Shown here: positions 1-64,000 of the stretch, in pieces
Position numbering within the stretch: the first letter of the stretch is position 1
How the letters are laid out: the number at the start of each line of letters is the position of its first letter
NCBI RefSeq assembly: GCF_032193805.1
Contig: NZ_JAVBIK010000001.1
Location: 2,749,001 to 2,813,000, forward strand
Source: Rhodoferax potami
GTDB taxonomy: Bacteria; Pseudomonadota; Gammaproteobacteria; Burkholderiales; Burkholderiaceae_C
Direction: 5' to 3'
Length of the DNA: 64,000 bases
Position numbers and translations under genes: made by a program
The notes under the pieces: generated by a model
Seen by the model: the letters and a program-made list of their open reading frames with translations, nothing else
Told to the model about the DNA's origin: nothing
Databases searched by the model: none

Positions 1-94
1 GTATGCCGAAATGATAGAGAATGACGAGTAATACAGCCCAAGCTCTCAATCCATTGATGTCTAACCTAAATTGGGATTCTATTTTGGATTTCAT
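1..94 (-). CDS. Acyltransferase family 3 protein, N-terminal fragment (runs off window)
   Basis: Only the first 31 codons lie in the window. The ATG at 94 overlaps the TGA stop of the upstream WecG-type gene as ATGA, which fixes the start. The reading frame gives an N-terminus with the segment FRLDINGLRAWAVLLVILYH, the usual opening of OafA/YrhL-type membrane O-acyltransferases (acyltransferase_3): a short polar lead, the xxDxxGLRAxAV motif, then the first membrane helix carrying a histidine. Such enzymes put acetyl or other acyl groups on surface polysaccharides, which fits its place at the distal end of the exopolysaccharide operon. The family call rests on a short stretch; the rest of the protein is outside the window. 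Confidence 0.75.
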   Translation of the reverse strand, partial: MKSKIESQFRLDINGLRAWAVLLVILYHFGI

Positions 95-867
95 ATATCT
101 TTAGACGCCGATTTCTTATGTATTTTTAACTGCCGGATTGCACCTGCAATAAACAAAGTGTTTGTCACCAAGTACCGTCGCCACAAGCGGCGGGGCTCAG
201 ACACCAGGCGGTGCAGCCACTCCAAGCCCGCGTTTTGCATCCACAGCGGTGCCCGTTGAATGGTCCCCGCGTGGTAATCAAACGCAGCGCCCACCCCAAT
301 CATCACCGCCTGAATGCGCCCACGGTGCGCAGCCATCCATAGCTCTTGCTTGGGGCAACCCAAGCTCACCCACACCGTGCCGGCGCCCGATGTGTTGATG
401 CGCTCCACCACCGCCGCATCTTCCTCGGCGGTGAGTGCGCGAAAAGGTGGCGAATACGCTCCCGCCACCTGTAGTGCCGGGTATGCCGCTGCCAGCTTGG
501 CTTGCAAAATGGTGAGCGTTTCTTCGGTGCCGCCGTACAGGTAAATCAACTCGTTGCGCCCGGCCGCTTCTGCGCAATACCTCCACATCAGGTCCGGCCC
601 GTTAATGCGCTGCTGGTTTGCGAACCCCAGCTTGCGCATCATCCAGGCGACCGGAGCCCCATCGGGTGTTGCCATATCGGCTTGCGCAACCACGGCCCCA
701 AACGCTGGGTCTTGCCCGGCAGTAACCACCGAGTGCGCGTTGCAAATACAGACATAGCGGCTTTCGCGTGCGGCGGCCCAAGTGGCTATGCGCGTGAGCG
801 CTTCAGGCCAGGTGACTGCATCGATAGGTGCCCGCAACACCTGAACCGTTTGTTTGAGGAATGTCAT
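91..867 (-). CDS. WecG/TagA/CpsF family glycosyltransferase
   Basis: 258 aa, normal length for glycosyltransferase family 26. Family hallmarks are visible in order: NAHSVVTA near residue 43, ADMATPDG at 63-70, RINGPDL at 87-93, LGCPKQELWM at 169-178, GVGAAFDYHAG at 191-201, and a C-terminal GLEWLHRL...EPRRLWRRY block. Members transfer a sugar (ManNAc, ManNAcA or glucuronate depending on the member) to a lipid-linked oligosaccharide on the cytoplasmic side of the inner membrane; GumM of xanthan synthesis belongs here. The start overlaps the stop of the upstream glycosyltransferase as ATGA (864-867), and its stop overlaps the next start. The sugar it transfers cannot be told from sequence. Confidence 0.9.
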   Translation of the reverse strand: MTFLKQTVQVLRAPIDAVTWPEALTRIATWAAARESRYVCICNAHSVVTAGQDPAFGAVVAQADMATPDGAPVAWMMRKLGFANQQRINGPDLMWRYCAEAAGRNELIYLYGGTEETLTILQAKLAAAYPALQVAGAYSPPFRALTAEEDAAVVERINTSGAGTVWVSLGCPKQELWMAAHRGRIQAVMIGVGAAFDYHAGTIQRAPLWMQNAGLEWLHRLVSEPRRLWRRYLVTNTLFIAGAIRQLKIHKKSASKDI

Positions 868-2027
868 GCGCTTATCCGGTCTTTCACTTCCGCAATGGCG
901 GATTCATAAATAGTCATAAGCTGCTGGTAATTGCGCTCTGCGGTGAACTCCGCTTCGTACTGTTTGCGTGCATTGCGCCCCATGGCCGCCATGGCTTGCG
1001 GGTTGGCCAGTGCCCAACGCATCTTGTGTGCCAAGTCTTCAGCATTGCCTGGCTCAAACAATAGTCCCGTTTCGCCATCTTTCACTAACTCTGCCAACGC
1101 ACCAATGCGGCTGGCGATCACCGGCAGTCCGCACCCTAGTGCCTCTACCAACGTGCGGGGAAAGTTCTCGTACCAAATGCTTGGCAACACCAACGCAATG
1201 GCCGCACCCATCTCTTGGCGCACTTGCTCCATCTGCAAGGCGCCCATCGCGTTGAGGCCGGGTACTTTGTCAAGCAGTGATGCGTCGGGCCCTGTGCCCG
1301 CAACCCGCAGTGCGCTGCCCTTTACCTGCCGCTGGGCATTCACCAGCACATCGACCCCTTTTTCGGACGAGAGGCGCCCCACAAACAAAAAGCCTTGCCG
1401 CTCAGCAGGGGCTGGCGGCTGGAAGTCCACAAAATTGGGTTTGATGGCGATTCGCTCTGCAGGCAGGCCGCCTTCAATGAACTTGCCGCGGCAAAACTCG
1501 TTGAGCGCGATGTAGCGGGTCACCTTGTTTTGCCACGTGCCCATGGCGCGATGCACCGTCACCATCCCTGCCAGCACCGTGCTCTGCAGCACGGAGCCGC
1601 GGTAACAACCGCGCGCGGCGCCGCGCCATGGCAGCTTGCCCAAGCAGTCTTCGCACACTTTGCCGTTGCGCAAGAGCATGGCCTGCGGGCACATCAGCCT
1701 GAAATTGTGCAGCGTTTGCAGCACCGGCACTTGCAAGCGTGCAGCCACCCAGTAGATCGCTGGCGATATGAGCGGAAACGTGTTGTGCACGTGCACTACG
1801 TCGGGCTGAAACGCACGCAGTGTGCCTTCAAACTCCGCGGCTACATTGCCCGACCACACCGTATTGACTGCAGCTGAGAGTTTGGACATTGAAGCGATTG
1901 CATCGTTGTGCCTTGTGAACATCTCTACCGTGTGCCCCCTGCTGCGCAGCAACGCAACCTCGGCCTCCATTACCGTGTCTTCACCGCCTTTGTGTTGATA
2001 AGCGTTATGAACTACCAGCACCCTCAT
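864..2027 (-). CDS. Glycosyltransferase family 4 (GT-B fold)
   Basis: 387 aa from the ATG at 2027, chosen because it forms an ATGA overlap (2024-2027) with the preceding gene and opens with the typical beta strand MRVLVVHNAY; an in-frame ATG 13 codons upstream adds a non-homologous leader. The N-terminal half has a GGED segment near residue 15, the middle has the linker strand FLFVGRLSSEKGVDVL, and the C-terminal donor-binding half has the retaining E-x7-E motif in YENFPRTLVEALGCGLPVIA. It should extend the lipid-linked repeat unit of the exopolysaccharide in the cytoplasm. Donor and acceptor are unknown. Confidence 0.88.
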   Translation of the reverse strand: MRVLVVHNAYQHKGGEDTVMEAEVALLRSRGHTVEMFTRHNDAIASMSKLSAAVNTVWSGNVAAEFEGTLRAFQPDVVHVHNTFPLISPAIYWVAARLQVPVLQTLHNFRLMCPQAMLLRNGKVCEDCLGKLPWRGAARGCYRGSVLQSTVLAGMVTVHRAMGTWQNKVTRYIALNEFCRGKFIEGGLPAERIAIKPNFVDFQPPAPAERQGFLFVGRLSSEKGVDVLVNAQRQVKGSALRVAGTGPDASLLDKVPGLNAMGALQMEQVRQEMGAAIALVLPSIWYENFPRTLVEALGCGLPVIASRIGALAELVKDGETGLLFEPGNAEDLAHKMRWALANPQAMAAMGRNARKQYEAEFTAERNYQQLMTIYESAIAEVKDRISA

Positions 2028-3178
2028 AGCGCGGCCTTTGCACGGTAGCTTGGGCTTTGCAAACATTGCTCCACACCATCTGCAAAATTACGAGCCATAT
2101 TTTCCACCGTGTAGGTGGTTGCACTGCTTTTGCACGCAGCTTTCATTGCTGCTAACGTGGTGGAGCTAGTCATCAGAGCTACACACTCACGCACATAGTC
2201 ATCCAGCGTGTTGTTTGTCATCAGCCCATTGGCGCTTGACTGCAAATAAACAATCTCTGGACTATGCAAGCCACAGTCCGTCGTCACCATCGGCACTTCG
2301 CATACAAATGAATCCAAGATACCCAGGCCCACCAAGCCGGGGTTCAACATGACAGTGGCGCTTGCTAGGGCTAGCACTTTGTCTTTTCCCTTCAGCATGC
2401 CGGCAAAGTGCGCCCACGCATGCTCTTTGCAGAACGCTTCGACCATAGATTTTTGTGGGCCCGCCCCGACCATGAGCAATTCAAAACCCGGTACTTGTGC
2501 GCGAATAGCCTTGACTGCATCCAAAAGAAAGTTGATGCGCTTTTCTTCATATAAAGAGCCTAGAAAAATGCCTACAGGCCCATCTCCAAGCCCGTGGGCC
2601 GCACGCCAGCCCGCAAGCTCAGCCGGCCTGATGGCTTCGAACTGGCTACGCATCTCAGCAGTATCGATAGTGTTGTTCAACACGGTAATCCGGTTTTCTG
2701 GAAAGCCTGACTTTGCGATCAACGGCCTGCTGTGTTCGGTGTAGCCAAACCACCAGTCGGCCCGGTGTGCCACACGGCGCTTAAACTTTTCGCGCCAAGA
2801 CGCTGCATTGCCCTGCAAGTTCGCACCATGCCCCCACAGGGCCACTTTGTACGGCACTGGTGTGAATTGGTGCCACAGGTTGCAAATCAGCTTGTTTTCT
2901 AGTGTCACAACGAGCATGGCAGCGTCCTTGCACATATCGCCCAAGGGTTGATAACAAATACGACCACCTAAGAAGTAGTGCGTCGGCAACTTCTTTGCCC
3001 ACGCTATCTGCCCCCCATCGTTCTTTCGTTCCTCTTTCTCGGTACCCAAACCATAGGCAAGAACCAACTCCAGCCCCCGCTCTGCCAGCTGTTTGCGCAG
3101 ACTCTCAAAAAAAGCGACGCGGTAATGCGTCATGCGTCGTTGAATTACGACTACTTTCGTAGAAACGAATCGTTGCAT
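2024..3178 (-). CDS. Glycosyltransferase family 1/4 protein
   Basis: 384 aa, GT-B fold. The N-terminus (VVVIQRRMTHYRVAFFESL) is the strand and helix in which such enzymes bind the acceptor. A donor-site strand, GIFLGSLYEEKRINFLLDA, lies near residues 205-223, and a C-terminal block VMLNPGLVGLGILDSFVCEV replaces the more usual E-x7-E region, so the catalytic acid motif is less standard here than in the neighbouring GT4 genes. It begins 5 bp after the stop of the beta-helix gene and overlaps the next gene by 4 bp, so it is translationally coupled in the eps operon. Expected role: addition of one sugar of the repeat unit; donor unknown. Confidence 0.82.
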   Translation of the reverse strand: MQRFVSTKVVVIQRRMTHYRVAFFESLRKQLAERGLELVLAYGLGTEKEERKNDGGQIAWAKKLPTHYFLGGRICYQPLGDMCKDAAMLVVTLENKLICNLWHQFTPVPYKVALWGHGANLQGNAASWREKFKRRVAHRADWWFGYTEHSRPLIAKSGFPENRITVLNNTIDTAEMRSQFEAIRPAELAGWRAAHGLGDGPVGIFLGSLYEEKRINFLLDAVKAIRAQVPGFELLMVGAGPQKSMVEAFCKEHAWAHFAGMLKGKDKVLALASATVMLNPGLVGLGILDSFVCEVPMVTTDCGLHSPEIVYLQSSANGLMTNNTLDDYVRECVALMTSSTTLAAMKAACKSSATTYTVENMARNFADGVEQCLQSPSYRAKAAL

Positions 3179-3183
3179 CGTGA

Positions 3184-5184
3184 CTACTCCTTAGACAACC
3201 GAAAATCTTCGCGTGCCAAGCGCGATTGAGCAGGCATATTTTTCAAAAAGATGGTCTCTGTTGCTTGCGTGTTGTTGGCGACTTCGATACCACGGATCGC
3301 ATCAGGCGCCACGCTTGCCATTTGCCCGCCAACGATGGTGTTGCTACGAAAGACGTTGTATTTGGGAGCGCCTATATCGTCCTCGCGTATCTTGGCTAGA
3401 TTGGGGAAACGTGTGGCGTAAATGGCGCCCCGGTACGGGACCGCATCAAGACCGCGCTGCAGCGTGCCTTTGGGGTCTAGCGTTGTCTGGCGTTGTGATG
3501 CAAGTCCTCTTGCATCCAAGTGCACGGCAGGGGAGCTTTGGAAGAAGAGATTCTTCTCAATGATGTTGTCTCGCCCGCCACCCAGGAAAACTGGTTGTTG
3601 TACGCGAGCAAAGATGTTGCCTCGAATCGTGATCCCAGAGGCTTGGTCATCGAGGTAAATACCTTTGACATCCAGTTCTTTGGACTGTGCAGTTATGTCA
3701 TGAAAGAAATTATTTTCTATGACCGTGCCATGCACGGTGAAGTCTCTGCCCACGTAGATGGCGCCAGCGTCGCCGGTTTCTCGCACTACATTGAATATCT
3801 CGTTATTTGAGATGACATGGTCATTGCCTTTGAAGAATATGGCTGCATGTGGCGCATCGGAGACGGTGCTGCCATTCACGCGCTGTCCAACGCCATCGAG
3901 TTCTACTGCGTAGCGATACGTCTTAACTAAACGGCTGTAGCGCCGGATGATGCATGTGTCTACAAAGTTGCCTGCTGCAAGCAGCGTTGTACGGTCGCCC
4001 CCGGAAACATAGACGCCACCTTCACCGTTGTCTTCCACAAGGCTGTTGCGAATTCCTGACGCAGCGGAGTCAGCAATCACCAACCCTCTGTTGCCCGTGA
4101 GCCGAATGACAACGTCGTCAAACACCACACCATTGCTTTTCGACACATGCACCGCATCACCGGTCGTTTTTTCAAACAATATGCCACGCACGGTGATCTG
4201 ATCAGAGTCCGCTATGCGAAGAAGTTGGGCCGCAACAGAGAGCTCAGCTGGTTTGCCCGCCGCACTTGGGTGGGGCCAATACAAGAGTTTGGCTGAAGCA
4301 CGGTCTACATACCATTCACCTGGCGCGTCTAGCTCCACCAATGCGTTTTCTACCCGGGCGCGTTGGCCTGGTTTGATGCCATAGGGCGAGCCGTTGCCAA
4401 GGAGGGTCAATGTGTTTGCATTCGCATCTTTGTTGGAAACTAGATAGCTTTGCGCCGCCCAGTTGTTGCCCCAAAACGCGTGAACTTGCAGACTAGGCTC
4501 AACCAGCCAGTCGTTTACGTTTCTTCCCTCAATAGAAAACGTCTTTTTGTCGTCTGCAGCCACACCGCCAGGCCGTGCCACCTTGCCGTAACCTGCATTG
4601 GGCCAACCTGCTACGGGTTGAGCGGAGTCACCTACAAATAGCTCTGTTAACACCGGGCGGATCGGCAGGCCATAGCCCCACGCATGGGGTATCACTTGCA
4701 ATGGCAAGCTAAGCGCTGAAAGGTCTGCAACTAGCAAATTGCTGCGAATGGATGGGTTTACGCGTGCTGGCACATTGCTCACAGTCGCCGTTTCCCATTT
4801 TTCAATGAGCTTTGCACCGCTAATGACGGTGGACTTGGAAGTGCCAACTATTTCTAGGAGGATGGCTTTGGTGAGGCCTCTTCCCCATTGCATGTCGAGT
4901 GCACTCGTCAAACGATAGGTGCCAGGGGCAACGAGCACCCGAACTCTGGAGAACTTGCCTAAAAGTGTGGCTTGCCATTGCGGTGTCTGAATCACACGAA
5001 ATGCATCGGCCAAGCTTGCTTTGCAAGCTTGTGCCAAGTTCACTTGACAGGCAGGCAATGGCGATGACGATAGCCCTGCCGGAGGGAAAACCTTTACCTC
5101 TAAATCAGCCCCCGAGCTGGCGGTGGCGGCTACAGACAAAAAAAAGGCGATTGCCCGCGAGCAAGTAACGGCGAAGCCATTCAT
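3184..5184 (-). CDS. Secreted right-handed parallel beta-helix protein, possible EPS lyase or epimerase
   Basis: 666 aa with a signal peptide over about residues 1-25 (hydrophobic AIAFFLSVAATASSGA) and then a long run of short Val/Ile/Asn/Gly-rich turns such as SGIRNSLVEDNGEGGVYVSG and GIYLDDQASGITIRGNIF, the signature of PbH1 repeats. Such proteins in polysaccharide operons are often lyases, epimerases or hydrolases acting on the polymer in the periplasm or outside. No catalytic residues can be assigned by eye. It is coupled to the upstream glycosyltransferase by an ATGA overlap (5181-5184), so it is made together with the biosynthetic enzymes. Structural class is fairly certain; enzymatic function is inference. 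Confidence 0.8.
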   Translation of the reverse strand: MNGFAVTCSRAIAFFLSVAATASSGADLEVKVFPPAGLSSSPLPACQVNLAQACKASLADAFRVIQTPQWQATLLGKFSRVRVLVAPGTYRLTSALDMQWGRGLTKAILLEIVGTSKSTVISGAKLIEKWETATVSNVPARVNPSIRSNLLVADLSALSLPLQVIPHAWGYGLPIRPVLTELFVGDSAQPVAGWPNAGYGKVARPGGVAADDKKTFSIEGRNVNDWLVEPSLQVHAFWGNNWAAQSYLVSNKDANANTLTLLGNGSPYGIKPGQRARVENALVELDAPGEWYVDRASAKLLYWPHPSAAGKPAELSVAAQLLRIADSDQITVRGILFEKTTGDAVHVSKSNGVVFDDVVIRLTGNRGLVIADSAASGIRNSLVEDNGEGGVYVSGGDRTTLLAAGNFVDTCIIRRYSRLVKTYRYAVELDGVGQRVNGSTVSDAPHAAIFFKGNDHVISNNEIFNVVRETGDAGAIYVGRDFTVHGTVIENNFFHDITAQSKELDVKGIYLDDQASGITIRGNIFARVQQPVFLGGGRDNIIEKNLFFQSSPAVHLDARGLASQRQTTLDPKGTLQRGLDAVPYRGAIYATRFPNLAKIREDDIGAPKYNVFRSNTIVGGQMASVAPDAIRGIEVANNTQATETIFLKNMPAQSRLAREDFRLSKE

Positions 5185-6332
5185 CTGGGTTGGCTCGCGG
5201 ATATTTTGTTGTGCTTGGCAATTGCGTCGTTGTAGAAAGTCTCAAGAATCGTGGTCTGCTTTGAAATATCAAACGACTCCAGCACGAACTCGCGACCGCG
5301 CTGTCCCATCCTTGCACGCAATTCGCCGTCGCCCAGCAGTTTGGCAAGTGCGTTTGCCAGCGCAGCATCGTCACCTTCTGCCACCAGCAAGCCCGTTTCA
5401 CCGTCTAACACGGCTTCGGGTATGCCGCCATGCCGAGTAGACACAATGGGTATGCCGCAAGCGGATGCTTCGTTGAAGACAATGCCAAGTGCCTCAGAGT
5501 CGCCGTTGGGCGCAGTTTGGCTTGGCAACGCAAAGACCTCAGCTTGCTGCATGTAGGAGCGCACTTCCTCTGAAGACTTGCTACCCATTAGCTCCACCCT
5601 GTTGCCAATGGATAGGTCAGTGATCAGTTGCAAAAGTTCTGCGGTTTGTGGGCCAGCGCCGATCTGGAGCAACTTCACCTCAGGAAATTGCTTTTCAATC
5701 CTCGCCCAAGCTTTAAGCAAGGTCACCAAACCCTTTTTTGGGGTGTGTCGTCCTACACAGAGAACGTAACGCTGTTGTGCAGTTTTGGGAACTGGACAGA
5801 AACGGGTTGTGTCTACCCCAATATAAATACGGCGAATTTTGTCCTTGGCAAAACCCGCCTTCAGCAGCAGATTCTGTACAAAGTCTGAAACAGCAATAAA
5901 CCCGGTGCCTGATCGCTTCAATTCGTTCAAGTGAAGTGCGTAATGCAGATCAGTAGGCCGTTTGCTGGTCAATAAATCCAGCTTATTGCGGGTGATGTCC
6001 ATCCCATGAAATGTGGTCAGCATGGGAATGTTCAATTTCCTTGTCAATGGCATTGCCATCACAGCATCCGGACCAAAATGAACGTGCACCAAGGACAAGT
6101 CTTTCAGGCTAGGCACATCAAATTGACTGGGCGACCGGGTGAGCGTCCACCACCACTTAGAGAATTTTTCGTGAAGATAGGCTACTTTCGTATCATCAGT
6201 TTTGCCAAAAAAATCTCGGCACAGAAACATCGAATCAAAGCTCTTGAGCGCTTTGACTTGTTCAGTAATAAAAACCTCTGACGGGAGGGGGTAGGTAGTT
6301 CTAAAAACTCCTACTTTCAGTCGATTGTTCAA
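5181..6332 (-). CDS. Glycosyltransferase family 4, WcaL/AmsK-like
   Basis: 383 aa. The N-terminus (VGVFRTTYPLPSEVFITEQV) and the following HVHFGPDAVMAMPL and TTFHGMDIT segments are typical of the colanic-acid/amylovoran WcaL/AmsK group of GT4 enzymes. The donor site carries LCVGRHTPKKGLVTLLKAWA and a C-terminal NGDSEALGIVFNEASACGIP containing the E-x7-E arrangement. It probably adds a hexose to the undecaprenyl-linked intermediate. The stop codon overlaps the beta-helix start; its start is one base from the stop of the family-2 glycosyltransferase upstream. Sugar specificity is unknown. Confidence 0.87.
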   Translation of the reverse strand: MNNRLKVGVFRTTYPLPSEVFITEQVKALKSFDSMFLCRDFFGKTDDTKVAYLHEKFSKWWWTLTRSPSQFDVPSLKDLSLVHVHFGPDAVMAMPLTRKLNIPMLTTFHGMDITRNKLDLLTSKRPTDLHYALHLNELKRSGTGFIAVSDFVQNLLLKAGFAKDKIRRIYIGVDTTRFCPVPKTAQQRYVLCVGRHTPKKGLVTLLKAWARIEKQFPEVKLLQIGAGPQTAELLQLITDLSIGNRVELMGSKSSEEVRSYMQQAEVFALPSQTAPNGDSEALGIVFNEASACGIPIVSTRHGGIPEAVLDGETGLLVAEGDDAALANALAKLLGDGELRARMGQRGREFVLESFDISKQTTILETFYNDAIAKHNKISASQPR

Positions 6333-6333
6333 T

Positions 6334-7047
6334 TTATCTCCAGGTCCGGTAGTACCGAATTACTTTATAAAAAAACAAAGCCATTTGCTGAAATTTGTTG
6401 TGATACTTCACCTGAATGCGAAAGCTTTCTGTCAGCGTGCCAAGGAAGTCTCGCCCGCTCACGCCACCTGGTTCAAAAGAGCCCGAAACAAAATCCGCAC
6501 GGTGAATAGTTGCGCCGGCGTGTGCAGCCTTCAAAATGAAATCTTGGTCAGCGGCAATAGGAAACTTGTTGGAGTAGTAGCCAAACTTCTGGTGCAAGGC
6601 CGTGCGGAATGCTGTGGAAACAGCATGACCTGATACAAATGCAAACTGGCGGTTAATGGCGGGGTCTCCGCCAAGCACGCCCTTTTCAGTGCCACAAAAA
6701 TTAAGGCGAGATGTCACCATATCCGCGCCGCTGAAAGCAATTTCACGCTTGAAATTAGCAATTGCATCGGCATAAAAGTAGTCGTCTGAACCGGCTACGA
6801 CGTAATAATCATTCGTGGCAACGCGTATGCCATTATTCAGTGCATCGTAAATTCCAAAGTCAGGCTTGACACTCAATTTAATATTGATTCCTGTGATGCC
6901 TTTAATAAAATCGATAGTGCCGTCGGTCGAGCCGCCATCTGCAATGACCCACTCAAAATCCAGGTCTGATTGATTTAGGAGACTCTCGGCCAGAATTGGT
7001 AGCATTTGTCTGGAGTTGAAAGTAGCAGTGATTATCGAAATCGTCAT
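6334..7047 (-). CDS. Glycosyltransferase family 2, WcaA-like
   Basis: 237 aa, GT-A fold. It opens with MTISIITATFNSRQMLPILA, followed by WVIADGGSTDGTIDFIK (nucleotide-binding DGGSTDGT) and a DXD-like acidic motif in VVAGSDDYFY near residue 88. The C-terminal part is short, without membrane helices, as in WcaA/WcaE enzymes of colanic acid synthesis. It should transfer a sugar in the cytoplasm to the growing repeat unit. It overlaps the stop of the Wzy-like gene by 4 bp (7044-7047). Base composition is visibly more AT-rich than the eps genes farther upstream in the operon. Confidence 0.88.
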   Translation of the reverse strand: MTISIITATFNSRQMLPILAESLLNQSDLDFEWVIADGGSTDGTIDFIKGITGINIKLSVKPDFGIYDALNNGIRVATNDYYVVAGSDDYFYADAIANFKREIAFSGADMVTSRLNFCGTEKGVLGGDPAINRQFAFVSGHAVSTAFRTALHQKFGYYSNKFPIAADQDFILKAAHAGATIHRADFVSGSFEPGGVSGRDFLGTLTESFRIQVKYHNKFQQMALFFYKVIRYYRTWR

Positions 7048-8417
7048 TTAACTGGAAAAGTTTGGGTGAATATTATTGGAGCTACCGATGGCAAAGCGAC
7101 TTGCTTGTTCTTAAAGTAGGCAAAAGCGAATAAATCATAAGCAAGAAACAAGGCGAATTGGTGCATATAGCTCATATATGACCCATTCATGAATGTGCCG
7201 AGCATGAAAAAGATAAATATAAAGTTAACCTTCGAGTATTGCTCAGCTTTGAGTGCCTGCAGTTTAATGTTAAGAATCATCCAAGAAGCTATAACGCTCA
7301 TGAAAATTGCTAGCCCAACAAAGCCTGAAACTCCAATTAGATTTGAAAAGCCGTTATCTGCAGAACCACCATGTATTTGTGTAGTAACGAACCCAAATGC
7401 AGCTGGAACGGTGAACCCAAATCCAATAAAGGGACTGAAATCAATTACATTGCTAACAATTTGCTCGAATTCTCTGCTCCGCACACTCAAGTTCTTCGCG
7501 CCTGAAATTCCGTTTGTTCCAAACTCCTGGAGGCGGTTCATTAGGGCTTGGTAATGCCCCTCTGCGACATAAGGCGCAATCAGTAAACCCACCCCAATGA
7601 GAATGGTAAGTACGATAAGTCTCACAAAGGTTTTAGAGCTTGGAATACGATAGACCACCAAAGCCAGCAACATAACCGCCACTAATATCAGGGTCCCGCG
7701 TGTCAACATCAGCGGTACACAAAAAAGCAAAATAGATAAGCCCGTGATGTTGACAAACCACTTTCCACTCCCTGTCAGGAGTCGCTGTGTAAACAGGAAT
7801 ATGAAGTAGTAAGCGAAAGTAGGAAATCCTGAGAAGTTTCTCGCTACCGGGGCTGCGGTGGACGCCACTTCAAACTCTTCGTAGGCCCCTTTGGGGTAAA
7901 TATCGAGTCCTAATAAGTTGTAGGAAATATAGCAAATTCCGAAAAAAATTGTAAAGTATTGCAATGCGGTTATTATCTTTTCGAAATTTTCGATCGGGTT
8001 AGGCTTTAGTTCCTTATAAATTAGGTAAAAAATGATTCCATAAAAAAAAGTTCTTCCCATCTTGATTGGCCAGGTAAGATTGTTCATGGCCAGTATTGAA
8101 AAGATAAACAAGCCAATATAAAAAAACCAATGAAGATTTACAGCGAAGAGTAAAGCCCTACTTTTTGTAATTTTCAAGTAGTCTGGTTCTAACGTTTCCT
8201 CTTTGCGGAATACTGAAAAGGAAATAAGTGTAAGTGCCAAGATAAGGCCGTAGTCTTGGAACTTGATAAACCCTTTGAGTGCAAAATCTTCCCACCCCAA
8301 GAGTCCATTTATATTTGAATAAATGATAAGAATCATTGGAATGACGTAGATCTTGTCTCGTCGTATCAGCCATGAAAAAATTGCTATAAATGCAAGAAGC
8401 ACTATGTATTTATGCAT
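7044..8417 (-). CDS. O-antigen ligase/polymerase family membrane protein (Wzy-like)
   Basis: 457 aa with about ten to twelve hydrophobic segments from residue 3 on, and one larger hydrophilic loop around residues 270-340 containing SRSREFEQIV and the FSPFIGFGFT region, as in Wzy_C/O-antigen ligase proteins. Wzy polymerases join repeat units on the periplasmic face of the inner membrane. Sequence in this class is very divergent, so the call rests on topology, length and the position next to a Wzx flippase. The coding sequence is strongly AT-rich, typical of Wzy genes that are exchanged between strains. Confidence 0.78.
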   Translation of the reverse strand: MHKYIVLLAFIAIFSWLIRRDKIYVIPMILIIYSNINGLLGWEDFALKGFIKFQDYGLILALTLISFSVFRKEETLEPDYLKITKSRALLFAVNLHWFFYIGLFIFSILAMNNLTWPIKMGRTFFYGIIFYLIYKELKPNPIENFEKIITALQYFTIFFGICYISYNLLGLDIYPKGAYEEFEVASTAAPVARNFSGFPTFAYYFIFLFTQRLLTGSGKWFVNITGLSILLFCVPLMLTRGTLILVAVMLLALVVYRIPSSKTFVRLIVLTILIGVGLLIAPYVAEGHYQALMNRLQEFGTNGISGAKNLSVRSREFEQIVSNVIDFSPFIGFGFTVPAAFGFVTTQIHGGSADNGFSNLIGVSGFVGLAIFMSVIASWMILNIKLQALKAEQYSKVNFIFIFFMLGTFMNGSYMSYMHQFALFLAYDLFAFAYFKNKQVALPSVAPIIFTQTFPVK

Positions 8418-8474
8418 ATTGTTGCTTGATGTAGTTGCTTTTCTACGGGCTGGATTGGTCGCATTTGTGTGATA

Positions 8475-9959
8475 TTACTTGTTGCTACGTTTGATGTTTG
8501 CTGCAATCAGTGCTATTCCCGCTGTCATGGCGGCGCAGACAGTGAAATTGAGTGCGTGTTGCAGTGGTGTGTCAAGCAGAAAGTCGATTGTGAAGAATAT
8601 AGATAATGCTGAAAGGTATGCTAGTACACTGATACAATTTTTGTTTCTGAGTAGTTGCGATGCGGAAATAATTCTTCTTGATTTGAAGAGTCTATTTGTT
8701 GCGTGCATGTACAGATATATATTTGCCAATATCAAGGCTGTGGCGCATCCAAGTAGAATTCCGTATTTGGTATTCGCATATGAGCCTAATAATCCCAATG
8801 CAATGGTTCCTAATAATGACGCCACTTGCCCCACGGCAATGGGCCTTCCTTGGCCGGTCCCAACTAGATAAAAATATGCTGGCATTAGAAGGGTTACGAT
8901 GAGCCAGCTGCCGGAAAGAATATGTCCGGAGGTAATGAATATCTGCTCTTCCTTACCGATCCAAAGTAATGATATCGCTTTAAAGGACATAATTACGATA
9001 CTGATAAAGGGAAGGCCTATATCAAGTGTTTTTTGCTCTGTTCGCAAAAACAGCGATTCATGCACCGTTTCTGAGTTGGTTGTGCTGAATTGAGGAACAA
9101 TGGCTTGAAAGCCTGCAACCAGAACCGAACGTATCCTTGTTACAACTTGATTCGCCATTTCATAGAATGCGAGAAAGCTCAATCCAAGATATCGGCTTAG
9201 CAAGGCTTTAGTAATAGGTTCGATAAGTAGACCAATAATGCTGCCGATCTGCATCGAGAATGCGAATGCTGCTATTTCATTAAATCTATGTCGTCGCCAA
9301 CGATATGGCAGCCACGGTAAAGCCTTCAATTCCCAGCGAGCGATAAACCATAGCCCGACAAGAGCGGCTAGGGTTTGAATAGCTTGAGCTATCGCCACAC
9401 CTTCCAAACCGTAACCTGTAGCCAAGAAAACAGCGCCACATAGGTATATGACGTTGCTTCCGATAAGAATCATATTCTTACGATCCATCCGACCACACCC
9501 ATCAATCGCTGATTGAATCAAACTACTAGTAACTCCAAGCCAGAGAGAGAGCAGTGCCCACGGCAAAATTTGTTTTGCAAGTGCTAGGTTAGGTGCTGAC
9601 ACAACAAGGTAAAGTAGCCCTTGAGCTAGCCAATAAGCGAGTACGGTCAAAACTAAAAATGGCAGAGAGATCGTCATTAATGATGTCTCAAGTACTTCCG
9701 CGGCAGCTTTGTCATCCCCTTCGCCCTTATATCTGCCGATGAATCGCATCGTTGCGCTTGCAAAGCCTAGTTCACCAATTCTTGCAAGAGACGTAGTCGC
9801 GAGTATGAGTGCCCAGAGACCTAATTGCTCGGTGCCTAACTCGCGTAGTAGGAATTTATAAAGTAGAAATAGCACAATCGCTGATATTACGGTTTGTGCT
9901 ATAGACCATCTTGCATTGCGCGAAACTTGGCGCGGTAGGTTAATCATATGTTTCAGCAA
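8475..9959 (-). CDS. Oligosaccharide flippase family protein (Wzx-like)
   Basis: 494 aa with about twelve to fourteen predicted membrane helices and the N-terminal pattern of polysaccharide-biosynthesis MATE/MOP-fold flippases: a helix over residues 20-40, then [24 protein letters not shown] text with the conserved LG...A..R.IG segment. It should move the undecaprenyl-diphosphate repeat unit to the periplasmic side for polymerisation. Its start overlaps the end of the acetyltransferase gene by 7 bp; downstream there are 57 noncoding bases before the Wzy-like gene. AT-rich like its neighbours. Confidence 0.85.
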
Positions 9960-10642
9960 GACGTGGTAGCCTTGGTTAGCCTTGCGATTTCTATTTCTTC
10001 TTGGATTTCTTCAACGGACCAGTTACCGTCTAATCTGAATTTGGTTGCTATTAATGACAGATCGTCTTCAGGTAACGACCACCATTGCCACTTAAGTAGT
10101 TGTTCTATCTTCTTATCGTCGAATCTGCGTTTTATCTCCCTTGCGGGTACACCTGCCACGACACTGTAGGGTCGGACATCGCGTGTAACAACCGTGCCAG
10201 CAGCAATCACGGCGCCGTCACCTATACGAACCCCATCCAAAACTATGACATTGGCACCGATCCATACGTCATTGCCAACCTTTGTAAACGCACTTTCACC
10301 AAATAGATTCTCTTTGGCGAAGGTTCGGGTGGTTTGTCCGGCAAGAGAGTAAAACGAGGGATGAGTGCTAATCCAACTGATTGGATGATTTCCTAGTCCA
10401 ATAGATACTCGGGGCCCTAGACTGCAAAAAGCACCAATATCGACGCGTGAAAGCTTTGTGTTCGGAGAAATGTATGTATATCTTCCGATAGATGCTTTAT
10501 ATAGTTGGGTATTTGCGTAGACTTTATTGAAGCCTTCGAATACACAATTTCTATCAACAATTGCGCTTGGGTCGATCCAAACTTTCTTCCTTCTCGCCAA
10601 CAAGTAACGAAAGTTTCGCCGTAGGTATGAAAGGAATAGCAT
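9953..10642 (-). CDS. CatB-related O-acetyltransferase (left-handed beta-helix)
   Basis: 229 aa from the ATG at 10642. A GTG at 10744 is in frame, but the extra 34 residues look unlike the family, so the ATG is preferred. Hexapeptide repeats are visible: [19 protein letters not shown], then [20 protein letters not shown] and [20 protein letters not shown], the second block carrying the W-IG-N catalytic-loop pattern of the xenobiotic/CatB acetyltransferase subgroup. Such enzymes use acetyl-CoA to acetylate a sugar hydroxyl, so O-acetylation of the exopolysaccharide building block is likely. A 131-bp gap separates it from fcl, the largest gap in the operon. Confidence 0.83.
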
Positions 10643-10773
10643 GAAAGCTTTTTTTTCTTGGTTCTTCGCAGAATTTGTAAGCGACTTGGGCTGAGGTGTT
10701 ACGGCATGTGAAGCACCGGTGGTCCGACCTTGTGCGCGCGCCACAAGGTAAAAACAGCGGTGCTAGTTGAAGG

Positions 10774-11760
10774 CTATGCTTTTAGCGTTAAGTCCAGAAA
10801 GTCGCGATAAGCGGTCTGGAGGCCTGAAGTCATTTGGGTAGGCGCGCTCCAACCAATACGATGGAGTCTGCTCACATCCATCAATTTGCGTGGTGTTCCA
10901 TCAGGTTTGCTGGTGTCGAACGCAATGTCGCCCGTAAAACCCACAGTGACGCTCACGGTCTGTGCCAGTTCGCTGATGCTCACATCGTGACCCACCCCAA
11001 TGTTGATCAGCGGTGGCTCGAACTTGCCTGTTTTTGATTCGTCGCTACCCAGCAAGCTTTCATACTTGTCGTCTGGCAGGTTCATCAAGAACACGCAGGC
11101 ATCTGCCATGTCGTCGCTGTACAAAAACTCGCGCTTCGGTGTACCTGTTCCCCACACGGTCACGGTGCTGGCACCACTCACTTTGGCTTCATGAAACTTG
11201 CGGATCAGCGCCGGAATCACGTGGCTGTTTTCAGGGTGGTAGTTGTCGCCCGGGCCATACAGGTTGGTGGGCATGGCTGCCAAATACTTGGTGCCATATT
11301 GGCGGTTGTAGCTCCAGCACATCTCTACGCCGGCGATTTTGGCCAGTGCGTAAGGGCGGTTGGTGGGCTCCAAGGGGCCGGTGAGCAGGTGCTCTTCGCG
11401 CATGGGCTGTGGTGCCAGCTTGGGGTAAATGCAGCTCGAGCCCAAAAACAGCAGACGCTTGACCTGGTTCACATAGGCCGCATGGATGATGTTGCTCTGG
11501 ATGAGCAAGTTATCGCGGATGAATTCAGCCGGGTAGGTGTTGTTGGCCACAATGCCGCCCACTTTGGCGGCTGCCAGAAACACGTAGTCCGGCTTCTCAG
11601 CTTCAAAAAAAGCGGCAGTGGCTACCTGGTTGGTCAGGTCCAGCTCGGCGTGGGTGCGCAGCAGCAGGTTGCTGTAACCCGCTGCCTGCAGGTTGCGCAC
11701 AATGGCCGAGCCCACCAAGCCCCGGTGGCCCGCCACGTAGATTTTTGCGTTTTTGTCCAT
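10774..11760 (-). CDS. fcl: GDP-L-fucose synthase
   Basis: 328 aa, normal length. Extended short-chain dehydrogenase with the NADP-binding [10 protein letters not shown] motif at residues 12-21, catalytic serine region [11 protein letters not shown], and the YALAKIAG box with the YxxxK pair (Tyr near 137), plus NLYGPGDNY, all as in WcaG/Fcl. It is the epimerase-reductase that turns GDP-4-keto-6-deoxy-D-mannose into GDP-L-fucose in the cytosol. It follows gmd by 11 bp, so the two steps are co-expressed and L-fucose is a likely component of the polymer. Confidence 0.97.
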
Positions 11761-11771
11761 GGCGCTGCGGT

Positions 11772-12887
11772 TTACTCGTGGTGGTCGTAGGTCTGGAAGC
11801 CGGCCAGCTTGACCAGCGCATCGCGCTTGGCGGCCGTAAAGTCGGCTTGCACCATTTCAGCCACCAGCTCTTGCAGGCTGGTAGTGGGCACCCAGCCCAA
11901 TTTCTCTTTGGCCTTGGTGGGGTCGCCCAGCAAGGTTTCCACTTCGGTGGGGCGGTAGTAGCGGGGGTCTACCTTCACAATCACATCACCCACCTTGCAC
12001 TTGGCTTCAGAGCCGGTCACTTCCACCACCGTGCCGATTTCGTTTTCAGCCTCGCCGCTCCAGGCCAACTGAATGCCCAGCTCGGCCGCTGCAAACTCCA
12101 CAAACTGGCGCACGCTGTATTGCACGCCGGTGGCAATCACAAAGTCTTCTGCCTTGTCTTGCTGCAGCATCAGCCACTGCATTTCTACATAGTCGCGGGC
12201 ATGGCCCCAGTCGCGCAGAGCGCTCAGGTTGCCCAGGTACAGGCAGTCTTGCAGGCCCAGCGCAATGCGGCTGATAGCGCGGGTGATCTTGCGGGTGACA
12301 AAGGTTTCGCCGCGCAGCGGGCTTTCGTGGTTAAACAGAATGCCGTTGCACGCGTAAATGCCATAGGCCTCGCGGTAGTTCACCGTGATCCAGTAGGCAT
12401 ACATCTTGGCCACCGCATAAGGGCTGCGGGGGTAGAAGGGCGTGGTTTCCTTTTGGGGGATTTCTTGCACCAGGCCATACAGCTCAGAAGTAGACGCTTG
12501 GTAAAAGCGTGTTTTCTTTTCCAGGCCCAGGATGCGAATGGCTTCCAGAATACGCAGAGTGCCCATGCCGTCGGCGTCAGCGGTGTACTCTGGCGACTCA
12601 AACGACACCGCCACATGGCTCATGGCGCCCAGGTTGTAAATCTCGTCCGGCTGTACCTGCTGGATGATGCGGATCAGGTTGCTGCTGTCGGTCAGGTCGC
12701 CGTAGTGCAGCGTGAAGTTGCGTGCCGAGACATGGGGGTCTTGGTACAGGTGATCGATACGGTCGGTGTTAAAGCTCGATGCCCGACGCTTGATGCCGTG
12801 CACCTCATAGCCTTTTTTGAGTAAAAGCTCAGCCAAATAAGAACCGTCTTGGCCGGTTACGCCGGTAATGAGTGCTACTTTTTTCAT
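11772..12887 (-). CDS. gmd: GDP-mannose 4,6-dehydratase
   Basis: 371 aa. N-terminal nucleotide-binding motif [14 protein letters not shown] at residues 9-22, [18 protein letters not shown] (the Gmd-specific RR(A/S)SSFNT segment), catalytic STSELYG (Thr/Glu near 132-135), [10 protein letters not shown] with YxxxK, and [19 protein letters not shown]. It makes GDP-4-dehydro-6-deoxy-D-mannose from GDP-D-mannose with bound NADP, the first step to GDP-L-fucose. It lies 8 bp after the epsI stop. Its substrate would come from the ManC-type enzyme encoded divergently at 23458. Confidence 0.98.
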
Positions 12888-12895
12888 AGTGACTT

Positions 12896-13591
12896 TTAGA
12901 GTTGAGTTGTTGTTAGATTGCCGCCAATCAAGCGGTTTCGATGTTCAGGTTTGACAGCCTGTATCAATTGCTCGGAGAACTGCTTTTGCGCTTCGAAGGC
13001 TCTAGAGGAGTCACGATCAATTGATGAAACCCTCACGAGCATCCCGTCGGGGATCTGGCCGTGCCACGCATATTCCATTTCAGTGATTTTTTTGGAAAAT
13101 CCAAAGGTCGTGATTCTGTCTCCAATAACCGTCCAATAAGTAACAGGTTCGTAGCGTTGACTTAAATTTGTTTCCAGTTGCACTGCAGCTATTTGTTGTC
13201 CTGCAATCGTCAATTCCGTAGAGCGTTTGGACTGCAGAACGAAACCTTGAGCCGGGTAGCAAGATTCTGGCCTGTGCAGTTGTAGCGTGTCGTTTTGGTT
13301 TCGTCCGTAAGCGAGCGAAAGCATGATTCGATAGCCTTCGGCGTTGACATAGCTGCGGCTCAATGTCTCGCTGTAGACCTCATTCAGCATCTTTTCCTGT
13401 TGAGGGTTTACTACTTGGCCACCACCACTGGGCTCAGCCTTCCAACCTTCAAAGGTGGTTGGAATGAGCTCTGCGAGAGAGACCTGTGGCCGCATTTCAG
13501 CTATCTGCTCCGTGGGTCTTGCCGTGCTACCCAAGTATGCTGAACTGAGCATTAAGCAGAGCAAAACGATGTTTTTCTTCAGAGAGATCAT
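12896..13591 (-). CDS. epsI: EpsI family exosortase-associated protein
   Basis: 231 aa with an N-terminal hydrophobic signal segment ([15 protein letters not shown]). The [10 protein letters not shown] stretch near residue 40, the [16 protein letters not shown] region and the motif [15 protein letters not shown] (cysteine near residue 112) are what the EpsI domain shows. EpsI is either fused to the C-terminus of exosortases or encoded right after them; here it follows exosortase B with a TAATG junction (1-nt overlap). It probably acts in the periplasm with the exosortase; the biochemical role of EpsI is not established. Confidence 0.93.
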
Positions 13592-14499
13592 TACAGAGCG
13601 GCTCCAAGGTTTGTGGCCCGAGCTTTTCTAAAGCGCTCTATCACTTGGAGCGTTGAGTCGAAGCTGATGATGAGCAACAGGGCACTTAAAAACAAAACCA
13701 TGCCGGCAAAGCCATGCAAAAAGCCTTGTCCGGCCTCGTCGCCAAAGTGGTAGGTGATCAAGCTGAGTGCCATCACGCGAATCACGTTGGCGGTAAACGA
13801 AATCGGCACGATCAATATTGCAAGGCCCACGTTACGAAACAGTGAATCGCGGCGCACCAGGTTAAGGTACAGCAGGCCCAAGGCCTCTAGGGTCAGCAGC
13901 GTGTGCAAGCCGGCGCAGGCGTCTGCCACTAGCAACATGTATTGCCCGATTTGCAAAATCACACCACTGCGGCCGATGGGGTAGCCCACCCAAAACAGCA
14001 CATGCTCTGCCACATAAGACACTGCCATCTTCATGGGCATGGTCACGGTTTCGACCACAGCACCGGGCAAGGGCACCATAAACAACATAAAAAACAGAGC
14101 AAACCATTGCGCCTTCAGCGCCTTGGGGCCAAAGTTGAGCAGGGCCAGCGCAATCAGCAGCCAAATAACCGAGCCGATTTCAAAAATCAAAATGTCTTGC
14201 GAGCGGCCCAGCGCATACATCAGCAGCCCGAACACAAACACCGGCCAACCCCAAGCGCTGGGTTGCTCGCCGCGGCTGGCCTCCAGCATGGCGGGCCAGT
14301 TGCGGTAAATCAGCCAACACGAAATGCCCAGCACGATGGGGCCGTGCATTTGCTCGTCTTTCGCCCAGATGCCGGTAAACAAGTCGTACAAGCTAGGCAG
14401 GTAAAGCACCGCTAGCCCGAGCATGACAGGTAGCCAGGCCAGTAGCTGTGCGGCTAGAGCGGGTTTGCCAGAGTGAACGCGGTTCATGGTGGGGCTCAT
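13591..14499 (-). CDS. xrtB: Exosortase B
   Basis: 302 aa integral membrane protein with about eight hydrophobic segments. The three residues known to be essential in the exosortase/archaeosortase family are all seen: Cys195 in VADACAGLHTLL, Arg241 in FTANVIRVMAL, and His262 in GFLHGFAG. Exosortases are thought to recognise the C-terminal PEP-CTERM tail of exported proteins, cleave it and attach the protein to a surface partner. The gene overlaps epsG by ATGA (14496-14499) and epsI by one base. A probable substrate, a PEP-CTERM protein, is encoded at 25061. Confidence 0.96.
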   Translation of the reverse strand: MSPTMNRVHSGKPALAAQLLAWLPVMLGLAVLYLPSLYDLFTGIWAKDEQMHGPIVLGISCWLIYRNWPAMLEASRGEQPSAWGWPVFVFGLLMYALGRSQDILIFEIGSVIWLLIALALLNFGPKALKAQWFALFFMLFMVPLPGAVVETVTMPMKMAVSYVAEHVLFWVGYPIGRSGVILQIGQYMLLVADACAGLHTLLTLEALGLLYLNLVRRDSLFRNVGLAILIVPISFTANVIRVMALSLITYHFGDEAGQGFLHGFAGMVLFLSALLLIISFDSTLQVIERFRKARATNLGAAL

Positions 14500-15347
14500 G
14501 CGTCGTTGAGCACCGAGCCCACCAGCGCGACACCGCTGTCTTGCAAGCGGCGGGCCAGTTGGGCGGCGCGGGGCACCAGGCTCACATGCTGGCGTGCCAC
14601 CAGCAAGGCGGCGCCGGCGCGGGCGGCGGTGATTTCGGCGTCGGCAAAGTCGCTGCCGGCGGGGGTGTCGATGATGATCACATCAAACTGCTGGCTGGCT
14701 GCGCGCAGCAAGTCGCCAAAGGCCGGGCGGCCCAGCAGCTCTTGCGGGTTAGGTGGTGTTGCGCCTGCCGGCAGCACTGCCAAGCCCGGCAGGCCGGGGA
14801 TGAGCTGTGCGGACTCTAGGCCCGCACGGTTAGCCAAGATGGCAGACAACCCGGCGCTCTTGCCCAGCTTGAACAGGGCTTGCTGCCCGCGCTCGGGCTT
14901 GGAGCGCATGTCGGCATCAATCAACAAGGTGCGCTCGCCTTGCTGGGCAAACACAATCGCCAGGTTGGCTGCCACAAAGCTGCGGCCCTCACCATTGCCG
15001 GGGCTCACGATGGCCATGACTTTGCGGGCGGGGTCGGTGTTAAACCAGCGCAGCATGAGCTGGCTGCGCACGGCGCGCAGGTTTTCGCCCACGCGGCTGA
15101 AGGGCTTGTAGGCGGCTACCAGCTCGGGGCTGACGCTTTGGTCTTGGTCGCTGAGGTACGAGTAGTCAAACTGCTTGCTGAGTGCAAAGTCGATGTCGTC
15201 TTTGCTCAGCACTTTCAGGGCGAGGGCTGCCTCACCGAACTGCACTTGGTCTTTGCGCTGGCGCTCGACGATGCGGGCCGCGTCTTCCACCGTGAGGCGG
15301 CCGGTGGCAACCAGAATGTCGCCAATGGTTTTGGTGCTGTTATTCAT
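14496..15347 (-). CDS. epsG: Chain-length determinant tyrosine kinase-like ATPase EpsG
   Basis: 283 aa. The C-terminal two thirds are a CpsD/CapB-type P-loop domain: Walker A-like SPGNGEGRSFVAANLA near residues 118-133, with Arg where most BY-kinases have Lys, Walker A' LLIDADMRSKPERG, and Walker B IIIDTPAGSD. No tyrosine-rich tail is present. The first ~70 residues contain two tandem motifs, GDILVATGRLTVEDAARIV and FGEAALALKVLSKDDIDFAL, reminiscent of the MshEN/T2SSE-N module. It should partner EpsF in controlling polymer length from the cytoplasm. It begins on the last base of epsF. Confidence 0.93.
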   Translation of the reverse strand: MNNSTKTIGDILVATGRLTVEDAARIVERQRKDQVQFGEAALALKVLSKDDIDFALSKQFDYSYLSDQDQSVSPELVAAYKPFSRVGENLRAVRSQLMLRWFNTDPARKVMAIVSPGNGEGRSFVAANLAIVFAQQGERTLLIDADMRSKPERGQQALFKLGKSAGLSAILANRAGLESAQLIPGLPGLAVLPAGATPPNPQELLGRPAFGDLLRAASQQFDVIIIDTPAGSDFADAEITAARAGAALLVARQHVSLVPRAAQLARRLQDSGVALVGSVLNDA

Positions 15348-16720
15348 TAGCGGACTCCCAGGGCGGTGCGTTTAAACATGCCCGATGCCGAGCTGATGGC
15401 GCCCAGCACAGGGAGCTCCAGAGCCTCGACCAGATCCTCGGTAGAGCGGACACGGCGATTCATCAACTCCAGCAGAAGTGCCAAGCCAACGCCCAGCAGC
15501 GTGCCCAAAAACACAGACACCAGCACGTTGATCAATACACGGGGTTTGGAGGGGTCTGGTGGTGGGCTCGCGGGGTTGAGCACCGCGATATTGGTCTGGT
15601 TGGTTTGGCTCTCGATATTGGTTTGCGATGCGCGTTGGCTCACGATCTCGAACGCGCGTTGCGCGGATTCGATGTCGCGGCGCAGCACATTGAGCTCGTC
15701 GCGCTGTTTGTTGAGCTCCAGCACACGGGCCTTTTGGGCAGCCAGGGCGCCTTGCAACTGGGCCTCGCGCTGCTTGCCAACCTGGTAGGTGGTGTCGATA
15801 GAGGCGGTGATTTTGCGGGTCTCGGCGTCTAGCTGGGCTTTTAGGGTGGCGAGCTCGGCCTCGCTACGCTGAATTTGTGGGTGGTTTTTGCCCAGGTTGC
15901 CGCTGGTTTCGGTGATTCTGGCTTCCAGGCGGGCAATGTCGGCTTTCAGGCCGTTGATCAGGGGGCTTTGCATGACCTCGGCCACGGTGTCGGCCTTGCT
16001 GTTTTGGCGCTTGCTTTGGCTGTCAGTCGTCATGGCTTGCACGCCGGTGAGCTGGCTGCTGGTTTCGTTGAGTTTGGCGGTTTCAAAGTCCATGCGCTCG
16101 TCGGCAGAGGTAATGCCGTTGGCCTGCTGGTAGTCAGACAGGGCCTGCTGCGCAGCCTCCAGGCGGCCGCGGGCGGTTTTGGTTTGCTCTTCAAAAAACG
16201 CAGCAAACTGGCGGGCCGGGGCGACACGCAAATCCAGGTTCACATCCATGTACGCCTGGGCGAATGCGTTGGCAATGGCTGCTGCAAACTGGGGGTCAGC
16301 GCCGGTGTAGTTGATGTTGATGACATTGCTCTCGCGGCTGGGCTTGACGTCCAGATTGCGTTGGAAAGCAGCAGCCAGCCAGTCGCGCAGCAAGCCTTTG
16401 CCTTGGGTGGCTTCTTGCCACTGGGCTTGCACCGCAGGGTTGCTTTCCATGCGCAGGTTTTTGACCACTGCTTGGGCGACGCGGTCGCTGTTGATGATGT
16501 CCACCTGCGTGGCCATGTAGCCAGGCGCCATCATGCCTTGCAGCATGAGGCCGCTAACTGGGTCGGGCGAGCGCACGTCGAGCACCACAGCAGCGCTGGC
16601 GGTGTATTGCTTGGGCATCAGCAGGCTCACGGTCACGGTGGTGGCCACGGTGAGCGCAAAGGCGAGCAGGGCGATCATCCAGCGGGCCCGCAGGATGAGC
16701 AGAAATTGTTGGAGTGTCAT
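15347..16720 (-). CDS. epsF: Chain-length determinant protein EpsF (Wzz/PCP family)
   Basis: 457 aa. Polysaccharide co-polymerase layout: first membrane helix at about residues 13-34 (MIALLAFALTVATTVTVSLL), a long periplasmic part with extended heptad-like coiled coil over about 180-385, a second helix near 400-425 (VLINVLVSVFLGTLLGVGLA), and a short cytoplasmic tail with MNRRVRSTEDLVEALELPVL. It sets polymer length and links polymerisation to export together with EpsG and EpsE. 17 bp separate it from epsE; it shares one base with epsG. Confidence 0.95.
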   Translation of the reverse strand: MTLQQFLLILRARWMIALLAFALTVATTVTVSLLMPKQYTASAAVVLDVRSPDPVSGLMLQGMMAPGYMATQVDIINSDRVAQAVVKNLRMESNPAVQAQWQEATQGKGLLRDWLAAAFQRNLDVKPSRESNVININYTGADPQFAAAIANAFAQAYMDVNLDLRVAPARQFAAFFEEQTKTARGRLEAAQQALSDYQQANGITSADERMDFETAKLNETSSQLTGVQAMTTDSQSKRQNSKADTVAEVMQSPLINGLKADIARLEARITETSGNLGKNHPQIQRSEAELATLKAQLDAETRKITASIDTTYQVGKQREAQLQGALAAQKARVLELNKQRDELNVLRRDIESAQRAFEIVSQRASQTNIESQTNQTNIAVLNPASPPPDPSKPRVLINVLVSVFLGTLLGVGLALLLELMNRRVRSTEDLVEALELPVLGAISSASGMFKRTALGVR

Positions 16721-16737
16721 GGTCTGTCGGGCCCGGT

Positions 16738-17541
16738 TTAGAAGATGCTTTCTTTGACGTAGAGCACGTCATTTGCTTGCACAGCGTCGGTCAGCTGCGG
16801 CTCGATTTGTTGCACGCTGCCGTTGGGCAGTTTGCGGTGCAGGCGCAGGCGCTTTTCAGAGCCACGGGCGTTGGGGCCGCCGCCTTGGGCCAGGGCTTGC
16901 ATGATGGTCATGTCGCGCTCAATGCGAAACGAGCCGGGGCGCTGCACTTCGCCATAAATAAAGAACACCGGTGCGCGGTGCACATAAATGGTGTCGCCAC
17001 CCTGCAGCAACAGGTTGTCTTGGGTTTTGTTGCCCAAAAAGATGTTGGGGATATCAATTTCTTTGCGGAAGGGCTTGCCATCGCGCACGCCACTCACTAC
17101 CACCACATCGTCGCCACCGGCGGTAGCGCCACCGGCGTTGGCCAGCATGTCGCTCAGGCGGGTGTTAACGGTTTCCAGCGGAAAGCGGCCGGGCCGTGCC
17201 ACTTGGCCCAGCACTGAGACCTGGTTGCCACGGATCTGGATGAGTGCAATATTGACTTGTGGCTTTTGAATGAAGCCGCCGTTTTGCAGGGCGTCGGCAA
17301 TTTTCTTTTCAGCTGCGGCGACCGACAGGCCACCCAGGGGTACAGCGCCGATCAGCGGGTAGGTGATAACGCCGCTCTCAGACACGCGGGTTTCAATAGT
17401 CAGGTCGGGGTTTTGGAACACTTGCACCCGGATGGTGTCGCCCGCACCCAGGGGGTAGTCGGCTTTGCCGTCTTGCGCGTGGGCCGTGAGAGCACCCAAG
17501 GCCAGCAGGCCGGCGGTCAGGAGTTTTAAAAGCTTGTTCAT
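16738..17541 (-). CDS. epsE: Polysaccharide export protein EpsE (outer-membrane Wza-like)
   Basis: 267 aa. Signal peptide over residues 1-22 ending AHA (no lipobox cysteine seen), then the Poly_export domain beginning YPLGAGDTIRVQVFQNPDL, the VSESGVITYPLIGAVPLGG strand set, and two SLBB-like repeats (QVSVLGQVARPGRFPLE; FFIYGEVQRPGSFRIE). It forms the export channel or periplasmic ring through which the polymer leaves. Length is shorter than E. coli Wza (about 380 aa), as usual for EpsE-type exporters. Confidence 0.95.
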   Translation of the reverse strand: MNKLLKLLTAGLLALGALTAHAQDGKADYPLGAGDTIRVQVFQNPDLTIETRVSESGVITYPLIGAVPLGGLSVAAAEKKIADALQNGGFIQKPQVNIALIQIRGNQVSVLGQVARPGRFPLETVNTRLSDMLANAGGATAGGDDVVVVSGVRDGKPFRKEIDIPNIFLGNKTQDNLLLQGGDTIYVHRAPVFFIYGEVQRPGSFRIERDMTIMQALAQGGGPNARGSEKRLRLHRKLPNGSVQQIEPQLTDAVQANDVLYVKESIF

Positions 17542-17585
17542 GGTGGGGGAAACCTCGGGTGGCAGAGTTACAGGGCCGTGGGGGC

Positions 17586-18561
17586 TTATTTCAGGCCGGA
17601 GATGCCCTTGTCGATGACGGCTTTGGCCTTGTCATCCACAGCGGGTGCCAGCACGGGCTCTGCGGGCACAGCAGGTGCGGCTGCAGCGGCGGGTGCTGGG
17701 GAAGCTGCAGGCGCTGCAGCTTTGTCAAACTCACCCATGTAGCTGATTTTGGTGTTGCTGCGCAGTTGCTTGAGGTTGGCGGCCACAGCCTCGCCAGCGC
17801 GCTGGTTGGTCAAAAACTGCTCAATGCGGGGGAGTGCAGCCGCCTCAGGCACTGCAGATTGCTGGGACGACACCACCCGCACCATGGTGATGGCCTGGGG
17901 GGCCTCGATCACGGTGGCTTGGCCGTCTTTGAGGGCGTGGATTTTGGGCAGCACTTCCAGCGGAATTTGCTCAGCCGCGCGGGTAGCGCCACCGCCATTG
18001 AATTGGATGTTTTTTGCCTTCAAGGCTGCGGCCATTTCTTCGGCGCTTTTGCCGGCGGCTACCAGTTCCTTGAGGGTGGCTGCTACGCCAGGCGCGTTGG
18101 GCGCCACGATTTCTTGCACATTGAAAATGCGGCGCTCGCTGAACAGCTGGGGGTTGCTGGTGTAGTAGTTTTTGATGTCTTCGGGGCTGGGCTTGGCCAC
18201 GCCGGCACTGAAGTTGCTGGATGTAGGCACGGGCCAAGATGTCGCGGCGGGCAGCCTCAATTTGCGAGACCACATCGGGTGTGCGATCCAGCTTTTTCTC
18301 GGTAGCTTGGTCGACGGCGAGTTGTTGGTCGATCAGCTTTTCGAGCACTTCGCGGCTCATGGCTTGCACTTGCTCGGCATTAGCGCCGCTGGTGTTGGTG
18401 CGGCTCAGAACCTGGTTGATCTGGTGCACCGAGATTTCTTCGCTGCCCACTTTGGCGGCTACCTGGGTGGCGACTTTGGTGTCTTTTTTGTCGCCGCAGG
18501 CGACCAGGGTCAGGGCGATGGCGGCTGCCAATACGGTGGCGGTAAAGCGTGGGGTGTTCAT
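17586..18561 (-). pseudogene. epsD: EpsD family peptidyl-prolyl isomerase lipoprotein, frameshifted
   Basis: The protein is split over two frames. From the ATG at 18561 the N-terminal frame gives a lipoprotein signal (lipobox LVAC, Cys22) and the SurA/EpsD-like N domain up to ARAYIQQ at residue 116; the expected continuation [20 protein letters not shown] is found in another frame and runs through a parvulin-like domain to a stop at 17586. The change lies between bases 18212 and 18213: one extra base, or two lost. Joined, the product would be about 324 aa, the usual size. EpsD is a periplasmic folding factor of exosortase-linked eps clusters. It may be a real lesion or a sequence error; both halves show good coding character. 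Confidence 0.88.
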
Positions 18562-18573
18562 GGTGCGGTCCGG

Positions 18574-19773
18574 TTAGTAGGTGAGTTGTGCGGCAAAAAA
18601 CAGCATGGTGCTGTCGTAATCGAGGTTGGCCTGGTTCACGCCACGGCTGCTTTGTTGCAGGGATGCGCTCAGGGCCAGTTGTTCGTGGGCCTGCCAGTTC
18701 ACTGACAAGGTGGCGTCACGGGTGATGTCTTGGCGGTTGCTGCTTGCGGTGGTGCTGGGGCTGCCCAAGTAGTTGCGCTGGGCCCAGTCGTTTTTCAGGC
18801 GCAAGCCGACTTTGGGGCTGATTTGCCAGCCGGCCGACACACTGATTTTGTCGGTGCTGCTGTAGTTACTGTTGCTGGTGGCATAGGCGTCGAGCGTGTG
18901 GCTGATGCTGGTGCTGAGGCTGGTTTTGCCGGTCAGGGCCCAGTCGATACCGGCGCCGAAGTTAAAGCCGGTGTAGTCGCGCTGGCCATAGCGGGGGTGG
19001 GTGCGGTTGATGTGGGTCAGGTTGGCGTTGACCGTGCTGCCGGTGCCCATGAGCCAGCGAAGGCGCAGGTCGTTGTCGAGCTGGGTGTATTGGTCGTCAA
19101 ATGCGCCGGTGTTGGGCACCGGCCGGTTGAGGTAGCTGCCCTTGTTGGTGCGCATCAGGTAGCTCAAAGAGCTGCCGGTCGCAAATTGATAGCGCACGCC
19201 GCCGTCTACCGCGTTGGTGGTGAAGTCGCTCCCGGTGACAAGACCGGCTTGGTTTTCTTGACGGGTGGTGCTGGCACCTGCAATCAGGCGCCATGGCCCG
19301 TCGAGCGCGTAGCTAGCGTCAAAGCGGGTGGTGGTGTCCAGCCGCAGGTTGCGTTGTTTGACGTTGGTGGAGTCCGTAAAGCTATTGAGCGTTTCTTTGC
19401 GATCGGTGCTGAATTTGCCGGTCACCTTGGGGGTGATAGCCCATTCCCAGGCGGCGTTGTAGTTGTTGGCCGTAAAGCTGAGGTAGCTGAAATTTTGGTA
19501 GCTGTAGTCCACCAGGTTCAGGTTGAGGGCCAGGGTTTGCAGGCTCTGGCGGGTGTTAAACCCCAGCCCGACGGTGGTGACGCCGATGGTTTCAGCAGCG
19601 CTACTTTTGCCGATGGTGTTTTGCAGATTGGCGCTGGAGGGCAGGCGAAAGAGGTTGCTGTCGGTCTGCACCGAGTAGCCAGCGCTCAGGGTCAGCGGGT
19701 CTTGCTGCGAGAAAACCGGGGCCGAGCCCAGCAGTGCCAGGCTGGCTGGCAAGAGAAGGCAATTGCTGCGCAT
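18574..19773 (-). CDS. epsL: Exopolysaccharide operon outer-membrane protein EpsL
   Basis: 399 aa. Signal peptide over about residues 1-22 (ALLGSAPVFSQ), then LSAGYSVQTDSNLFRLP near 30-46, the start typical of EpsL, and a long series of alternating strands rich in aromatic and polar residues (for example VDYSYQNFSYLSFTANNYNA) ending in LTY, as in outer-membrane beta barrels. EpsL is found only in exosortase-associated eps clusters; its role, probably an outer-membrane secretion pore, is not proven. It starts 3 bp after epsB and ends 12 bp before epsD. Confidence 0.9.
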   Translation of the reverse strand: MRSNCLLLPASLALLGSAPVFSQQDPLTLSAGYSVQTDSNLFRLPSSANLQNTIGKSSAAETIGVTTVGLGFNTRQSLQTLALNLNLVDYSYQNFSYLSFTANNYNAAWEWAITPKVTGKFSTDRKETLNSFTDSTNVKQRNLRLDTTTRFDASYALDGPWRLIAGASTTRQENQAGLVTGSDFTTNAVDGGVRYQFATGSSLSYLMRTNKGSYLNRPVPNTGAFDDQYTQLDNDLRLRWLMGTGSTVNANLTHINRTHPRYGQRDYTGFNFGAGIDWALTGKTSLSTSISHTLDAYATSNSNYSSTDKISVSAGWQISPKVGLRLKNDWAQRNYLGSPSTTASSNRQDITRDATLSVNWQAHEQLALSASLQQSSRGVNQANLDYDSTMLFFAAQLTY

Positions 19774-19776
19774 GGA

Positions 19777-21198
19777 TTAATAGGCCTGTTGGTCTTTGGC
19801 CACCAAGCGCACGGTGCGCAAGATGATGTGAATGTCCAGCCGGAGTGACCAGTTGCGGAGGTAGTCAAGGTCGTAGTCAATACGGCCTTGCATTTTGTCG
19901 AGGGTGTCGGTTTCGCCGCGGTAGCCGTTGACCTGCGCCCAGCCGGTGATGCCGGGTTTGACCTTGTGGCGGACCATGTAGCCTTTGATGAGTTTGCGGT
20001 ACAGCTCGTTGTGTGCCACCGCATGAGGGCGGGGCCCCACAATGCTCATGCGGCCTTGCAGCACGTTGATGAACTGGGGCAACTCGTCGAGCGAGGTCTT
20101 ACGCAAAAAAGCGCCCAAGGGGGTGATGCGACTGTCGTTTTTGGTGGCTTGGGTGACAACGCCCCCATCCTCCGTCACGCTCATGGAGCGGAACTTGTAG
20201 ACCAGAATCTCTTCGCCATCAAGGCCGTAGCGGCGCTGCTTGAAGATGATGGGCCCGGGCGAGGTGAATTTGACGGCCGCAGCAATCGCCAGCAGCACTG
20301 GCGCAATCAAGGTCAAAATTCCAATAGAAAACACGATGTCGCTCAGACGTTTGACGATGCCGTTGGTCCCACGGAATGGGGTTTCGCAGACCGAGATCAC
20401 TGGCATGCCGCATACGGCGCTGGGCTGACCTTGGATCAGGTCGGTAACAAACATGTCAGGCACAAAGTAAATGGATGCCGTGGTGTCTTTGAGTTCGTCC
20501 AGCACTTGCAGGATCCGGGGCTGGGAGGCCATCGGGAGCGACAGGTAAATAACCTGAATGCGGTTGCATTTGGCCAGGGTGGCTAGCTCATCGAGTTTGC
20601 CGAGAAGGGGGACGGGGGCGCTGGCGTTCAGGCGGTCAGTGTTGCGGCTGTCCACAAAGCCGGCGAGCTCCACCCTGGAGTAAGGGGAGCTTTTGAGCTT
20701 TTCGGCAAGGGCCAGGCCTTGCTCGTTCATGCCGACGATCAGGGCGCGTTGCTTGGGGCCTTGCAGGCTGATGATGATGGGGGCAGCAATGCGCAAGCCA
20801 AAGGTGAGCGCAATTTCGGTAGCCGGGGCCGCCCACAACCAGGCCGTCAAGGCTTGCAGGTCGAACTGGCGGATGTAGCCGGTGGCATAGCCGGTGAGCC
20901 CGAGCAGGGCTGCGATCCACACCCAGTTAAAGCAGATGTCGAGCACGCTGCCCGATTTGCTGGCTTGCAAGCGGGGCTCGCCGGGGAAGGTGAGTGCGAA
21001 CGCGAGCACTGCGAGCAGCAGGTAGGCCGGGGGCACGCTGCCCTCGAACCAATACGCCAGCACCCAAAGTGAGCCGACCAGCGCGGTGGGGCAGAGGCAG
21101 GTCTCCAGGATGCCGAGTAGGTTGTCACGGCCCATGGAGGCGTGTTCTGTGCTGCGGTTGAACTCTGCCGCTGAAAAAGTAATGTGAGCCTTAGACAT
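19777..21198 (-). CDS. epsB: Undecaprenyl-phosphate sugar transferase EpsB (initiating glycosyltransferase)
   Basis: 473 aa from the ATG at 21198, which overlaps the epsA stop (ATGTCTAA); a longer in-frame extension would lie inside epsA. Four to five membrane helices fill residues 20-140, a Rossmann-like CoA-binding-type domain follows, then a fifth helix and the bacterial sugar transferase domain: KFTSPGPIIFKQRRYGLDGE, YKFRSM, KTSLDELPQFINVLQGRMSI, VGPRP. It attaches the first sugar phosphate (glucose in most relatives) to undecaprenyl phosphate at the inner membrane, starting repeat-unit assembly. Confidence 0.95.
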   Translation of the reverse strand: MSKAHITFSAAEFNRSTEHASMGRDNLLGILETCLCPTALVGSLWVLAYWFEGSVPPAYLLLAVLAFALTFPGEPRLQASKSGSVLDICFNWVWIAALLGLTGYATGYIRQFDLQALTAWLWAAPATEIALTFGLRIAAPIIISLQGPKQRALIVGMNEQGLALAEKLKSSPYSRVELAGFVDSRNTDRLNASAPVPLLGKLDELATLAKCNRIQVIYLSLPMASQPRILQVLDELKDTTASIYFVPDMFVTDLIQGQPSAVCGMPVISVCETPFRGTNGIVKRLSDIVFSIGILTLIAPVLLAIAAAVKFTSPGPIIFKQRRYGLDGEEILVYKFRSMSVTEDGGVVTQATKNDSRITPLGAFLRKTSLDELPQFINVLQGRMSIVGPRPHAVAHNELYRKLIKGYMVRHKVKPGITGWAQVNGYRGETDTLDKMQGRIDYDLDYLRNWSLRLDIHIILRTVRLVAKDQQAY

Positions 21199-21994
21199 GG
21201 TTGACCCATGCCCGGAATTTGCCCACGGCTTGGGCGCGGTTGGAGACGTCGAGTTTTTTGAAAACACGCTGCATGTGGTTTTTGACGGTAAACGCGCTGA
21301 TGTCGAGGATGCTGCCGATTTCGGGGTTGGTTTTGCCCAGGGCGACCCATTTCAGGATTTCGGCTTCGCGCTCGGTGAGGACATCGGGCTCGGGTATTTT
21401 TGTTTCTGCTGCCGGGTTGGCAGGGGCTGACGAGCTGACGCCGGATTGGTGCGGCAGGTGTTCGACTTGGCGCAGCGCGGTATCTATATAAGGCAGAACC
21501 ATGGCCATGGCGTTTCGCTCGAGGTCGGTGAACTGCTTGCGGGCGCTGAACACGACATAGACGCAGTCATGGCTGCCCCGCTCATCGGTAATGCCGTGGA
21601 TGGTGGCACTGCGCATTTTGAGCAATGCGCCACCCAGCGCGCTTTTGAGGCCGAACTCGTCCAGCGAGAAGCCGGAGTCGCCGGCATTGAGGCTGAAAGG
21701 CTTTTTGCCGAACTCAGCCCAGCGGTTGAACAGGCTCACCATGAGCGGCGATAAAAGCTCGGACTGCGCTGCATGCGAGCGCACGCCGGACAGGGCGGAG
21801 ATGATGTCGTGTTGCACGTGGCCGGTGCTGAAATCACCCCAGGCTGCGATCAGGATGTCGTGTGGCAGGTATTTCTGCATGTCTCCCTGCAGCCAGATGA
21901 GCATGTCGAAATGGCTGCGCACCTCCACCGAGTGGGTGACCACGCGGTGGTAGTGATGGAGATCCTCGGTAGAGAGCGAGGGCAACAAAGACAT
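21191..21994 (-). CDS. epsA: LuxR-type transcriptional regulator EpsA
   Basis: 267 aa. The first ~190 residues form a sensor-like domain seen in EpsA proteins of exosortase B clusters (opening SLLPSLSTEDLHHYHRVV), followed by a GerE/LuxR helix-turn-helix: LTEREAEILKWVALGKTNPE, then FTVKNHMQRVFKKLDV. It is first in the operon and overlaps epsB by 8 bp, so it probably controls its own operon. The start has no obvious Shine-Dalgarno sequence and a 7-bp inverted repeat lies 12-28 bases upstream, which may limit translation or act as an operator. Confidence 0.93.
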   Translation of the reverse strand: MSLLPSLSTEDLHHYHRVVTHSVEVRSHFDMLIWLQGDMQKYLPHDILIAAWGDFSTGHVQHDIISALSGVRSHAAQSELLSPLMVSLFNRWAEFGKKPFSLNAGDSGFSLDEFGLKSALGGALLKMRSATIHGITDERGSHDCVYVVFSARKQFTDLERNAMAMVLPYIDTALRQVEHLPHQSGVSSSAPANPAAETKIPEPDVLTEREAEILKWVALGKTNPEIGSILDISAFTVKNHMQRVFKKLDVSNRAQAVGKFRAWVNHV

Positions 21995-22005
21995 TTTTGT
22001 AACTA

Positions 22006-22022
22006 AATAACCGAGGGTTATT
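22006..22022. promoter_or_regulatory. Inverted repeat next to the epsA start
   Basis: Perfect arms AATAACC and GGTTATT with a 3-bp spacer, ending 12 bp before the epsA ATG. In the mRNA it could form a short hairpin close to the start codon, where no Shine-Dalgarno is evident; as DNA it could be an operator. Confidence 0.4.
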
Positions 22023-22053
22023 GCTAGGGTGACAGCGAAGCCGCGATGTTACG

Positions 22054-22068
22054 TAGTCCAAATGACTA
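22054..22068. promoter_or_regulatory. TAGTC-N5-GACTA inverted repeat upstream of epsA
   Basis: Arms at 22054-22058 and 22064-22068, centre 67 bp upstream of the epsA ATG. Shares both arms with the element upstream of the PEP-CTERM gene (spacer 5 versus 6). Candidate operator for autoregulation by EpsA; not proven. Confidence 0.4.
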
Positions 22069-22123
22069 GGCCTATCCCCCAAATGGGTGAATCCACTACT
22101 TTTTGACAATTGAAGTTCGTTTG

Positions 22124-22141
22124 GCGTGAAAAAAGTCACAC
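22124..22141. promoter_or_regulatory. CRP/Clp-like palindrome upstream of epsA
   Basis: GCGTGA-AAAAAG-TCACAC matches the TGTGA-N6-TCACA layout bound by CRP-family regulators (CRP, Vfr, Clp). Its centre is 138 bp upstream of the epsA start. Bases 22124-22143 are identical over 20 bp to the reverse complement of 24924-24943, upstream of the PEP-CTERM gene. The two sites have the same orientation relative to epsA and to the PEP-CTERM gene. Which regulator binds is not known. Confidence 0.6.
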
Positions 22142-22323
22142 TTGCCCAGAGAATTTTGATTTTTGTGTCGGGTTTGTATCGCTCCGGTATCGCGTGTGTA
22201 GCTGCTGAATGTGGGGCAAAAGTGCGCAAATGGGGTCGAAAGAGCTATGCCTGAGACAGTACACTTTTAGGCTGTGAAACACGCGCTCTGTGGAGCGGGT
22301 TACATCAGATCACGGGAGTAAAA

Positions 22324-23427
22324 ATGGCAAAAGGAATGATCCTGGCTGCTGGCCAGGGCACACGGGTCCGCCCGCTCACTAAAGACTTGCCTAAACCGAT
22401 GGTGCCTATTTTGGGCAAGCCGGTGATGGAGTACTTGATCGAGCATTTGGCGCGGCATGGCATCCGCGAAATCATCATCAACGTGGCTTACCACCACCAG
22501 CGGATTGAGCAGTACTTTGGCGATGGCAGTCGCTGGGGTGTGGAGATTGCCTACTCCTACGAAGGAGTGCGCGAGCACGGCGATATATTGCCCCGCCCTA
22601 TGGGCTCGGCAGGTGGTATGCGGCGGATCCAGGATTTCAGTGGTTTTTTTGACGAAACCACCTTGGTGCTGTGCGGGGATGCGCTGATTGACCTCGACAT
22701 CACTGCAGCGATTGCCGAGCACAAAGCCAAAGGCGCGCTGGCTAGCGTGGTGGCCCTCGAGGTGCCGCTGCAAGAGGTCGAGAACTACGGCATGGTGGTG
22801 GCAGACGAGGATGGGCGGATTCGCTCGTTTCAGGAAAAGCCCAAGCCGGAGGATGCCAAGTCCACCTTGGCTAGCACCGGCATCTACATTTTTGAGCCCG
22901 AGATCTTGGACAAAGTGCCCAAGGGCAAGGTGTATGACATTGGCTCGGAGCTGTTTCCGCAGCTTGCGCAGGATGGATCGCCGTTTTATGTACAGAACCG
23001 GCCGTTTCACTGGATTGATATCGGCCGGGTGAGCGACTACTGGACGGTGCTTCAACGGGTTTTGAAGGGCGAGGTGGAAAACATGCCGATGCCCGGCAAG
23101 CAGGTGAAACCCGGTGTGTGGGTGGGCTTGAACACCAACATTCCGTGGGACAAGGTGAGGATTGAGGGGCCGGTTTACATCGGCTCCAGCGTAAAAATTG
23201 AAGAGGGTGCCACCATCATCGGGCCGGCTTGGATCGGGCACGGTAGTGTGATCCGCTCAGGGGCAAGGATTACCCGGGGCATTTTGTTTGAGTACACCCG
23301 GATTGCGCCGGATATGCATTTCCACGAAATGATTGTTTCGCGCTTGTATTGCGTGAACCGGCATGGCGAGACGCTGTATGCCGGCGACGACACCTCGCGG
23401 ATGCGTTGGGGCGATGCCCGCGCTTGA
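22324..23427 (+). CDS. Nucleotidyltransferase family NDP-sugar pyrophosphorylase
   Basis: 367 aa. N-terminal nucleotidyltransferase domain opening GMILAAGQGTRVRPLTKDLPK, with the pyrophosphorylase signature GxGTRxxPLT and lysine, and LCGDALIDLDI carrying the metal-binding Asp near residue 120. The C-terminal ~110 residues (VWVGLNTNIP, VYIGSSVKIEEGATIIGP, AWIGHGSVI) are a left-handed beta-helix. This GMPP/GCD1-like architecture makes a nucleotide-diphosphate sugar from a sugar 1-phosphate. It could supply GDP-mannose or UDP/dTDP-glucose to the eps pathway; the exact donor cannot be read from sequence. 30 bp separate it from manC, so the two are probably co-transcribed. Confidence 0.85.
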   Translation: MAKGMILAAGQGTRVRPLTKDLPKPMVPILGKPVMEYLIEHLARHGIREIIINVAYHHQRIEQYFGDGSRWGVEIAYSYEGVREHGDILPRPMGSAGGMRRIQDFSGFFDETTLVLCGDALIDLDITAAIAEHKAKGALASVVALEVPLQEVENYGMVVADEDGRIRSFQEKPKPEDAKSTLASTGIYIFEPEILDKVPKGKVYDIGSELFPQLAQDGSPFYVQNRPFHWIDIGRVSDYWTVLQRVLKGEVENMPMPGKQVKPGVWVGLNTNIPWDKVRIEGPVYIGSSVKIEEGATIIGPAWIGHGSVIRSGARITRGILFEYTRIAPDMHFHEMIVSRLYCVNRHGETLYAGDDTSRMRWGDARA

Positions 23428-23457
23428 TCTTGATTTTTGACTTGTGAAGGATTTGTG

Positions 23458-24906
23458 ATGTTGATTCAACCCGTGGTTTTGTCGGGCGGCTCCGGCACCC
23501 GTTTGTGGCCTTTGTCCCGCGAAAAGTACCCCAAGCAGTTGTTGCCTTTGATTGGCGAAGATTCGTTGTTGCAAGCCACGGTGCGGCGGGTCGAGGGGAT
23601 TGCTGGTGTGGAGCTGGCGGCCCCGATGGTGGTGTGCAACGAGGAATACCGCTTTGTGATCGCCGAGCAGATGCGCCTGATGGGCAAGCCGGGTACGGTG
23701 GTGTTGGAGCCTTTGGGGCGGAATACGGCTCCAGCCCTCACCATTGCTGCGCACGCCGCTATTAAAAACGGAGCGGACCCCGTGCTGCTGGTGATGCCGG
23801 CAGACCACGTGATCATGGATGGCGCGGCTTTCCGTGTGGCGGTGGTGAAGGGCGCGCAATTGGCGCAAGAGGGGGCGGTGGTGACTTTTGGTATCACCCC
23901 TGATGCCCCTGAAACAGGCTACGGCTACATCCAGTCGGGTGCAGCTTTTGGTGCAGATGGCGCCAAGCAAATTGCACGCTTTGTGGAAAAACCCGATTTG
24001 CAAACCGCGCAGGCCTATCTGGATGAGGGCACGTACTCCTGGAACAGTGGCTTGTTCATGATGAAGGCATCGGTGTGGCTGGCGGCCATGGAGCGCTGCC
24101 GCCCCGATATTGCCCAAGCCTGTGCTACGGCTTGGAGCGAGGGGCGTGCAGACGGTGAGTTTGTGCGTGTGGGTAAAGAGGCTTTCAGTGCCTGCCCCAG
24201 TGACTCGATTGACTACGCCGTCATGGAGCGGCTCGCGGGCCAGGGCGGTGCAGTGCTTGAAGGTTTGCCCACGGGTGTGGTCATTCCCTTGTCTGCCGGT
24301 TGGTCGGATGTGGGGGCATGGGAGGCCTTGTGGAACGTGCTCCCCAAGGACGATGCAGGCAACGTAGCGCAGGGCGATGTGCTGATGCAAGACAGCCGCA
24401 ACACCCTTGCCTTGTCGGAGGGGCGGCTGATTGCTTGCGTGGGCGTAGACGATTTGATTGTGGTTGAGACCGCGGATGCAATTCTGGTCGCCCACAAAAA
24501 CAAAACCCAGGACGTGAAGAAAATTGTGGACCGCTTGAAGCAAGCCGGCCGCAGCGAAGGGCAGGCACACCGCAAGGTTTTCCGCCCATGGGGCTGGTAC
24601 GACAGCATTGACCATGGCGAGCGCTTCCAAGTGAAGCGTATCGTGGTCAAGCCGGGTGCTGCTTTGTCGTTGCAAATGCACCACCACCGCGCCGAACATT
24701 GGATTGTGGTGAGCGGCACAGCCAAGGTGACGGTCGGTGACAAGACCCTGTTGCTGTCGGAAAACGAATCGACTTACATCCCCTTGGGCACAACGCACCG
24801 CCTTGAAAACCCCGGCAAGCTAGCGCTAGAAATGATTGAAGTGCAGTCGGGCAGCTATCTGGGTGAAGACGACATTGTGCGGTTCGAGGATGTGTACGGT
24901 CGCTGA
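23458..24906 (+). CDS. manC: Mannose-1-phosphate guanylyltransferase/mannose-6-phosphate isomerase
   Basis: 482 aa from the ATG at 23458, supported by GAAGGA 8 bases upstream; an in-frame TTG seven codons earlier is less likely. The N-terminal guanylyltransferase domain has VVLSGGSGTRLWPLSREKYP and NTAPALTIAA, plus FVEKPD near residue 178. The C-terminal type II isomerase/cupin domain (from about 355) has FRPWGWYDSID and HHHRAEHWIVVSGTAKV. It makes GDP-D-mannose from mannose 1-phosphate and can interconvert mannose 6-phosphate and fructose 6-phosphate, feeding gmd and fcl. No phosphomannomutase gene was seen in the window. Confidence 0.95.
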   Translation: MLIQPVVLSGGSGTRLWPLSREKYPKQLLPLIGEDSLLQATVRRVEGIAGVELAAPMVVCNEEYRFVIAEQMRLMGKPGTVVLEPLGRNTAPALTIAAHAAIKNGADPVLLVMPADHVIMDGAAFRVAVVKGAQLAQEGAVVTFGITPDAPETGYGYIQSGAAFGADGAKQIARFVEKPDLQTAQAYLDEGTYSWNSGLFMMKASVWLAAMERCRPDIAQACATAWSEGRADGEFVRVGKEAFSACPSDSIDYAVMERLAGQGGAVLEGLPTGVVIPLSAGWSDVGAWEALWNVLPKDDAGNVAQGDVLMQDSRNTLALSEGRLIACVGVDDLIVVETADAILVAHKNKTQDVKKIVDRLKQAGRSEGQAHRKVFRPWGWYDSIDHGERFQVKRIVVKPGAALSLQMHHHRAEHWIVVSGTAKVTVGDKTLLLSENESTYIPLGTTHRLENPGKLALEMIEVQSGSYLGEDDIVRFEDVYGR

Positions 24907-24917
24907 TGCTGCTGCGG

Positions 24918-24951
24918 GTCAAAAAGTGTGACTTTTTTCACGCTTTTGACC
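24918..24951. promoter_or_regulatory. CRP/Clp-like extended palindrome upstream of PEP-CTERM gene
   Basis: Core GTGTGA-CTTTTT-TCACGC (24926-24943) inside a longer dyad whose outer arms are GGTCAAAA (from 24918) and TTTTGACC (to 24951). It begins 11 bases after the manC stop and its core centre is 126 bp upstream of the PEP-CTERM start. It lacks a following T run, so a terminator is less likely than an operator. Identical over 20 bp to the element upstream of epsA. Confidence 0.6.
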
Positions 24952-24957
24952 ATCTTG

Positions 24958-24973
24958 TAGTCGGATCGGACTA
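24958..24973. promoter_or_regulatory. TAGTC-N6-GACTA inverted repeat, candidate regulator site
   Basis: Perfect 5-bp arms TAGTC (24958-24962) and GACTA (24969-24973), about 31 bp downstream of the CRP-like site and 95 bp before the PEP-CTERM ATG. A sister element TAGTC-N5-GACTA sits at 22054-22068 upstream of epsA. Possible binding site of a LuxR-type regulator such as EpsA; this is inference. Confidence 0.4.
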
Positions 24974-25060
24974 TCGATTGATTGGCGGATGTTTTTGATA
25001 ATTGGGGTGCGAGCAGCGGCAAATCCTGTCGTTGTCGCACTCAACATTACAGGGATAAAC

Positions 25061-25579
25061 ATGAACTTCAAAAAAACTAGCTTGGCTTTGGCCATTGCTG
25101 TGTCTGCTTTGGCAGCTGGTTCCGCACAGGCAGCTACCAAAAACGCTGGTTTGATCAGCGATAGCTACTCCACCGTTTTCAATGTCGCCCCAGGCGTTTC
25201 TTTTGCTGACACCGTTAACTTCTCTATCGCTGGACCATCCACGCTGACCGGTACAGCTGCGAGCTTGACTTTGAGTTTTGGTACCTTGAGCTTGTTGGAT
25301 ATTGCTGGCTTGACAGTGAACGTGTGGAATAACATCCACCCGTACGGCTCTACCAACTTCGGTTCTTTTGCAGGCGGCACTGGCTCTTACACCTTTAACC
25401 TGCCTACCGCAGGTAATTACCACGTAGACATCACTGGTACTGCAACCGGCACTTTTGGTGGTACCTACGCTGTGGGTCTGCAAGTGGCGGCTGTTCCAGA
25501 ACCAGAAACCTACGCCATGCTGTTGGCCGGTTTGGGCGTGATGGGCGCAATTGCTCGCCGCCGCAAGCAAGCTGCTTAA
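25061..25579 (+). CDS. FxDxF family PEP-CTERM exported protein
   Basis: 172 aa from the ATG at 25061, supported by AGGGA 6 bases upstream. Signal peptide over about residues 1-24 (LALAIAVSALAAGSAQA). The FxDxF-type motif appears as SFADTVNFSI near residue 46. The C-terminus is a textbook PEP-CTERM sorting tail: VPEPETYAML, a hydrophobic helix LLAGLGVMGAIA, then RRRKQAA. Such proteins are recognised and cut by exosortases; XrtB is encoded at 13591-14499. The mature part is Ser/Thr/Gly rich and of unknown function, perhaps a matrix component of the biofilm. It is followed by a strong terminator, so it is probably a single-gene unit. Confidence 0.93.
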   Translation: MNFKKTSLALAIAVSALAAGSAQAATKNAGLISDSYSTVFNVAPGVSFADTVNFSIAGPSTLTGTAASLTLSFGTLSLLDIAGLTVNVWNNIHPYGSTNFGSFAGGTGSYTFNLPTAGNYHVDITGTATGTFGGTYAVGLQVAAVPEPETYAMLLAGLGVMGAIARRRKQAA

Positions 25580-25598
25580 TTAGCAAGCTCACCTCATG

Positions 25599-25630
25599 AA
25601 AAAGGGCCTGTCAACTGACAGGCCCTTTTT
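25599..25630 (+). terminator. Rho-independent terminator after the PEP-CTERM gene
   Basis: Perfect 14-bp stem (25599-25612 with 25617-25630), loop AACT, the right arm ending in a T run. The left arm's A run makes it workable on both strands, so it may also stop ispB transcription arriving from the right. Confidence 0.93.
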
Positions 25631-25655
25631 GTATGGTGGGTGCGTTGAGCGCAAC

Positions 25656-26639
25656 TCAGTGGTTGCGCTCTAGCAGTTGACTGGCGAGGCTGACTAAGCA
25701 AGCAGAATAAGCATTGGTAGGCAGTTGTTTGGCCGCCGCAATGGCGCGCTCGGCCTCGCTGCGAGCCGAAGCTTTTGCAATATCGAGTGCGCCGGTTTTG
25801 TGCACGATGGCCACCACGGCGTCCAGCATGCTGATGTCGCCGGTTTCAATCGCGGTTTGGATGGTGGCGCGCTCTGCGTCGGTGCCACGCTGCATGGCGG
25901 CAATTAAGGGGAGGGTGGTTTTGCCTTCGCGCAAATCATCGCCGAGGTTTTTGCCCATGACGGCGGCATCGCCCGCATAGTCGAGCACATCGTCAATCAC
26001 TTGAAACGCAGTGCCCATGGCCTGGCCATATTCGGCGCAAGCGTCTTCCTGTGCGGGTGTGGCGCCCGACAAAATGGCGCCCACACGAGCGCTGGCCTCG
26101 AAAAGTTTGGCAGTTTTGGAGCGGATGACTTGCAGGTAGCCGGCTTCATCGAGCGCGGCGTTGTGCATGTTCATGAGCTGCATCACTTCGCCTTCTGAAA
26201 TGATGTTGGTGGCATCGGCCAGAACCTGCATGATCCGCATGCTTTGGGCTTCAACCATCATCTGGAAAGCGCGCGAGTACAAAAAGTCTCCCACTAGCAC
26301 GCTGGCGGGGTTGCCAAACCGTGCGTTTGCGGTGGGGGCGCCGCGGCGCAGCTCGGATTCGTCCACCACATCATCATGCAGCAGGGTGGCGGTGTGAATG
26401 AACTCGACCACAGCCGCCATGTTGAAGCGCTGGGCACCTGTGTATCCCAAGGCTCCGCAGCACAGCAGCAGCAAGGCAGGGCGCAGGCGCTTGCCACCTG
26501 CGGAAATGATGTATTGAGATACGCTGCCCACCAAGGGGACGCCGGAGTCCAATCTGTGAGCGATGACCCCGTCAACTTCGCGCATGTCGGGTTCGACGAT
26601 GGAGAGCCCCGTCGAAGAAGCAGGAGTAGAGACTTGCAA
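25656..26639 (-). CDS. ispB: Polyprenyl (octaprenyl) diphosphate synthase
   Basis: 327 aa. Trans-polyprenyl synthase with GGKRLRPALLLL near residue 48, first aspartate-rich motif LLHDDVVDESELRRG near 91-105, and second motif FQVIDDVLDYAGD near 212-224. It builds the C40 side chain of ubiquinone from FPP and IPP, consistent with ubi genes elsewhere in the window. The start used is a TTG at 26639; an ATG at 26585 is possible but would remove 18 residues that relatives usually have. No clear Shine-Dalgarno for either. Divergent from rplU. Confidence 0.94.
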   Translation of the reverse strand: MQVSTPASSTGLSIVEPDMREVDGVIAHRLDSGVPLVGSVSQYIISAGGKRLRPALLLLCCGALGYTGAQRFNMAAVVEFIHTATLLHDDVVDESELRRGAPTANARFGNPASVLVGDFLYSRAFQMMVEAQSMRIMQVLADATNIISEGEVMQLMNMHNAALDEAGYLQVIRSKTAKLFEASARVGAILSGATPAQEDACAEYGQAMGTAFQVIDDVLDYAGDAAVMGKNLGDDLREGKTTLPLIAAMQRGTDAERATIQTAIETGDISMLDAVVAIVHKTGALDIAKASARSEAERAIAAAKQLPTNAYSACLVSLASQLLERNH

Positions 26640-26713
26640 GGCGTTAGACCGGTTTGTTTTGATGGATTATAGGGACGCCCGATAGGACTTGCTCTGCGCT
26701 GTCTTGGGCTGCT

Positions 26714-26741
26714 TTGACGAATTACAAGTAAATGTTATACT
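26714..26741 (+). promoter_or_regulatory. Sigma-70 promoter of rplU-rpmA
   Basis: -35 TTGACG at 26714-26719, 16-bp spacer, -10 TATACT at 26736-26741. Predicted transcript start near 26748, leaving a leader of about 46 nt before the rplU ATG. Strong match for a ribosomal-protein promoter. Confidence 0.82.
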
Positions 26742-26793
26742 CCTAGGCTCTGTAAAAATTCATTTGCAGAATTTCCTAGTCGAAGAGGTCAAC

Positions 26794-27105
26794 ATGTACG
26801 CGGTCATAAAAACCGGCGGCAAGCAATATCGTGTTGCTGCTGGCGAAAAAATTAAAGTAGAACAGATTGCTGCGGACGTAGGCCAAGAGATCGTGATCGA
26901 CCAGGTTCTGGCAGTCGGAAACGGCGCTGAACTGAAAGTCGGCACACCCTTGGTGTCCGGTGCGACCGTTACGGTCACAGTAATTTCCCACGGAAAGCAC
27001 GACAAAGTGCGTATCTTCAAGATGCGTCGTCGTAAGCACTACCAGAAACGTCAAGGTCACCGTCAGCAGTTCACCGAACTGCAAATCGGCGCGATCAAGG
27101 CTTAA
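26794..27105 (+). CDS. rplU: 50S ribosomal protein L21
   Basis: 103 aa, exactly the usual length when started at the ATG at 26794 ([20 protein letters not shown]); it is preceded by GAAGAGG. The C-terminus [20 protein letters not shown] is the standard L21 rRNA-binding tail. Component of the large subunit. First gene of the rplU-rpmA-obgE set conserved in most bacteria. Confidence 0.99.
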
Positions 27106-27116
27106 AGGAATAGGTC

Positions 27117-27374
27117 ATGGCACAGAAAAAAGGCGGCGGCTCTACGCGCAACGGACGTGATTCCAAGCCAAAGATGCTCGGTGTGAAGGCTTTCGGCGGT
27201 GAGTTGATCAGCGCTGGTTCCATCATCGTGCGTCAACGCGGCACCAAGTTTCACGCTGGCGACAACGTCGGCATGGGCGTGGACCACACTCTGTTTGCAC
27301 TGGTGGACGGCAAAGTGTCGTTCGCAGTCAAGGGTGCGTTGAACAAGCACACAGTGAGCATCACTGCAGCGTAA
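27117..27374 (+). CDS. rpmA: 50S ribosomal protein L27
   Basis: 85 aa. Starts [20 protein letters not shown] with the N-terminal AQKKGGGS tail that reaches the peptidyl-transferase centre, followed by [20 protein letters not shown] and [20 protein letters not shown]. 11 bp after rplU with Shine-Dalgarno AAAGGA; same transcript. Followed by a terminator-like hairpin. Confidence 0.99.
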
Positions 27375-27394
27375 TCTGCACTGGCTCCCCCGAG

Positions 27395-27423
27395 AAACCC
27401 TGCGCCCTCAGCGCGGGGTTTTT
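27395..27423 (+). terminator. Terminator after rpmA
   Basis: Stem AAACCCTGCGC (27395-27405) with GCGCGGGGTTT (27411-27421), one mismatch, loop CCTCA, and a T run ending at 27423. It lies between rpmA and obgE, so obgE is probably expressed by partial read-through or from its own promoter. Confidence 0.8.
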
Positions 27424-27432
27424 CATTTCTAA

Positions 27433-28536
<1,104 letters not shown>

Positions 28537-28560
28537 ATCTGATCTTCGGATCCTTTGGTT

Positions 28561-28611
28561 ATTGCTACGATATTTATAGCTGCTCACGCATATTCGATTA
28601 GGGCTACAGGC
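28561..28611 (+). repeat. Dispersed palindromic repeat, copy A (obgE-proB gap)
   Basis: Pattern TTGCTAC-(AT-rich)-ATAGCTGCTCACGCATATTC-(gap)-GGGCTACAGGC. Aligns with the copies at 52920, 43856 and, reversed, 31737. It fills nearly the whole obgE-proB gap, ends 4 bases before the proB ATG, and provides the ACAGG that looks like proB's Shine-Dalgarno. Confidence 0.75.
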
Positions 28612-28615
28612 ATCA

Positions 28616-29752
28616 ATGAATCAAAAATTCAGCTCATCTGTTCTGCGTGATGCACGTCGTGTCGTGGTCAAGGTCGGCTCCAGTCTGGTCACCAATGATG
28701 GCCGCGGTTTGGATGAGCAGGCTATCGGTGAGTGGTGCCGCCAATTGGCGCATTTGATTCGTGATGGCCGCGAGGTCATCATGGTGTCGAGCGGCGCCAT
28801 TGCCGAAGGCATGAAACGTCTGGGCTGGGCAACCAGGCCGAAAGCGGTGCAGGAGCTGCAAGCGGCTGCGGCTGTGGGCCAGATGGGCCTGGCTCAGATG
28901 TACGAAACCAAGCTGCGTGCCAATGACTTGGGCAGTGCCCAAGTGTTGCTGACCCACGCTGACCTTGCCGACCGTGAGCGCTACTTGAATGCCCGCTCGA
29001 CCTTGCTGACGTTGTTGAAGCTCGGCGTGGTTCCGGTGATCAACGAGAACGACACGGTCGTCAACGATGAGATCAAGTTCGGCGACAACGACACCTTAGG
29101 TGCTTTGGTGGCCAATTTGGTGGAGGCGGATGCCTTGGTCATCCTCACCGACCAAAAAGGCCTTTTTACCGCGGATCCTCGCAAAGACCCTGCCGCCACT
29201 TTTGTGAGCGAAGCGAAGGCTGGCGACCCGGCCTTGGAGTTGATGGCCGGCGGCGCCGGTAGCAGCATTGGCCGTGGCGGAATGCTGACCAAAATTTTGG
29301 CGGCCAAGCGGGCTGCTGGTTCTGGCGCATCGACCGTGATTGCCTGGGGGCGTGAGCCAGATGCCTTGATCCGCCTGACGCAGGGCGATGCAATTGGCAC
29401 CTTGCTGATTGCCCAGACCCAAAAGAACCAGGCCCGCAAGCAATGGATGGCCGACCATCTGCAAATGCGCGGCGCCGTGGTTGTGGATGCCGGTGCAGCT
29501 GCCAAAGTGCGGGATGAAGGCAAGAGCTTGCTGCCCATTGGCATGCTGCAGGTCGAAGGCGAGTTCTCGCGCGGCGATGTGATTGCGGTGCGCGACGAAA
29601 CCGGCCTTGAGGTCGCCCGTGGACTGGCCAACTACGCCAGCGCCGAAGCCCGCCTGCTGTGCCGCAAGCCTTCTGCAGAGTTTGAGCGCCTGCTCGGTTA
29701 CGCAGCAGAGCCAGAAATGGTTCACCGCGATAACCTGGTACTCACCCGCTAA
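28616..29752 (+). CDS. proB: Glutamate 5-kinase
   Basis: 378 aa. Amino-acid kinase domain with [20 protein letters not shown] at 14-33, [15 protein letters not shown] near 57-71, [11 protein letters not shown] near 138-148 and [14 protein letters not shown] near 172-185. A C-terminal PUA domain ([13 protein letters not shown] to about residue 370) is present, as in full-length ProB. It phosphorylates glutamate in the first step of proline synthesis. The ribosome-binding region lies in a copy of the dispersed repeat. Confidence 0.98.
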
Positions 29753-29788
29753 GTGGGCTAATCTGGCCCCAGTTAGCCAGCACTGTGA

Positions 29789-30310
29789 CTATTGCTCGCT
29801 AGGCGCCCGGTAGTTCGGCGAGTTCTTTCCGAATTTCAGCGCGTTGAGAATCTCGGCTTTGCTGCCCGCGACCCGCGAGTCGCACGCAGCTTGGCGGGCA
29901 AATACGCGGGCGTGGGGGGAAGGCAGATTGCCCATCACATCGCGCCAGACAGGTGCGCTCACCACAGACCAGTTGCCGGATGAGCCTGCCCGGGCGTAGG
30001 TTTTGACCTCGCCGGTGAGGCAGCGAATACCTTCGTACATCGCGTTGCTCGTTCCGCTGGCGTTGGTCATCACTGCTACGTAACGCACCACGCCATCGCC
30101 CCCGACCATGATGGTCGACGGATCAATACCCACTTTGACAGTTACAAAGTTAGGCATATCCAGTGGCAGCACCTTGGACGTGGAAAACGCAGGAGCCGGG
30201 GGCTCCTTTTCTTCGGTCCAGTCAGGGTTGTCCAGTGTGTTCTGGGCGCCAGCAAAGCCCACGCACCCCCCGCAAATCAGGAGGGCTAGGGCGGATCGCA
30301 AGTTAATCAT
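29789..30310 (-). CDS. CNP1-like family exported protein
   Basis: 173 aa from the ATG at 30310, which overlaps the rppH stop as ATGATTAA; longer in-frame starts would lie deep within rppH. A signal peptide covers about residues 1-22 ([15 protein letters not shown]). The body has [35 protein letters not shown] and [16 protein letters not shown], matching the CNP1-like family found mainly in beta-proteobacteria beside rppH. Function unknown; probably periplasmic. Convergent with proB. Confidence 0.85.
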
Positions 30311-30929
30311 GGTGTGTGGGTGCATTGGTCCCCGGATCCGGCTCAAAAGACGCCCCAGGTGGCAATTCCATATGGTTAGGCTGCAGGCGGTCGAAACCGC
30401 TGTCTGCATCGCGCGTGCGATTACCGCCATGCCGCAGATAGCGGTTACGACTCTCGTGACGCGGCAGGTAGCGAGATAACTCGGTCAGCGCCATTTCATA
30501 GACGCCACGTTTGAATTCCACCACAGCGTCCAGCGGGACCCAATAGTCGTTCCACCGCCAGGCATCAAATTCCGGGTGGTCGGTGGCACGCAGGTTCAAA
30601 TCCCAGTCGTGGCCCACCAGCTGCAGAAGAAACCAGATCTGCTTTTGCCCTTTGTAATGTCCGCGAGCATCTCTGCGGACAAATCGGTCCGGCACCTCGT
30701 AGCGCAACCAGTCGCGGGTACGGGCAACAATGCTCACATGCTCCGGTTGGAGACCCACCTCTTCATGCAACTCCCGGAACATGGCCTGCTCGGGGGTTTC
30801 CCCCCGGTCAATGCCACCCTGCGGGAACTGCCACGAGTGTGTGCGTATGCGTTTGCCCCAAAATACCTGATTTTTCTGGTTGAGCAGGACGATGCCGACA
30901 TTGGGCCGAAATCCGTCCCGGTCAAGCAT
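30303..30929 (-). CDS. rppH: RNA pyrophosphohydrolase
   Basis: 208 aa from the ATG at 30929 ([20 protein letters not shown]), the start shared by relatives; an ATG 9 codons upstream is also in frame. The Nudix box is exact: [20 protein letters not shown] followed by VGL. The C-terminus is about 50 residues longer than E. coli RppH and carries basic, low-complexity sequence, common in Burkholderiales. It removes pyrophosphate from 5'-triphosphate RNA ends, starting RNA decay. Divergent from proS. Confidence 0.95.
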
Positions 30930-31020
30930 AATCAAACCCCAATTTTTAAACTTCATTCATTATGCACAGCGAATGCGGTGCATCAAGGTCTGAAGCTCCT
31001 TGTAGTTCACCGAGCGACCC

Positions 31021-32763
31021 ATGAAAGCCTCCCAATTTCTGATTTCCACCCTCAAAGAAGCACCCACCGATGCCGAAGTGGTGAGCCACAAGCTCATGAT
31101 GCGTGCGGGCATGATCAAAAAGCTGGGTGCCGGCATTTACAACTACATGCCTATGGGATTGCGGGTGATCCGCAAGGTGGAAGCCATCGTTCGTGAAGAA
31201 ATGAACCGGGCTGGCGCCGTCGAATTGACGATGCCCGTGGTCCAGCCTGCGGAGCTGTGGCAAGAGACCGGGCGCTTTGACAAGATGGGCCCCGAGCTGC
31301 TTCGTATCAAAGACCGCCATGACCGCGACTACGTGGTCCAGCCCACCAGCGAAGAGGTGGTGACGGACATCGCCCGTCAGGAAATCAAGAGCTACAAGCA
31401 GCTGCCCAAAAACCTGTACCAGATCCAGACCAAGTTCCGCGACGAGCGCCGCCCCCGTTTTGGCCTGATGCGTGGCCGCGAATTCATCATGAAAGACGCG
31501 TACAGCTTTGACCGCGACCAACACTCGGCCAAGGCCAGCTACCAAGTCATGGCCAAGGCCTACCGCCGCATTTTTGACCGCTTCGGGCTGACGTACCGCG
31601 CAGTTGCGGCAGACAGCGGCGCCATCGGTGGTGACTTGAGCGAAGAGTTTCAAGTTATTGCAGCCACAGGTGAAGATGCGATCGTGTACTGCCCAACCAG
31701 CGATTACGCGGCCAATATGGAAAAAGCAGAGTCGTTGGCGCCTGTAGCGCCCAGAGCGTCTGCGCAAGATGCTATGGAAAAAGTAGCAACACCCGGAAAG
31801 AGCACCTGTGAGGACGTGGCTGCGTTGTTGGGTGTGGCACTGAACACGACCGTGAAGTCTTTGGTGCTGGCGACAGACGAGAAAGATGAGCACGGCGCGG
31901 TCAAGAAAACCCAAGTCTGGCTCTTGCTGCTGCGTGGCGACCATGACATGAACGAGGTCAAGGTCGGCAAGCTGCCAGGTCTGGCCGAGTTCCGATTTGC
32001 CACCGTGGGTGAGATTGAAGAACACTTCGGCTGCAAGCCCGGTTACTTAGGGCCCATTGGCCTGAAGCAGCCACTCAAGATCGTGGCGGACCGCGATGTA
32101 GCCGTCATGGCCGACTGGATTTGTGGTGCCAACGAAGAAGGCTTTCACATCCGGGGCGTCAACTGGGGCCGTGATCTGCCGGAGCCCGACATGGTCGCGG
32201 ATCTGCGCAATGTGGTCGAAGGCGATGCCTCTCCCGATGGCAAAGGCGTGCTGGCGATTGAGCGCGGCATCGAGGTCGGCCACGTGTTCTACCTGGGTAC
32301 CAAGTACAGCAAGGTAATGAATGCGACCTTCCTGGATGTGAACGGCAAGCCCCAGTTCATGGAAATGGGCTGCTACGGCATCGGGATCACCCGCCTGCCT
32401 GCCGCGGCAGTTGAGCAGAACCACGATGACAAGGGCATCATCTGGCCCGACGCACTGGCACCTTTTACCGTGGTGCTGTGCCCGATCAACCCGGACCGTT
32501 TCCCCGACGTCAAGGCAGCCGCTGACAAGCTCTACGAAGAGTTGTTGGCTGCGGGTGTGGACGTGATTCTGGATGATCGCAACGAGCGCCCCGGCGCCAT
32601 GTTTGCAGACTGGGAGCTGATTGGCGTGCCCCACCGTGTGAACATTGGCGATCGCGGTTTGAAAGAGGGTGTGGTCGAGTACCAGCACCGCCGCGAGAGC
32701 GCGGCTACCAGCGTGGCGGTCGCCGATATTGCTGCGCTGTTGCTGGGCAAGTTGACGGCATGA
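31021..32763 (+). CDS. proS: Prolyl-tRNA synthetase (bacterial type with editing insertion)
   Basis: 580 aa, standard length. Class II motif 1 region ([20 protein letters not shown]), motif 2 ([20 protein letters not shown]), the INS editing domain at about residues 225-405, motif 3 ([15 protein letters not shown]), and the anticodon-binding domain from about 470. It charges tRNA-Pro. Residues 240-257 are encoded by bases that match the dispersed repeat in reverse orientation, at the start of the editing domain. The stop overlaps the next gene as ATGA. Confidence 0.98.
31737..31790 (-). repeat. Dispersed palindromic repeat, copy G inside proS
   Basis: Read on the minus strand: TTGCTAC-(T-rich)-CATAGCATCTTGCGCA-(gap)-GGGCGCTACAGGCGCC, aligning closely with copy A over both conserved blocks. 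It is in frame with proS. The segment may instead be ancestral protein sequence, so confidence is moderate. Confidence 0.45.
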
Positions 32764-33404
32764 CTAAGCCGGTAGCCGCATCCGGCGTTACTCGCCGGAT
32801 CGGGCTGCAGCGCTTGTTTCTATTAGGCGGCTTGCTATCGTTCTCGCAGCAGAAGGCGTGGGCAGGCAGGCAACTGGAAGAGCCCTTGGTGGACTCGGTG
32901 CGAACAGCGCTGTCGTCTGCCATCTCCAACTCGGCACCGCCGATTCCTGAGTTCCAGGACACCGAGAGCCGCTTGAATTACTTGCGCTGGCTGGGTGCCA
33001 TGAGCGAGCGACTCAAAAAGAAAAAGCCGGAGTGGGATGTGCGGCGGGAGTTTTTGCAGACCGTCTGGTACGAAAGCAAGCGCGCAGGCCTGGATGTGTC
33101 GCTGGTACTGGGCCTGATTCAGGTGGAGAGCAACTTCCGCAAGTTTGCCGTGAGCAGCGTGGGCGCACGGGGCTATATGCAAGTGATGCCGTTCTGGACA
33201 CGGGTGCTTGGCGACGGCGACGCCGGCAAGTTGTTTCACATGCAAACCAACCTGCGCTTTGGCTGTGTCATCTTGCGCCATTACCTCGAGCGCGAGCGGG
33301 GCGATATGTTCTTGGCTTTGGGGCGCTACAACGGCTCGCGTGGCAAGGCGCCTTATCCCAATGCCGTCATGGCGAACAAGCGCCTCTGGGATTGGGCCGG
33401 TTAA
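32760..33404 (+). CDS. Lytic transglycosylase domain-containing protein
   Basis: 214 aa. An N-terminal signal-like segment ([18 protein letters not shown], to about residue 35) is followed by a soluble SLT domain: catalytic Glu123 in [20 protein letters not shown], then MQVMPFW and the [10 protein letters not shown] block. It should cut peptidoglycan glycan strands in the periplasm. Coupled to proS by an ATGA overlap, an arrangement common in Comamonadaceae; its 3' end overlaps the convergent GGDEF-EAL gene by 4 bp. Confidence 0.9.
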
Positions 33405-35275
33405 GCCCGAGCACGCCAATAGGCCTCAAAGTCATCGGCGGGCATGGGCCTCGCATACAAGTAGCCTTGCCCCTGGTCGCAGCCCATGCCACGCAGGGCC
33501 TCGGAGGTCGCTTCGTTTTCCACCCCCTCTGCCGTAACCTTCAAACCCAAGCTGTGGGCTAAGTGAATGATGGCGCTGACCATGGCGACGTCCTTTTCGC
33601 CTTGCAGCAAGCGGCGAACAAAGGATTGGTCGATTTTGAGCTTGTGCACCGGAAACCGCTGCAGATACGACAGGTTGGAATAGCCTGTGCCGAAGTCATC
33701 AATCGCCAGCCGGATCCCCGAGGCCTGAATCCGCGAGAGGGTCACAATGAACTTCTCGGTGTCGGCAATCAGGGTGGACTCGGTGACTTCCAGTTCCAAC
33801 TGGCCATGGTCCAGACCGGTGGTCTGCAGGGCGTGGGCAATCACTGCTTCAATATTGCCGCGACTGAATTGCACCGGTGAGAGGTTGACCGACACGAACA
33901 GCGGGCCTGCGCCCATGGTTCGCCATGCCTGCATCTGGCGGCAGGCCTCGTTGAGCACCCACTGGCCGATATCGACAATCAGGCCGGACTTTTCTGCCAA
34001 GGCAATGAACAGCCCCGGCGACACCATCCCCAGCTTGGGGTTTTGCCAGCGGACCAGTGCTTCCGCCCCGATCAGCGCTCCGGTGCGCAGGTCCAGCACC
34101 GGCTGGTAGTGCAGCACGAATTCTTCTTGTGCGACCGCTTGGCGCAGGCTGGAGATTAGGTGGAGGCTTTCCGTGATGCTGCTGCGAATGTCTTCGCTGA
34201 AGATCCGGTAGGTGTTGCGCCCCGCTTTCTTCGCCTCGTACATGGCGAGATCCGCATGCCGCAGCAACTCGTCAAAGGTAGTGCCTTGGGCCGGGTAAAT
34301 CGCTACACCAATCGAGCACGATGCCAGCACCTCTTCGCCCCGTAAGCGAAAGGGGGCTTGCATTTTGAGGAGCACTTGTTCGCTCACCAGCGCGATATCG
34401 TCGGCGCTGGTGAGTTCGGTCAGACCGATCAGAAACTCATCTCCGCCCTGGCGGCACACCACGTCGCTTTGCCGCACCGTCTCGCGCAGGCGCTGGGCGA
34501 CCTGAACCAGGAAATCATCGCCCGCCGAATGACCCGCAGAGTCATTCACATCCTTGAAGTTGTCCAGATCCACAAATAGCAGGGCGACATGGGTGCCGTT
34601 TAGTGAGGCTTGCCGCATGGCGTCGGTCAGCAGAGCATTGCCCAACAAGCGGTTGGGCAAACGTGTCAGCCCGTCATGCTGCGCAAGGTAAGTGAGGTTT
34701 TTTTCTGAGGCATGGAACCGCGCAATCTGCGCGCGCAGGCGGACCAGTGCGTTTTGCATGTCATAGGTCAGAAACCAGATCAGAAAGCCGTTCACCAGCA
34801 AAATCGACAGGCTGTCCGAGAGCCGGTCCATATCGGTGCCCGGGGTGACGCCGGTTCGCCAGCCATACAGCGTGCCAAGACCGAGGGCCAATACACACAC
34901 CAGCATGAGTGCCAGTAGTGCCCAAAAGTGCCGGGGCTTGAGCAACTGGCCCGCACCGATCAGGATGACCGGGTAACCGAGGAGCGATGAGTCCCGCAGG
35001 CCATCGCTGAACCACATGATGCTGAACAAAGACAGGGTCGCGGTGCTTAGCACCAGCCCTGCAGCGGCTTCATGATGGCCCCGGTAATTCAGCCACTGGC
35101 AGGGAAGCATCATGGCCGCACCCACAGTGAGCGCGATCACTACATCCCAGCGGGACTGCAGGCTGTACTGGATCGCCGTGCCCGTGAAGGCGATGAAAAC
35201 CAGCAGCCCGAATTGAAAAACCCGAAGGCTGCGAATCTCGATGTCTTCGATCTCGTCGGTGAACGCGGTAGACAC
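33401..35275 (-). CDS. Membrane GGDEF-EAL protein (diguanylate cyclase/phosphodiesterase)
   Basis: 624 aa. Five to six membrane helices over residues 18-175 make an integral sensor with no periplasmic domain of note. A GGDEF domain follows with intact GGDEF at 277-281 and an RxxD inhibitory site (R268-D271) five residues before it; then an EAL domain with EAL at 405-407 (GAEALVRWQNP), DDFGTGYSNLSYLQRFP and KIDQSFV. Both active sites look complete, so it could make or break cyclic di-GMP. Target unknown; exopolysaccharide control is a reasonable guess. Confidence 0.94.
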   Translation of the reverse strand: MSTAFTDEIEDIEIRSLRVFQFGLLVFIAFTGTAIQYSLQSRWDVVIALTVGAAMMLPCQWLNYRGHHEAAAGLVLSTATLSLFSIMWFSDGLRDSSLLGYPVILIGAGQLLKPRHFWALLALMLVCVLALGLGTLYGWRTGVTPGTDMDRLSDSLSILLVNGFLIWFLTYDMQNALVRLRAQIARFHASEKNLTYLAQHDGLTRLPNRLLGNALLTDAMRQASLNGTHVALLFVDLDNFKDVNDSAGHSAGDDFLVQVAQRLRETVRQSDVVCRQGGDEFLIGLTELTSADDIALVSEQVLLKMQAPFRLRGEEVLASCSIGVAIYPAQGTTFDELLRHADLAMYEAKKAGRNTYRIFSEDIRSSITESLHLISSLRQAVAQEEFVLHYQPVLDLRTGALIGAEALVRWQNPKLGMVSPGLFIALAEKSGLIVDIGQWVLNEACRQMQAWRTMGAGPLFVSVNLSPVQFSRGNIEAVIAHALQTTGLDHGQLELEVTESTLIADTEKFIVTLSRIQASGIRLAIDDFGTGYSNLSYLQRFPVHKLKIDQSFVRRLLQGEKDVAMVSAIIHLAHSLGLKVTAEGVENEATSEALRGMGCDQGQGYLYARPMPADDFEAYWRARA

Positions 35276-35346
35276 AGCAGACTCCCTGCAACACGCAATA
35301 AATCTGCAGTGCCCGGTCTAAGGTGCCGGGCTGTCCGCAGGTGAAT

Positions 35347-35673
35347 TTAGCCGGCTTGGGTGCCCAGCACTTGCACCAGTTCGCCGGATTCGTACATTTC
35401 CATCATGATGTCGGAGCCGCCGATGAACTCGCCCTTGATGTAGAGCTGGGGAATAGTGGGCCAGTTGCTGTATTCCTTGATGCCTTGGCGAATGCCGTCG
35501 TCTTCCAGCACGTTCACGGTTTTGACGGTTTTGGTGTCCACGCCACACGCCTTGAGGATCTGGATGGCCCGGCCGGAAAAGCCGCACTGCGGGAAGCTGG
35601 CGTTGCCCTTCATGAAAAGCAGGATGTCGTTGGATTTCACCAGTTCGTCAATACGTTGTTGTGCGTCGCTCAT
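35347..35673 (-). CDS. grxD: Grx4-family monothiol glutaredoxin
   Basis: 108 aa from the ATG at 35673 (MSDAQQRIDELVKSNDILLF), the usual N-terminus; a longer in-frame start would add 28 unlike residues. CGFS active site in FPQCGFSGRAIQIL near residues 33-36, followed by WPTIPQLYIKGEFIGGSDIM with the glutathione-binding TVP-equivalent. These proteins carry [2Fe-2S] clusters and pass them to partners in the cytosol. Single gene, divergent from slyD. Confidence 0.97.
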   Translation of the reverse strand: MSDAQQRIDELVKSNDILLFMKGNASFPQCGFSGRAIQILKACGVDTKTVKTVNVLEDDGIRQGIKEYSNWPTIPQLYIKGEFIGGSDIMMEMYESGELVQVLGTQAG

Positions 35674-35789
35674 GTCAGTACTTCCAAGTAGATAGTTAGA
35701 TACCCCGATTATTTCACCATCGCATTTGCCTGTCGTCGGTACGGGCGAACGATGCACCCCCTTGACCGCTTTTTAGGATAATCAAGCCC

Positions 35790-36266
35790 ATGAACATCAC
35801 CAAAAACACCGCAGTCACCCTGCAATTCAAGATTTCCGACACCACCGGCAAGTTACTGGACCAAAGCCAGGAGCCCATCGCCTACCTGCACGGCGGCTAC
35901 GGAAACACCTTCCCCAAGATCGAAGAGGCGTTGGAAGGCCAGGCTGCCGGTTTTGCCACCACCATCGAGCTCGCACCCGCCGATGCATTTGGTGAGTACA
36001 ACGAAGCACTGTTGCAAACCATCCCCAAGACCCAGTTTCCCCCGGGCGTCAAGGTCGGCGGCCAGTTGGAAGGTCGCTCGGAAGACGGTCAGAGCATCGT
36101 CTTCAACGTGGTCAAGATCAAGGGCCCGGTGGTGCATTTGGATGGCAATCACGCTTTGGCCGGCAAAACGCTGCGTTTTGCGCTAAAGGTGCTGGAAGTG
36201 CGTGCTGCCAGCGAAGAAGAAGTGGCACACGGTCACGTGCATGGTGCTCACGGACACCACCACTGA
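35790..36266 (+). CDS. slyD: FKBP-type peptidyl-prolyl isomerase SlyD
   Basis: 158 aa. FKBP core in two parts (VTLQFKISDTTGKLLDQSQ; AYLHGGYGNTFPKIEEALEG) with the insert-in-flap domain over about 70-120 (PADAFGEYNEALLQTIPKTQ), then FALKVLEVRAAS. The tail is histidine-rich (HGHVHGAHGHHH) and should bind nickel or other metals. Cytosolic folding helper and metallochaperone. Confidence 0.96.
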   Translation: MNITKNTAVTLQFKISDTTGKLLDQSQEPIAYLHGGYGNTFPKIEEALEGQAAGFATTIELAPADAFGEYNEALLQTIPKTQFPPGVKVGGQLEGRSEDGQSIVFNVVKIKGPVVHLDGNHALAGKTLRFALKVLEVRAASEEEVAHGHVHGAHGHHH

Positions 36267-36434
36267 TTGCGAGCTTTAAATCGCCGGCCTCTTTGAATTT
36301 CTCGATGGGCTGTTTTGTTGGCACGATCTGCCAATAAATTTTAAAAATAGGCAAACTGCGCAATCGGCTGCCTGACCTGCGGGGCTAAGATACCAGTCTA
36401 GATATTGGTGTCATGCCCTTCAGGAGTTTTTGCC

Positions 36435-38174
36435 GTGTTGTCCAACCCCGCTACCAAATACCGCGCCTTCCCCGCCATTGACTTGCCGAATCGGCAGTGG
36501 CCCACGCGCAGCATCACCCAGCCGCCTATATGGATGAGCACGGACCTGCGGGACGGCAACCAATCCCTGTTTGAGCCCATGAATGCGGAGCGCAAGATGC
36601 GCATGTTCCGCACGTTGCTGCAAGTGGGTTTCAAAGAGATCGAGGTCGGCTTCCCCAGCGCCTCGCAAACCGACTTTGACTTTGTGCGCGAATTGATCGA
36701 AGGCGGCCATGTGCCGGACGACGTGACCATCGAGGTGCTCACCCAGTCCCGCGAGCACCTGATCCGACGCACCATTGAATCGCTCAAGGGCGCCCGCCGC
36801 GCCATCGTGCATGTGTACAACGCCACTGCACCTGTGTTCCGCGACGTGGTGTTTGGCATGAGCAAACCCGAGGTGAAAGAGCTGGCCGTGTCCTCGGTGC
36901 GCTTGATCAAAGAGATCACTGCCACCATGCCTGAGACCGAGTGGGTGTTGCAGTACAGCCCCGAGGTGTTCACCAGCACCGAACTCGAGTTCGCGTGCGA
37001 AGTGTGTGACGCCGTCACCGCCGAGTGGGGTGCCACGCCTGCCAACAAGGTGATCCTCAATTTGCCGGCTACCGTAGAAGTGTCCACCCCCAATATTTAT
37101 GCTGACCAGATCGAGTGGATGCACACTCATTTGGCCCGCCGCGACAGCGTCATCCTCAGCCTGCACCCGCACAACGACCGCGGCACTGGCGTGGCGGCGG
37201 CTGAGCTGGGCATGATGGCCGGCGCCGACCGCGTGGAAGGCTGCTTGTTCGGCAACGGCGAGCGCACCGGCAACGTGGACCTCGTCACCCTGGCCCTCAA
37301 CATGTACACCCAGGGCGTGAGCCCCGGCCTTGATTTTTCGGACATCAACGCCATTGCCCGCACCGTCGAGCATTGCAACCAGTTGCCTATTCACCCACGC
37401 CACCCGTATGTGGGTGACTTGGTGTTTACCGCGTTCAGTGGCTCCCACCAGGATGCCATCAAGAAAGGCTTTGCCGCCCAAAAGGCAGCCGGCCCGGATG
37501 CGATGTGGAATGTGCCCTACATGCCCATTGACCCCGCCGACGTGGGCCGCAGCTACGACTCGGTGATCCGGGTCAACAGCCAGTCCGGCAAGGGCGGTGT
37601 GGCCTATCTGATGGAAGCCGAGTTCGGCGTGGTCATGCCGCGCCGCCTGCAGGTCGAGTTTTCGGGCGAGGTGCAAAGCTACACCGACAGCCATGGCGGC
37701 GAAATGAGCGCGCAAAACATTTGGGATCTGTTTGACGCCACCTACCTGAACGCGGCTGATGCCAAAGTGCGCTATGTGGAGCACCACCTGTTTGACCACC
37801 CCGGCCAGACCGGCAAGGCCCATGTGCAGGGCATCCGCATCGGCGTGGAAGTGGACGGCCAGTCTATGCTGATCACCGGCGAAGGCAACGGCCCTATCGA
37901 CGCAGCAGTGCACGCCCTGCAAACCATTGGTGTCAAAGTGCAGGTGCGCAGCTATGAAGAGCGCAGCACCAAAGCCAGCACCGACGCGGGTGATGCGCAG
38001 GCCTGTGCCTTCCTGGAGCTGGTGGCTACGAATGGCGATACCGGCAAGGGCGGCGAGCGCTTTGGCGTCGGTATGGACACCAACATCGTGACCGCTTCGG
38101 TCAAGGCCTTGATCAGTGGTGTGAACCGCTTGAGGTTGGTGGATGTGGATGCGGCGGAGCCTGTCGCAGCCTGA
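36435..38174 (+). CDS. leuA: 2-isopropylmalate synthase (long form)
   Basis: 579 aa from the GTG at 36435, which has CAGGAG 8 bases upstream and gives the usual N-terminus [19 protein letters not shown]; an upstream in-frame TTG at 36405 is unlikely. HMGL-like catalytic domain with [34 protein letters not shown] (metal His pair) and [13 protein letters not shown], then the leucine-sensing regulatory domain from about 430. First committed step of leucine synthesis. Followed by a bidirectional terminator; no leader peptide is obvious upstream. Confidence 0.97.
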
Positions 38175-38194
38175 TTACGCTCACTGATGAAAAG

Positions 38195-38224
38195 CCGGGG
38201 CAGCGCAAGCGCCCCGGTTTTTTT
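38195..38224 (+). terminator. Terminator between leuA and yjdM
   Basis: Stem CCGGGGC (38195-38201) with GCCCCGG (38211-38217), loop of nine bases, then seven T at 38218-38224. It stops leuA, and the opposite strand carries a shorter T run (AAAA at 38190-38193), so it may serve yjdM as well. Confidence 0.9.
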
Positions 38225-38561
38225 ATGCCTTTTTCAGGAAGCAAGCCTTGAGCATGAAGCTGCCGCCGTCCATCTTGCAGTCCACCTCGTGGTCGCCCCC
38301 CACCAGGCGGATGCTTTTGACCTTGGTGCCCTGCTTGAGCACGGTGGAGCTGCCTTTGACTTTCAGATCTTTGATCAGCACCACCGCATCGCCGTCCTGC
38401 AGCACCTGACCGTTGGAGTCTTTAACGACTGCGTTGTCTTCGTCATCCGCCGCTGCAACAGCCTGTGGCCATTCAAAGCCGCAGTCGGCGCACACAAAGT
38501 TGCTGCCGTCGGGGTAGGTGTTTTCCAGAGTGCATTGCGGGCAGGCGGGAGTTGTGGGCAT
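38223..38561 (-). CDS. yjdM: Zinc-ribbon protein YjdM/PhnA family
   Basis: 112 aa. N-terminal zinc ribbon CPQCTLENTYPDGSNFVCADC (cysteine pairs near residues 8/11 and 27/30), then the PhnA domain with GDAVVLIKDLKVKGSSTVLK, GTKVKSIRLVGGDHEVDCKM and a C-terminal FMLKACFLKKA. Widespread small cytosolic protein; the old phosphonoacetate-hydrolase label does not apply to this group and the role is unknown. Convergent with leuA. Confidence 0.93.
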   Translation of the reverse strand: MPTTPACPQCTLENTYPDGSNFVCADCGFEWPQAVAAADDEDNAVVKDSNGQVLQDGDAVVLIKDLKVKGSSTVLKQGTKVKSIRLVGGDHEVDCKMDGGSFMLKACFLKKA

Positions 38562-38575
38562 GGATTCTTTCTATG

Positions 38576-38625
38576 TGCTATCAATTCAGTAGCTGCTGGC
38601 GCAATAAATATGAGCGCTAGAGCTC
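38576..38625 (+). repeat. Dispersed palindromic repeat, copy B (prmC-yjdM gap)
   Basis: GCTATCAATTC-AGTAGCTGCTGGCGCAA-TAAATATGAGCGCTAGAGC. Shares the ATAGCTGCT-GCGC and GAGCGCTAGAGC blocks with copy D. It fills most of the 70-bp gap between prmC and yjdM. Confidence 0.7.
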
Positions 38626-38631
38626 AATTTC

Positions 38632-39465
38632 TTATAAATCTGGAGCGGTCCACTGGCCGCCGCTGCAGCGCTCGATCCCGGCCAAGTCCTGGCGGCTTTG
38701 CACGTTGGCGAAGCCTGCAGCCTCCAAGAGCGCCCGCACGTCAGCAGCTTGGTCATAGCCGTGCTCCAGCAGCAGCCAGCCGCCGGTCTGCAGCCGGGTC
38801 TTGGCTTGGTCGATGATGGTGCGGATGTCGTCCAGCCCGTCATCGCCCGCGGTGAGTGCTTGGCGCGGCTCAAAGCGCAGGGCGGGCAGGTGTTCGTCGT
38901 CCTCGCGGATATAGGGCGGGTTGGAGACGATGGCCTGAAACACGCCCTCTGTGCCATTGAGCCAGGAGCCTTGGCTGAAGGTCACCGCCAACCCCAGCCG
39001 CTGCGCATTGGCTTGTGCGACGGTCAGTGCGGCGTGGCTGTAGTCCACCGCCTCCACCTGCAGCGCAGGCCGCGTAGACTTGAGTGCCAGCGCAATCGCA
39101 CCGCTACCGGTGCCCAGGTCCACCACTCGGGCTTCGGGCATTGGCTCCAACACATTCAGCGCCCAGTCGACCAGCGTTTCAGTGTCAGGGCGGGGCACCA
39201 ACACATCGGAGTTGACCTGCAGGTTCAGCCCGTAAAACTCCTTGTGCCCCACGATGTAGGCCACCGGCTCGCCGGCCAACCGGCGCGCAACATAGCCCTG
39301 TAGCGAGGTGTTGACCGCTTCGCTCACCAGGTCCGTGTCGTGGGCGAGCAACCAGGCCCTTCCTGCCCGCGGCTGACCCAGCGCGTGCAACAAAAGCAGG
39401 CGGCTGTCCGTCAGATCCAGGCCCCGGGTTTGCAGGGTGGCGATGGTTTGCGATATGGAGGGCAT
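38632..39465 (-). CDS. prmC: Peptide chain release factor N5-glutamine methyltransferase
   Basis: 277 aa. N-terminal helical substrate-binding part (to about 75), then a Rossmann methyltransferase with SAM motif VVDLGTGSGAIALALK near 116-131 and catalytic VSNPPYIRE near 184-192 (NPPY methylates the GGQ glutamine of release factors). It modifies RF1 and RF2. Lies downstream of prfA in the same direction, but 275 bp with repeat elements separate them. Confidence 0.97.
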   Translation of the reverse strand: MPSISQTIATLQTRGLDLTDSRLLLLHALGQPRAGRAWLLAHDTDLVSEAVNTSLQGYVARRLAGEPVAYIVGHKEFYGLNLQVNSDVLVPRPDTETLVDWALNVLEPMPEARVVDLGTGSGAIALALKSTRPALQVEAVDYSHAALTVAQANAQRLGLAVTFSQGSWLNGTEGVFQAIVSNPPYIREDDEHLPALRFEPRQALTAGDDGLDDIRTIIDQAKTRLQTGGWLLLEHGYDQAADVRALLEAAGFANVQSRQDLAGIERCSGGQWTAPDL

Positions 39466-39466
39466 A

Positions 39467-39518
39467 TTTGCTCTAAATTTGATAGCGAACGGTGCAGGGG
39501 AAACGAGGGCTAAACGCC
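39467..39518 (+). repeat. Dispersed repeat, variant copy F upstream of prmC
   Basis: TTTGCTCTAAATTTGATAGC followed by GAACGGTGC and GAGGGCTAAACGCC. It has the same TTTGCT...GATAGC hairpin start and GGGCTA end as the other copies, with a divergent middle. It lies immediately before the prmC start codon. Confidence 0.5.
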
Positions 39519-39594
39519 TAAAGCTCCCAAAAACCAGCTTATTCTGCTTTGCGTAGGGGGGTCAAACAAAGTCCATTGGATTCACAACAACATA

Positions 39595-39725
39595 CCTCCG
39601 TGTCTTTCGGAGGCGTATGCATCAGGCACCGGGAGTTAGGGCGGCTGGGCGTTTTGCGCAGGTCAAGGAGGAGCCCGCAAAGCGGGCGGGGGACACGGAG
39701 CAAAGCGCCCAGCCGCCCCAACTCC
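39595..39725. repeat. Compound inverted-repeat element in the prfA-prmC gap
   Basis: Three nested or adjacent dyads: CCTCCG/CGGAGG at 39595-39613; a long inverted repeat with 26-nt arms, 39632-39657 against 39700-39725 (24 of 26 pair; arms read GGAGTT-GGGCGGCTGGGCG-TTTGC); and inside it GCCCGC-AAA-GCGGGC at 39673-39687. No protein-like reading frame is convincing. It resembles a REP or small non-autonomous element. The full gap 39466-39740 holds this element, copy F of the dispersed repeat and no gene. Confidence 0.7.
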
Positions 39726-39740
39726 AACCCGTAAGCAAAC

Positions 39741-40862
39741 TCAATTTAAGCTGTTTTCCAACGCCGCCAACTGCTGCGCCGCTTCATAGGCTTGCAGGGC
39801 TTCGATCACATCGTCCAAGTCGCCTTCCATCGCGCGGTCCAGCTTGTACAGGGTCAGGTTGATGCGGTGGTCGGTCAGCCGGCCTTGCGGATAGTTGTAG
39901 GTGCGGATGCGGTCGCTGCGGTCGCCGCTGCCCACCAAGCTCTTGCGCTCGGCGGCGTCTTTGGCGGCGCGTTCGGAGCGGTCCTTCTCGTGGATGCGGG
40001 CGGTCAGCACTTTCAGGGCCTGGGCCTTGTTGCTGTGCTGGCTGCGGCCATCTTGGCATTCGGCCACGATACCGGTGGGAATGTGGGTGATACGCACCGC
40101 CGAGTCGGTCTTGTTGATGTGCTGGCCACCGGCGCCGCTAGCGCGGTAGGTGTCAATGCGCAGATCCGAAGGGTTGATTTTGATGGCTTCCGCCTCGTCC
40201 TGCTCGGCCAACACGGCAATCGTGCAGGCGCTGGTGTGGATGCGGCCTTGGGTTTCGGTAGCCGGCACCCGCTGCACGCGGTGGCCGCCTGATTCGAACT
40301 TGAGCATGCCGTAAGCGCCGCAGGAGCCCGCGCTGGTGGTGGTACTGCCTTCGATGCGGAGCACCACTTCCTTGTAACCACCCAGCTCGCTTTCAGACGC
40401 GCTCATGATCTCGGTGCGCAGGCCTTTGGCGTCGCAGTAGCGGGTGTACATGCGGGCGAGGTCAGCGGCAAACAGGGCGGATTCGTCACCCCCCGTGCCG
40501 GCGCGGATTTCCACAAACGCGGGGCGCGCATCGTCCGGGTCCTTGGGCAGCAACATGCGCTGCAGTTCTGCCTCTAACTGGGCCATCTCGGCAGTGGCAC
40601 CGTCAATTTCTTCTTGCGCCATGGCGAGCATGTCCTCATCGCCCGCCGCATCACCCAGCATTTCCTGCCCTGTGGCCAGATCAGCCTCGCGCTGCTGAAA
40701 GCGCCCCCAACGCCCGGCTACCGCCGCCACATCGGTGTGCTCACGTGAGAGCTTGAGGAACTGCTCCATGTCTTTCATGATGTCCTCGCGCGAAAGCAAA
40801 AACTCCAGCTCCCCTTGGCGGTCTTTGTACTTGGCAAGCTGTTGGCGAAGAAACGGTTTCAT
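39741..40862 (-). CDS. prfA: Peptide chain release factor 1
   Basis: 373 aa, slightly longer than E. coli RF1 (360). The RF1-specific anticodon-mimic tripeptide PAT is seen in [14 protein letters not shown] near residue 200, and the GGQ motif in [20 protein letters not shown] near 248. Terminates translation at UAA and UAG. Downstream of hemA, the usual hemA-prfA-prmC order, with a GC-rich hairpin in the gap. Confidence 0.98.
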
Positions 40863-40943
40863 GAGTGGCTAAATGGTGAGGCGATGAATGCAACGGCAGT
40901 AGAAGCTTTGTCGAAGCGAGAAAACAAAATGTGGCTGTTAAAG

Positions 40944-40980
40944 CCCCCCTCTTGCCCCATGGGGGAGAGGGGCTGGGGGA
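40944..40980. repeat. GC-rich palindromic hairpin between hemA and prfA
   Basis: CCCCTCT (40946-40952) pairs with AGAGGGG (40966-40972), with an inner CCCC-AT-GGGG; a further GGGGGAGAG follows. There is no T run on the minus strand after the stem, so it is more likely an mRNA hairpin or interspersed repeat than a terminator. Confidence 0.55.
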
Positions 40981-41011
40981 GAGTGGGGTGAACCCCGAAG
41001 CTTGACCCCAG

Positions 41012-42271
41012 CTAACGCTTATTCCGCAAGAAAAAGTGCGAAATCGCATTGCCCGCCCGCTCACGCGCTGCAGCGTCCCCGGCGTGCAGCTCGGCCATGG
41101 CGCCATGCAGCATTTTCTGGCTCAGGCCTTTGGCCAAGGCTTCGAGCACTGCGTCCACATCTTCGCCCTTGGCCAACATCTTGCGGGCGCGGGCCAGTTC
41201 CATCGCGCGCCATTCTTCGGCTTGGGCGTTGAGCTGCTGAATCAGGGGCACCGCGCTGCGCTGGTCCACCCAGTGCATAAAGCTTTGCACCCCGGCGTCC
41301 ACAATGGCCTCCGCCTGGGCCACGGCGGCCTGGCGGTTGGCTTGCGCGGTTTGCACCACACCCGCCAGGTCGTCCACGGTGTAAAGGTACACATCGCCCA
41401 GCGCTTTGACTTCGGGTTCAATGTCGCGCGGCACGGCCAAGTCGACCATGAACATGGGGCGGTGCTTGCGTTTTTTCAGCGCCCGCTCCACCGCGCCCAA
41501 GCCGATGATGGGCAGGGTACTGGCGGTGCAGCTGATGACCGCATCGAACTCGTGCAGCCGCTCGGGCAAATCCGCCAGGCGCATGACTTCGCCGCCAAAG
41601 CGGCTTGCCAGCTTTTCGCCTCGCTCTAGCGTGCGGTTGGCAATCGCGATGGCCTTGGGGTTCTTGGCCGCAAAGTGCGTGGCGCAGAGTTCGATCATTT
41701 CGCCCGCACCCACAAACAGCACCTTTACCTTGGCCAGGTCTTCAAACAAATTACCGGCCAGGCGCACCGCGGCAGCGGCCATGCTGATGCTGTGTGCGCC
41801 GATCTCGGTTGAGGTACGCACCTCTTTGGCGACGGCGAACGAGCGTTGGAAGAGCTGGGAGAGTGTGGTGCCCAAAGCGCCTGCCTCGTCAGCGACTCGC
41901 ACCGCGTCTTTGAGCTGACCCAGGATTTGCGGCTCGCCCAGCACCATGCTGTCCAGGCCACTGGCCACGCGGAAGGCATGGCGGGCGGCTTCCTGGTCTT
42001 CCAGGCGGTAGGTGTGGGAGCGCAGTTCGTTGGCCGAGATGCCGCCGCTCTGGGCCAGCCAGGCGAGGGTATGGTCTAGCGCAGCTTCATCGCCGGCACA
42101 GTAGATTTCGGTGCGGTTGCAGGTGGAGACGATGGCCGCTTCCGGGGGGCGTGCCATGCTCTGGCGCAGCCCGTGGAGCTGCGGTGCAATCTGGTCACTG
42201 GCGAACGCAAACCGGCCCCGCATATCCAGCGGTGCGGTAGTGTGATTGATGCCTAATGCCCAGACTGCCAT
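41012..42271 (-). CDS. hemA: Glutamyl-tRNA reductase
   Basis: 419 aa. Catalytic cysteine in [15 protein letters not shown] near residue 50, NADPH-binding [18 protein letters not shown] near 187, and the dimerisation domain to the C-terminus. It reduces glutamyl-tRNA to glutamate-1-semialdehyde, the first step of haem synthesis by the C5 route. Hmm-like N-terminus [20 protein letters not shown] is the common start. Divergent from the small membrane protein gene at 42339. Confidence 0.97.
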
Positions 42272-42338
42272 ATGTTTAGACGCCGATTATAAAATCCAGC
42301 GTCTACCCACCCCGCCAAAGCCTCGATTGGCCTTTGCA

Positions 42339-42617
42339 ATGACCGCCATGGGCCCACTCGATCTCCTGAACCACCTGTTGAATTTTGCGGCTCCCGCCTT
42401 GTTCGTGGGTTTGCTGTTGGCCCTTCTGGCGCCACTTTTGTATAAAAAAGTGCCGGTGGCGCACGGTTTGCGAGCGCAGGTAGCTATTAATTTTGTAGCG
42501 GGTCTGGTGGCCTTGGTGGGTGGGCTCGTGTTCTTCGGGCGCGACGGCAAGATGCTCAGCTATGCCGCCATGGTGCTGGCCTGTGCCGCCAGCCAGTGGT
42601 GGGCCATGCGCCGCTGA
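42339..42617 (+). CDS. Small conserved membrane protein, function unknown
   Basis: 92 aa from the ATG at 42339 (a second ATG at 42348 is equally possible); the longer in-frame version would start inside hemA. Three hydrophobic segments: about residues 14-35 (FAAPALFVGLLLALLAPLLY), 50-66, and 75-88, separated by short charged loops (KK, GRDGK). I do not recognise a family with certainty; proteins of this kind sit next to hemA in related genomes. Bases 42451-42500 within it resemble the dispersed repeat. Confidence 0.7.
   Translation: MTAMGPLDLLNHLLNFAAPALFVGLLLALLAPLLYKKVPVAHGLRAQVAINFVAGLVALVGGLVFFGRDGKMLSYAAMVLACAASQWWAMRR
42451..42500 (-). repeat. Possible degenerate repeat copy H inside the small membrane protein gene
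   Basis: Read on the minus strand: CGCTACAAAATTAATAGCTA followed by CCTGCGC, similar to the TTGCTAC-AT-rich-ATAGCTAC-TCGCGC start of copy C. Only the first half is recognisable. Confidence 0.3.
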
Positions 42618-42662
42618 AGCGCTGCAGGCTCTTTTTTCTATTTCTTTTTTCCCCGGAGTTCT

Positions 42663-43325
42663 ATGTCATCGCGGTTCAAGGCAGTTTTGTTTGACCATGA
42701 CGGCACTTTGGTCGATTCCGAGGCGGTGCACCACGCTTTGTGGAACCAGGTGCTCCAGCCCTATGGCGTAGAGATTCCGCGGGATGTGTACATGCAGCAT
42801 TACTCCGGCGTGCCCGCCTTGGCCAATGGGGAAGATGTGCGGCAGCGCTACGGCCTATCGCCCAGCGCCGAGGCCCTGGCAGAGGCCAAAAACAGCGTAG
42901 CAGCGCTGTATCTGCAAACCCACGCCTTCCCGCTGATGCCCGGCGTGCGCGAATCACTGGCGCGCCTGAACGCTGCCGGTCTGCGCAAAGGCGTGGTCAC
43001 CGGCGCGCGCATGTTTGCCATCGCCGCCACCTTGCGCTCGCACGCCATGGCGCCGGAGTTTGAGGTGGTGGTGTCTGCCGATGAGGTGGTGCACAGTAAG
43101 CCGGCCCCCGATTGCTACCTGCTGGCACTGCAGCAGATGGGCCTGCAAGCCAGTGAGGCCGTGGCATTTGAAGACACCGAGCACGGCGTGGCGTCTGCCA
43201 TCGCAGCCGGTGTGGCATGTGTGGCCATACCCACCCCGATGTCAGCCGCCCAGGATTTCAGTGCGGCGACTGTGGTAGTCCAGGATATGGCCGCCGCGGT
43301 GGACTGGGTGCTTAAGCAGGGCTGA
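42663..43325 (+). CDS. HAD family hydrolase (phosphoglycolate phosphatase-like)
   Basis: 220 aa. HAD motif I FDHDGTLVDSEAVHHAL near residues 10-26 (first Asp nucleophile), helical cap, motif II region VVTGARM, motif III lysine in VVHSKPAPDCY near 145, and motif IV AFEDTEHGVASA near 170. This is the beta-phosphoglucomutase/phosphoglycolate phosphatase subgroup; a sugar-phosphate phosphatase is the likeliest role, substrate unknown. Its 3' end overlaps convergent ugpQ by 14 bp. Confidence 0.9.
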   Translation: MSSRFKAVLFDHDGTLVDSEAVHHALWNQVLQPYGVEIPRDVYMQHYSGVPALANGEDVRQRYGLSPSAEALAEAKNSVAALYLQTHAFPLMPGVRESLARLNAAGLRKGVVTGARMFAIAATLRSHAMAPEFEVVVSADEVVHSKPAPDCYLLALQQMGLQASEAVAFEDTEHGVASAIAAGVACVAIPTPMSAAQDFSAATVVVQDMAAAVDWVLKQG

Positions 43326-44130
43326 ACAAGTCCACCCGGTCGGTGATGATGCCGTCGGTGTGCAGATCCATCAGCCGCTGTGCGGTGGGCTCGTCATTCA
43401 CGGTGTAGCTCAGGGTGCGCATGCCGGCGGCTTTGGCTTGGGTCACGGTGCTGCTGTCCCAAAGCTTGTGGTTGCACACAATGGCGTGGCAACCCAGGCG
43501 CTGGGCGGTCTCGAGCCAGCCGCTCCAGAGTTCATCTAGCAAGAGGCCGCGGGGCAGCTCTGGCTGGGTGGCTTGGGCGCCTTCCAGGGCCTCAGTGGAA
43601 AAGGAGGTCAGCAATGGCGGCACAGGCTGGCCGGCCCACAGGCGGCCAGCGTGCCGGGCCACGACCTCTCCGGTGTGGCGCTCGGTACCTGGCGTGGGTT
43701 TGATCTCGATATTGAGCAAATAGCCGTTGCGGATGCAGTAGGCGGCAATGCCGTCCAGCGTCGGGATGGTTTCACCCGCATACGCGCGGCTGTGCCAGCT
43801 GCCGGCATCGAGTTGGCTCAGGGTGGACCAGCTGTGATTGCCCGCAATCGCTTCATTTGCTACATCTTTGATAGCTACTCGCGCATATTCCACCTGCGCC
43901 AGAGCCTGATTGGATGCATTCGTGGTACGGGTGAGGGTGGCGTCGTGCAGCAAGAATGGCACGCCATCCGCGCTGAGTTTGACGTCGCATTCGAACATGC
44001 GGTAGCCGTGGCTGGCCCCCAGGCGAAAGGCGGATAGCGTGTTCTCTGGCGCCAGCTTGCCGGCACCCCGGTGCGCCACCCAGCGGGGGTAAGGCCAAGC
44101 GGGGAGGTCGAACACGTTCTCTGCCGTCAT
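43312..44130 (-). CDS. ugpQ: Glycerophosphodiester phosphodiesterase
   Basis: 272 aa, about 20 residues longer than usual. GDPD hallmarks: [20 protein letters not shown] at 17-36 (catalytic His-Arg and Glu), [20 protein letters not shown] at 46-64, and NIEIKPTPG. Residues 73-92, between TRTTNA and [11 protein letters not shown], are encoded by a copy of the dispersed repeat and form an in-frame insertion in a surface loop. No signal peptide, so cytosolic. It hydrolyses glycerophosphodiesters to glycerol 3-phosphate and an alcohol. ATGA overlap with ugpC. Confidence 0.95.
43856..43906 (+). repeat. Dispersed palindromic repeat, copy C inside ugpQ
   Basis: TTTGCTACATCTTTGATAGC, TACTCGCGCATATTCCAC and TGCGCCAGAGCC: nearly the same as copy D (52920-52970) block for block. 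It lies inside ugpQ on the strand opposite to the gene and keeps the frame open. Confidence 0.72.
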
Positions 44131-45164
44131 ACCGACTCCAACCGCTTGCCGGTCGTGGCGTCGAAGTGGTGAATGCGGTCAGCGCGCGGCGTCACATGCA
44201 GCGTGGTACCCAGAGCCGGTGCAGGCTGCGACTCTTCGATACGGATGATGACCGTCTCGTCTGCATCCGCGGCGTTCAATTTGTGCGCCCATTTGCCGTA
44301 GATCAGGCGCTCGGCGCCCAGCATTTCGACGGCTTCTACTTGCAGAGCCCAGCCGCCAGGGGTGATGTCCAGATGCTCGGGGCGGATGCCGGTGATCACA
44401 CCAGCCTTGGCATCCGGCGCGTTTTTGAGCAGGTTCATGGGCGGCGAGCCGATGAAGCTGGCCACAAAGGTGCTGGCCGGGCGGGTGTAGACCTCTTCGG
44501 GCGTGCCGAATTGCTCCATCACGCCGCCATTCATCACGATCATGCGTTGGGCCAGGGTCATGGCCTCGACCTGATCATGCGTCACGAACAGGCTGGTAAT
44601 GCCCAGCTCGCGGTGCAGCTTCTGGATCTCCAGGCGCGTCTGGGCGCGCAGCTTGGCATCAAGGTTGGAGAGCGGTTCGTCAAACAAAAACACCTGGGGC
44701 TGGCGCACGATGGCCCGGCCCATGGCCACACGCTGGCGCTGACCGCCTGACAGAGCCTTGGGCTTGCGCTCGAGGTAGGGGGCGAGTTCGAGAATCTTGG
44801 CGGCTTTGTCGACGCGGCGCTTGATCTCGTCCATGGGCACATTGGCGATCTTGAGGCCGTAGGCCATGTTCTCGAACACGCTCATGTGGGGGTAGAGCGC
44901 ATAGTTCTGGAACACCATGGCAATGTCGCGCTCGCTGGGCTCCAGGTCGTTGACCACGCGCCCGCCGATGGAGATTTGGCCTTCGCTCACTTCTTCCAGG
45001 CCGGCCACCATGCGCAATAGCGTGGATTTGCCGCAGCCACTGGGGCCGACGATGACGATGAATTCACCATCCTGAATTTGGGCATTCACCCCGTGGATGA
45101 CTTGGTTGGCCGTTTTGCCGCTGCCGTAGCGCTTGATGATGTTGTGTAGTTCGATGGAAGCCAT
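44127..45164 (-). CDS. ugpC: sn-Glycerol-3-phosphate ABC transporter, ATPase
   Basis: 345 aa. MalK/UgpC-type ATPase: Walker [14 protein letters not shown] near 39-51, Q-loop [13 protein letters not shown], signature [14 protein letters not shown] near 136, Walker [16 protein letters not shown], then a C-terminal TOBE regulatory domain (GIRPEHLDI). It powers uptake of glycerol 3-phosphate and glycerophosphodiesters by UgpA-UgpE. Overlaps ugpQ by 4 bp; 49 bp after ugpE. Confidence 0.95.
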
Positions 45165-45213
45165 AAATTACCGTAATAGGGGTTGTAAGGGGTGACGTCG
45201 GGGTGGCGAGGGC

Positions 45214-46065
45214 TTATTTCTCGGTGTCCACCAAGCCTTTGACGAACCACTTTTGCATCAACATGACGACGAGTGCCGGGGGAATCATGGCCAACATGGC
45301 CGTTGCCATGACGATGTTCCACTCGGTTTGCGCATCGCCACCAGAAATCATTTGCTTGATGCCGATCACCACGGGGTACATGTTTTCTTCGGTGGTGACC
45401 AGCAGGGGCCAGAGGTACTGGTTCCAGCCGTAAATAAACTGAATCACAAACAGGGCGGCAATGCTGGTGCGGGACAGGGGGACCAGAATGTCCTTGAAAA
45501 AGCGCATGGGTCCGGCGCCATCGACCCGGGCTGCTTCGACCAACTCTTCAGGCACCGTCAAGAAAAACTGGCGGAACAAAAAGGTGGCGGTGGCAGAGGC
45601 AATCAGGGGAACCGTCAGGCCCGCGTAGCTGTTGAGCAGGCCCAAATCCGCCACCACCTGGTAGGTGGGGCCGATACGCACCTCGACCGGCAGCATCAGG
45701 GTCACAAAAATGGCCCAGAAGAAACCCATGCGGAACGGGAAGCGGAAGTACACGATGGCAAACGCCGAGAGCAGCGAGATCGTGATTTTGCCGATGGAGA
45801 TGGTCAAGGCCGTGATCAGGCTGACCACCATCATGCGGCCCACCGAAGCGTGTGACCCAGAGCCTTGACGCTCGCCACCCAACGCGGTGGCGTAGTTGTC
45901 GAGCAAGTGGCTGCCGGGCAGCAGCGGCATGGGCGACTGCACCACCGCGTCGGCGGTGTGGGTGGAAGCCACAAAAGTGATGTAGATCGGGAATGCCACG
46001 ATGAGCACCCCGATGATCAGAATGGCGTGCGACAAAAAGTCCAGCCAGGGGCGTCGTTCGACCAT
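45214..46065 (-). CDS. ugpE: sn-Glycerol-3-phosphate ABC transporter, permease UgpE
   Basis: 283 aa with six membrane helices (first at about 9-33, [20 protein letters not shown]). The permease EAA loop is [20 protein letters not shown] near 172-191, where the ATPase docks. Shares one base with ugpA, so the two permease subunits are translationally coupled. Inner membrane. Confidence 0.95.
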
Positions 46066-46952
46066 CAGTAATTCACCTTTTTCTCTACGAATCTAAATTG
46101 CACCACCGTCAGGGCGATGACGATGATCATTAGCACCACAGATTGGGCCGCTGAGCCGCCCAGGTCCATGGCCTTGAAGCCGTCGAAATACACCTTGTAG
46201 ACCAGGATGGCGGTGTCTTTGCCCGGGCCGCCTTTGGTGGCCGCATCCACAATCGCAAACGTGTCAAAAAACGCGTACACGATGTTGATGACCAGCAAAA
46301 AGAAGGTGGTGGGGGACAACAAGGGGAGCTGTATCGTCCAGAACCTGCGCCAAGGGCGGGCACCATCCATGGAAGCCGCCTCGATCAGCGACTTGGGGAT
46401 GGACTGCAGACCGGCCAGGAAGAACAAAAAGTTATAAGAAATCTGCTTCCACACCGCGGCCATCACGATCAGCGCCATGGCGTGGTCGCTGTTGAGCAGA
46501 GGGTCCCACGACATGCCGAGCTCCCGGATGCCGTAGCTGACGATGCCGATGCTGGGCGCAAACATGAACAGCCAGAGCACACCGGCCACCGCAGGGGCCA
46601 CGGCATAGGGCCAAATCAAAAAGGTGCGGTAAACGCCAGACCCTTTGACCACCCGGTCGGCAAAAATGGCCAGGGTGAGCGACAGCGTCAAGCCCAGCAC
46701 CGCCACCAGCAACGAAAAAATCGCCGTCGTTTTGAAGGATGCGAGGTAGGAGGCGTCGTTCCAGAGATTGCGGAAATTGTCGAGCCCGACAAACACCACC
46801 GAGGTGCCGAAGGCATCGCTTTGCTGCACCGATTGCAGCAGCGCCTGCGCTGCAGGCCAGAAAAAGAAGATAGAGATGACGGCTACCTGCGGTGCGATCA
46901 ACACCCATGGCAGCCATGCAGATTTGAAAACGACGCGTTTTTCAGCAGCCAT
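46065..46952 (-). CDS. ugpA: sn-Glycerol-3-phosphate ABC transporter, permease UgpA
   Basis: 295 aa, six membrane helices (first at about 14-34, [20 protein letters not shown]). The EAA motif is [20 protein letters not shown] near 193-212. Partner of UgpE. Preceded by a 62-bp gap containing a 10-bp perfect hairpin that separates it from ugpB. Confidence 0.95.
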
Positions 46953-46972
46953 ATGTCCCGATCAGAAATGCA

Positions 46973-46996
46973 AAGTGGCGGCAAAAGCCGCCACTT
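46973..46996 (-). promoter_or_regulatory. Hairpin in the ugpB-ugpA gap
   Basis: Perfect 10-bp stem AAGTGGCGGC-AAAA-GCCGCCACTT without a T run, 18 bases after the ugpB stop. Such hairpins after binding-protein genes usually protect the upstream mRNA and lower expression of the permease genes. Confidence 0.7.
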
Positions 46997-47014
46997 GTGA
47001 GGAAGTGAAAAACC

Positions 47015-48334
47015 TTACTGGTTCGCTTTTTCGAAACGCACCAGGAGTTCATTGCCGCGTGTTACGACGGAGTCCAGCGCTTCTTTGGCTGTTTTTTTGC
47101 CAGCCCAGACTTGTTCGAGCTCTTCATCCTCGATCGCACGGATTTGGACATAGTTGCCCAAACGGATGCCGCGGGATTTGTCAGTGACCTTGCGGATCAT
47201 CTGGTTCACCGCGACGTCAGTACCGGGGTTCTCTTTGTAGAAGCCCGACTTTTCAGTCAACTGGAACGCGGCAGTCGTGATCGGCAGGTAGCCGGTGCGC
47301 TTGTGGCTGGCAGATTGGATTTCAGGCTTGGACAAAAAGTCGAAGAACTTAGCAATGCCTTTGTATTCTTCTGCTTTTTTACCGGACATCACCCACAGGC
47401 TGGCACCACCGATAACGGTGTTTTGCGGGGCGCCGGGTACGTCTTGGTAGTGCGGCAGCGGGGCCAAACCGAAGTTGAACTTGGCGTTCTTTTTGACGTT
47501 GCCGTAGAAACCACTGGAGGTAGTCATCATGGCGCACTCACCGGACACGAAGCTGGCTTCAGGCACGTTACCGCGGCCCTTGTAGACAAAAATGCCTTGT
47601 TTGGCCATGTTCGCTAGGTTTTCAATGTGGCGCACATGCAAAGGCGAGTTGATTCGCAAGCGTGCATCCAAGCCAGCCAAGCCGTTTTGCTTGGTGGCAA
47701 ATTCGACGTTATGCCAAGCCGAGAAGCTTTCCAGCTGTGTCCAGCCTTGCCACGCGATGGACAGCGGGCACTTGTGTCCATTGGCCTTGAGCTTGGCGCC
47801 TGCCAGAGCCACTTCGGCCCAGGTAGCGGGTGCTTTTTCCGGGTCCAGACCTGCGGCCTTGAACGCATCCTTGTTGTAATAAAACACGGTGGTCGAGCTG
47901 TTGAACGGGAAGCTCAGCATCTGGCCATTGGGGGCGGTGTAGTAGCCGGCCACTGCGGGCACGTAGACCTTGGGGTCAAACTTGTAGCCTGCGTCGGTCA
48001 TGACCTTGCCCACAGGCACGATCGCGTTCTTGCTCGCCATCATGGTGGCCGTGCCGACTTCGAAAACTTGCAGAATGTGCGGTGCGTTGCCGGCGCGGTA
48101 AGCCGCAACCGCTGCGGTCATGGATTCGTCGTAAGTGCCTTTGAAGGTCGGCAGGATGCGGTATTCCTTCTGGCTCGCGTTGAACTCTTTGGCCAAGTCG
48201 TTCACCCATTCGCCGTTGACGGCGGTCATGGAGTGCCACCACTGGATGTCGGTTTGGGCCTGGGCTTGTGTCGGAATGGAGAATGCTGCAGCGGAAATGG
48301 CTGCAATAGACAGTGCTCTGCGGGTAATAGACAT
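47015..48334 (-). CDS. ugpB: sn-Glycerol-3-phosphate ABC transporter, substrate-binding protein
   Basis: 439 aa. Signal peptide over residues 1-26 (SIAAISAAAFSIPTQAQA), then an extracellular solute-binding family 1 fold: IQWWHSMTAVNGEWVNDLAK near 30-49, FKGTYDESMTAAVAAYRAGN and SGECAMMTTSSGFYGNVKKN, typical of UgpB. Periplasmic. First gene of ugpBAECQ. The upstream 199-bp gap carries inverted repeats but no clear Pho box. Confidence 0.96.
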   Translation of the reverse strand: MSITRRALSIAAISAAAFSIPTQAQAQTDIQWWHSMTAVNGEWVNDLAKEFNASQKEYRILPTFKGTYDESMTAAVAAYRAGNAPHILQVFEVGTATMMASKNAIVPVGKVMTDAGYKFDPKVYVPAVAGYYTAPNGQMLSFPFNSSTTVFYYNKDAFKAAGLDPEKAPATWAEVALAGAKLKANGHKCPLSIAWQGWTQLESFSAWHNVEFATKQNGLAGLDARLRINSPLHVRHIENLANMAKQGIFVYKGRGNVPEASFVSGECAMMTTSSGFYGNVKKNAKFNFGLAPLPHYQDVPGAPQNTVIGGASLWVMSGKKAEEYKGIAKFFDFLSKPEIQSASHKRTGYLPITTAAFQLTEKSGFYKENPGTDVAVNQMIRKVTDKSRGIRLGNYVQIRAIEDEELEQVWAGKKTAKEALDSVVTRGNELLVRFEKANQ

Positions 48335-48417
48335 GGAATCTTCCTGATGAACGAATGACGCGACTTTATGGGTGCTTCATTTCAATTTTGTGTCACGTCG
48401 ATTACACACCGAGGTTT

Positions 48418-48433
48418 CTGACCGGATGGTCAG
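48418..48433. promoter_or_regulatory. Inverted repeat in the ugpB/oxidoreductase divergent gap
   Basis: CTGACC-GGAT-GGTCAG, perfect 6-bp arms, 84 bp upstream of ugpB and 100 bp upstream of the divergent oxidoreductase gene. Candidate operator; no regulator known. Confidence 0.35.
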
Positions 48434-48487
48434 GGGTTTCCATTAGAAAAGCCCGTGTATAGGCGGTGCGGTACCATCGCAAACCTA

Positions 48488-48506
48488 CCAAAAAAGGCCT
48501 TTTTGG
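48488..48506. promoter_or_regulatory. AT/GC palindrome just upstream of the oxidoreductase gene
   Basis: CCAAAAAAGGCCTTTTTGG, a near-perfect 19-bp dyad, 28 bases before the start at 48534. It could be an operator or a leader hairpin. A T run inside the right arm could also terminate short transcripts. Confidence 0.35.
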
Positions 48507-48533
48507 GGCCTATGGCAGCAACTACACACCCTG

Positions 48534-51500
48534 ATGAACGCTCCCACCTCGCTCAATCACCTCCTCAGCGCTGCCCAGCCGGGCGCGCACGCGCAAGAGC
48601 GCATTCGTGAAATCCCGTACAACTACACGTCGTTCTCTGACCGGGAAATCGTGATTCGTTTGCTGGGTTCTCAAAGCTGGGAGCTGTTGAACCAGTTGCG
48701 CGGAGAGCGCCAGACCGGTCGTTCGGCCCGCATGCTCTATGAAGTGCTGGGCGATGTCTGGGTGGTGCAGCGCAACCCCTATCTGCAGGACGACCTGCTG
48801 GACAACCCCAAGCGCCGCGGCCAGTTGGTCGATGCATTAAACCACCGCCTCTCGGAGGTCGAGAAGCGCCGTACCCCAGAGGCTGACCCTGAGCGTGATG
48901 CCATGGTCGGCCAGCTGCTGGTAGCTGCCCGGGCGGCGGTTAAAGCGTTTGACGCTGCATTTGTCGAAGTGGCCGCCCTGCGCAAAAAGACCCAGAAGCT
49001 GCTCTACAAGCTCACTGCCAAAGACAACGTCAAGTTTGATGGTCTGAGCCGCGTAAGCCATGTGACCGACGCGACCGACTGGCGTGTGGAGTACCCCTTT
49101 GTGGTGCTGTGCCCGGATTCGGAAGAAGAGATGGCCCGTTTGGTCAAGGGCTGTATAGAGCTGGGGCTGACCATCATTCCTCGCGGGGGCGGCACCGGGT
49201 ACACCGGCGGCGCGATTCCGCTGACCTGGAAGAGCGTGGTCATCAACACCGAGAAGCTCGAAGCCATGACCGAGGTGGAGATGAAACGCCTCCCCGGTTT
49301 GGATCGTGATGTGGCCACCGTGTGGTCAGAAGCCGGTGTGGTCACCCAGCGCGTGGCCGATGCCGCCGAGCGCGGCGGCTATGTGTTTGCGGTGGACCCG
49401 ACGTCTGCTGAAGCCTCGTGTATTGGCGGCAACATTGCCATGAATGCCGGCGGCAAAAAGGCCGTGTTGTGGGGCACTGCGCTGGACAACCTGGCCAGCT
49501 GGCGCATGGTGACGCCGCAGGCCGAGTGGCTGGAAGTGACCCGTATCAACCACAACATGGGCAAGATCCATGACGTGGAAGTGGCCAGCTTCGAGCTGCA
49601 GTACTACAAGGCCGACGGCAAAACGCCGATCCGCAAAGAGCGCCTGGACATTCCCGGTGCCACCTTCCGCAAAGAAGGCCTGGGCAAAGACGTCACCGAC
49701 AAGTTCCTGAGCGGCTTGCCCGGCATCCAGAAAGAGGGCACTGATGGCCTGATTACCAGCGCGCGCTGGGTGGTGCACAAAATGCCCGCCCACACCCGCA
49801 CGGTGTGCCTGGAGTTCTTTGGCAATGCCAAGGACGCGGTGCCCAGCATTGTGGACATCAAGGACTTCATGTTCGCCGAGCAAAAGCGCAGCGGCGTGTT
49901 GCTGGCCGGCTTGGAACACTTGGACGACCGTTACCTGAAAGCGGTGGGCTACGCCACCAAGAGCAAGCGCGGCGGCTTTCCCAAGATGGTGTTGTTCGGC
50001 GACATTGCCGGCGACAACGCTGATGATGTGGCCCGCGTCACCAGCGAAGTGGTGCGCTTGGCCAACGGCCGCAGTGGCGAAGGCTTTGTGGCCATCAGCC
50101 CTGAGGCGCGCAAGAAATTCTGGCTGGACCGCAAGCGCACGGCTGCCATCAGCAAGCACACCAACGCCTTCAAGATCAACGAAGACGTGGTGATCCCGCT
50201 GCCCCGCATGGCGGAGTACACCGACGGCATCGAGCGCATCAACATTGAGCTGAGCCTGCAAAACAAGCTGGCTCTCTGCGATGCGCTGACCGCTTTCTTT
50301 GAGCGCAGCGACCTGCCTTTGGGCAAAACCGACGACGCCAACGACATTCCATCGGCCGAGCTGCTCGAGGACCGGGTCGCCCAAGCGCTGGATCTGGTGG
50401 CACAAGTGCGTGGCGAGTGGCAAGGCTGGCTGGATGGGGTGGAGACACTGTTCCCCGAGTTGCAAGACCACCGCCTGCGCGCCAGCTGGAAGACACAAAT
50501 CCGCACGCCGCTGCAAGCGATATTTACGGGTGCGGCATTCGACGCCATCTTGGCGGAGTGCGCCGCCATCCACAAGCGCGTGCTCAAAGGTCGCGTCTGG
50601 GTGGCTTTGCACATGCACGCCGGCGACGGCAATGTGCATACCAACATTCCTGTCAACAGCGATGACTACGACATGCTGCAAGCCGCTCACGGTGCGGTCA
50701 AACGCATCATGACGCTGGCCCGCAGCCTGGACGGCGTGATCTCCGGCGAGCACGGCATTGGTATCACCAAGCTGGAGTTTTTGAGCGAAGCCGAGCTGGC
50801 GCCTTTCATTGCCTACAAGGCCAAAGTAGACCCCGAAGGCCGCTTCAACAAAGGCAAGTTGCTCCGAAATCAGGAGCTGCCCGCGCAGCCTGGTAGCGGG
50901 TTCGCACCGCATTTGACCGCGGATGGCTCTGCCATCTATGCCGATTTGACCAATGCCTACACGCCGTCGTTCGGCCTGATGGGGCACGAGTCTTTGATCA
51001 TGCAGCAGAGCGATATTGGTGCGATTGCCGATTCGGTCAAAGACTGCCTGCGCTGCGGCAAATGCAAACCGGTGTGCGCCACCCACGTGCCACGCGCCAA
51101 CCTGCTCTACAGCCCGCGCAACAAGATTCTGGCGACCTCGTTGCTGGTCGAAGCCTTCCTTTATGAGGAGCAGACCCGCCGCGGCATCAGCGTCAAGCAC
51201 TGGGAAGAGTTTGAAGACGTGGCCGACCACTGCACGGTCTGCCACAAGTGCGAATCGCCCTGCCCGGTGAAGATCGACTTTGGCGACGTGACCATGAACA
51301 TGCGCAACTTGTTGCGCAAGATGGGGCAGAAGTCCTTCCGCCCCGGCAATGCGGCCGCCATGTTTTTCTTGAACGCGACCAACCCCGAGACCATCAAGCT
51401 GATGCGCTCGGCCATGGTGGGCGTGGGCTTCAAGGCGCAGCGCTTGGCGAATCAGGTCTTGCGCCTGGCCGCCAAAAAGCAGACCGCCAAGCCGCCGGCC

Positions 51501-52484
51501 ACGGTGGGTACTGCGCCCATCAAAGAGCAGGTGATCCACTTCATCAACAAGAAAATGCCCGGTGGCCTGCCCAAGAAAACGGCCCGCGCCTTGCTGGACA
51601 TTGAAGACGCGGATTACGTGCCCATCATCCGCAACCCGAAGTCGACCACTTCAGAGACCGAGGCGGTGTTCTACTTCCCCGGCTGCGGTTCTGAGCGCTT
51701 GTTTAGCCAAGTGGGCTTGGCGACCCAAGCCATGCTCTGGCATGCCGGCGTACAAACCGTGCTGCCGCCGGGTTACCTGTGCTGTGGCTACCCCCAGCGT
51801 GGTTCCGGCCAGGCGGACAAAGCCGAGAAGATGATCACCGACAACCGGGTGCTGTTCCACCGGGTGGCCAACACCCTGAACTACCTGGACATCAAGACGG
51901 TGGTGGTGAGCTGCGGTACTTGTTACGACCAGTTGCAGGGCTACGAGTTCGACAAAATATTCCCCGGCAGCCGCATCATCGACATCCACGAGTACTTACT
52001 GGAAAAGGGCATCACCTTGGTGCCGGAGGGGGGTGCCGGTGCCGGTTATCTGTACCACGACCCTTGCCACAGCCCCATGAAGCTGCAGGACCCGATGAAG
52101 ACGGTCAAGGCCCTCGTGGGCGACGCAGTTTTGAAGAATGACCGCTGCTGCGGCGAGTCCGGCACGCTGGGCGTGACCCGCCCGGACATCTCCACCCAGA
52201 TCCGCTTCCGCAAGGAAGAGGAGTTGCGCAAGGGCGAGACCGCTTTGCGTGCCCTGACTGCGCCCGAGGGACAGTCGGCCAAGGCGGAAGGCAACGTCAA
52301 GATACTCACCAGCTGCCCGAGCTGCTTGCAAGGCCTGAGTCGCTACGGCAACGACCTGAACAACGGCTTGCTGGAGGCCGACTACATCGTGGTCGAAATG
52401 GCTAACCAGATTCTGGGCAAGGAATGGTTGCCAGAGTACGTGCAAACCGCCAATGCCGGTGGCATTGAGCGCGTACTGGTCTAA
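48534..52484 (+). CDS. DUF3683/FAD-linked oxidase/Fe-S/CCG fusion oxidoreductase (D-lactate dehydrogenase-like)
   Basis: 1316 aa. Order of domains: DUF3683 over about residues 15-165 ([20 protein letters not shown]); PCMH-type FAD domain from about 200 ([40 protein letters not shown]); FAD-oxidase C-terminal domain to about 790 ([29 protein letters not shown]); two Fe-S clusters ([11 protein letters not shown] from 838, [13 protein letters not shown] from about 901); two CCG domains ([48 protein letters not shown]). It probably oxidises D-lactate or another 2-hydroxy acid and passes electrons to quinone at the membrane. Confidence 0.93.
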
Positions 52485-52494
52485 GGGGGGCGCC

Positions 52495-52908
52495 ATGGCA
52501 GGTTTGACCGCTGGCGCGCCGGCCCCGCAAGACCTCACAGTGCACGGCCAGAGCCGTGTGCTGGAGGTGGGCTTTTCTGATGGGGCTCGGTTTCGCATTC
52601 CATTTGAGCTGATGCGGGTCTACTCGCCGTCTGCCGAGGTGCAGGGTCACGGCCCTGGCCAGGAAACGCTGCAAACTGGCAAGCGCGATGTCATGCTGGA
52701 AGCGCTGGAGCAAGTGGGTAACTACGCGGTGCAGCCCCGTTTTTCAGACGGCCATGACACCGGCATTTACACCTGGGACTACCTGTATTTTTTGGGTTCC
52801 CAGCAGACCCGCCTGTGGCAGGATTACGAGGACAAGCTCAGGGCCGCGGGCGTTGGGCGCGATGCAGTCATGGCTCCCAAGAGCGGCCACGGCTGTGCCA
52901 GCCACTAA
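52495..52908 (+). CDS. DUF971 (gamma-butyrobetaine hydroxylase-like N-terminal) protein
   Basis: 137 aa from the ATG at 52495, 10 bases after the oxidoreductase stop, with AAGGGGGG as Shine-Dalgarno. LTVHGQSRVLEVGFSDGARF near 15-34, FELMRVYSPSAEVQG, and YAVQPRFSDGHDTGIYTWDY near 82-101 are the DUF971 landmarks. Related domains are fused to ApbC/Mrp proteins and may act in Fe-S metabolism; the single-domain form often precedes ubiE in beta-proteobacteria, as here. Confidence 0.92.
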   Translation: MAGLTAGAPAPQDLTVHGQSRVLEVGFSDGARFRIPFELMRVYSPSAEVQGHGPGQETLQTGKRDVMLEALEQVGNYAVQPRFSDGHDTGIYTWDYLYFLGSQQTRLWQDYEDKLRAAGVGRDAVMAPKSGHGCASH

Positions 52909-52919
52909 CCCTCGACCTG

Positions 52920-52970
52920 TTTGCTATTGTTTCAGGAGCTGCTCGCGCATATTCCATGAGCGCTAGAGCC
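52920..52970 (+). repeat. Dispersed palindromic repeat, copy D (DUF971-ubiE gap)
   Basis: TTTGCTATTGTTTCAGGAGC, TGCTCGCGCATATTCCATGA and GCGCTAGAGCC. Best-preserved copy in the window. It occupies most of the 79-bp gap; the ubiE ATG follows 17 bases after its end. Confidence 0.78.
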
Positions 52971-52987
52971 CCATTTGGACTAAAACT

Positions 52988-53718
52988 ATGAGTACTACCC
53001 ATTTCGGTTTCAAGTCGGTCGATGAGTCGGAAAAGGCCAGCCACGTGCGTGGCGTGTTTGACTCCGTCGCCCCCAAATACGACTTGATGAACGACCTGAT
53101 GTCCGCCGGCCTGCACCGCGCCTGGAAGGCCTACACCGTGCTGGTGGCCAACCTCAAAGAGGGCGATAAGGCCCTGGACATTGCCGGCGGCACCGGTGAC
53201 CTGGCCATGGCGTTCTCCAAGAAAGTCGGCAAGTCCGGCCAGGTGGTGCACACCGATATCAACCAAGCCATGCTCTCCACCGGCCGCAACCGCTTGCTGG
53301 ATGCCGGCATCGTGTTACCCACGCTGGTGTGCGATGCAGAAAAGTTGCCTTTCCCCGACAACTACTTCAATGTGGTCAGCGTGGCCTTCGGCTTGCGCAA
53401 CATGACCCACAAAGACGTGGCTTTGGCAGAAATGCAACGCGTCTTGAAACCCGGTGGCAAGCTGTTGGTGTTGGAGTTTTCCAAGGTGGCTCCCCCCTAG
53501 AGAAGGTGTACGACTGGTACTCTTTCAAGGTGTTGCCGCGTTTGGGCAAGCTGATCGCGGGTGATGACGCCAGTTACCGGTACTTGGCGGAGTCGATCCG
53601 CATGCACCCGGGCCAGAAAGAGCTAAAGACCCTGATGCACAAAGTGGGCTTTGGTCATGTGGACTATCACAATTTGACTGGCGGTATTGCCGCTTTGCAT
53701 GTTGGAATCAAGTGCTGA
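52988..53718 (+). pseudogene. ubiE: Ubiquinone/menaquinone methyltransferase UbiE, frameshifted in a C run
   Basis: The reading frame from 52988 gives a normal UbiE N-terminus ([20 protein letters not shown]), SAM motif [15 protein letters not shown] and [10 protein letters not shown], then stops at 53500. The expected continuation [20 protein letters not shown] through [11 protein letters not shown] lies in another frame to 53718. Adding one C to the six-C run at 53492-53497 restores one frame with [12 protein letters not shown], exactly aligned to the family, and a 243-aa protein. UbiE is needed for respiratory quinones, so a homopolymer sequencing error is the likeliest cause, though a true mutation cannot be excluded. 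Confidence 0.92.
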
Positions 53719-53743
53719 AGACAGTTACACCCAGGAGATAACT

Positions 53744-54742
53744 ATGAAATTGTGGGCATTGGCATTGACACTCGCGCTATCCCTTTCGGGCTTTAACGCA
53801 GAAGCCGCCAAACGCCTGGGCGGAGGGAAATCGTTCGGTAAGCAGTCCAGCAACGTCACCCAGCGGGATTCAGCAGGTGCGTCACCGGCAAGCCCTGCTG
53901 CTCCTGCGCAAAACGTTAACAACACAGCGGCCAAGCCCGCCCCCGCGGCGGCGCCTGCTGCGGCGCAGGCGCCCAAACGGCCTTGGGGCGCCATGTTGGG
54001 TGGCTTGGCAGCAGGTTTGGGTCTGGCTTGGCTGGCGAACTCACTGGGTTTCGGTGAAGCTTTCGGGAATATTTTGATGTTCGGCCTGTTGGCATTGGGC
54101 GTCATGATGTTGGTGGGGTGGTTTATGCGCAGCCGCAAGACCTCCGTGCAACAGGCCTCTCCGTTTGCTTTTCAGGGCGCAGGGGTACCTGCAGGTCCGG
54201 CCCCGGTGCAGGATTTGAAGCAGTACCGCGCTGAGAATGTCGGCAACGACGCATCGGCTCGGCCATGGGAGCGAAACCATATGGGCTTTGAGTCGCCTCA
54301 GGCTTCCAGCGGTTCGATGATCGCCTCTGCGCTGATGGGCTCCCAGAATTGGGGCGTGCCTGCAGGGTTTGATTCCGAAGGCTTTTTGAAGTCTGCCAAA
54401 GCGAATTTTGTGACGCTTCAGGCAGCCTGGGACCGGTCGGATGTGGCAGCCTTGCGCGCCATGATGACCGACGACATGACCCGCGAAATCCAGTCCCAGC
54501 TCGCCGAGCGGGAAGCCCACACAGGCACTGGTGCCAACCACACCGATGTAGTCATGATTGACGCCCGTTTGCTGGGCATCGAGGAGTTGCCTGACGAGTA
54601 CATGGCCAGCGTGGAATTCTCCGGAATGATTCGCGAAGAGTTGTCGGCAGGCCCTAGCCCGTTCCGCGAAGTCTGGAACATGACCAAGGCCAAAAACGGC
54701 AGCAGCGGCTGGTTGGTGGCAGGGGTTCAAGCCCTGCAGTAA
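53744..54742 (+). CDS. Tim44-like domain membrane protein
   Basis: 332 aa from the ATG at 53744, with AGGAG 8 bases before it. Signal segment at 1-20 (LALTLALSLSGFNAEA), then RLGGGKSFGKQS near 22-33, a Ala/Pro-rich linker, two membrane helices at about 85-130 (LGGLAAGLGLAWLANSLGF; ILMFGLLALGVMMLVGWF), and a C-terminal Tim44 domain from about 205 (SEGFLKSAKANFVTLQAAWD). It has the layout of the Tim44-like proteins of beta-proteobacteria. Function unknown. It sits between ubiE and ubiJ, which suggests a link to the membrane Ubi complex or simple co-transcription. Confidence 0.9.
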   Translation: MKLWALALTLALSLSGFNAEAAKRLGGGKSFGKQSSNVTQRDSAGASPASPAAPAQNVNNTAAKPAPAAAPAAAQAPKRPWGAMLGGLAAGLGLAWLANSLGFGEAFGNILMFGLLALGVMMLVGWFMRSRKTSVQQASPFAFQGAGVPAGPAPVQDLKQYRAENVGNDASARPWERNHMGFESPQASSGSMIASALMGSQNWGVPAGFDSEGFLKSAKANFVTLQAAWDRSDVAALRAMMTDDMTREIQSQLAEREAHTGTGANHTDVVMIDARLLGIEELPDEYMASVEFSGMIREELSAGPSPFREVWNMTKAKNGSSGWLVAGVQALQ

Positions 54743-54776
54743 AGCCGGTCATTTTTCAGGCAGATAATGGGGGACT

Positions 54777-55325
54777 ATGGCAACACAGTCCCCTTTTTCT
54801 ATGCTGGAAGGCCTCTTCCAGAACTTTCCCCTTCCACTGACGCCACCTGCTTGGGCGATTGAGGAAAGCCACCGTCGTGTGGTGCTTTTGCTCAATCACG
54901 TGCTGCAGCAGGAGCCCCAGGCTACCGAGCGTTTGGCGCGACAAAAAGGGCGTGTCATTCACGCGCAATGGCGTGAATTCACCTTCCGGGTTCAGGCGAC
55001 AGCAGCGGGCCTGCTCGATCTGGCAGACACTGAAGCTACCCCCGACCTTTCTCTCACTATCACCGAAGTCTCCCCCTTCGCGATTGCGCAGGCGGTCATG
55101 CAAGGTGCCAAACCTTCGGTGCGGATCGAAGGCGACGTGCAGTTAGCCGCTGAAGTCAACTGGCTGGCAGACCATGTGCGCTGGGATGTGGAAGAAGATC
55201 TTTCCAAGATCATGGGCGATGCGCCAGCGCACATGTTCATGCAAACCTGCCGCACCGCCGGCCAGGCCTTGCAGCAGTTCGTGGCCAAACGCGCGCCTGC
55301 GGGTTCGACCGGCACTACGCCATGA
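54777..55325 (+). CDS. ubiJ: Ubiquinone biosynthesis accessory factor UbiJ (SCP2 domain)
   Basis: 182 aa. An SCP2-like lipid-binding domain covers about residues 25-105 ([40 protein letters not shown]), followed by [20 protein letters not shown] and a C-terminal helix [20 protein letters not shown]. UbiJ binds polyprenyl intermediates for the cytosolic Ubi complex. The gene order ubiE-x-ubiJ-ubiB supports it; its stop overlaps ubiB as ATGA. Confidence 0.92.
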
Positions 55326-56887
55326 GCCGCTTCGGCCGCGGGTTTTTTATCGTCTGGGTTGTCCTGCGCTACGGGCTCGACGAGCTGGTACTCACCAGCT
55401 TCCAGAAGCCTTGGCTGCGCCTGCTGGCCCGCATTGTGTCGGTCGGTCGCTCTCTCGATGAGCCCCGTGGTCAACGCCTGCGTGAGGCGCTGGAGCGATT
55501 GGGCCCGATTTTTGTCAAGTTCGGCCAGGTGTTGTCGACCCGCCGCGATTTGTTGCCGCTGGATATCGCCAATGAGCTGGCCAAGCTGCAAGACCGGGTG
55601 CCCCCATTCGATTCAGCCATCGCGGTGGCCACGATTGAGCGTGCACTGGGCAAGCCGGTGTCGGAATTGTTTTTGTCGTTTGAGCGCACGCCGGTGGCGA
55701 GCGCATCGATTGCCCAAGTGCATTTCGCCGTGCTGCGTGACCGGCAGGGGCGTGAGCGCGCAGTGGCCGTTAAGGTGTTGCGGCCTGACATGTTGCGGGT
55801 GATCGACAAAGACTTGGCACTCATGCGCATGATGGCCGGCTGGGTCGAGGGGCTGTCTGCAGACGGCAAGCGCCTCAAGCCCCGCGAGGTCGTGGCAGAG
55901 TTTGACAAATACCTGCACGATGAGCTGGACTTGGTCCGCGAAGCCTCCAGCGCGGCGCAGTTGCGCCGCAATATGGAGGGCTTGGACCTGGTGCTCATCC
56001 CTGAAATGCACTGGGACTATTGCACCACCGAGGTGCTGGTGATGGAGCGCATGGTGGGTGTGCCCATCAGCCAGATCGATACCTTGCGTGCAGCGGGTGT
56101 GGATATTCCTAAGTTGGCGCGTGACGGCGTGACGCTGTTTTTCACCCAAGTGTTCCGCGATGGGTTTTTCCATGCGGATATGCATCCGGGCAACATCCAA
56201 GTGAGCTTGGCGCCTGAGACATTCGGGCGCTATATCTCACTGGATTTCGGCATTGTCGGCACTCTCACCGAGGTCGATAAAGAGTATCTCGCGCAGAACT
56301 TTGTGGCGTTTTTCCGCCGCGACTACAAGCGGGTGGCGGAGCTGCACATCGAGTCTGGTTGGGTGCCTGCGGCGACCCGGGTAGATGAGTTGGAAGCGGC
56401 AGTGCGGGCTGTTTGCGAGCCGTATTTCGACCGGCCACTCAAGGAGATTTCGCTCGGCATGGTGCTGATGCGGCTTTTCCAGACCTCACGACGATTCCAG
56501 GTCGAGATTCAGCCGCAGCTGGTGTTGCTGCAAAAAACCTTGCTCAACATCGAAGGTTTGGGGCGAGACCTGGATCCGGACTTGGACTTGTGGGCCACTG
56601 CCAAGCCATTTTTGGAGCAGTGGATGCTGCAGCAGGTGGGCCCGCAAAAATTGCTGCAGGAGCTCAAGGCCCAGGCGCCCCGTTATGCCAAGCTATTGCC
56701 GGAGTTGCCGGGTCTACTTCACCAGTACTTGCAGCGGCCCAACTCCGGCAATGACGCGTTGATCCGTGAGCTGTTGGTGGAGCAAAAGCGCACCAATCGT
56801 TTGCTCCAGACGCTGGTGGCGATAGTCATCGGGTTTTCTGTGGGACTGGTGGTGCTGCAGCTGTGGGCTCGCTTCCGGTGGTTCTGA
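55322..56887 (+). CDS. ubiB: Ubiquinone biosynthesis ATPase/kinase-like UbiB
   Basis: 521 aa. ABC1/ADCK kinase-like fold with the KxGQ motif in [20 protein letters not shown] near 61-80, the alanine-rich loop [12 protein letters not shown] near 125-136, [10 protein letters not shown], and the DFG-like [31 protein letters not shown] gives the catalytic HxD-like segment. Two C-terminal membrane helices (about 490-518) anchor it. It supports ubiquinone synthesis by extracting lipid precursors. Confidence 0.96.
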
Positions 56888-56939
56888 CAGCGCACCTATA
56901 ATTGAGAGTTTTGCAACTTCAGGTCTGAGCTCTACTTCC

Positions 56940-57263
56940 ATGCCCATTTACGCCTATAAATGCGAGTCCTGCGGGTTTGCCAAGGATGTATTGCAGAAAA
57001 TCTCTGACGCACCTTTGCAGGATTGCCCTCAGTGCAATGCCCCGGCATTCAAAAAGCAAGTAACCGCCGCCGGTTTCCAACTCAAGGGTTCCGGTTGGTA
57101 TGTGACCGATTTCAAAGGTGGCAGTGCCCCCGCAACTGGTGTGGCACCTGCCGCCCCAGACAGCGCAGCACCCAAAACCGACGCAAAAACGGACTCGAAA
57201 TCGGAAGCGCCGGCTGCCGCACCTGCGCCTGCTGCGGCCTCAACACCGTCTACCTCCACCTGA
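56940..57263 (+). CDS. FmdB family zinc-ribbon protein
   Basis: 107 aa. Short regulatory-type zinc ribbon MPIYAYKCESCGFAKDVLQK with CxxC pairs at about 9/12 and 30/33 (CPQCNAPAF). The C-terminal 45 residues are a low-complexity Ala/Pro/Lys/Ser tail (AAPKTDAKTDSKSEAP). Commonly found just before DUF502 and aspS in beta-proteobacteria, as here. Function unknown. Confidence 0.9.
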   Translation: MPIYAYKCESCGFAKDVLQKISDAPLQDCPQCNAPAFKKQVTAAGFQLKGSGWYVTDFKGGSAPATGVAPAAPDSAAPKTDAKTDSKSEAPAAAPAPAAASTPSTST

Positions 57264-57275
57264 ACCGGAGCACCT

Positions 57276-57926
57276 GTGCCCATTAAAAAATACCTGCTTA
57301 CCGGCCTGATGGTCTGGTTGCCCTTGGCGATCACGATCTGGGTTCTTTTGTGGTTGGTGGGTTTGCTGGACGCCGTGTTTGCCAGCTTTCTGAGTGGCGT
57401 ATCGGCGGTCGCACCGACCAGCAGTGCGCCGACCATTGAGCACCTGCACAGCATTCCCGGTTTAGGGGTGGTTTTGGTGTTTGCGGCCCTGCTGGTGACG
57501 GGCGCTTTGGTATCCAACGTGGCAGGGCGCTGGTGGGTCAAGCAGTGGGACAAGTTGTTTACCAACATTCCTATTGTTAAATCCATCTACAACAGCGTCA
57601 AAAAGGTGTCGGACACCTTGTTTTCCAGCAATGGGAATGCGTTTCGCACCGCGCTGTTGATTCAATACCCCCGCGAAGGTAGCTGGACTATCGGTTTCCA
57701 GACCGGTACGCCGGGCGGAGAGGTGGCCTCACATTTGGGCGATGCTTTTGTCAGTGTGTATGTCCCGACCACGCCTAACCCTACCAGCGGCTTCTTTCTG
57801 ATGTTGCCGCGCAAGGACGTCATTGAGCTCGACATGAGCGTGGACGAAGCGTTGACTTATGTGATTTCCATGGGCTCTGTGGCCCCCAGTGCACTCCCCG
57901 TGAAGCCGGGTAGCGCGCCTCAATAA
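57276..57926 (+). CDS. DUF502 family membrane protein
   Basis: 216 aa. Two membrane helices, about 5-30 (LLTGLMVWLPLAITIWVLLW) and 62-85 (LGVVLVFAALLVTGALVSNV), followed by IPIVKSIYNSVKKVSDTLFS near 108-127 and a soluble part with VSVYVPTTPNPTSGFFLMLP, the DUF502 hallmark. Inner membrane protein of unknown function. 12 bp after the FmdB gene. Confidence 0.93.
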   Translation: MPIKKYLLTGLMVWLPLAITIWVLLWLVGLLDAVFASFLSGVSAVAPTSSAPTIEHLHSIPGLGVVLVFAALLVTGALVSNVAGRWWVKQWDKLFTNIPIVKSIYNSVKKVSDTLFSSNGNAFRTALLIQYPREGSWTIGFQTGTPGGEVASHLGDAFVSVYVPTTPNPTSGFFLMLPRKDVIELDMSVDEALTYVISMGSVAPSALPVKPGSAPQ

Positions 57927-57940
57927 CCCTATTACTAACC

Positions 57941-57959
57941 CGTCGCAGGCACTGCGACG
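57941..57959 (+). promoter_or_regulatory. Hairpin upstream of aspS
   Basis: CGTCGCA-GGCAC-TGCGACG, perfect 7-bp arms, 15 bases before the aspS ATG and 14 bases after the DUF502 stop. No T run, so not a standard terminator; it might shape aspS translation. Confidence 0.4.
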
Positions 57960-57974
57960 AATCGAAAGCACTCT

Positions 57975-59789
57975 ATGGCTATGCGTACTCACTATTGCGG
58001 TCTTGTGACCGAAGCCCTGTTGGGCCAAACCGTAACCCTGTGTGGCTGGGTGAACCGTCGCCGCGACCACGGTGGCGTGATTTTTGTCGATGTGCGTGAC
58101 CGCGAAGGCTATGTGCAAGTGGTCTGCGACCCCGATCGCGCGGACATGTTCAAGGTGGCTGAAGAGATCCGCAACGAATATTGCGTGCAAATCAAGGGCT
58201 TGGTGCGTGCTCGTCCCGAAGGCACCACCAACGACGGTCTCAAGAGCGGCAAGATTGAAGTGCTGTGCCACGAGCTGACGGTGCTGAATGCGTCGGTTAC
58301 ACCTCCGTTCCAGCTGGATGAAGACAATTTGTCCGAAACTACCCGCTTGACCCATCGCGTGTTGGATCTGCGCCGCCCCTACATGCAAAACAACCTGATG
58401 CTGCGCTACCGCGTGGCCATGGAAGTGCGCAAGTTTTTGGACGCTAACGGTTTTGTGGACATCGAAACCCCGATGTTGACCAAGAGCACGCCCGAAGGCG
58501 CGCGCGACTACCTGGTGCCAAGCCGTGTGCACGATGGCCAATTTTTTGCGCTGCCCCAGTCGCCCCAACTGTTTAAACAGCTGTTGATGGTGGCGGGCTT
58601 TGACCGCTACTACCAGATCACCAAGTGCTTCCGCGACGAAGACTTGCGCGCTGACCGCCAGCCTGAATTCACCCAGATCGATATTGAAACCTCGTTCCTG
58701 ACGGAAGAGGACATCCGTGACATGTTCCAAGGCATGATCACCACCGTGTTCAAGAACACCATTGGTGTGGACCTCGGTGAATTCCCGGTCATGACCTACC
58801 AGGACGCAGCCCGCTTGTACGGCTCCGACAAGCCTGACTTGCGCGTGAACCTCGAGTTTGCCGAGCTCACCGACGTCATGAAGGATGTGGATTTCAAGGT
58901 CTTCTCCGGAGCAGCCACCATGAAGGGTGGCCGTGTGGTGGCCTTGCGCATTCCCGGTGGCTCGGTGGAAGGCGGTGGTATCAGCCGTGGCGAAATCGAT
59001 GCTTACACCGAGTTCGTCAAGATCTACGGCGCCAAAGGCTTGGCCTACATCCGCGTGAACGACCTTTCCAAGGGCCGTGATGGTCTGCAAAGCCCAATCG
59101 TGAAAAACATCCACGACGCAGCCCTGAATGCTGTGCTGGAGCGCACTGGTGCCCAGAACGGCGATCTGATCTTCTTCGGTGCAGACAAAGAAAAGATTGT
59201 CAACGACGCGATCGGTGCCCTGCGCTTGAAGGTCGGGCATAGCGAGTTCGGTAAGAAGAACGGTTTGTTCACGGCCGGCTGGCGTCCGATGTGGGTGGTC
59301 GACTTCCCTATGTTCGAATTCGACGAGGAAAACGGACGCTACACCGCCGTGCACCACCCGTTCACAGCCCCCAAGGCCGGTCACGAAGACTGGATGGTCA
59401 CTGCGCCCGAGAAATGCATCTCGCAAGGCTACGACATGGTGTTGAACGGCTGGGAAATGGGCGGTGGCTCTGTCCGTATCCACCGTGCTGATGTGCAGCA
59501 AAAGGTGTTCGATGCCCTGAAGATCACACCGGAAGAAGCCCAGCTCAAGTTCGGCTTCCTGCTCGATGCCTTGCAGTACGGCGCGCCTCCACACGGTGGC
59601 TTGGCCTTCGGTCTGGACCGTATCGTGACCTTGATGACCGGTGCAGAGTCCATCCGTGACGTGATTGCTTTCCCCAAGACCCAGCGCGCGCAATGTTTGT
59701 TGACGCAGGCGCCGAGCCCGGTGGACGAAAAGCAGCTGCGCGAACTGCACATCCGCTTGCGCAACGTGGATTTGGCCAAAACAGCCTGA
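57975..59789 (+). CDS. aspS: Aspartyl-tRNA synthetase (AspRS, bacterial type)
   Basis: 604 aa. N-terminal OB-fold ([20 protein letters not shown]), class II motif 1 ([20 protein letters not shown]), motif 2 ([20 protein letters not shown]), the bacterial GAD insertion at about 285-420, and motif 3 ([20 protein letters not shown]). Charges tRNA-Asp; many beta-proteobacterial enzymes also charge tRNA-Asn. A strong terminator follows. Confidence 0.98.
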
Positions 59790-59824
59790 AACGTGGTGGG
59801 CCCGTCAGCGGGTCGTGCACAATG

Positions 59825-59851
59825 AAAGGGCGCCTCTGTGGCGCCCTTTTT
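59825..59851 (+). terminator. Rho-independent terminator after aspS
   Basis: AAAGGGCGCC (59825-59834) pairs with GGCGCCCTTT (59840-59849), loop TCTGT, with T run to 59851. Lies 35 bases after the aspS stop and 13 bases before the nudB start, which also argues against longer nudB starts at 59838. Confidence 0.93.
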
Positions 59852-59864
59852 CATTGCGAGGCCC

Positions 59865-60365
59865 ATGACGTTGCCGTACAAAATTCCTCAGTCGGTCTTG
59901 GTGGTGATCTACACGCCACAGCACGAGGTACTGCTGATACGCCGTGTGGAGCCTGACCCCTTGGCGCCACCCTTTTGGCAATCCGTGACGGGGGCCAAAG
60001 ACTTTCCAGAGGAGAGCTGGGCCTTCACAGCAGCCCGGGAGGTCTGGGAAGAGACGGGCCTCGACTGCCGACCCGGCGGGCCCTTCGAGCACGGGCTGGT
60101 CGATTGGGAGCTGGAGAACATTTATCCGATTTATCCCCGCTGGCTGTACCGATACGCTCCTGGCGTTACGCACAACACCGAGCGGGTGTTTGGCTTGGGG
60201 GTTCCGCACAAGCCCGATGTTCATTTGAGCCCTACGGAGCACACGGATAGCTGTTGGCTGCCGATGGCCGATGCAGCGGACCTCTGCTTTTCTCCTTCCA
60301 ATGCGGAGGCCATCTTGATGCTGATGCACCGGGATCGGCTGCCATTGGGGAGGAGCGGGGCATGA
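59865..60365 (+). CDS. nudB: Dihydroneopterin triphosphate diphosphatase (Nudix)
   Basis: 166 aa from the ATG at 59865, the first start after the terminator. Opens TLPYKIPQSVLVVIYTPQHE and carries a Nudix box TGAKDFPEESWAFTAAREVW followed by EETGL near residues 41-65, with one extra residue compared with the strict pattern. NudB removes pyrophosphate from dihydroneopterin triphosphate in folate synthesis; the nearby folE supplies that substrate. Its stop overlaps the next start as ATGA. Confidence 0.87.
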   Translation: MTLPYKIPQSVLVVIYTPQHEVLLIRRVEPDPLAPPFWQSVTGAKDFPEESWAFTAAREVWEETGLDCRPGGPFEHGLVDWELENIYPIYPRWLYRYAPGVTHNTERVFGLGVPHKPDVHLSPTEHTDSCWLPMADAADLCFSPSNAEAILMLMHRDRLPLGRSGA

Positions 60366-61111
60366 CAAATTTGCGCGTTGTCACTTACAACATCCACAAG
60401 GGTGTGCAGGGTTTTGGCCCGATGCGCCGTTTGGAGATTCACAACCTCAGCCATGCGATGGCCGGCATGGAGGCCGATGTGCTCTGTTTGCAAGAAGTTC
60501 GCAAAATGCACCACGGTGAATCCCGGCATTTCCCGCATTGGCCTGAAGCGCCCCAAGCCGACTTTCTGGCTCCCGAGGGCTACCATGCGGTGTACCGCAC
60601 CAATGCAGTGACTCGCCACGGTGAGCACGGCAATGCCTTGCTGTCACGATGGCCGGTGCTGACGCATCAACACGAAGATATGTCTGACCACCGCCTGGAA
60701 CAGCGGGGTCTTTTGCATGTGGAGTTGGATGTGGCGGGCCGCAGTGTGCATGTGCTGGTGGTCCATTTGGGGCTGATCCGGACGAGCCGGGCACGTCAAC
60801 TGCAGCAGCTGGCTCGCTATGTGGAGCGTGAGATACCGCGGCACTGCCCGCTGCTGGTCGCGGGCGACTTCAATGACCTTGGGCCTTGGGTGGCGAAGCA
60901 ACTGGCAGGCTCTGAACTGCAGGCCCCTGTGACCCGACGGTGCGCCACCTTTCCCTCCCGACTGCCGCTGGTGCAACTGGATCATGTGCTGGGCCGGGGC
61001 CTGTTGCCCGCGGCCTCGCATGTGCCGCGCGGCCCGCAGTGGGCGCGCATGTCAGATCACCTGCCCTTGGTGACGGAGTGGAATTTGCCCACGGAGTGGC
61101 CGGCATGCTGA
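60362..61111 (+). CDS. Endonuclease/exonuclease/phosphatase family protein
   Basis: 249 aa from the ATG at 60362 (MTNLRVVTYNIHKGVQGFGP), coupled to nudB. Metal-site residues: VTYNIHKG near 7-14, LCLQEVRKM near 40-48 (Glu), HVLVVHLGL, LVAGDFNDLG near 164-173 (D-N-D), and MSDHLPLV near 229. Family acts on phosphodiesters or sugar phosphates. Genes of this type often precede clsB (ybhP-clsB in E. coli), so lipid metabolism is possible. Confidence 0.9.
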   Translation: MTNLRVVTYNIHKGVQGFGPMRRLEIHNLSHAMAGMEADVLCLQEVRKMHHGESRHFPHWPEAPQADFLAPEGYHAVYRTNAVTRHGEHGNALLSRWPVLTHQHEDMSDHRLEQRGLLHVELDVAGRSVHVLVVHLGLIRTSRARQLQQLARYVEREIPRHCPLLVAGDFNDLGPWVAKQLAGSELQAPVTRRCATFPSRLPLVQLDHVLGRGLLPAASHVPRGPQWARMSDHLPLVTEWNLPTEWPAC

Positions 61112-62322
61112 GGCCTCCCGAGGTCAGATCAGGCCATGTGCTGCATTTGTTGAGTGGCGGTGATGAGTTTTTTCCGGCACTGGTGGGGGCTATCGACGAC
61201 GCCCAACACGAGGTGCGACTGGAGACCTACATTTTTGATTTCAACGGCCAAGGTGCCGATGTGGCCGAGGCCTTGGCCCGCGCAGCGCAGCGTGGGGTCG
61301 CGGTATTTGTGGTGATGGATGGTGTGGGTACCCCCTATCTGCCCGCCCATTGGATGGAGCGTTGGCGCCAGTGTGGAGTGCAGTGGCACCGCTACGCACC
61401 CTTCGGCTACACGGGGGTGTTGATTCCCGGCCGGTGGCGGCGTCTACACCGCAAATTGTGTGTGGTCGATGGGCAGCGGGCGTTTTGTGGCGGTATCAAC
61501 ATCCTGGATGACTGGCTGGACCCCCACTTTGGCGCACTAAGTGTGCCGCGACTCGACTACGCCGTGGCGGTGACAGGCCCCTTGGTCGCACAATGCCATG
61601 CGGTGATGGCCCAGTTTTGGGCCCGCCTGCAAGCGACCCGGCAGTTGGAGTCTCTTCAGTGGGCCCGCGTCCGCCAAAGCTGGAAGGCCTTTCGGTTGTT
61701 GCCTCCGCCAAGTGATGCGCCGGGCGCTTCCAAAGCGGATGATGGCAGCGTGCTGGCAGCGCTGCTCTTGCGCGATAACGTGCGCAATCGCACGACGATT
61801 GAGCGCAGCTATCTCAAGGCGATTGGCGCGGCCCGCGAACACGTGGTGCTGGCGAATGCCTATTTCCTGCCCGGTGGTCGATTGCGGCGGGCACTGATCC
61901 ACGCTGTGAAACGTGGGGTGCGTGTGCAGGTCGTGGTGCAAGGTCAATACGAATACTTCATGCAGTACCACGCGGCCCGCCCGGTACTGAGCCTTCTGGC
62001 TGCAAGGGGGGTGGAGATCTGTGAATACATGCCCGGTTTTTTGCATGCCAAGGTAGCGGTGGTCGACGGAGTGTGGGCTACCGTTGGGTCGTCCAATCTC
62101 GATCCCTTGAGCTTGCTTCTGGCGAGAGAAGCCAATGTGGTGGTGCACGACGAAAAGTTTGCAGGCCGCTTGTCCGGCGCCCTGGAGCAGGTGATTCAGG
62201 GTCATACCCGGCCTTGGGATCTGACGGCAGATGCCCGTCGCCCTTGGTTCGAACGGGTGTTTGATCGTCTGGCCTACGGGGTGATGCGACTGATCTTGCT
62301 ATTTAGTGGGCGGCGCTATTAA
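61105..62322 (+). CDS. clsB: Phospholipase D-like cardiolipin synthase B
   Basis: 405 aa from the ATG at 61105, which overlaps the previous stop (ATGCTGA). Two PLD HxKx4D motifs: LHRKLCVVDGQRAFCGGINI near 114-133 and LHAKVAVVDGVWATVGSSNL near 313-332. The N-terminus GHVLHLLSGGDEFFPALVGA and no leading membrane helices fit ClsB rather than ClsA. It makes cardiolipin at the inner membrane. The stop codon TAA and last codons fall inside copy E of the dispersed repeat. Confidence 0.9.
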   Translation: MLRPPEVRSGHVLHLLSGGDEFFPALVGAIDDAQHEVRLETYIFDFNGQGADVAEALARAAQRGVAVFVVMDGVGTPYLPAHWMERWRQCGVQWHRYAPFGYTGVLIPGRWRRLHRKLCVVDGQRAFCGGINILDDWLDPHFGALSVPRLDYAVAVTGPLVAQCHAVMAQFWARLQATRQLESLQWARVRQSWKAFRLLPPPSDAPGASKADDGSVLAALLLRDNVRNRTTIERSYLKAIGAAREHVVLANAYFLPGGRLRRALIHAVKRGVRVQVVVQGQYEYFMQYHAARPVLSLLAARGVEICEYMPGFLHAKVAVVDGVWATVGSSNLDPLSLLLAREANVVVHDEKFAGRLSGALEQVIQGHTRPWDLTADARRPWFERVFDRLAYGVMRLILLFSGRRY

Positions 62323-62363
62323 ATATATAGCGCTTGGCGCAATGTTTATAAGGGCCTTTTGCT
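62315..62363 (+). repeat. Dispersed repeat, copy E overlapping the clsB stop
   Basis: GCTATTAAATATATAGCGCT-TGGCGCAATGTTTATA-AGGGCCTTTTGC. Similar to copy B (GCTAT-AT-rich-AGTAGC-TGGCGCAATAAATA). It supplies the last tyrosine and stop codon of clsB and lies upstream of folE. Confidence 0.55.
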
Positions 62364-62406
62364 AAAAACATTAAAAGTCAATCACTGGTACCATGGCGAG
62401 ACTTTC

Positions 62407-63126
62407 ATGACATCAAAATCCCCTATGAGCTCTACAGACGCGCTGGAAGGAACTCCGCTTTCCACCCAAATCCGCCAACGATTGAAAGCCGCCCGCAAGC
62501 GCTTTCACGCAAACGACAACATTTCTGAATTCATTCAGCCCGGCGAGCTCGAGACTCTGCTGGATGAGGTCGAAGTGCAAATGCGCGGTGTGTTGAACAG
62601 CTTGGTGATTGACATTGAAAATGACCACAACACCGACAACACCGCGCGGCGTGTGGCCAAGATGTATCTTAATGAGGTGTTTCGTGGCCGTTATGTGCCG
62701 GCGCCCACGATCACTGAATTCCCCAACGTCGGTCACCTCAATGAGTTGATGATCGTCGGCCCCATTACGGTTCGCAGTGCATGCAGCCACCACTTTTGCC
62801 CGGTGATCGGAAAAATCTGGATCGGTGTGATGCCCAATGAGCACACCAATGTGATCGGTTTGTCCAAATACGCGCGCTTGGCCGAGTGGATCATGGGGCG
62901 TCCCCAGATCCAGGAAGAGGCTGTGGTGCAACTCGCCGACCTGATCCAGGAAAAGACCCAGCCCGATGGCTTGGCCATCGTGATGGAAGCCAGCCACTAT
63001 TGCATGGCTTGGCGCGGCGTCAAGGACATGGACAGCAAAATGATCAACTCAGTCATGCGCGGAGTCTTCTTGAAAGACCCAAACCTGCGTCGTGAATTTC
63101 TCTCCCTCATTCCCCAGAAAGGCTAA
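62407..63126 (+). CDS. folE: GTP cyclohydrolase I
   Basis: 239 aa from the ATG at 62407, preceded by GGCGAG; another ATG at 62425 is possible. Catalytic domain has NDHNTDNTARRVAKMYLNEV near 75-94, SACSHHFCPVIGKIWIGVMP near 125-144 (zinc Cys/His and catalytic His), and the second zinc Cys in ASHYCMAWRGVKD. It converts GTP to dihydroneopterin triphosphate, the NudB substrate. The N-terminus is longer than in E. coli. Confidence 0.96.
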   Translation: MTSKSPMSSTDALEGTPLSTQIRQRLKAARKRFHANDNISEFIQPGELETLLDEVEVQMRGVLNSLVIDIENDHNTDNTARRVAKMYLNEVFRGRYVPAPTITEFPNVGHLNELMIVGPITVRSACSHHFCPVIGKIWIGVMPNEHTNVIGLSKYARLAEWIMGRPQIQEEAVVQLADLIQEKTQPDGLAIVMEASHYCMAWRGVKDMDSKMINSVMRGVFLKDPNLRREFLSLIPQKG

Positions 63127-63130
63127 TGCC

Positions 63131-63553
63131 ATGTTGGTTCGTTTGCTTTACGCCAGCCGCGCGATTGACTCTAATCCCGATGCGATTGAGGCCATCCTTT
63201 CACAGTCGCGCAACTACAACCCGACGTGTGGCATTACCGGCATCCTGTGCTACGGGGGCGGTATTTTCTTGCAGGCCATTGAAGGCGGGCGCATGGCCGT
63301 CAGTGAGTTATATGGCCATATCCAAAAAGACACCCGTCACAAAGACGTCGTGTTGCTGCACTACGAGGAAATCACGGAGCGCCGCTTCGGTGGTTGGACG
63401 ATGGGACAGGTCAATATGTCCAAAATCAACACCAACATTCTGCTGAAGTACGCAGAGCGTCCAGAGTTGGACCCTTACTCGGTGTCTGGCAAAGTGTCTT
63501 TGGCACTTTTGGAAGAGCTCATGGCCACGGCCTCCATCATCGGGCGTGCTTGA
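63131..63553 (+). CDS. BLUF-domain blue-light photoreceptor
   Basis: 140 aa from the ATG at 63131, 4 bases after the folE stop. A lone BLUF domain with its FAD-switch residues: Tyr7 in VRLLYASRA, Asn in NYNPTCGITGILCYG, Gln in IFLQAIEGG, and FGGWTMGQV with the Trp/Met pair near residues 92-94. The 45 residues after the domain are helical and probably mediate output or oligomerisation. No GGDEF or EAL is attached, so it must signal through a partner protein, as PixD-type BLUF proteins do. Confidence 0.95.
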   Translation: MLVRLLYASRAIDSNPDAIEAILSQSRNYNPTCGITGILCYGGGIFLQAIEGGRMAVSELYGHIQKDTRHKDVVLLHYEEITERRFGGWTMGQVNMSKINTNILLKYAERPELDPYSVSGKVSLALLEELMATASIIGRA

Positions 63554-63764
63554 CTCCCGGTTGACGCTGGACAGGCCTGGGGTGGGCTTGTCGCGGTGTT
63601 GCATCGACCTGTTGGGATGCCAGCAACTGAGCTAGCCTGAGGGCATCTCACATATTCGCTTGATGTAGTTGGGCAAAGGCGTGGGCCGCTGCCCGGCTAC
63701 CGCACTTGCCGGCCTTTCTACTTTCTAAATACTCAAGGGTGCAGTTGATAGCTCCGGGGTTCCT
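63554..63764. other. Intergenic gap between the BLUF gene and DUF429 gene
   Basis: 211 bp without a plausible gene, repeat copy or clear promoter. Nothing else noted. Confidence 0.5.
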
Positions 63765-64000
63765 ATGGGTGTACTGATCGGTTGTGATTTTTCCAGTAGC
63801 CCAACCAAGCGCAAAGGTATCGTGTGCGCCAAGGGGGCACAGGCCGGCGGTCGGTTGGTACTGCAGGGTTTGGAGAAACTCGCGTCTCTGGATGAGTTTT
63901 CCGCTTACCTTGAGAGTGAGCCGTCGTGGCTTGGTGCCTTCGATTTGCCCTTTGGCTTGCCGCGTGAGCTGGTCGTGGCAATGGGTTGGCCTCGGGATTG
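63765..64000 (+). CDS. DUF429 domain-containing protein, N-terminal fragment (runs off window)
   Basis: 78 codons present from the ATG at 63765 (MGVLIGCDFSSSPTKRKGIV). The GCDFSSSPTKRK start and FDLPFGLPRELV segment are characteristic of DUF429 proteins, which have an RNase H-like fold and unknown function. The frame is open to the window edge. Not preceded by a strong Shine-Dalgarno. Confidence 0.85.
   Translation, partial: MGVLIGCDFSSSPTKRKGIVCAKGAQAGGRLVLQGLEKLASLDEFSAYLESEPSWLGAFDLPFGLPRELVVAMGWPRD

Follow-up and report, generated by a model that had tools for sequence, protein, structure and literature searches.

What is the short, partly palindromic sequence that recurs in the gaps and genes of a 64,000-nucleotide stretch of Rhodoferax potami DNA (the window), how did it get there, and does it do anything? 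The original prediction described a palindromic repeat of about 50 bp in at least four and perhaps eight places, and offered an RNA hairpin, a protein target and a relic of a mobile element as possible explanations.

The repeat family in the R. potami genome

The dispersed repeat family is real. A profile model, R1, was built from the sequences alone of 32 copies in the same genome, and a profile search of the genome with R1 gave at least 150 matches. In 840 kb of the genome, nhmmer identified 82 copies at E ≤ 1e-4, while the reversed sequence of the same 840 kb gave no match at E ≤ 1e-2; by extrapolation, the main contig holds about 317 copies. A genome-wide pattern search allowing up to three mismatches returned 33 matches, not the fewer than about ten that would have spoken against a family, and none with the reversed pattern.

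The conserved stretch is about 62–66 bp long, longer than predicted, and it does contain a palindrome, although only an imperfect one. Its core reads GCTAT-n7-ATAGCT, followed by nGCGC and GCGCTAGAGGC, with fixed spacing. The head preceding the imperfect palindrome occurs as ATAG, GTAG or GGAG; position by position, the first letter is A in 24 and G in 8 of the 32 copies, and the second T in 29 and G in 3. GC content is 0.38–0.57 in the five best window copies. No terminal inverted repeat was seen by eye in the consensus.

Copies in the window

The window was searched with R1 with filters off; the first three copies below (52920, 43856 and 28562) belong to the R1 training set. All eight places originally named turned out to be family members, comprising four strong copies, two decayed yet significant ones and two remnants. 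The matches, with R1 scores in brackets, were:

52920..52985, plus strand: full element at the junction of the GBBH-like and ubiE-like genes (61.5 bits)
43856..43918, plus strand: full element in the GDPD gene, antisense to this minus-strand gene (55.4 bits)
28562..28627, plus strand: full element at the obg-proB junction (52.7 bits)
38574..38638, plus strand: element across the 3' end (stop codon) of the minus-strand prmC-like gene (35.4 bits)
31731..31790, minus strand: decayed element-like stretch in the prolyl-tRNA synthetase gene (23.6 bits, E 1.9e-6)
23712..23776, minus strand: weak element-like match, antisense in the ManC-like gene (17.5 bits, E 1.4e-4)
42446..42500, minus strand: decayed element in the gap between the hemA-like and HAD hydrolase genes (16.5 bits, E 2.9e-4)
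50858..50887, plus strand: remnant of an in-frame element in the DUF3683/FAD-linked oxidase gene (13 bits)
62314..62341, no strand assigned: remnant at the junction of the PLD-like and GTP cyclohydrolase I genes (about 8 bits alone, not significant)
39467..39486, plus strand: remnant upstream of the prmC-like gene (about 8 bits alone, not significant)

The proB-like, prmC-like, ubiE-like and GDPD copies fit the placement that had been described, near start codons, over a stop codon and in frame inside genes. The element at 52920–52985 stops 2 bases short of the ubiE-like start, and the proB-like start codon falls inside the element at 28562–28627. The copy at 43856–43918 keeps the GDPD frame intact, and alignment of GDPD proteins shows about 12 additional residues relative to most congeners, within a variable linker.

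Counterparts of several window copies were found in related genomes. The element at 38574–38638 has counterparts at the corresponding place in genomes G001, G007 and G022, and the remnant at 50858–50887 has recognisable ones in G009, G022, G015 and G042. The stretch at 31731–31790 is matched at the same place in G007, G009 and G042, with no difference in length from genomes that lack a copy. For 42446–42500, the G015 copy maps to 42434–42508 and the G042 copy lies within 42307–42522. The places at 62315 and 39467, which reach E 0.12–0.13 by R1 alone, were read as remnants because related genomes have clear copies at both junctions: within 62145–62384 (G015) and 62288–62359 (G045) for 62314–62341, and between 39285 and 39760 (G015, G022 and G045) for 39467–39486, a place that gave a weak match in a separate comparison as well. 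The match at 23712–23776 was not among the places first listed.

Gene context and orientation

Of 80 classified copies, 54 were intergenic. Gaps between divergent genes held 2 of these 54, compared with 87 of all 390 gaps (p 5e-4). Weak biases in orientation were observed, sense over antisense between tandem genes (26:14, p 0.08) and antisense over sense within genes (17:9, p 0.17). Along the chromosome, copies of like orientation form runs, with 58 sign changes against 72 expected (p 0.011). No bias towards a replication strand was detected among chromosomal copies, 77 of 147 being co-oriented with replication, in a count that leaves out three copies on contig C3 and takes the origin at about 1.95 Mb and the terminus at about 0.05 Mb, both guessed from the GC skew of parts of the chromosome. 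A replication-strand orientation like that of single-strand transposons was rejected on this count.

Taxonomic range

The element was present in 82 of 250 genomes sampled from the same GTDB family, and 51 of the 126 genera covered include a carrier. Within the genus, 11 of 25 genomes had no match and 3 of 25 had one or two (E ≤ 1e-5), while 10 ranked as high-copy. Among the matches listed (the best 80 of at least 119 stretches), the carriers were Acidovorax, Rhodoferax, Giesbergeria, Simplicispira, Diaphorobacter, Extensimonas, Comamonas and Paenacidovorax, in agreement with the association with Comamonadaceae that had been suggested. Only 4 of 72,556 plasmid records matched the Acidovorax-type consensus (E ≤ 1e-3) and none of 50,697 phage records matched the own-type consensus (E ≤ 0.01); carriage by phages or plasmids was rejected on these numbers.

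Position 31 may be an example of a lineage dialect. It is A in 12 of 12 proB windows of the genus, but in 4 of 25 windows of other genera. It is also A in 80 of 82 copies of the R. potami genome, for which the search model was itself seeded with A at this position, but in 14 of 113 copies from named loci, five Rhodoferax ones left out.

Past insertion and age

Empty sites within the genus, together with an in-frame protein insert, show that the element inserted in the past, which backs the suggested mobile-element origin. Some congeners have short gaps in place of the element at the ubiE and proB junctions, the in-frame insert of the FAD oxidase is missing in G018 and G014, and Acidovorax copies correspond to gaps of 6 and 15 bases between anchors in G000. 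No target duplication could be read by eye at these old sites.

The closest species gave a different picture. Comparison of G000, G001 and G007 over 200 kb comprised 114 comparisons, of which 99 could be mapped and 15 could not. The element was present on both sides in 83 of the 99 and a recognisable element was lacking in 16, and none of the 99 was a closed-up empty site; recent transposition was rejected on this result. A lack of empty orthologous sites, which had been named as evidence against the original prediction, thus holds for the three closest species and fails in the wider genus, where the empty sites expected of MITEs were found.

Of 26 high-copy genomes, drawn from 21 other genera, 25 have a copy no more than 140 bases upstream of proB (E ≤ 0.01). 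At the same distance and threshold, ubiE is preceded by a copy in 14 of 26 genomes outside the genus; at the ubiE junction, 12 of 28 same-genus loci examined carry the element. Fixed-length proB windows from the 21 other genera and the genus itself, 37 in all, align without gaps, with TAGC and C30 invariant. Where ungapped copies were compared genome by genome, in 13 genomes, no pair was more alike than 0.87. Because the proB copy is common to 25 of 26 genomes and identity within genomes does not exceed 87%, the spread is taken to be old.

Cross-genus identity was 0.592 between proB copies and 0.555 between ubiE copies, against 0.553 between proB and ubiE copies (permutation p 0.007), a small locus signal that stems from proB. 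Far orthologues, taken only from genomes in which the copy was recognised, had identities of 0.81 in the core and 0.43 in the loop, compared with 0.80–0.83 and 0.40–0.42 for copies at different loci. Since far orthologues are no more alike than copies from different loci and the locus signal is small, insertion may have occurred repeatedly at one spot.

Conservation of the core

Within the element, the core evolves at a slower rate than the remaining columns. In the least biased test, G007 served as a third genome for choosing intergenic elements, at which G000 was then compared with G001; differences were found at 22 of 308 core columns and 60 of 347 other element columns (p 8e-5), a rate 0.41 times that of the other columns. 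The element may therefore do a job for the cell. In the same test the core showed no slowing relative to ordinary intergenic DNA (22/308 vs 615/7612, p 0.67). It was slower than such DNA in two further comparisons (p 8e-5 and 4e-4), which are less clean because the pair contains the sister of the genome in which copies were chosen. Several window copies are decayed, and part of the conservation at proB could be due to selection on the ribosome-binding region.

The reading we favour, at slightly less than an even chance, is an old REP- or MITE-like family whose core has probably been retained as a protein-binding DNA site. Small non-autonomous insertion elements of about 62–66 bp would have been spread by a transposase in ancestors of Comamonadaceae-type bacteria, settling chiefly at gene ends and at times providing a start codon, a stop codon or extra residues in frame within a protein. 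Inheritance would later have been mainly vertical, with losses plus some newer gains, and the core would still be under selection, most likely through a host protein that binds double-stranded DNA. We infer the original transposase, the binding protein and DNA as what it would bind; neither a transposase nor a binding protein for the element was found in this analysis, and among the three explanations first offered the protein target is favoured only indirectly.

If a protein does bind the core, about a third of the sampled genomes of the family would have such sites, uncharacterised so far and numbering up to hundreds, and some would lie where housekeeping genes, proB and ubiE among them, start and end. 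As presence is nearly all-or-none inside one genus, the partner should be findable by genome comparison.

A rather less likely proposal is that the copies make up a recognition system of Comamonadaceae that acts in cis across the whole genome. Some 300 sites of roughly 60 bp per chromosome would be maintained at orthologous junctions across genera through selection exerted by a trans-acting factor, with lineage dialects changing in place and sites lost wholesale when the factor is lost.

It is unlikely that the family is purely a relic, a functionless selfish element whose spread lies far back and which is now just decaying, with core conservation reflecting a bias to consensus-like copies. 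Decayed orthologues are indeed common, near-identical copies are lacking in the 13 genomes compared, more than half of the same-genus genomes have two matches or fewer, and the core is no slower than other intergenic DNA; but a bias of this kind sits poorly with a slower core in copies chosen in a third genome and with gap-free proB windows that keep TAGC and C30 invariant. Were the family only an old insertion element, it would still illustrate well how small repeats can come to serve as start codons, as stop codons and as inserts in proteins, and persist as such.

Transcribed hairpins

An RNA element, in which transcribed hairpins guard the 3' ends of mRNAs, attenuate transcription or regulate how the following gene is translated, is improbable to a similar degree. 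The location of copies at gene 3' ends and junctions and the runs of like orientation along the chromosome would suit it, and the Acidovorax-type consensus (z -2.95) and one own-genome copy (z -2.42) fold far better than shuffled sequences. Nevertheless, the other four of the five own-genome copies folded and the own consensus were not unusually stable, and conserved pairing, which the original prediction had suggested looking for, did not emerge. The mixed set shows no covariation above shuffles. At the proB orthologues four of five covariation measures were ordinary, changes on both sides slightly exceeded shuffles (reached by 37 and 40 of 500), and RNAalifold gave no pair. Antisense copies make up 14 of 40 between tandem genes and 17 of 26 within genes. 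Rfam gave no gathering-score match in the window, and 6.8 kb containing five copies, searched with an E-value threshold, gave one sub-threshold match, away from the copies. A pseudoknot or loop-tail pairing was also rejected, as no column pair with pairing letters stood out among the 30 top mutual-information pairs.

Relation to known repeats

Rickettsia palindromic elements are small palindromic repeats that give rise to in-frame inserts in proteins, and ERIC sequences are small palindromic repeats with long-standing shared positions; the likeness of the element to both is one of description. Among REP sequences, GGAG is a tag. GTAG is another, according to the accessible part of PMC8266576, and the accessible part of PMC3733652 gives REPs a length of 20–40 bp. 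Like REPs mobilised by RAYT (TnpAREP), the element has many copies, lies mainly outside genes at their ends and is imperfectly palindromic; its head may be GTAG- or GGAG-like. It differs in its length of 62–66 bp, in the lack of a linked cognate RAYT between flanking copies, to which one locus in G015 is the exception, and in the many positions common to genera. The main text of PMC3733652, as far as accessible, contains no mention of Acidovorax, Rhodoferax, Polaromonas, Delftia, Comamonad or Variovorax.

It is very unlikely that a RAYT (Y1 tyrosine transposase) encoded in these genomes still serves the element as a REP system: the heads recall REP tags and a 246-aa RAYT in G015 is flanked by one copy on each side, but RAYT-type genes also occur in the same-genus genomes G004, G005, G008 and G010, which are matchless at E ≤ 1e-5, several RAYT loci adjoin other repeats by eye, the syntenic RAYT has a truncated element next to it, and both near-identical copies (13 genomes) and a replication-strand bias are lacking.

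The Beta-proteobacterial repeat element (BRE), described in the accessible part of PMC3110155, is likewise a dispersed intergenic and intragenic repeat with Comamonadaceae among its hosts. In Bordetella, BREs measure 75–91 bp, average 69% GC and are often in tandem in variable number; the present element is shorter and lower in GC, and is set apart by this description of BRE, not by alignment.

No description of the whole element was found in open PubMed Central papers, where, of five core sequence strings, one turned up, in papers whose titles point to unrelated subjects. Fragments of it have been reported. In the accessible part of PMC5217627, a motif scan of 2017 lists GCTTAT(N)5AAGCG in Acidovorax ebreus and ATAGCT(N)22CAAAAG in Polaromonas naphthalenivorans as potential novel motifs, with 114 and 125 copies, respectively, mostly intergenic; the A. 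ebreus sites were 44 convergent, 4 divergent and 59 co-oriented. That part treats the two spaced motifs separately, one per genome, without joining them, and contains no analysis of insertion, age, orthology or selection. As far as this account goes, the scan listed fragments of the element as unexplained motifs, and one model now unites what was reported separately. The Polaromonas motif fits the element by position only, and 107 of 147 occurrences of GCTTAT(N)5AAGCG in loci L071–L189, with both strand forms counted and many sites thus counted twice, lie inside the element.

A dispersed repeat family in Rhodoferax potami

The original prediction was of a palindromic repeat of about 50 bp. The core shared by three of the first-noted copies gave three matches in a window scan against 0.02 expected. 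A longer pattern, with up to three mismatches allowed, matched 33 places (20 plus, 13 minus) in the whole 4.0-Mb source genome, G000, in which the window lies at C1:2749001-2813000; the same pattern reversed had no matches there, so the family is not one of fewer than about ten copies at chance-level similarity. Alignment of 32 copies gave the consensus ATTTGCTATnAATTTnATAGCTGCTCGCGCATATTCCATGAGCGCTAGAGGCCnATTTGATnCnnAA, a length of about 62-66 bp and flanks with little sequence in common; a repeat family was thus upheld and its length revised. Copies used below include:

28562-28627, plus strand: copy at the junction of obg and proB that takes in the proB start codon
43856-43918, plus strand: copy in a GDPD gene
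52920-52985, plus strand: copy upstream of ubiE

The proposed profile and genome scan was carried out with R1, a sequence-only model of the 32 aligned copies, which gave at least 150 matches in G000, the weakest among those listed at E 1.9e-7. Twenty roughly evenly spaced 20-kb stretches held 34 copies at E<=1e-4, an extrapolated ~317 per 3.73-Mb main contig; in the full 840 kb of sequence examined, once reversed, there were none at E<=1e-2. Gene names, among them proB, obg, prmC and ubiE, are assigned from Pfam domains and what is generally known of these.

Distribution among genomes

Among 25 genomes of the GTDB genus, G000 included (E<=1e-5, stricter filters), ten had at least 80 matches, one had 11, three had 1-2 and 11 had none; at the same settings no match was seen in 16 genomes taken from the order's other families. 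With R2, a mixed model, 82 of the family's 250 sampled genomes and 51 of its 126 sampled genera had the element at E<=1e-6, with a single match in some genomes and per-genome counts of at least 21 at the upper end. The suggested association with Comamonadaceae was borne out by the carriers among the matches listed: Acidovorax, Rhodoferax, Giesbergeria, Simplicispira, Diaphorobacter, Extensimonas, Comamonas and Paenacidovorax. Phage and plasmid records wholly or nearly lacked the element.

Positions shared across genera

ProB and ubiE, picked because G000 has copies there, served as test loci; E-values refer to this small search space. Among 26 high-copy genomes representing 21 other genera, 25 held the element in the 140 bases upstream of proB at E<=0.01 (22 at E<=1e-4); the exception was G067, with none. 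These copies have the same orientation, and most of them reach the start codon or stop shortly before it. Upstream of ubiE the figures were 14 of 26 at E<=0.01 and 11 at E<=1e-4. When cut to equal length, 37 proB windows aligned without gaps, with TAGC and C30 invariant. Between genera, same-locus copies were slightly more alike than different-locus copies (identity 0.592 for proB-proB, 0.555 for ubiE-ubiE and 0.553 for proB-ubiE; permutation p 0.007; 24 proB and 9 ubiE sequences at E<=1e-3).

In the reverse test, 202 elements in named loci were taken, most from other genera and at least two from Rhodoferax, and 20 could be placed on the part of G000 that was examined. G000 had a copy at E<=1e-4 in seven, a weak copy in four and none in nine (4, 3 and 7 of 14 distinct junctions). 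At an Acidovorax radicis copy between apparent hisB and hisH, as we presume these genes to be, the G000 gap is 6 bases. Sharing at proB and ubiE, together with this mixed placement, indicates that positions are partly ancestral and partly later gains or losses. The highest pair identity among ungapped copies within each of 13 genomes, covering part of each genome's copies, was at most 87%, so the spread does not look recent.

Upstream of ubiE (loci L415-L440), many other genera have a conserved stretch with GGGGTTGTCGCTGTAC; none was seen in the genus of G000.

Empty sites

The two closest species, G001 and G007, are syntenic with G000 over 200 kb (identity 94% and 92% in one test segment). 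Fifty-seven elements (E<=1e-3) were each compared with the other two species. Of these 114 comparisons 99 were mappable, with an element on the other side in 83 and none in 16. None of the 16 element-less sites had a closed-up gap, which makes them look like decayed copies, not empty sites. The predicted empty orthologous sites were thus missing among the three closest species (0/99 closed-up) but present in the wider genus, where, read by eye with nhmmer support, the element was found upstream of ubiE in 12 of 28 loci and missing in 16, and upstream of proB was found in 11 of 25, a remnant in 1 and missing in 13 (one ubiE and three partial proB loci left out). Gap lengths at the clearest empty sites range from 8 to 28 bases.

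Within genes, the DUF3683/FAD-linked oxidases of G018 and G014 are shorter than the others by 14 to 19 residues, a gap that coincides exactly with a recognisable copy in G009, G022, G015 and G042. The copy in the GDPD gene lengthens a variable linker of the protein by about 12 residues. The element-like stretch of a proS-like gene brings no length change relative to genomes without it, which makes that case uncertain.

Constraint on the core

Differences between G000 and G001 were counted in 20 elements chosen in the third genome, G007, so that neither of the compared sequences had a part in the choice. Within intergenic elements, 22/308 core positions and 60/347 positions in the remaining columns differed (p 8e-5). 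Third codon positions differed at 16.6%; non-core columns change like these, and the core at 0.41 times that rate. Ordinary intergenic DNA, however, does not differ from the core in its slow rate (615/7612, 8.1%; p 0.67). Far orthologues at ubiE and proB were 81% identical in the core and 43% in the loops, no more than different-locus copies (80-83% and 40-42%); the loops have therefore lost their history, while the core remains that of the family. A core could be kept up in part by gene conversion, but conversion tracts should bring the loops along too.

Placement and recognition

Genes were called with an author-written ORF caller using hexamer scores, not a standard program, over an 840-kb sample partly chosen for copy clusters; 80 of 82 copies were classified (two at stretch ends left out). 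Genes held 26 copies (17 antisense, 9 sense), tandem gaps 40 by orientation (26 sense, 14 antisense), convergent gaps 12 and divergent gaps 2. Of the 390 gaps that span 50 bases or more, 87 were divergent (p 5e-4 against the 2 copies) and 53 convergent (p 0.10 against the 12). PMC5217627 (2017) reports an A. ebreus motif that likewise avoids divergent gaps. Orientation along the chromosome was mildly non-random (58 sign changes vs 72 expected, p 0.011), and no replication-strand bias of orientation was found. Antisense copies can provide the next gene's start codon, the ATG inside GCTATG of the first hairpin; gene names here are presumed:

G000:C1:2819768-2819836, antisense: start codon of a gene that looks like gpsA
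L097 (Acidovorax) 4193-4251, antisense: start codon of a gene that looks like hisH

An RNA hairpin with conserved pairing was not supported. Under two hairpin schemes covariation counts of 50 mixed copies lay within those of shuffles, and RNAalifold gave no common pair for 37 proB orthologues. Four of five pairing measures at proB were ordinary; both-side changes were slightly high, matched by 37 and 40 of 500 shuffles. Fold z-scores were -1.5 to +0.95 for four G000 copies and the G000 consensus, -2.4 for one further G000 copy and -2.95 for an Acidovorax-type consensus. These results and the many antisense copies favour recognition of the element's sequence by a protein, probably as DNA.

Relation to known repeats

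No Rfam family matched the element. A RAYT partner was sought because of the ATAG/GTAG/GGAG head. The 25 genomes searched comprised 16 from the genus and 9 from other families, and 20 of them had Y1 transposase genes, zero-match genomes included; RAYT-type genes in zero-match genomes, and other repeats seen by eye beside several loci, spoke against such a partner. Many genomes of the genus share one such RAYT-type gene:

L248 (G000:C1:2693730-2693990) and corresponding loci: RAYT-type gene upstream of an apparent gltB, a name we assume

GGGGTCAGA-type repeats lie near this gene, and in several genomes a truncated element copy adjoins it. Two fragments of the element are given as unexplained motifs in PMC5217627; the family as a whole is new to the open papers searched, though of known kind.

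Other features of the window

The ubiE-like frame (52988-53718) closes after 170 aa in G000 only, through a sequencing error or a real frameshift, and a second frame is predicted at 53506-53718; the other 28 same-genus matches have open frames of 243-347 aa. A second dispersed repeat at 39633-39729, about 95 bp, GC-rich and palindromic, occurs in many places in each of six relatives (80-98% identity among matches listed), with just one more copy within a 200-kb G000 region; it may be a relative of BRE. Five relatives each show a second match, presumably prfB, to part of the prfA-like gene (40029-40184), with 80-85% identity.
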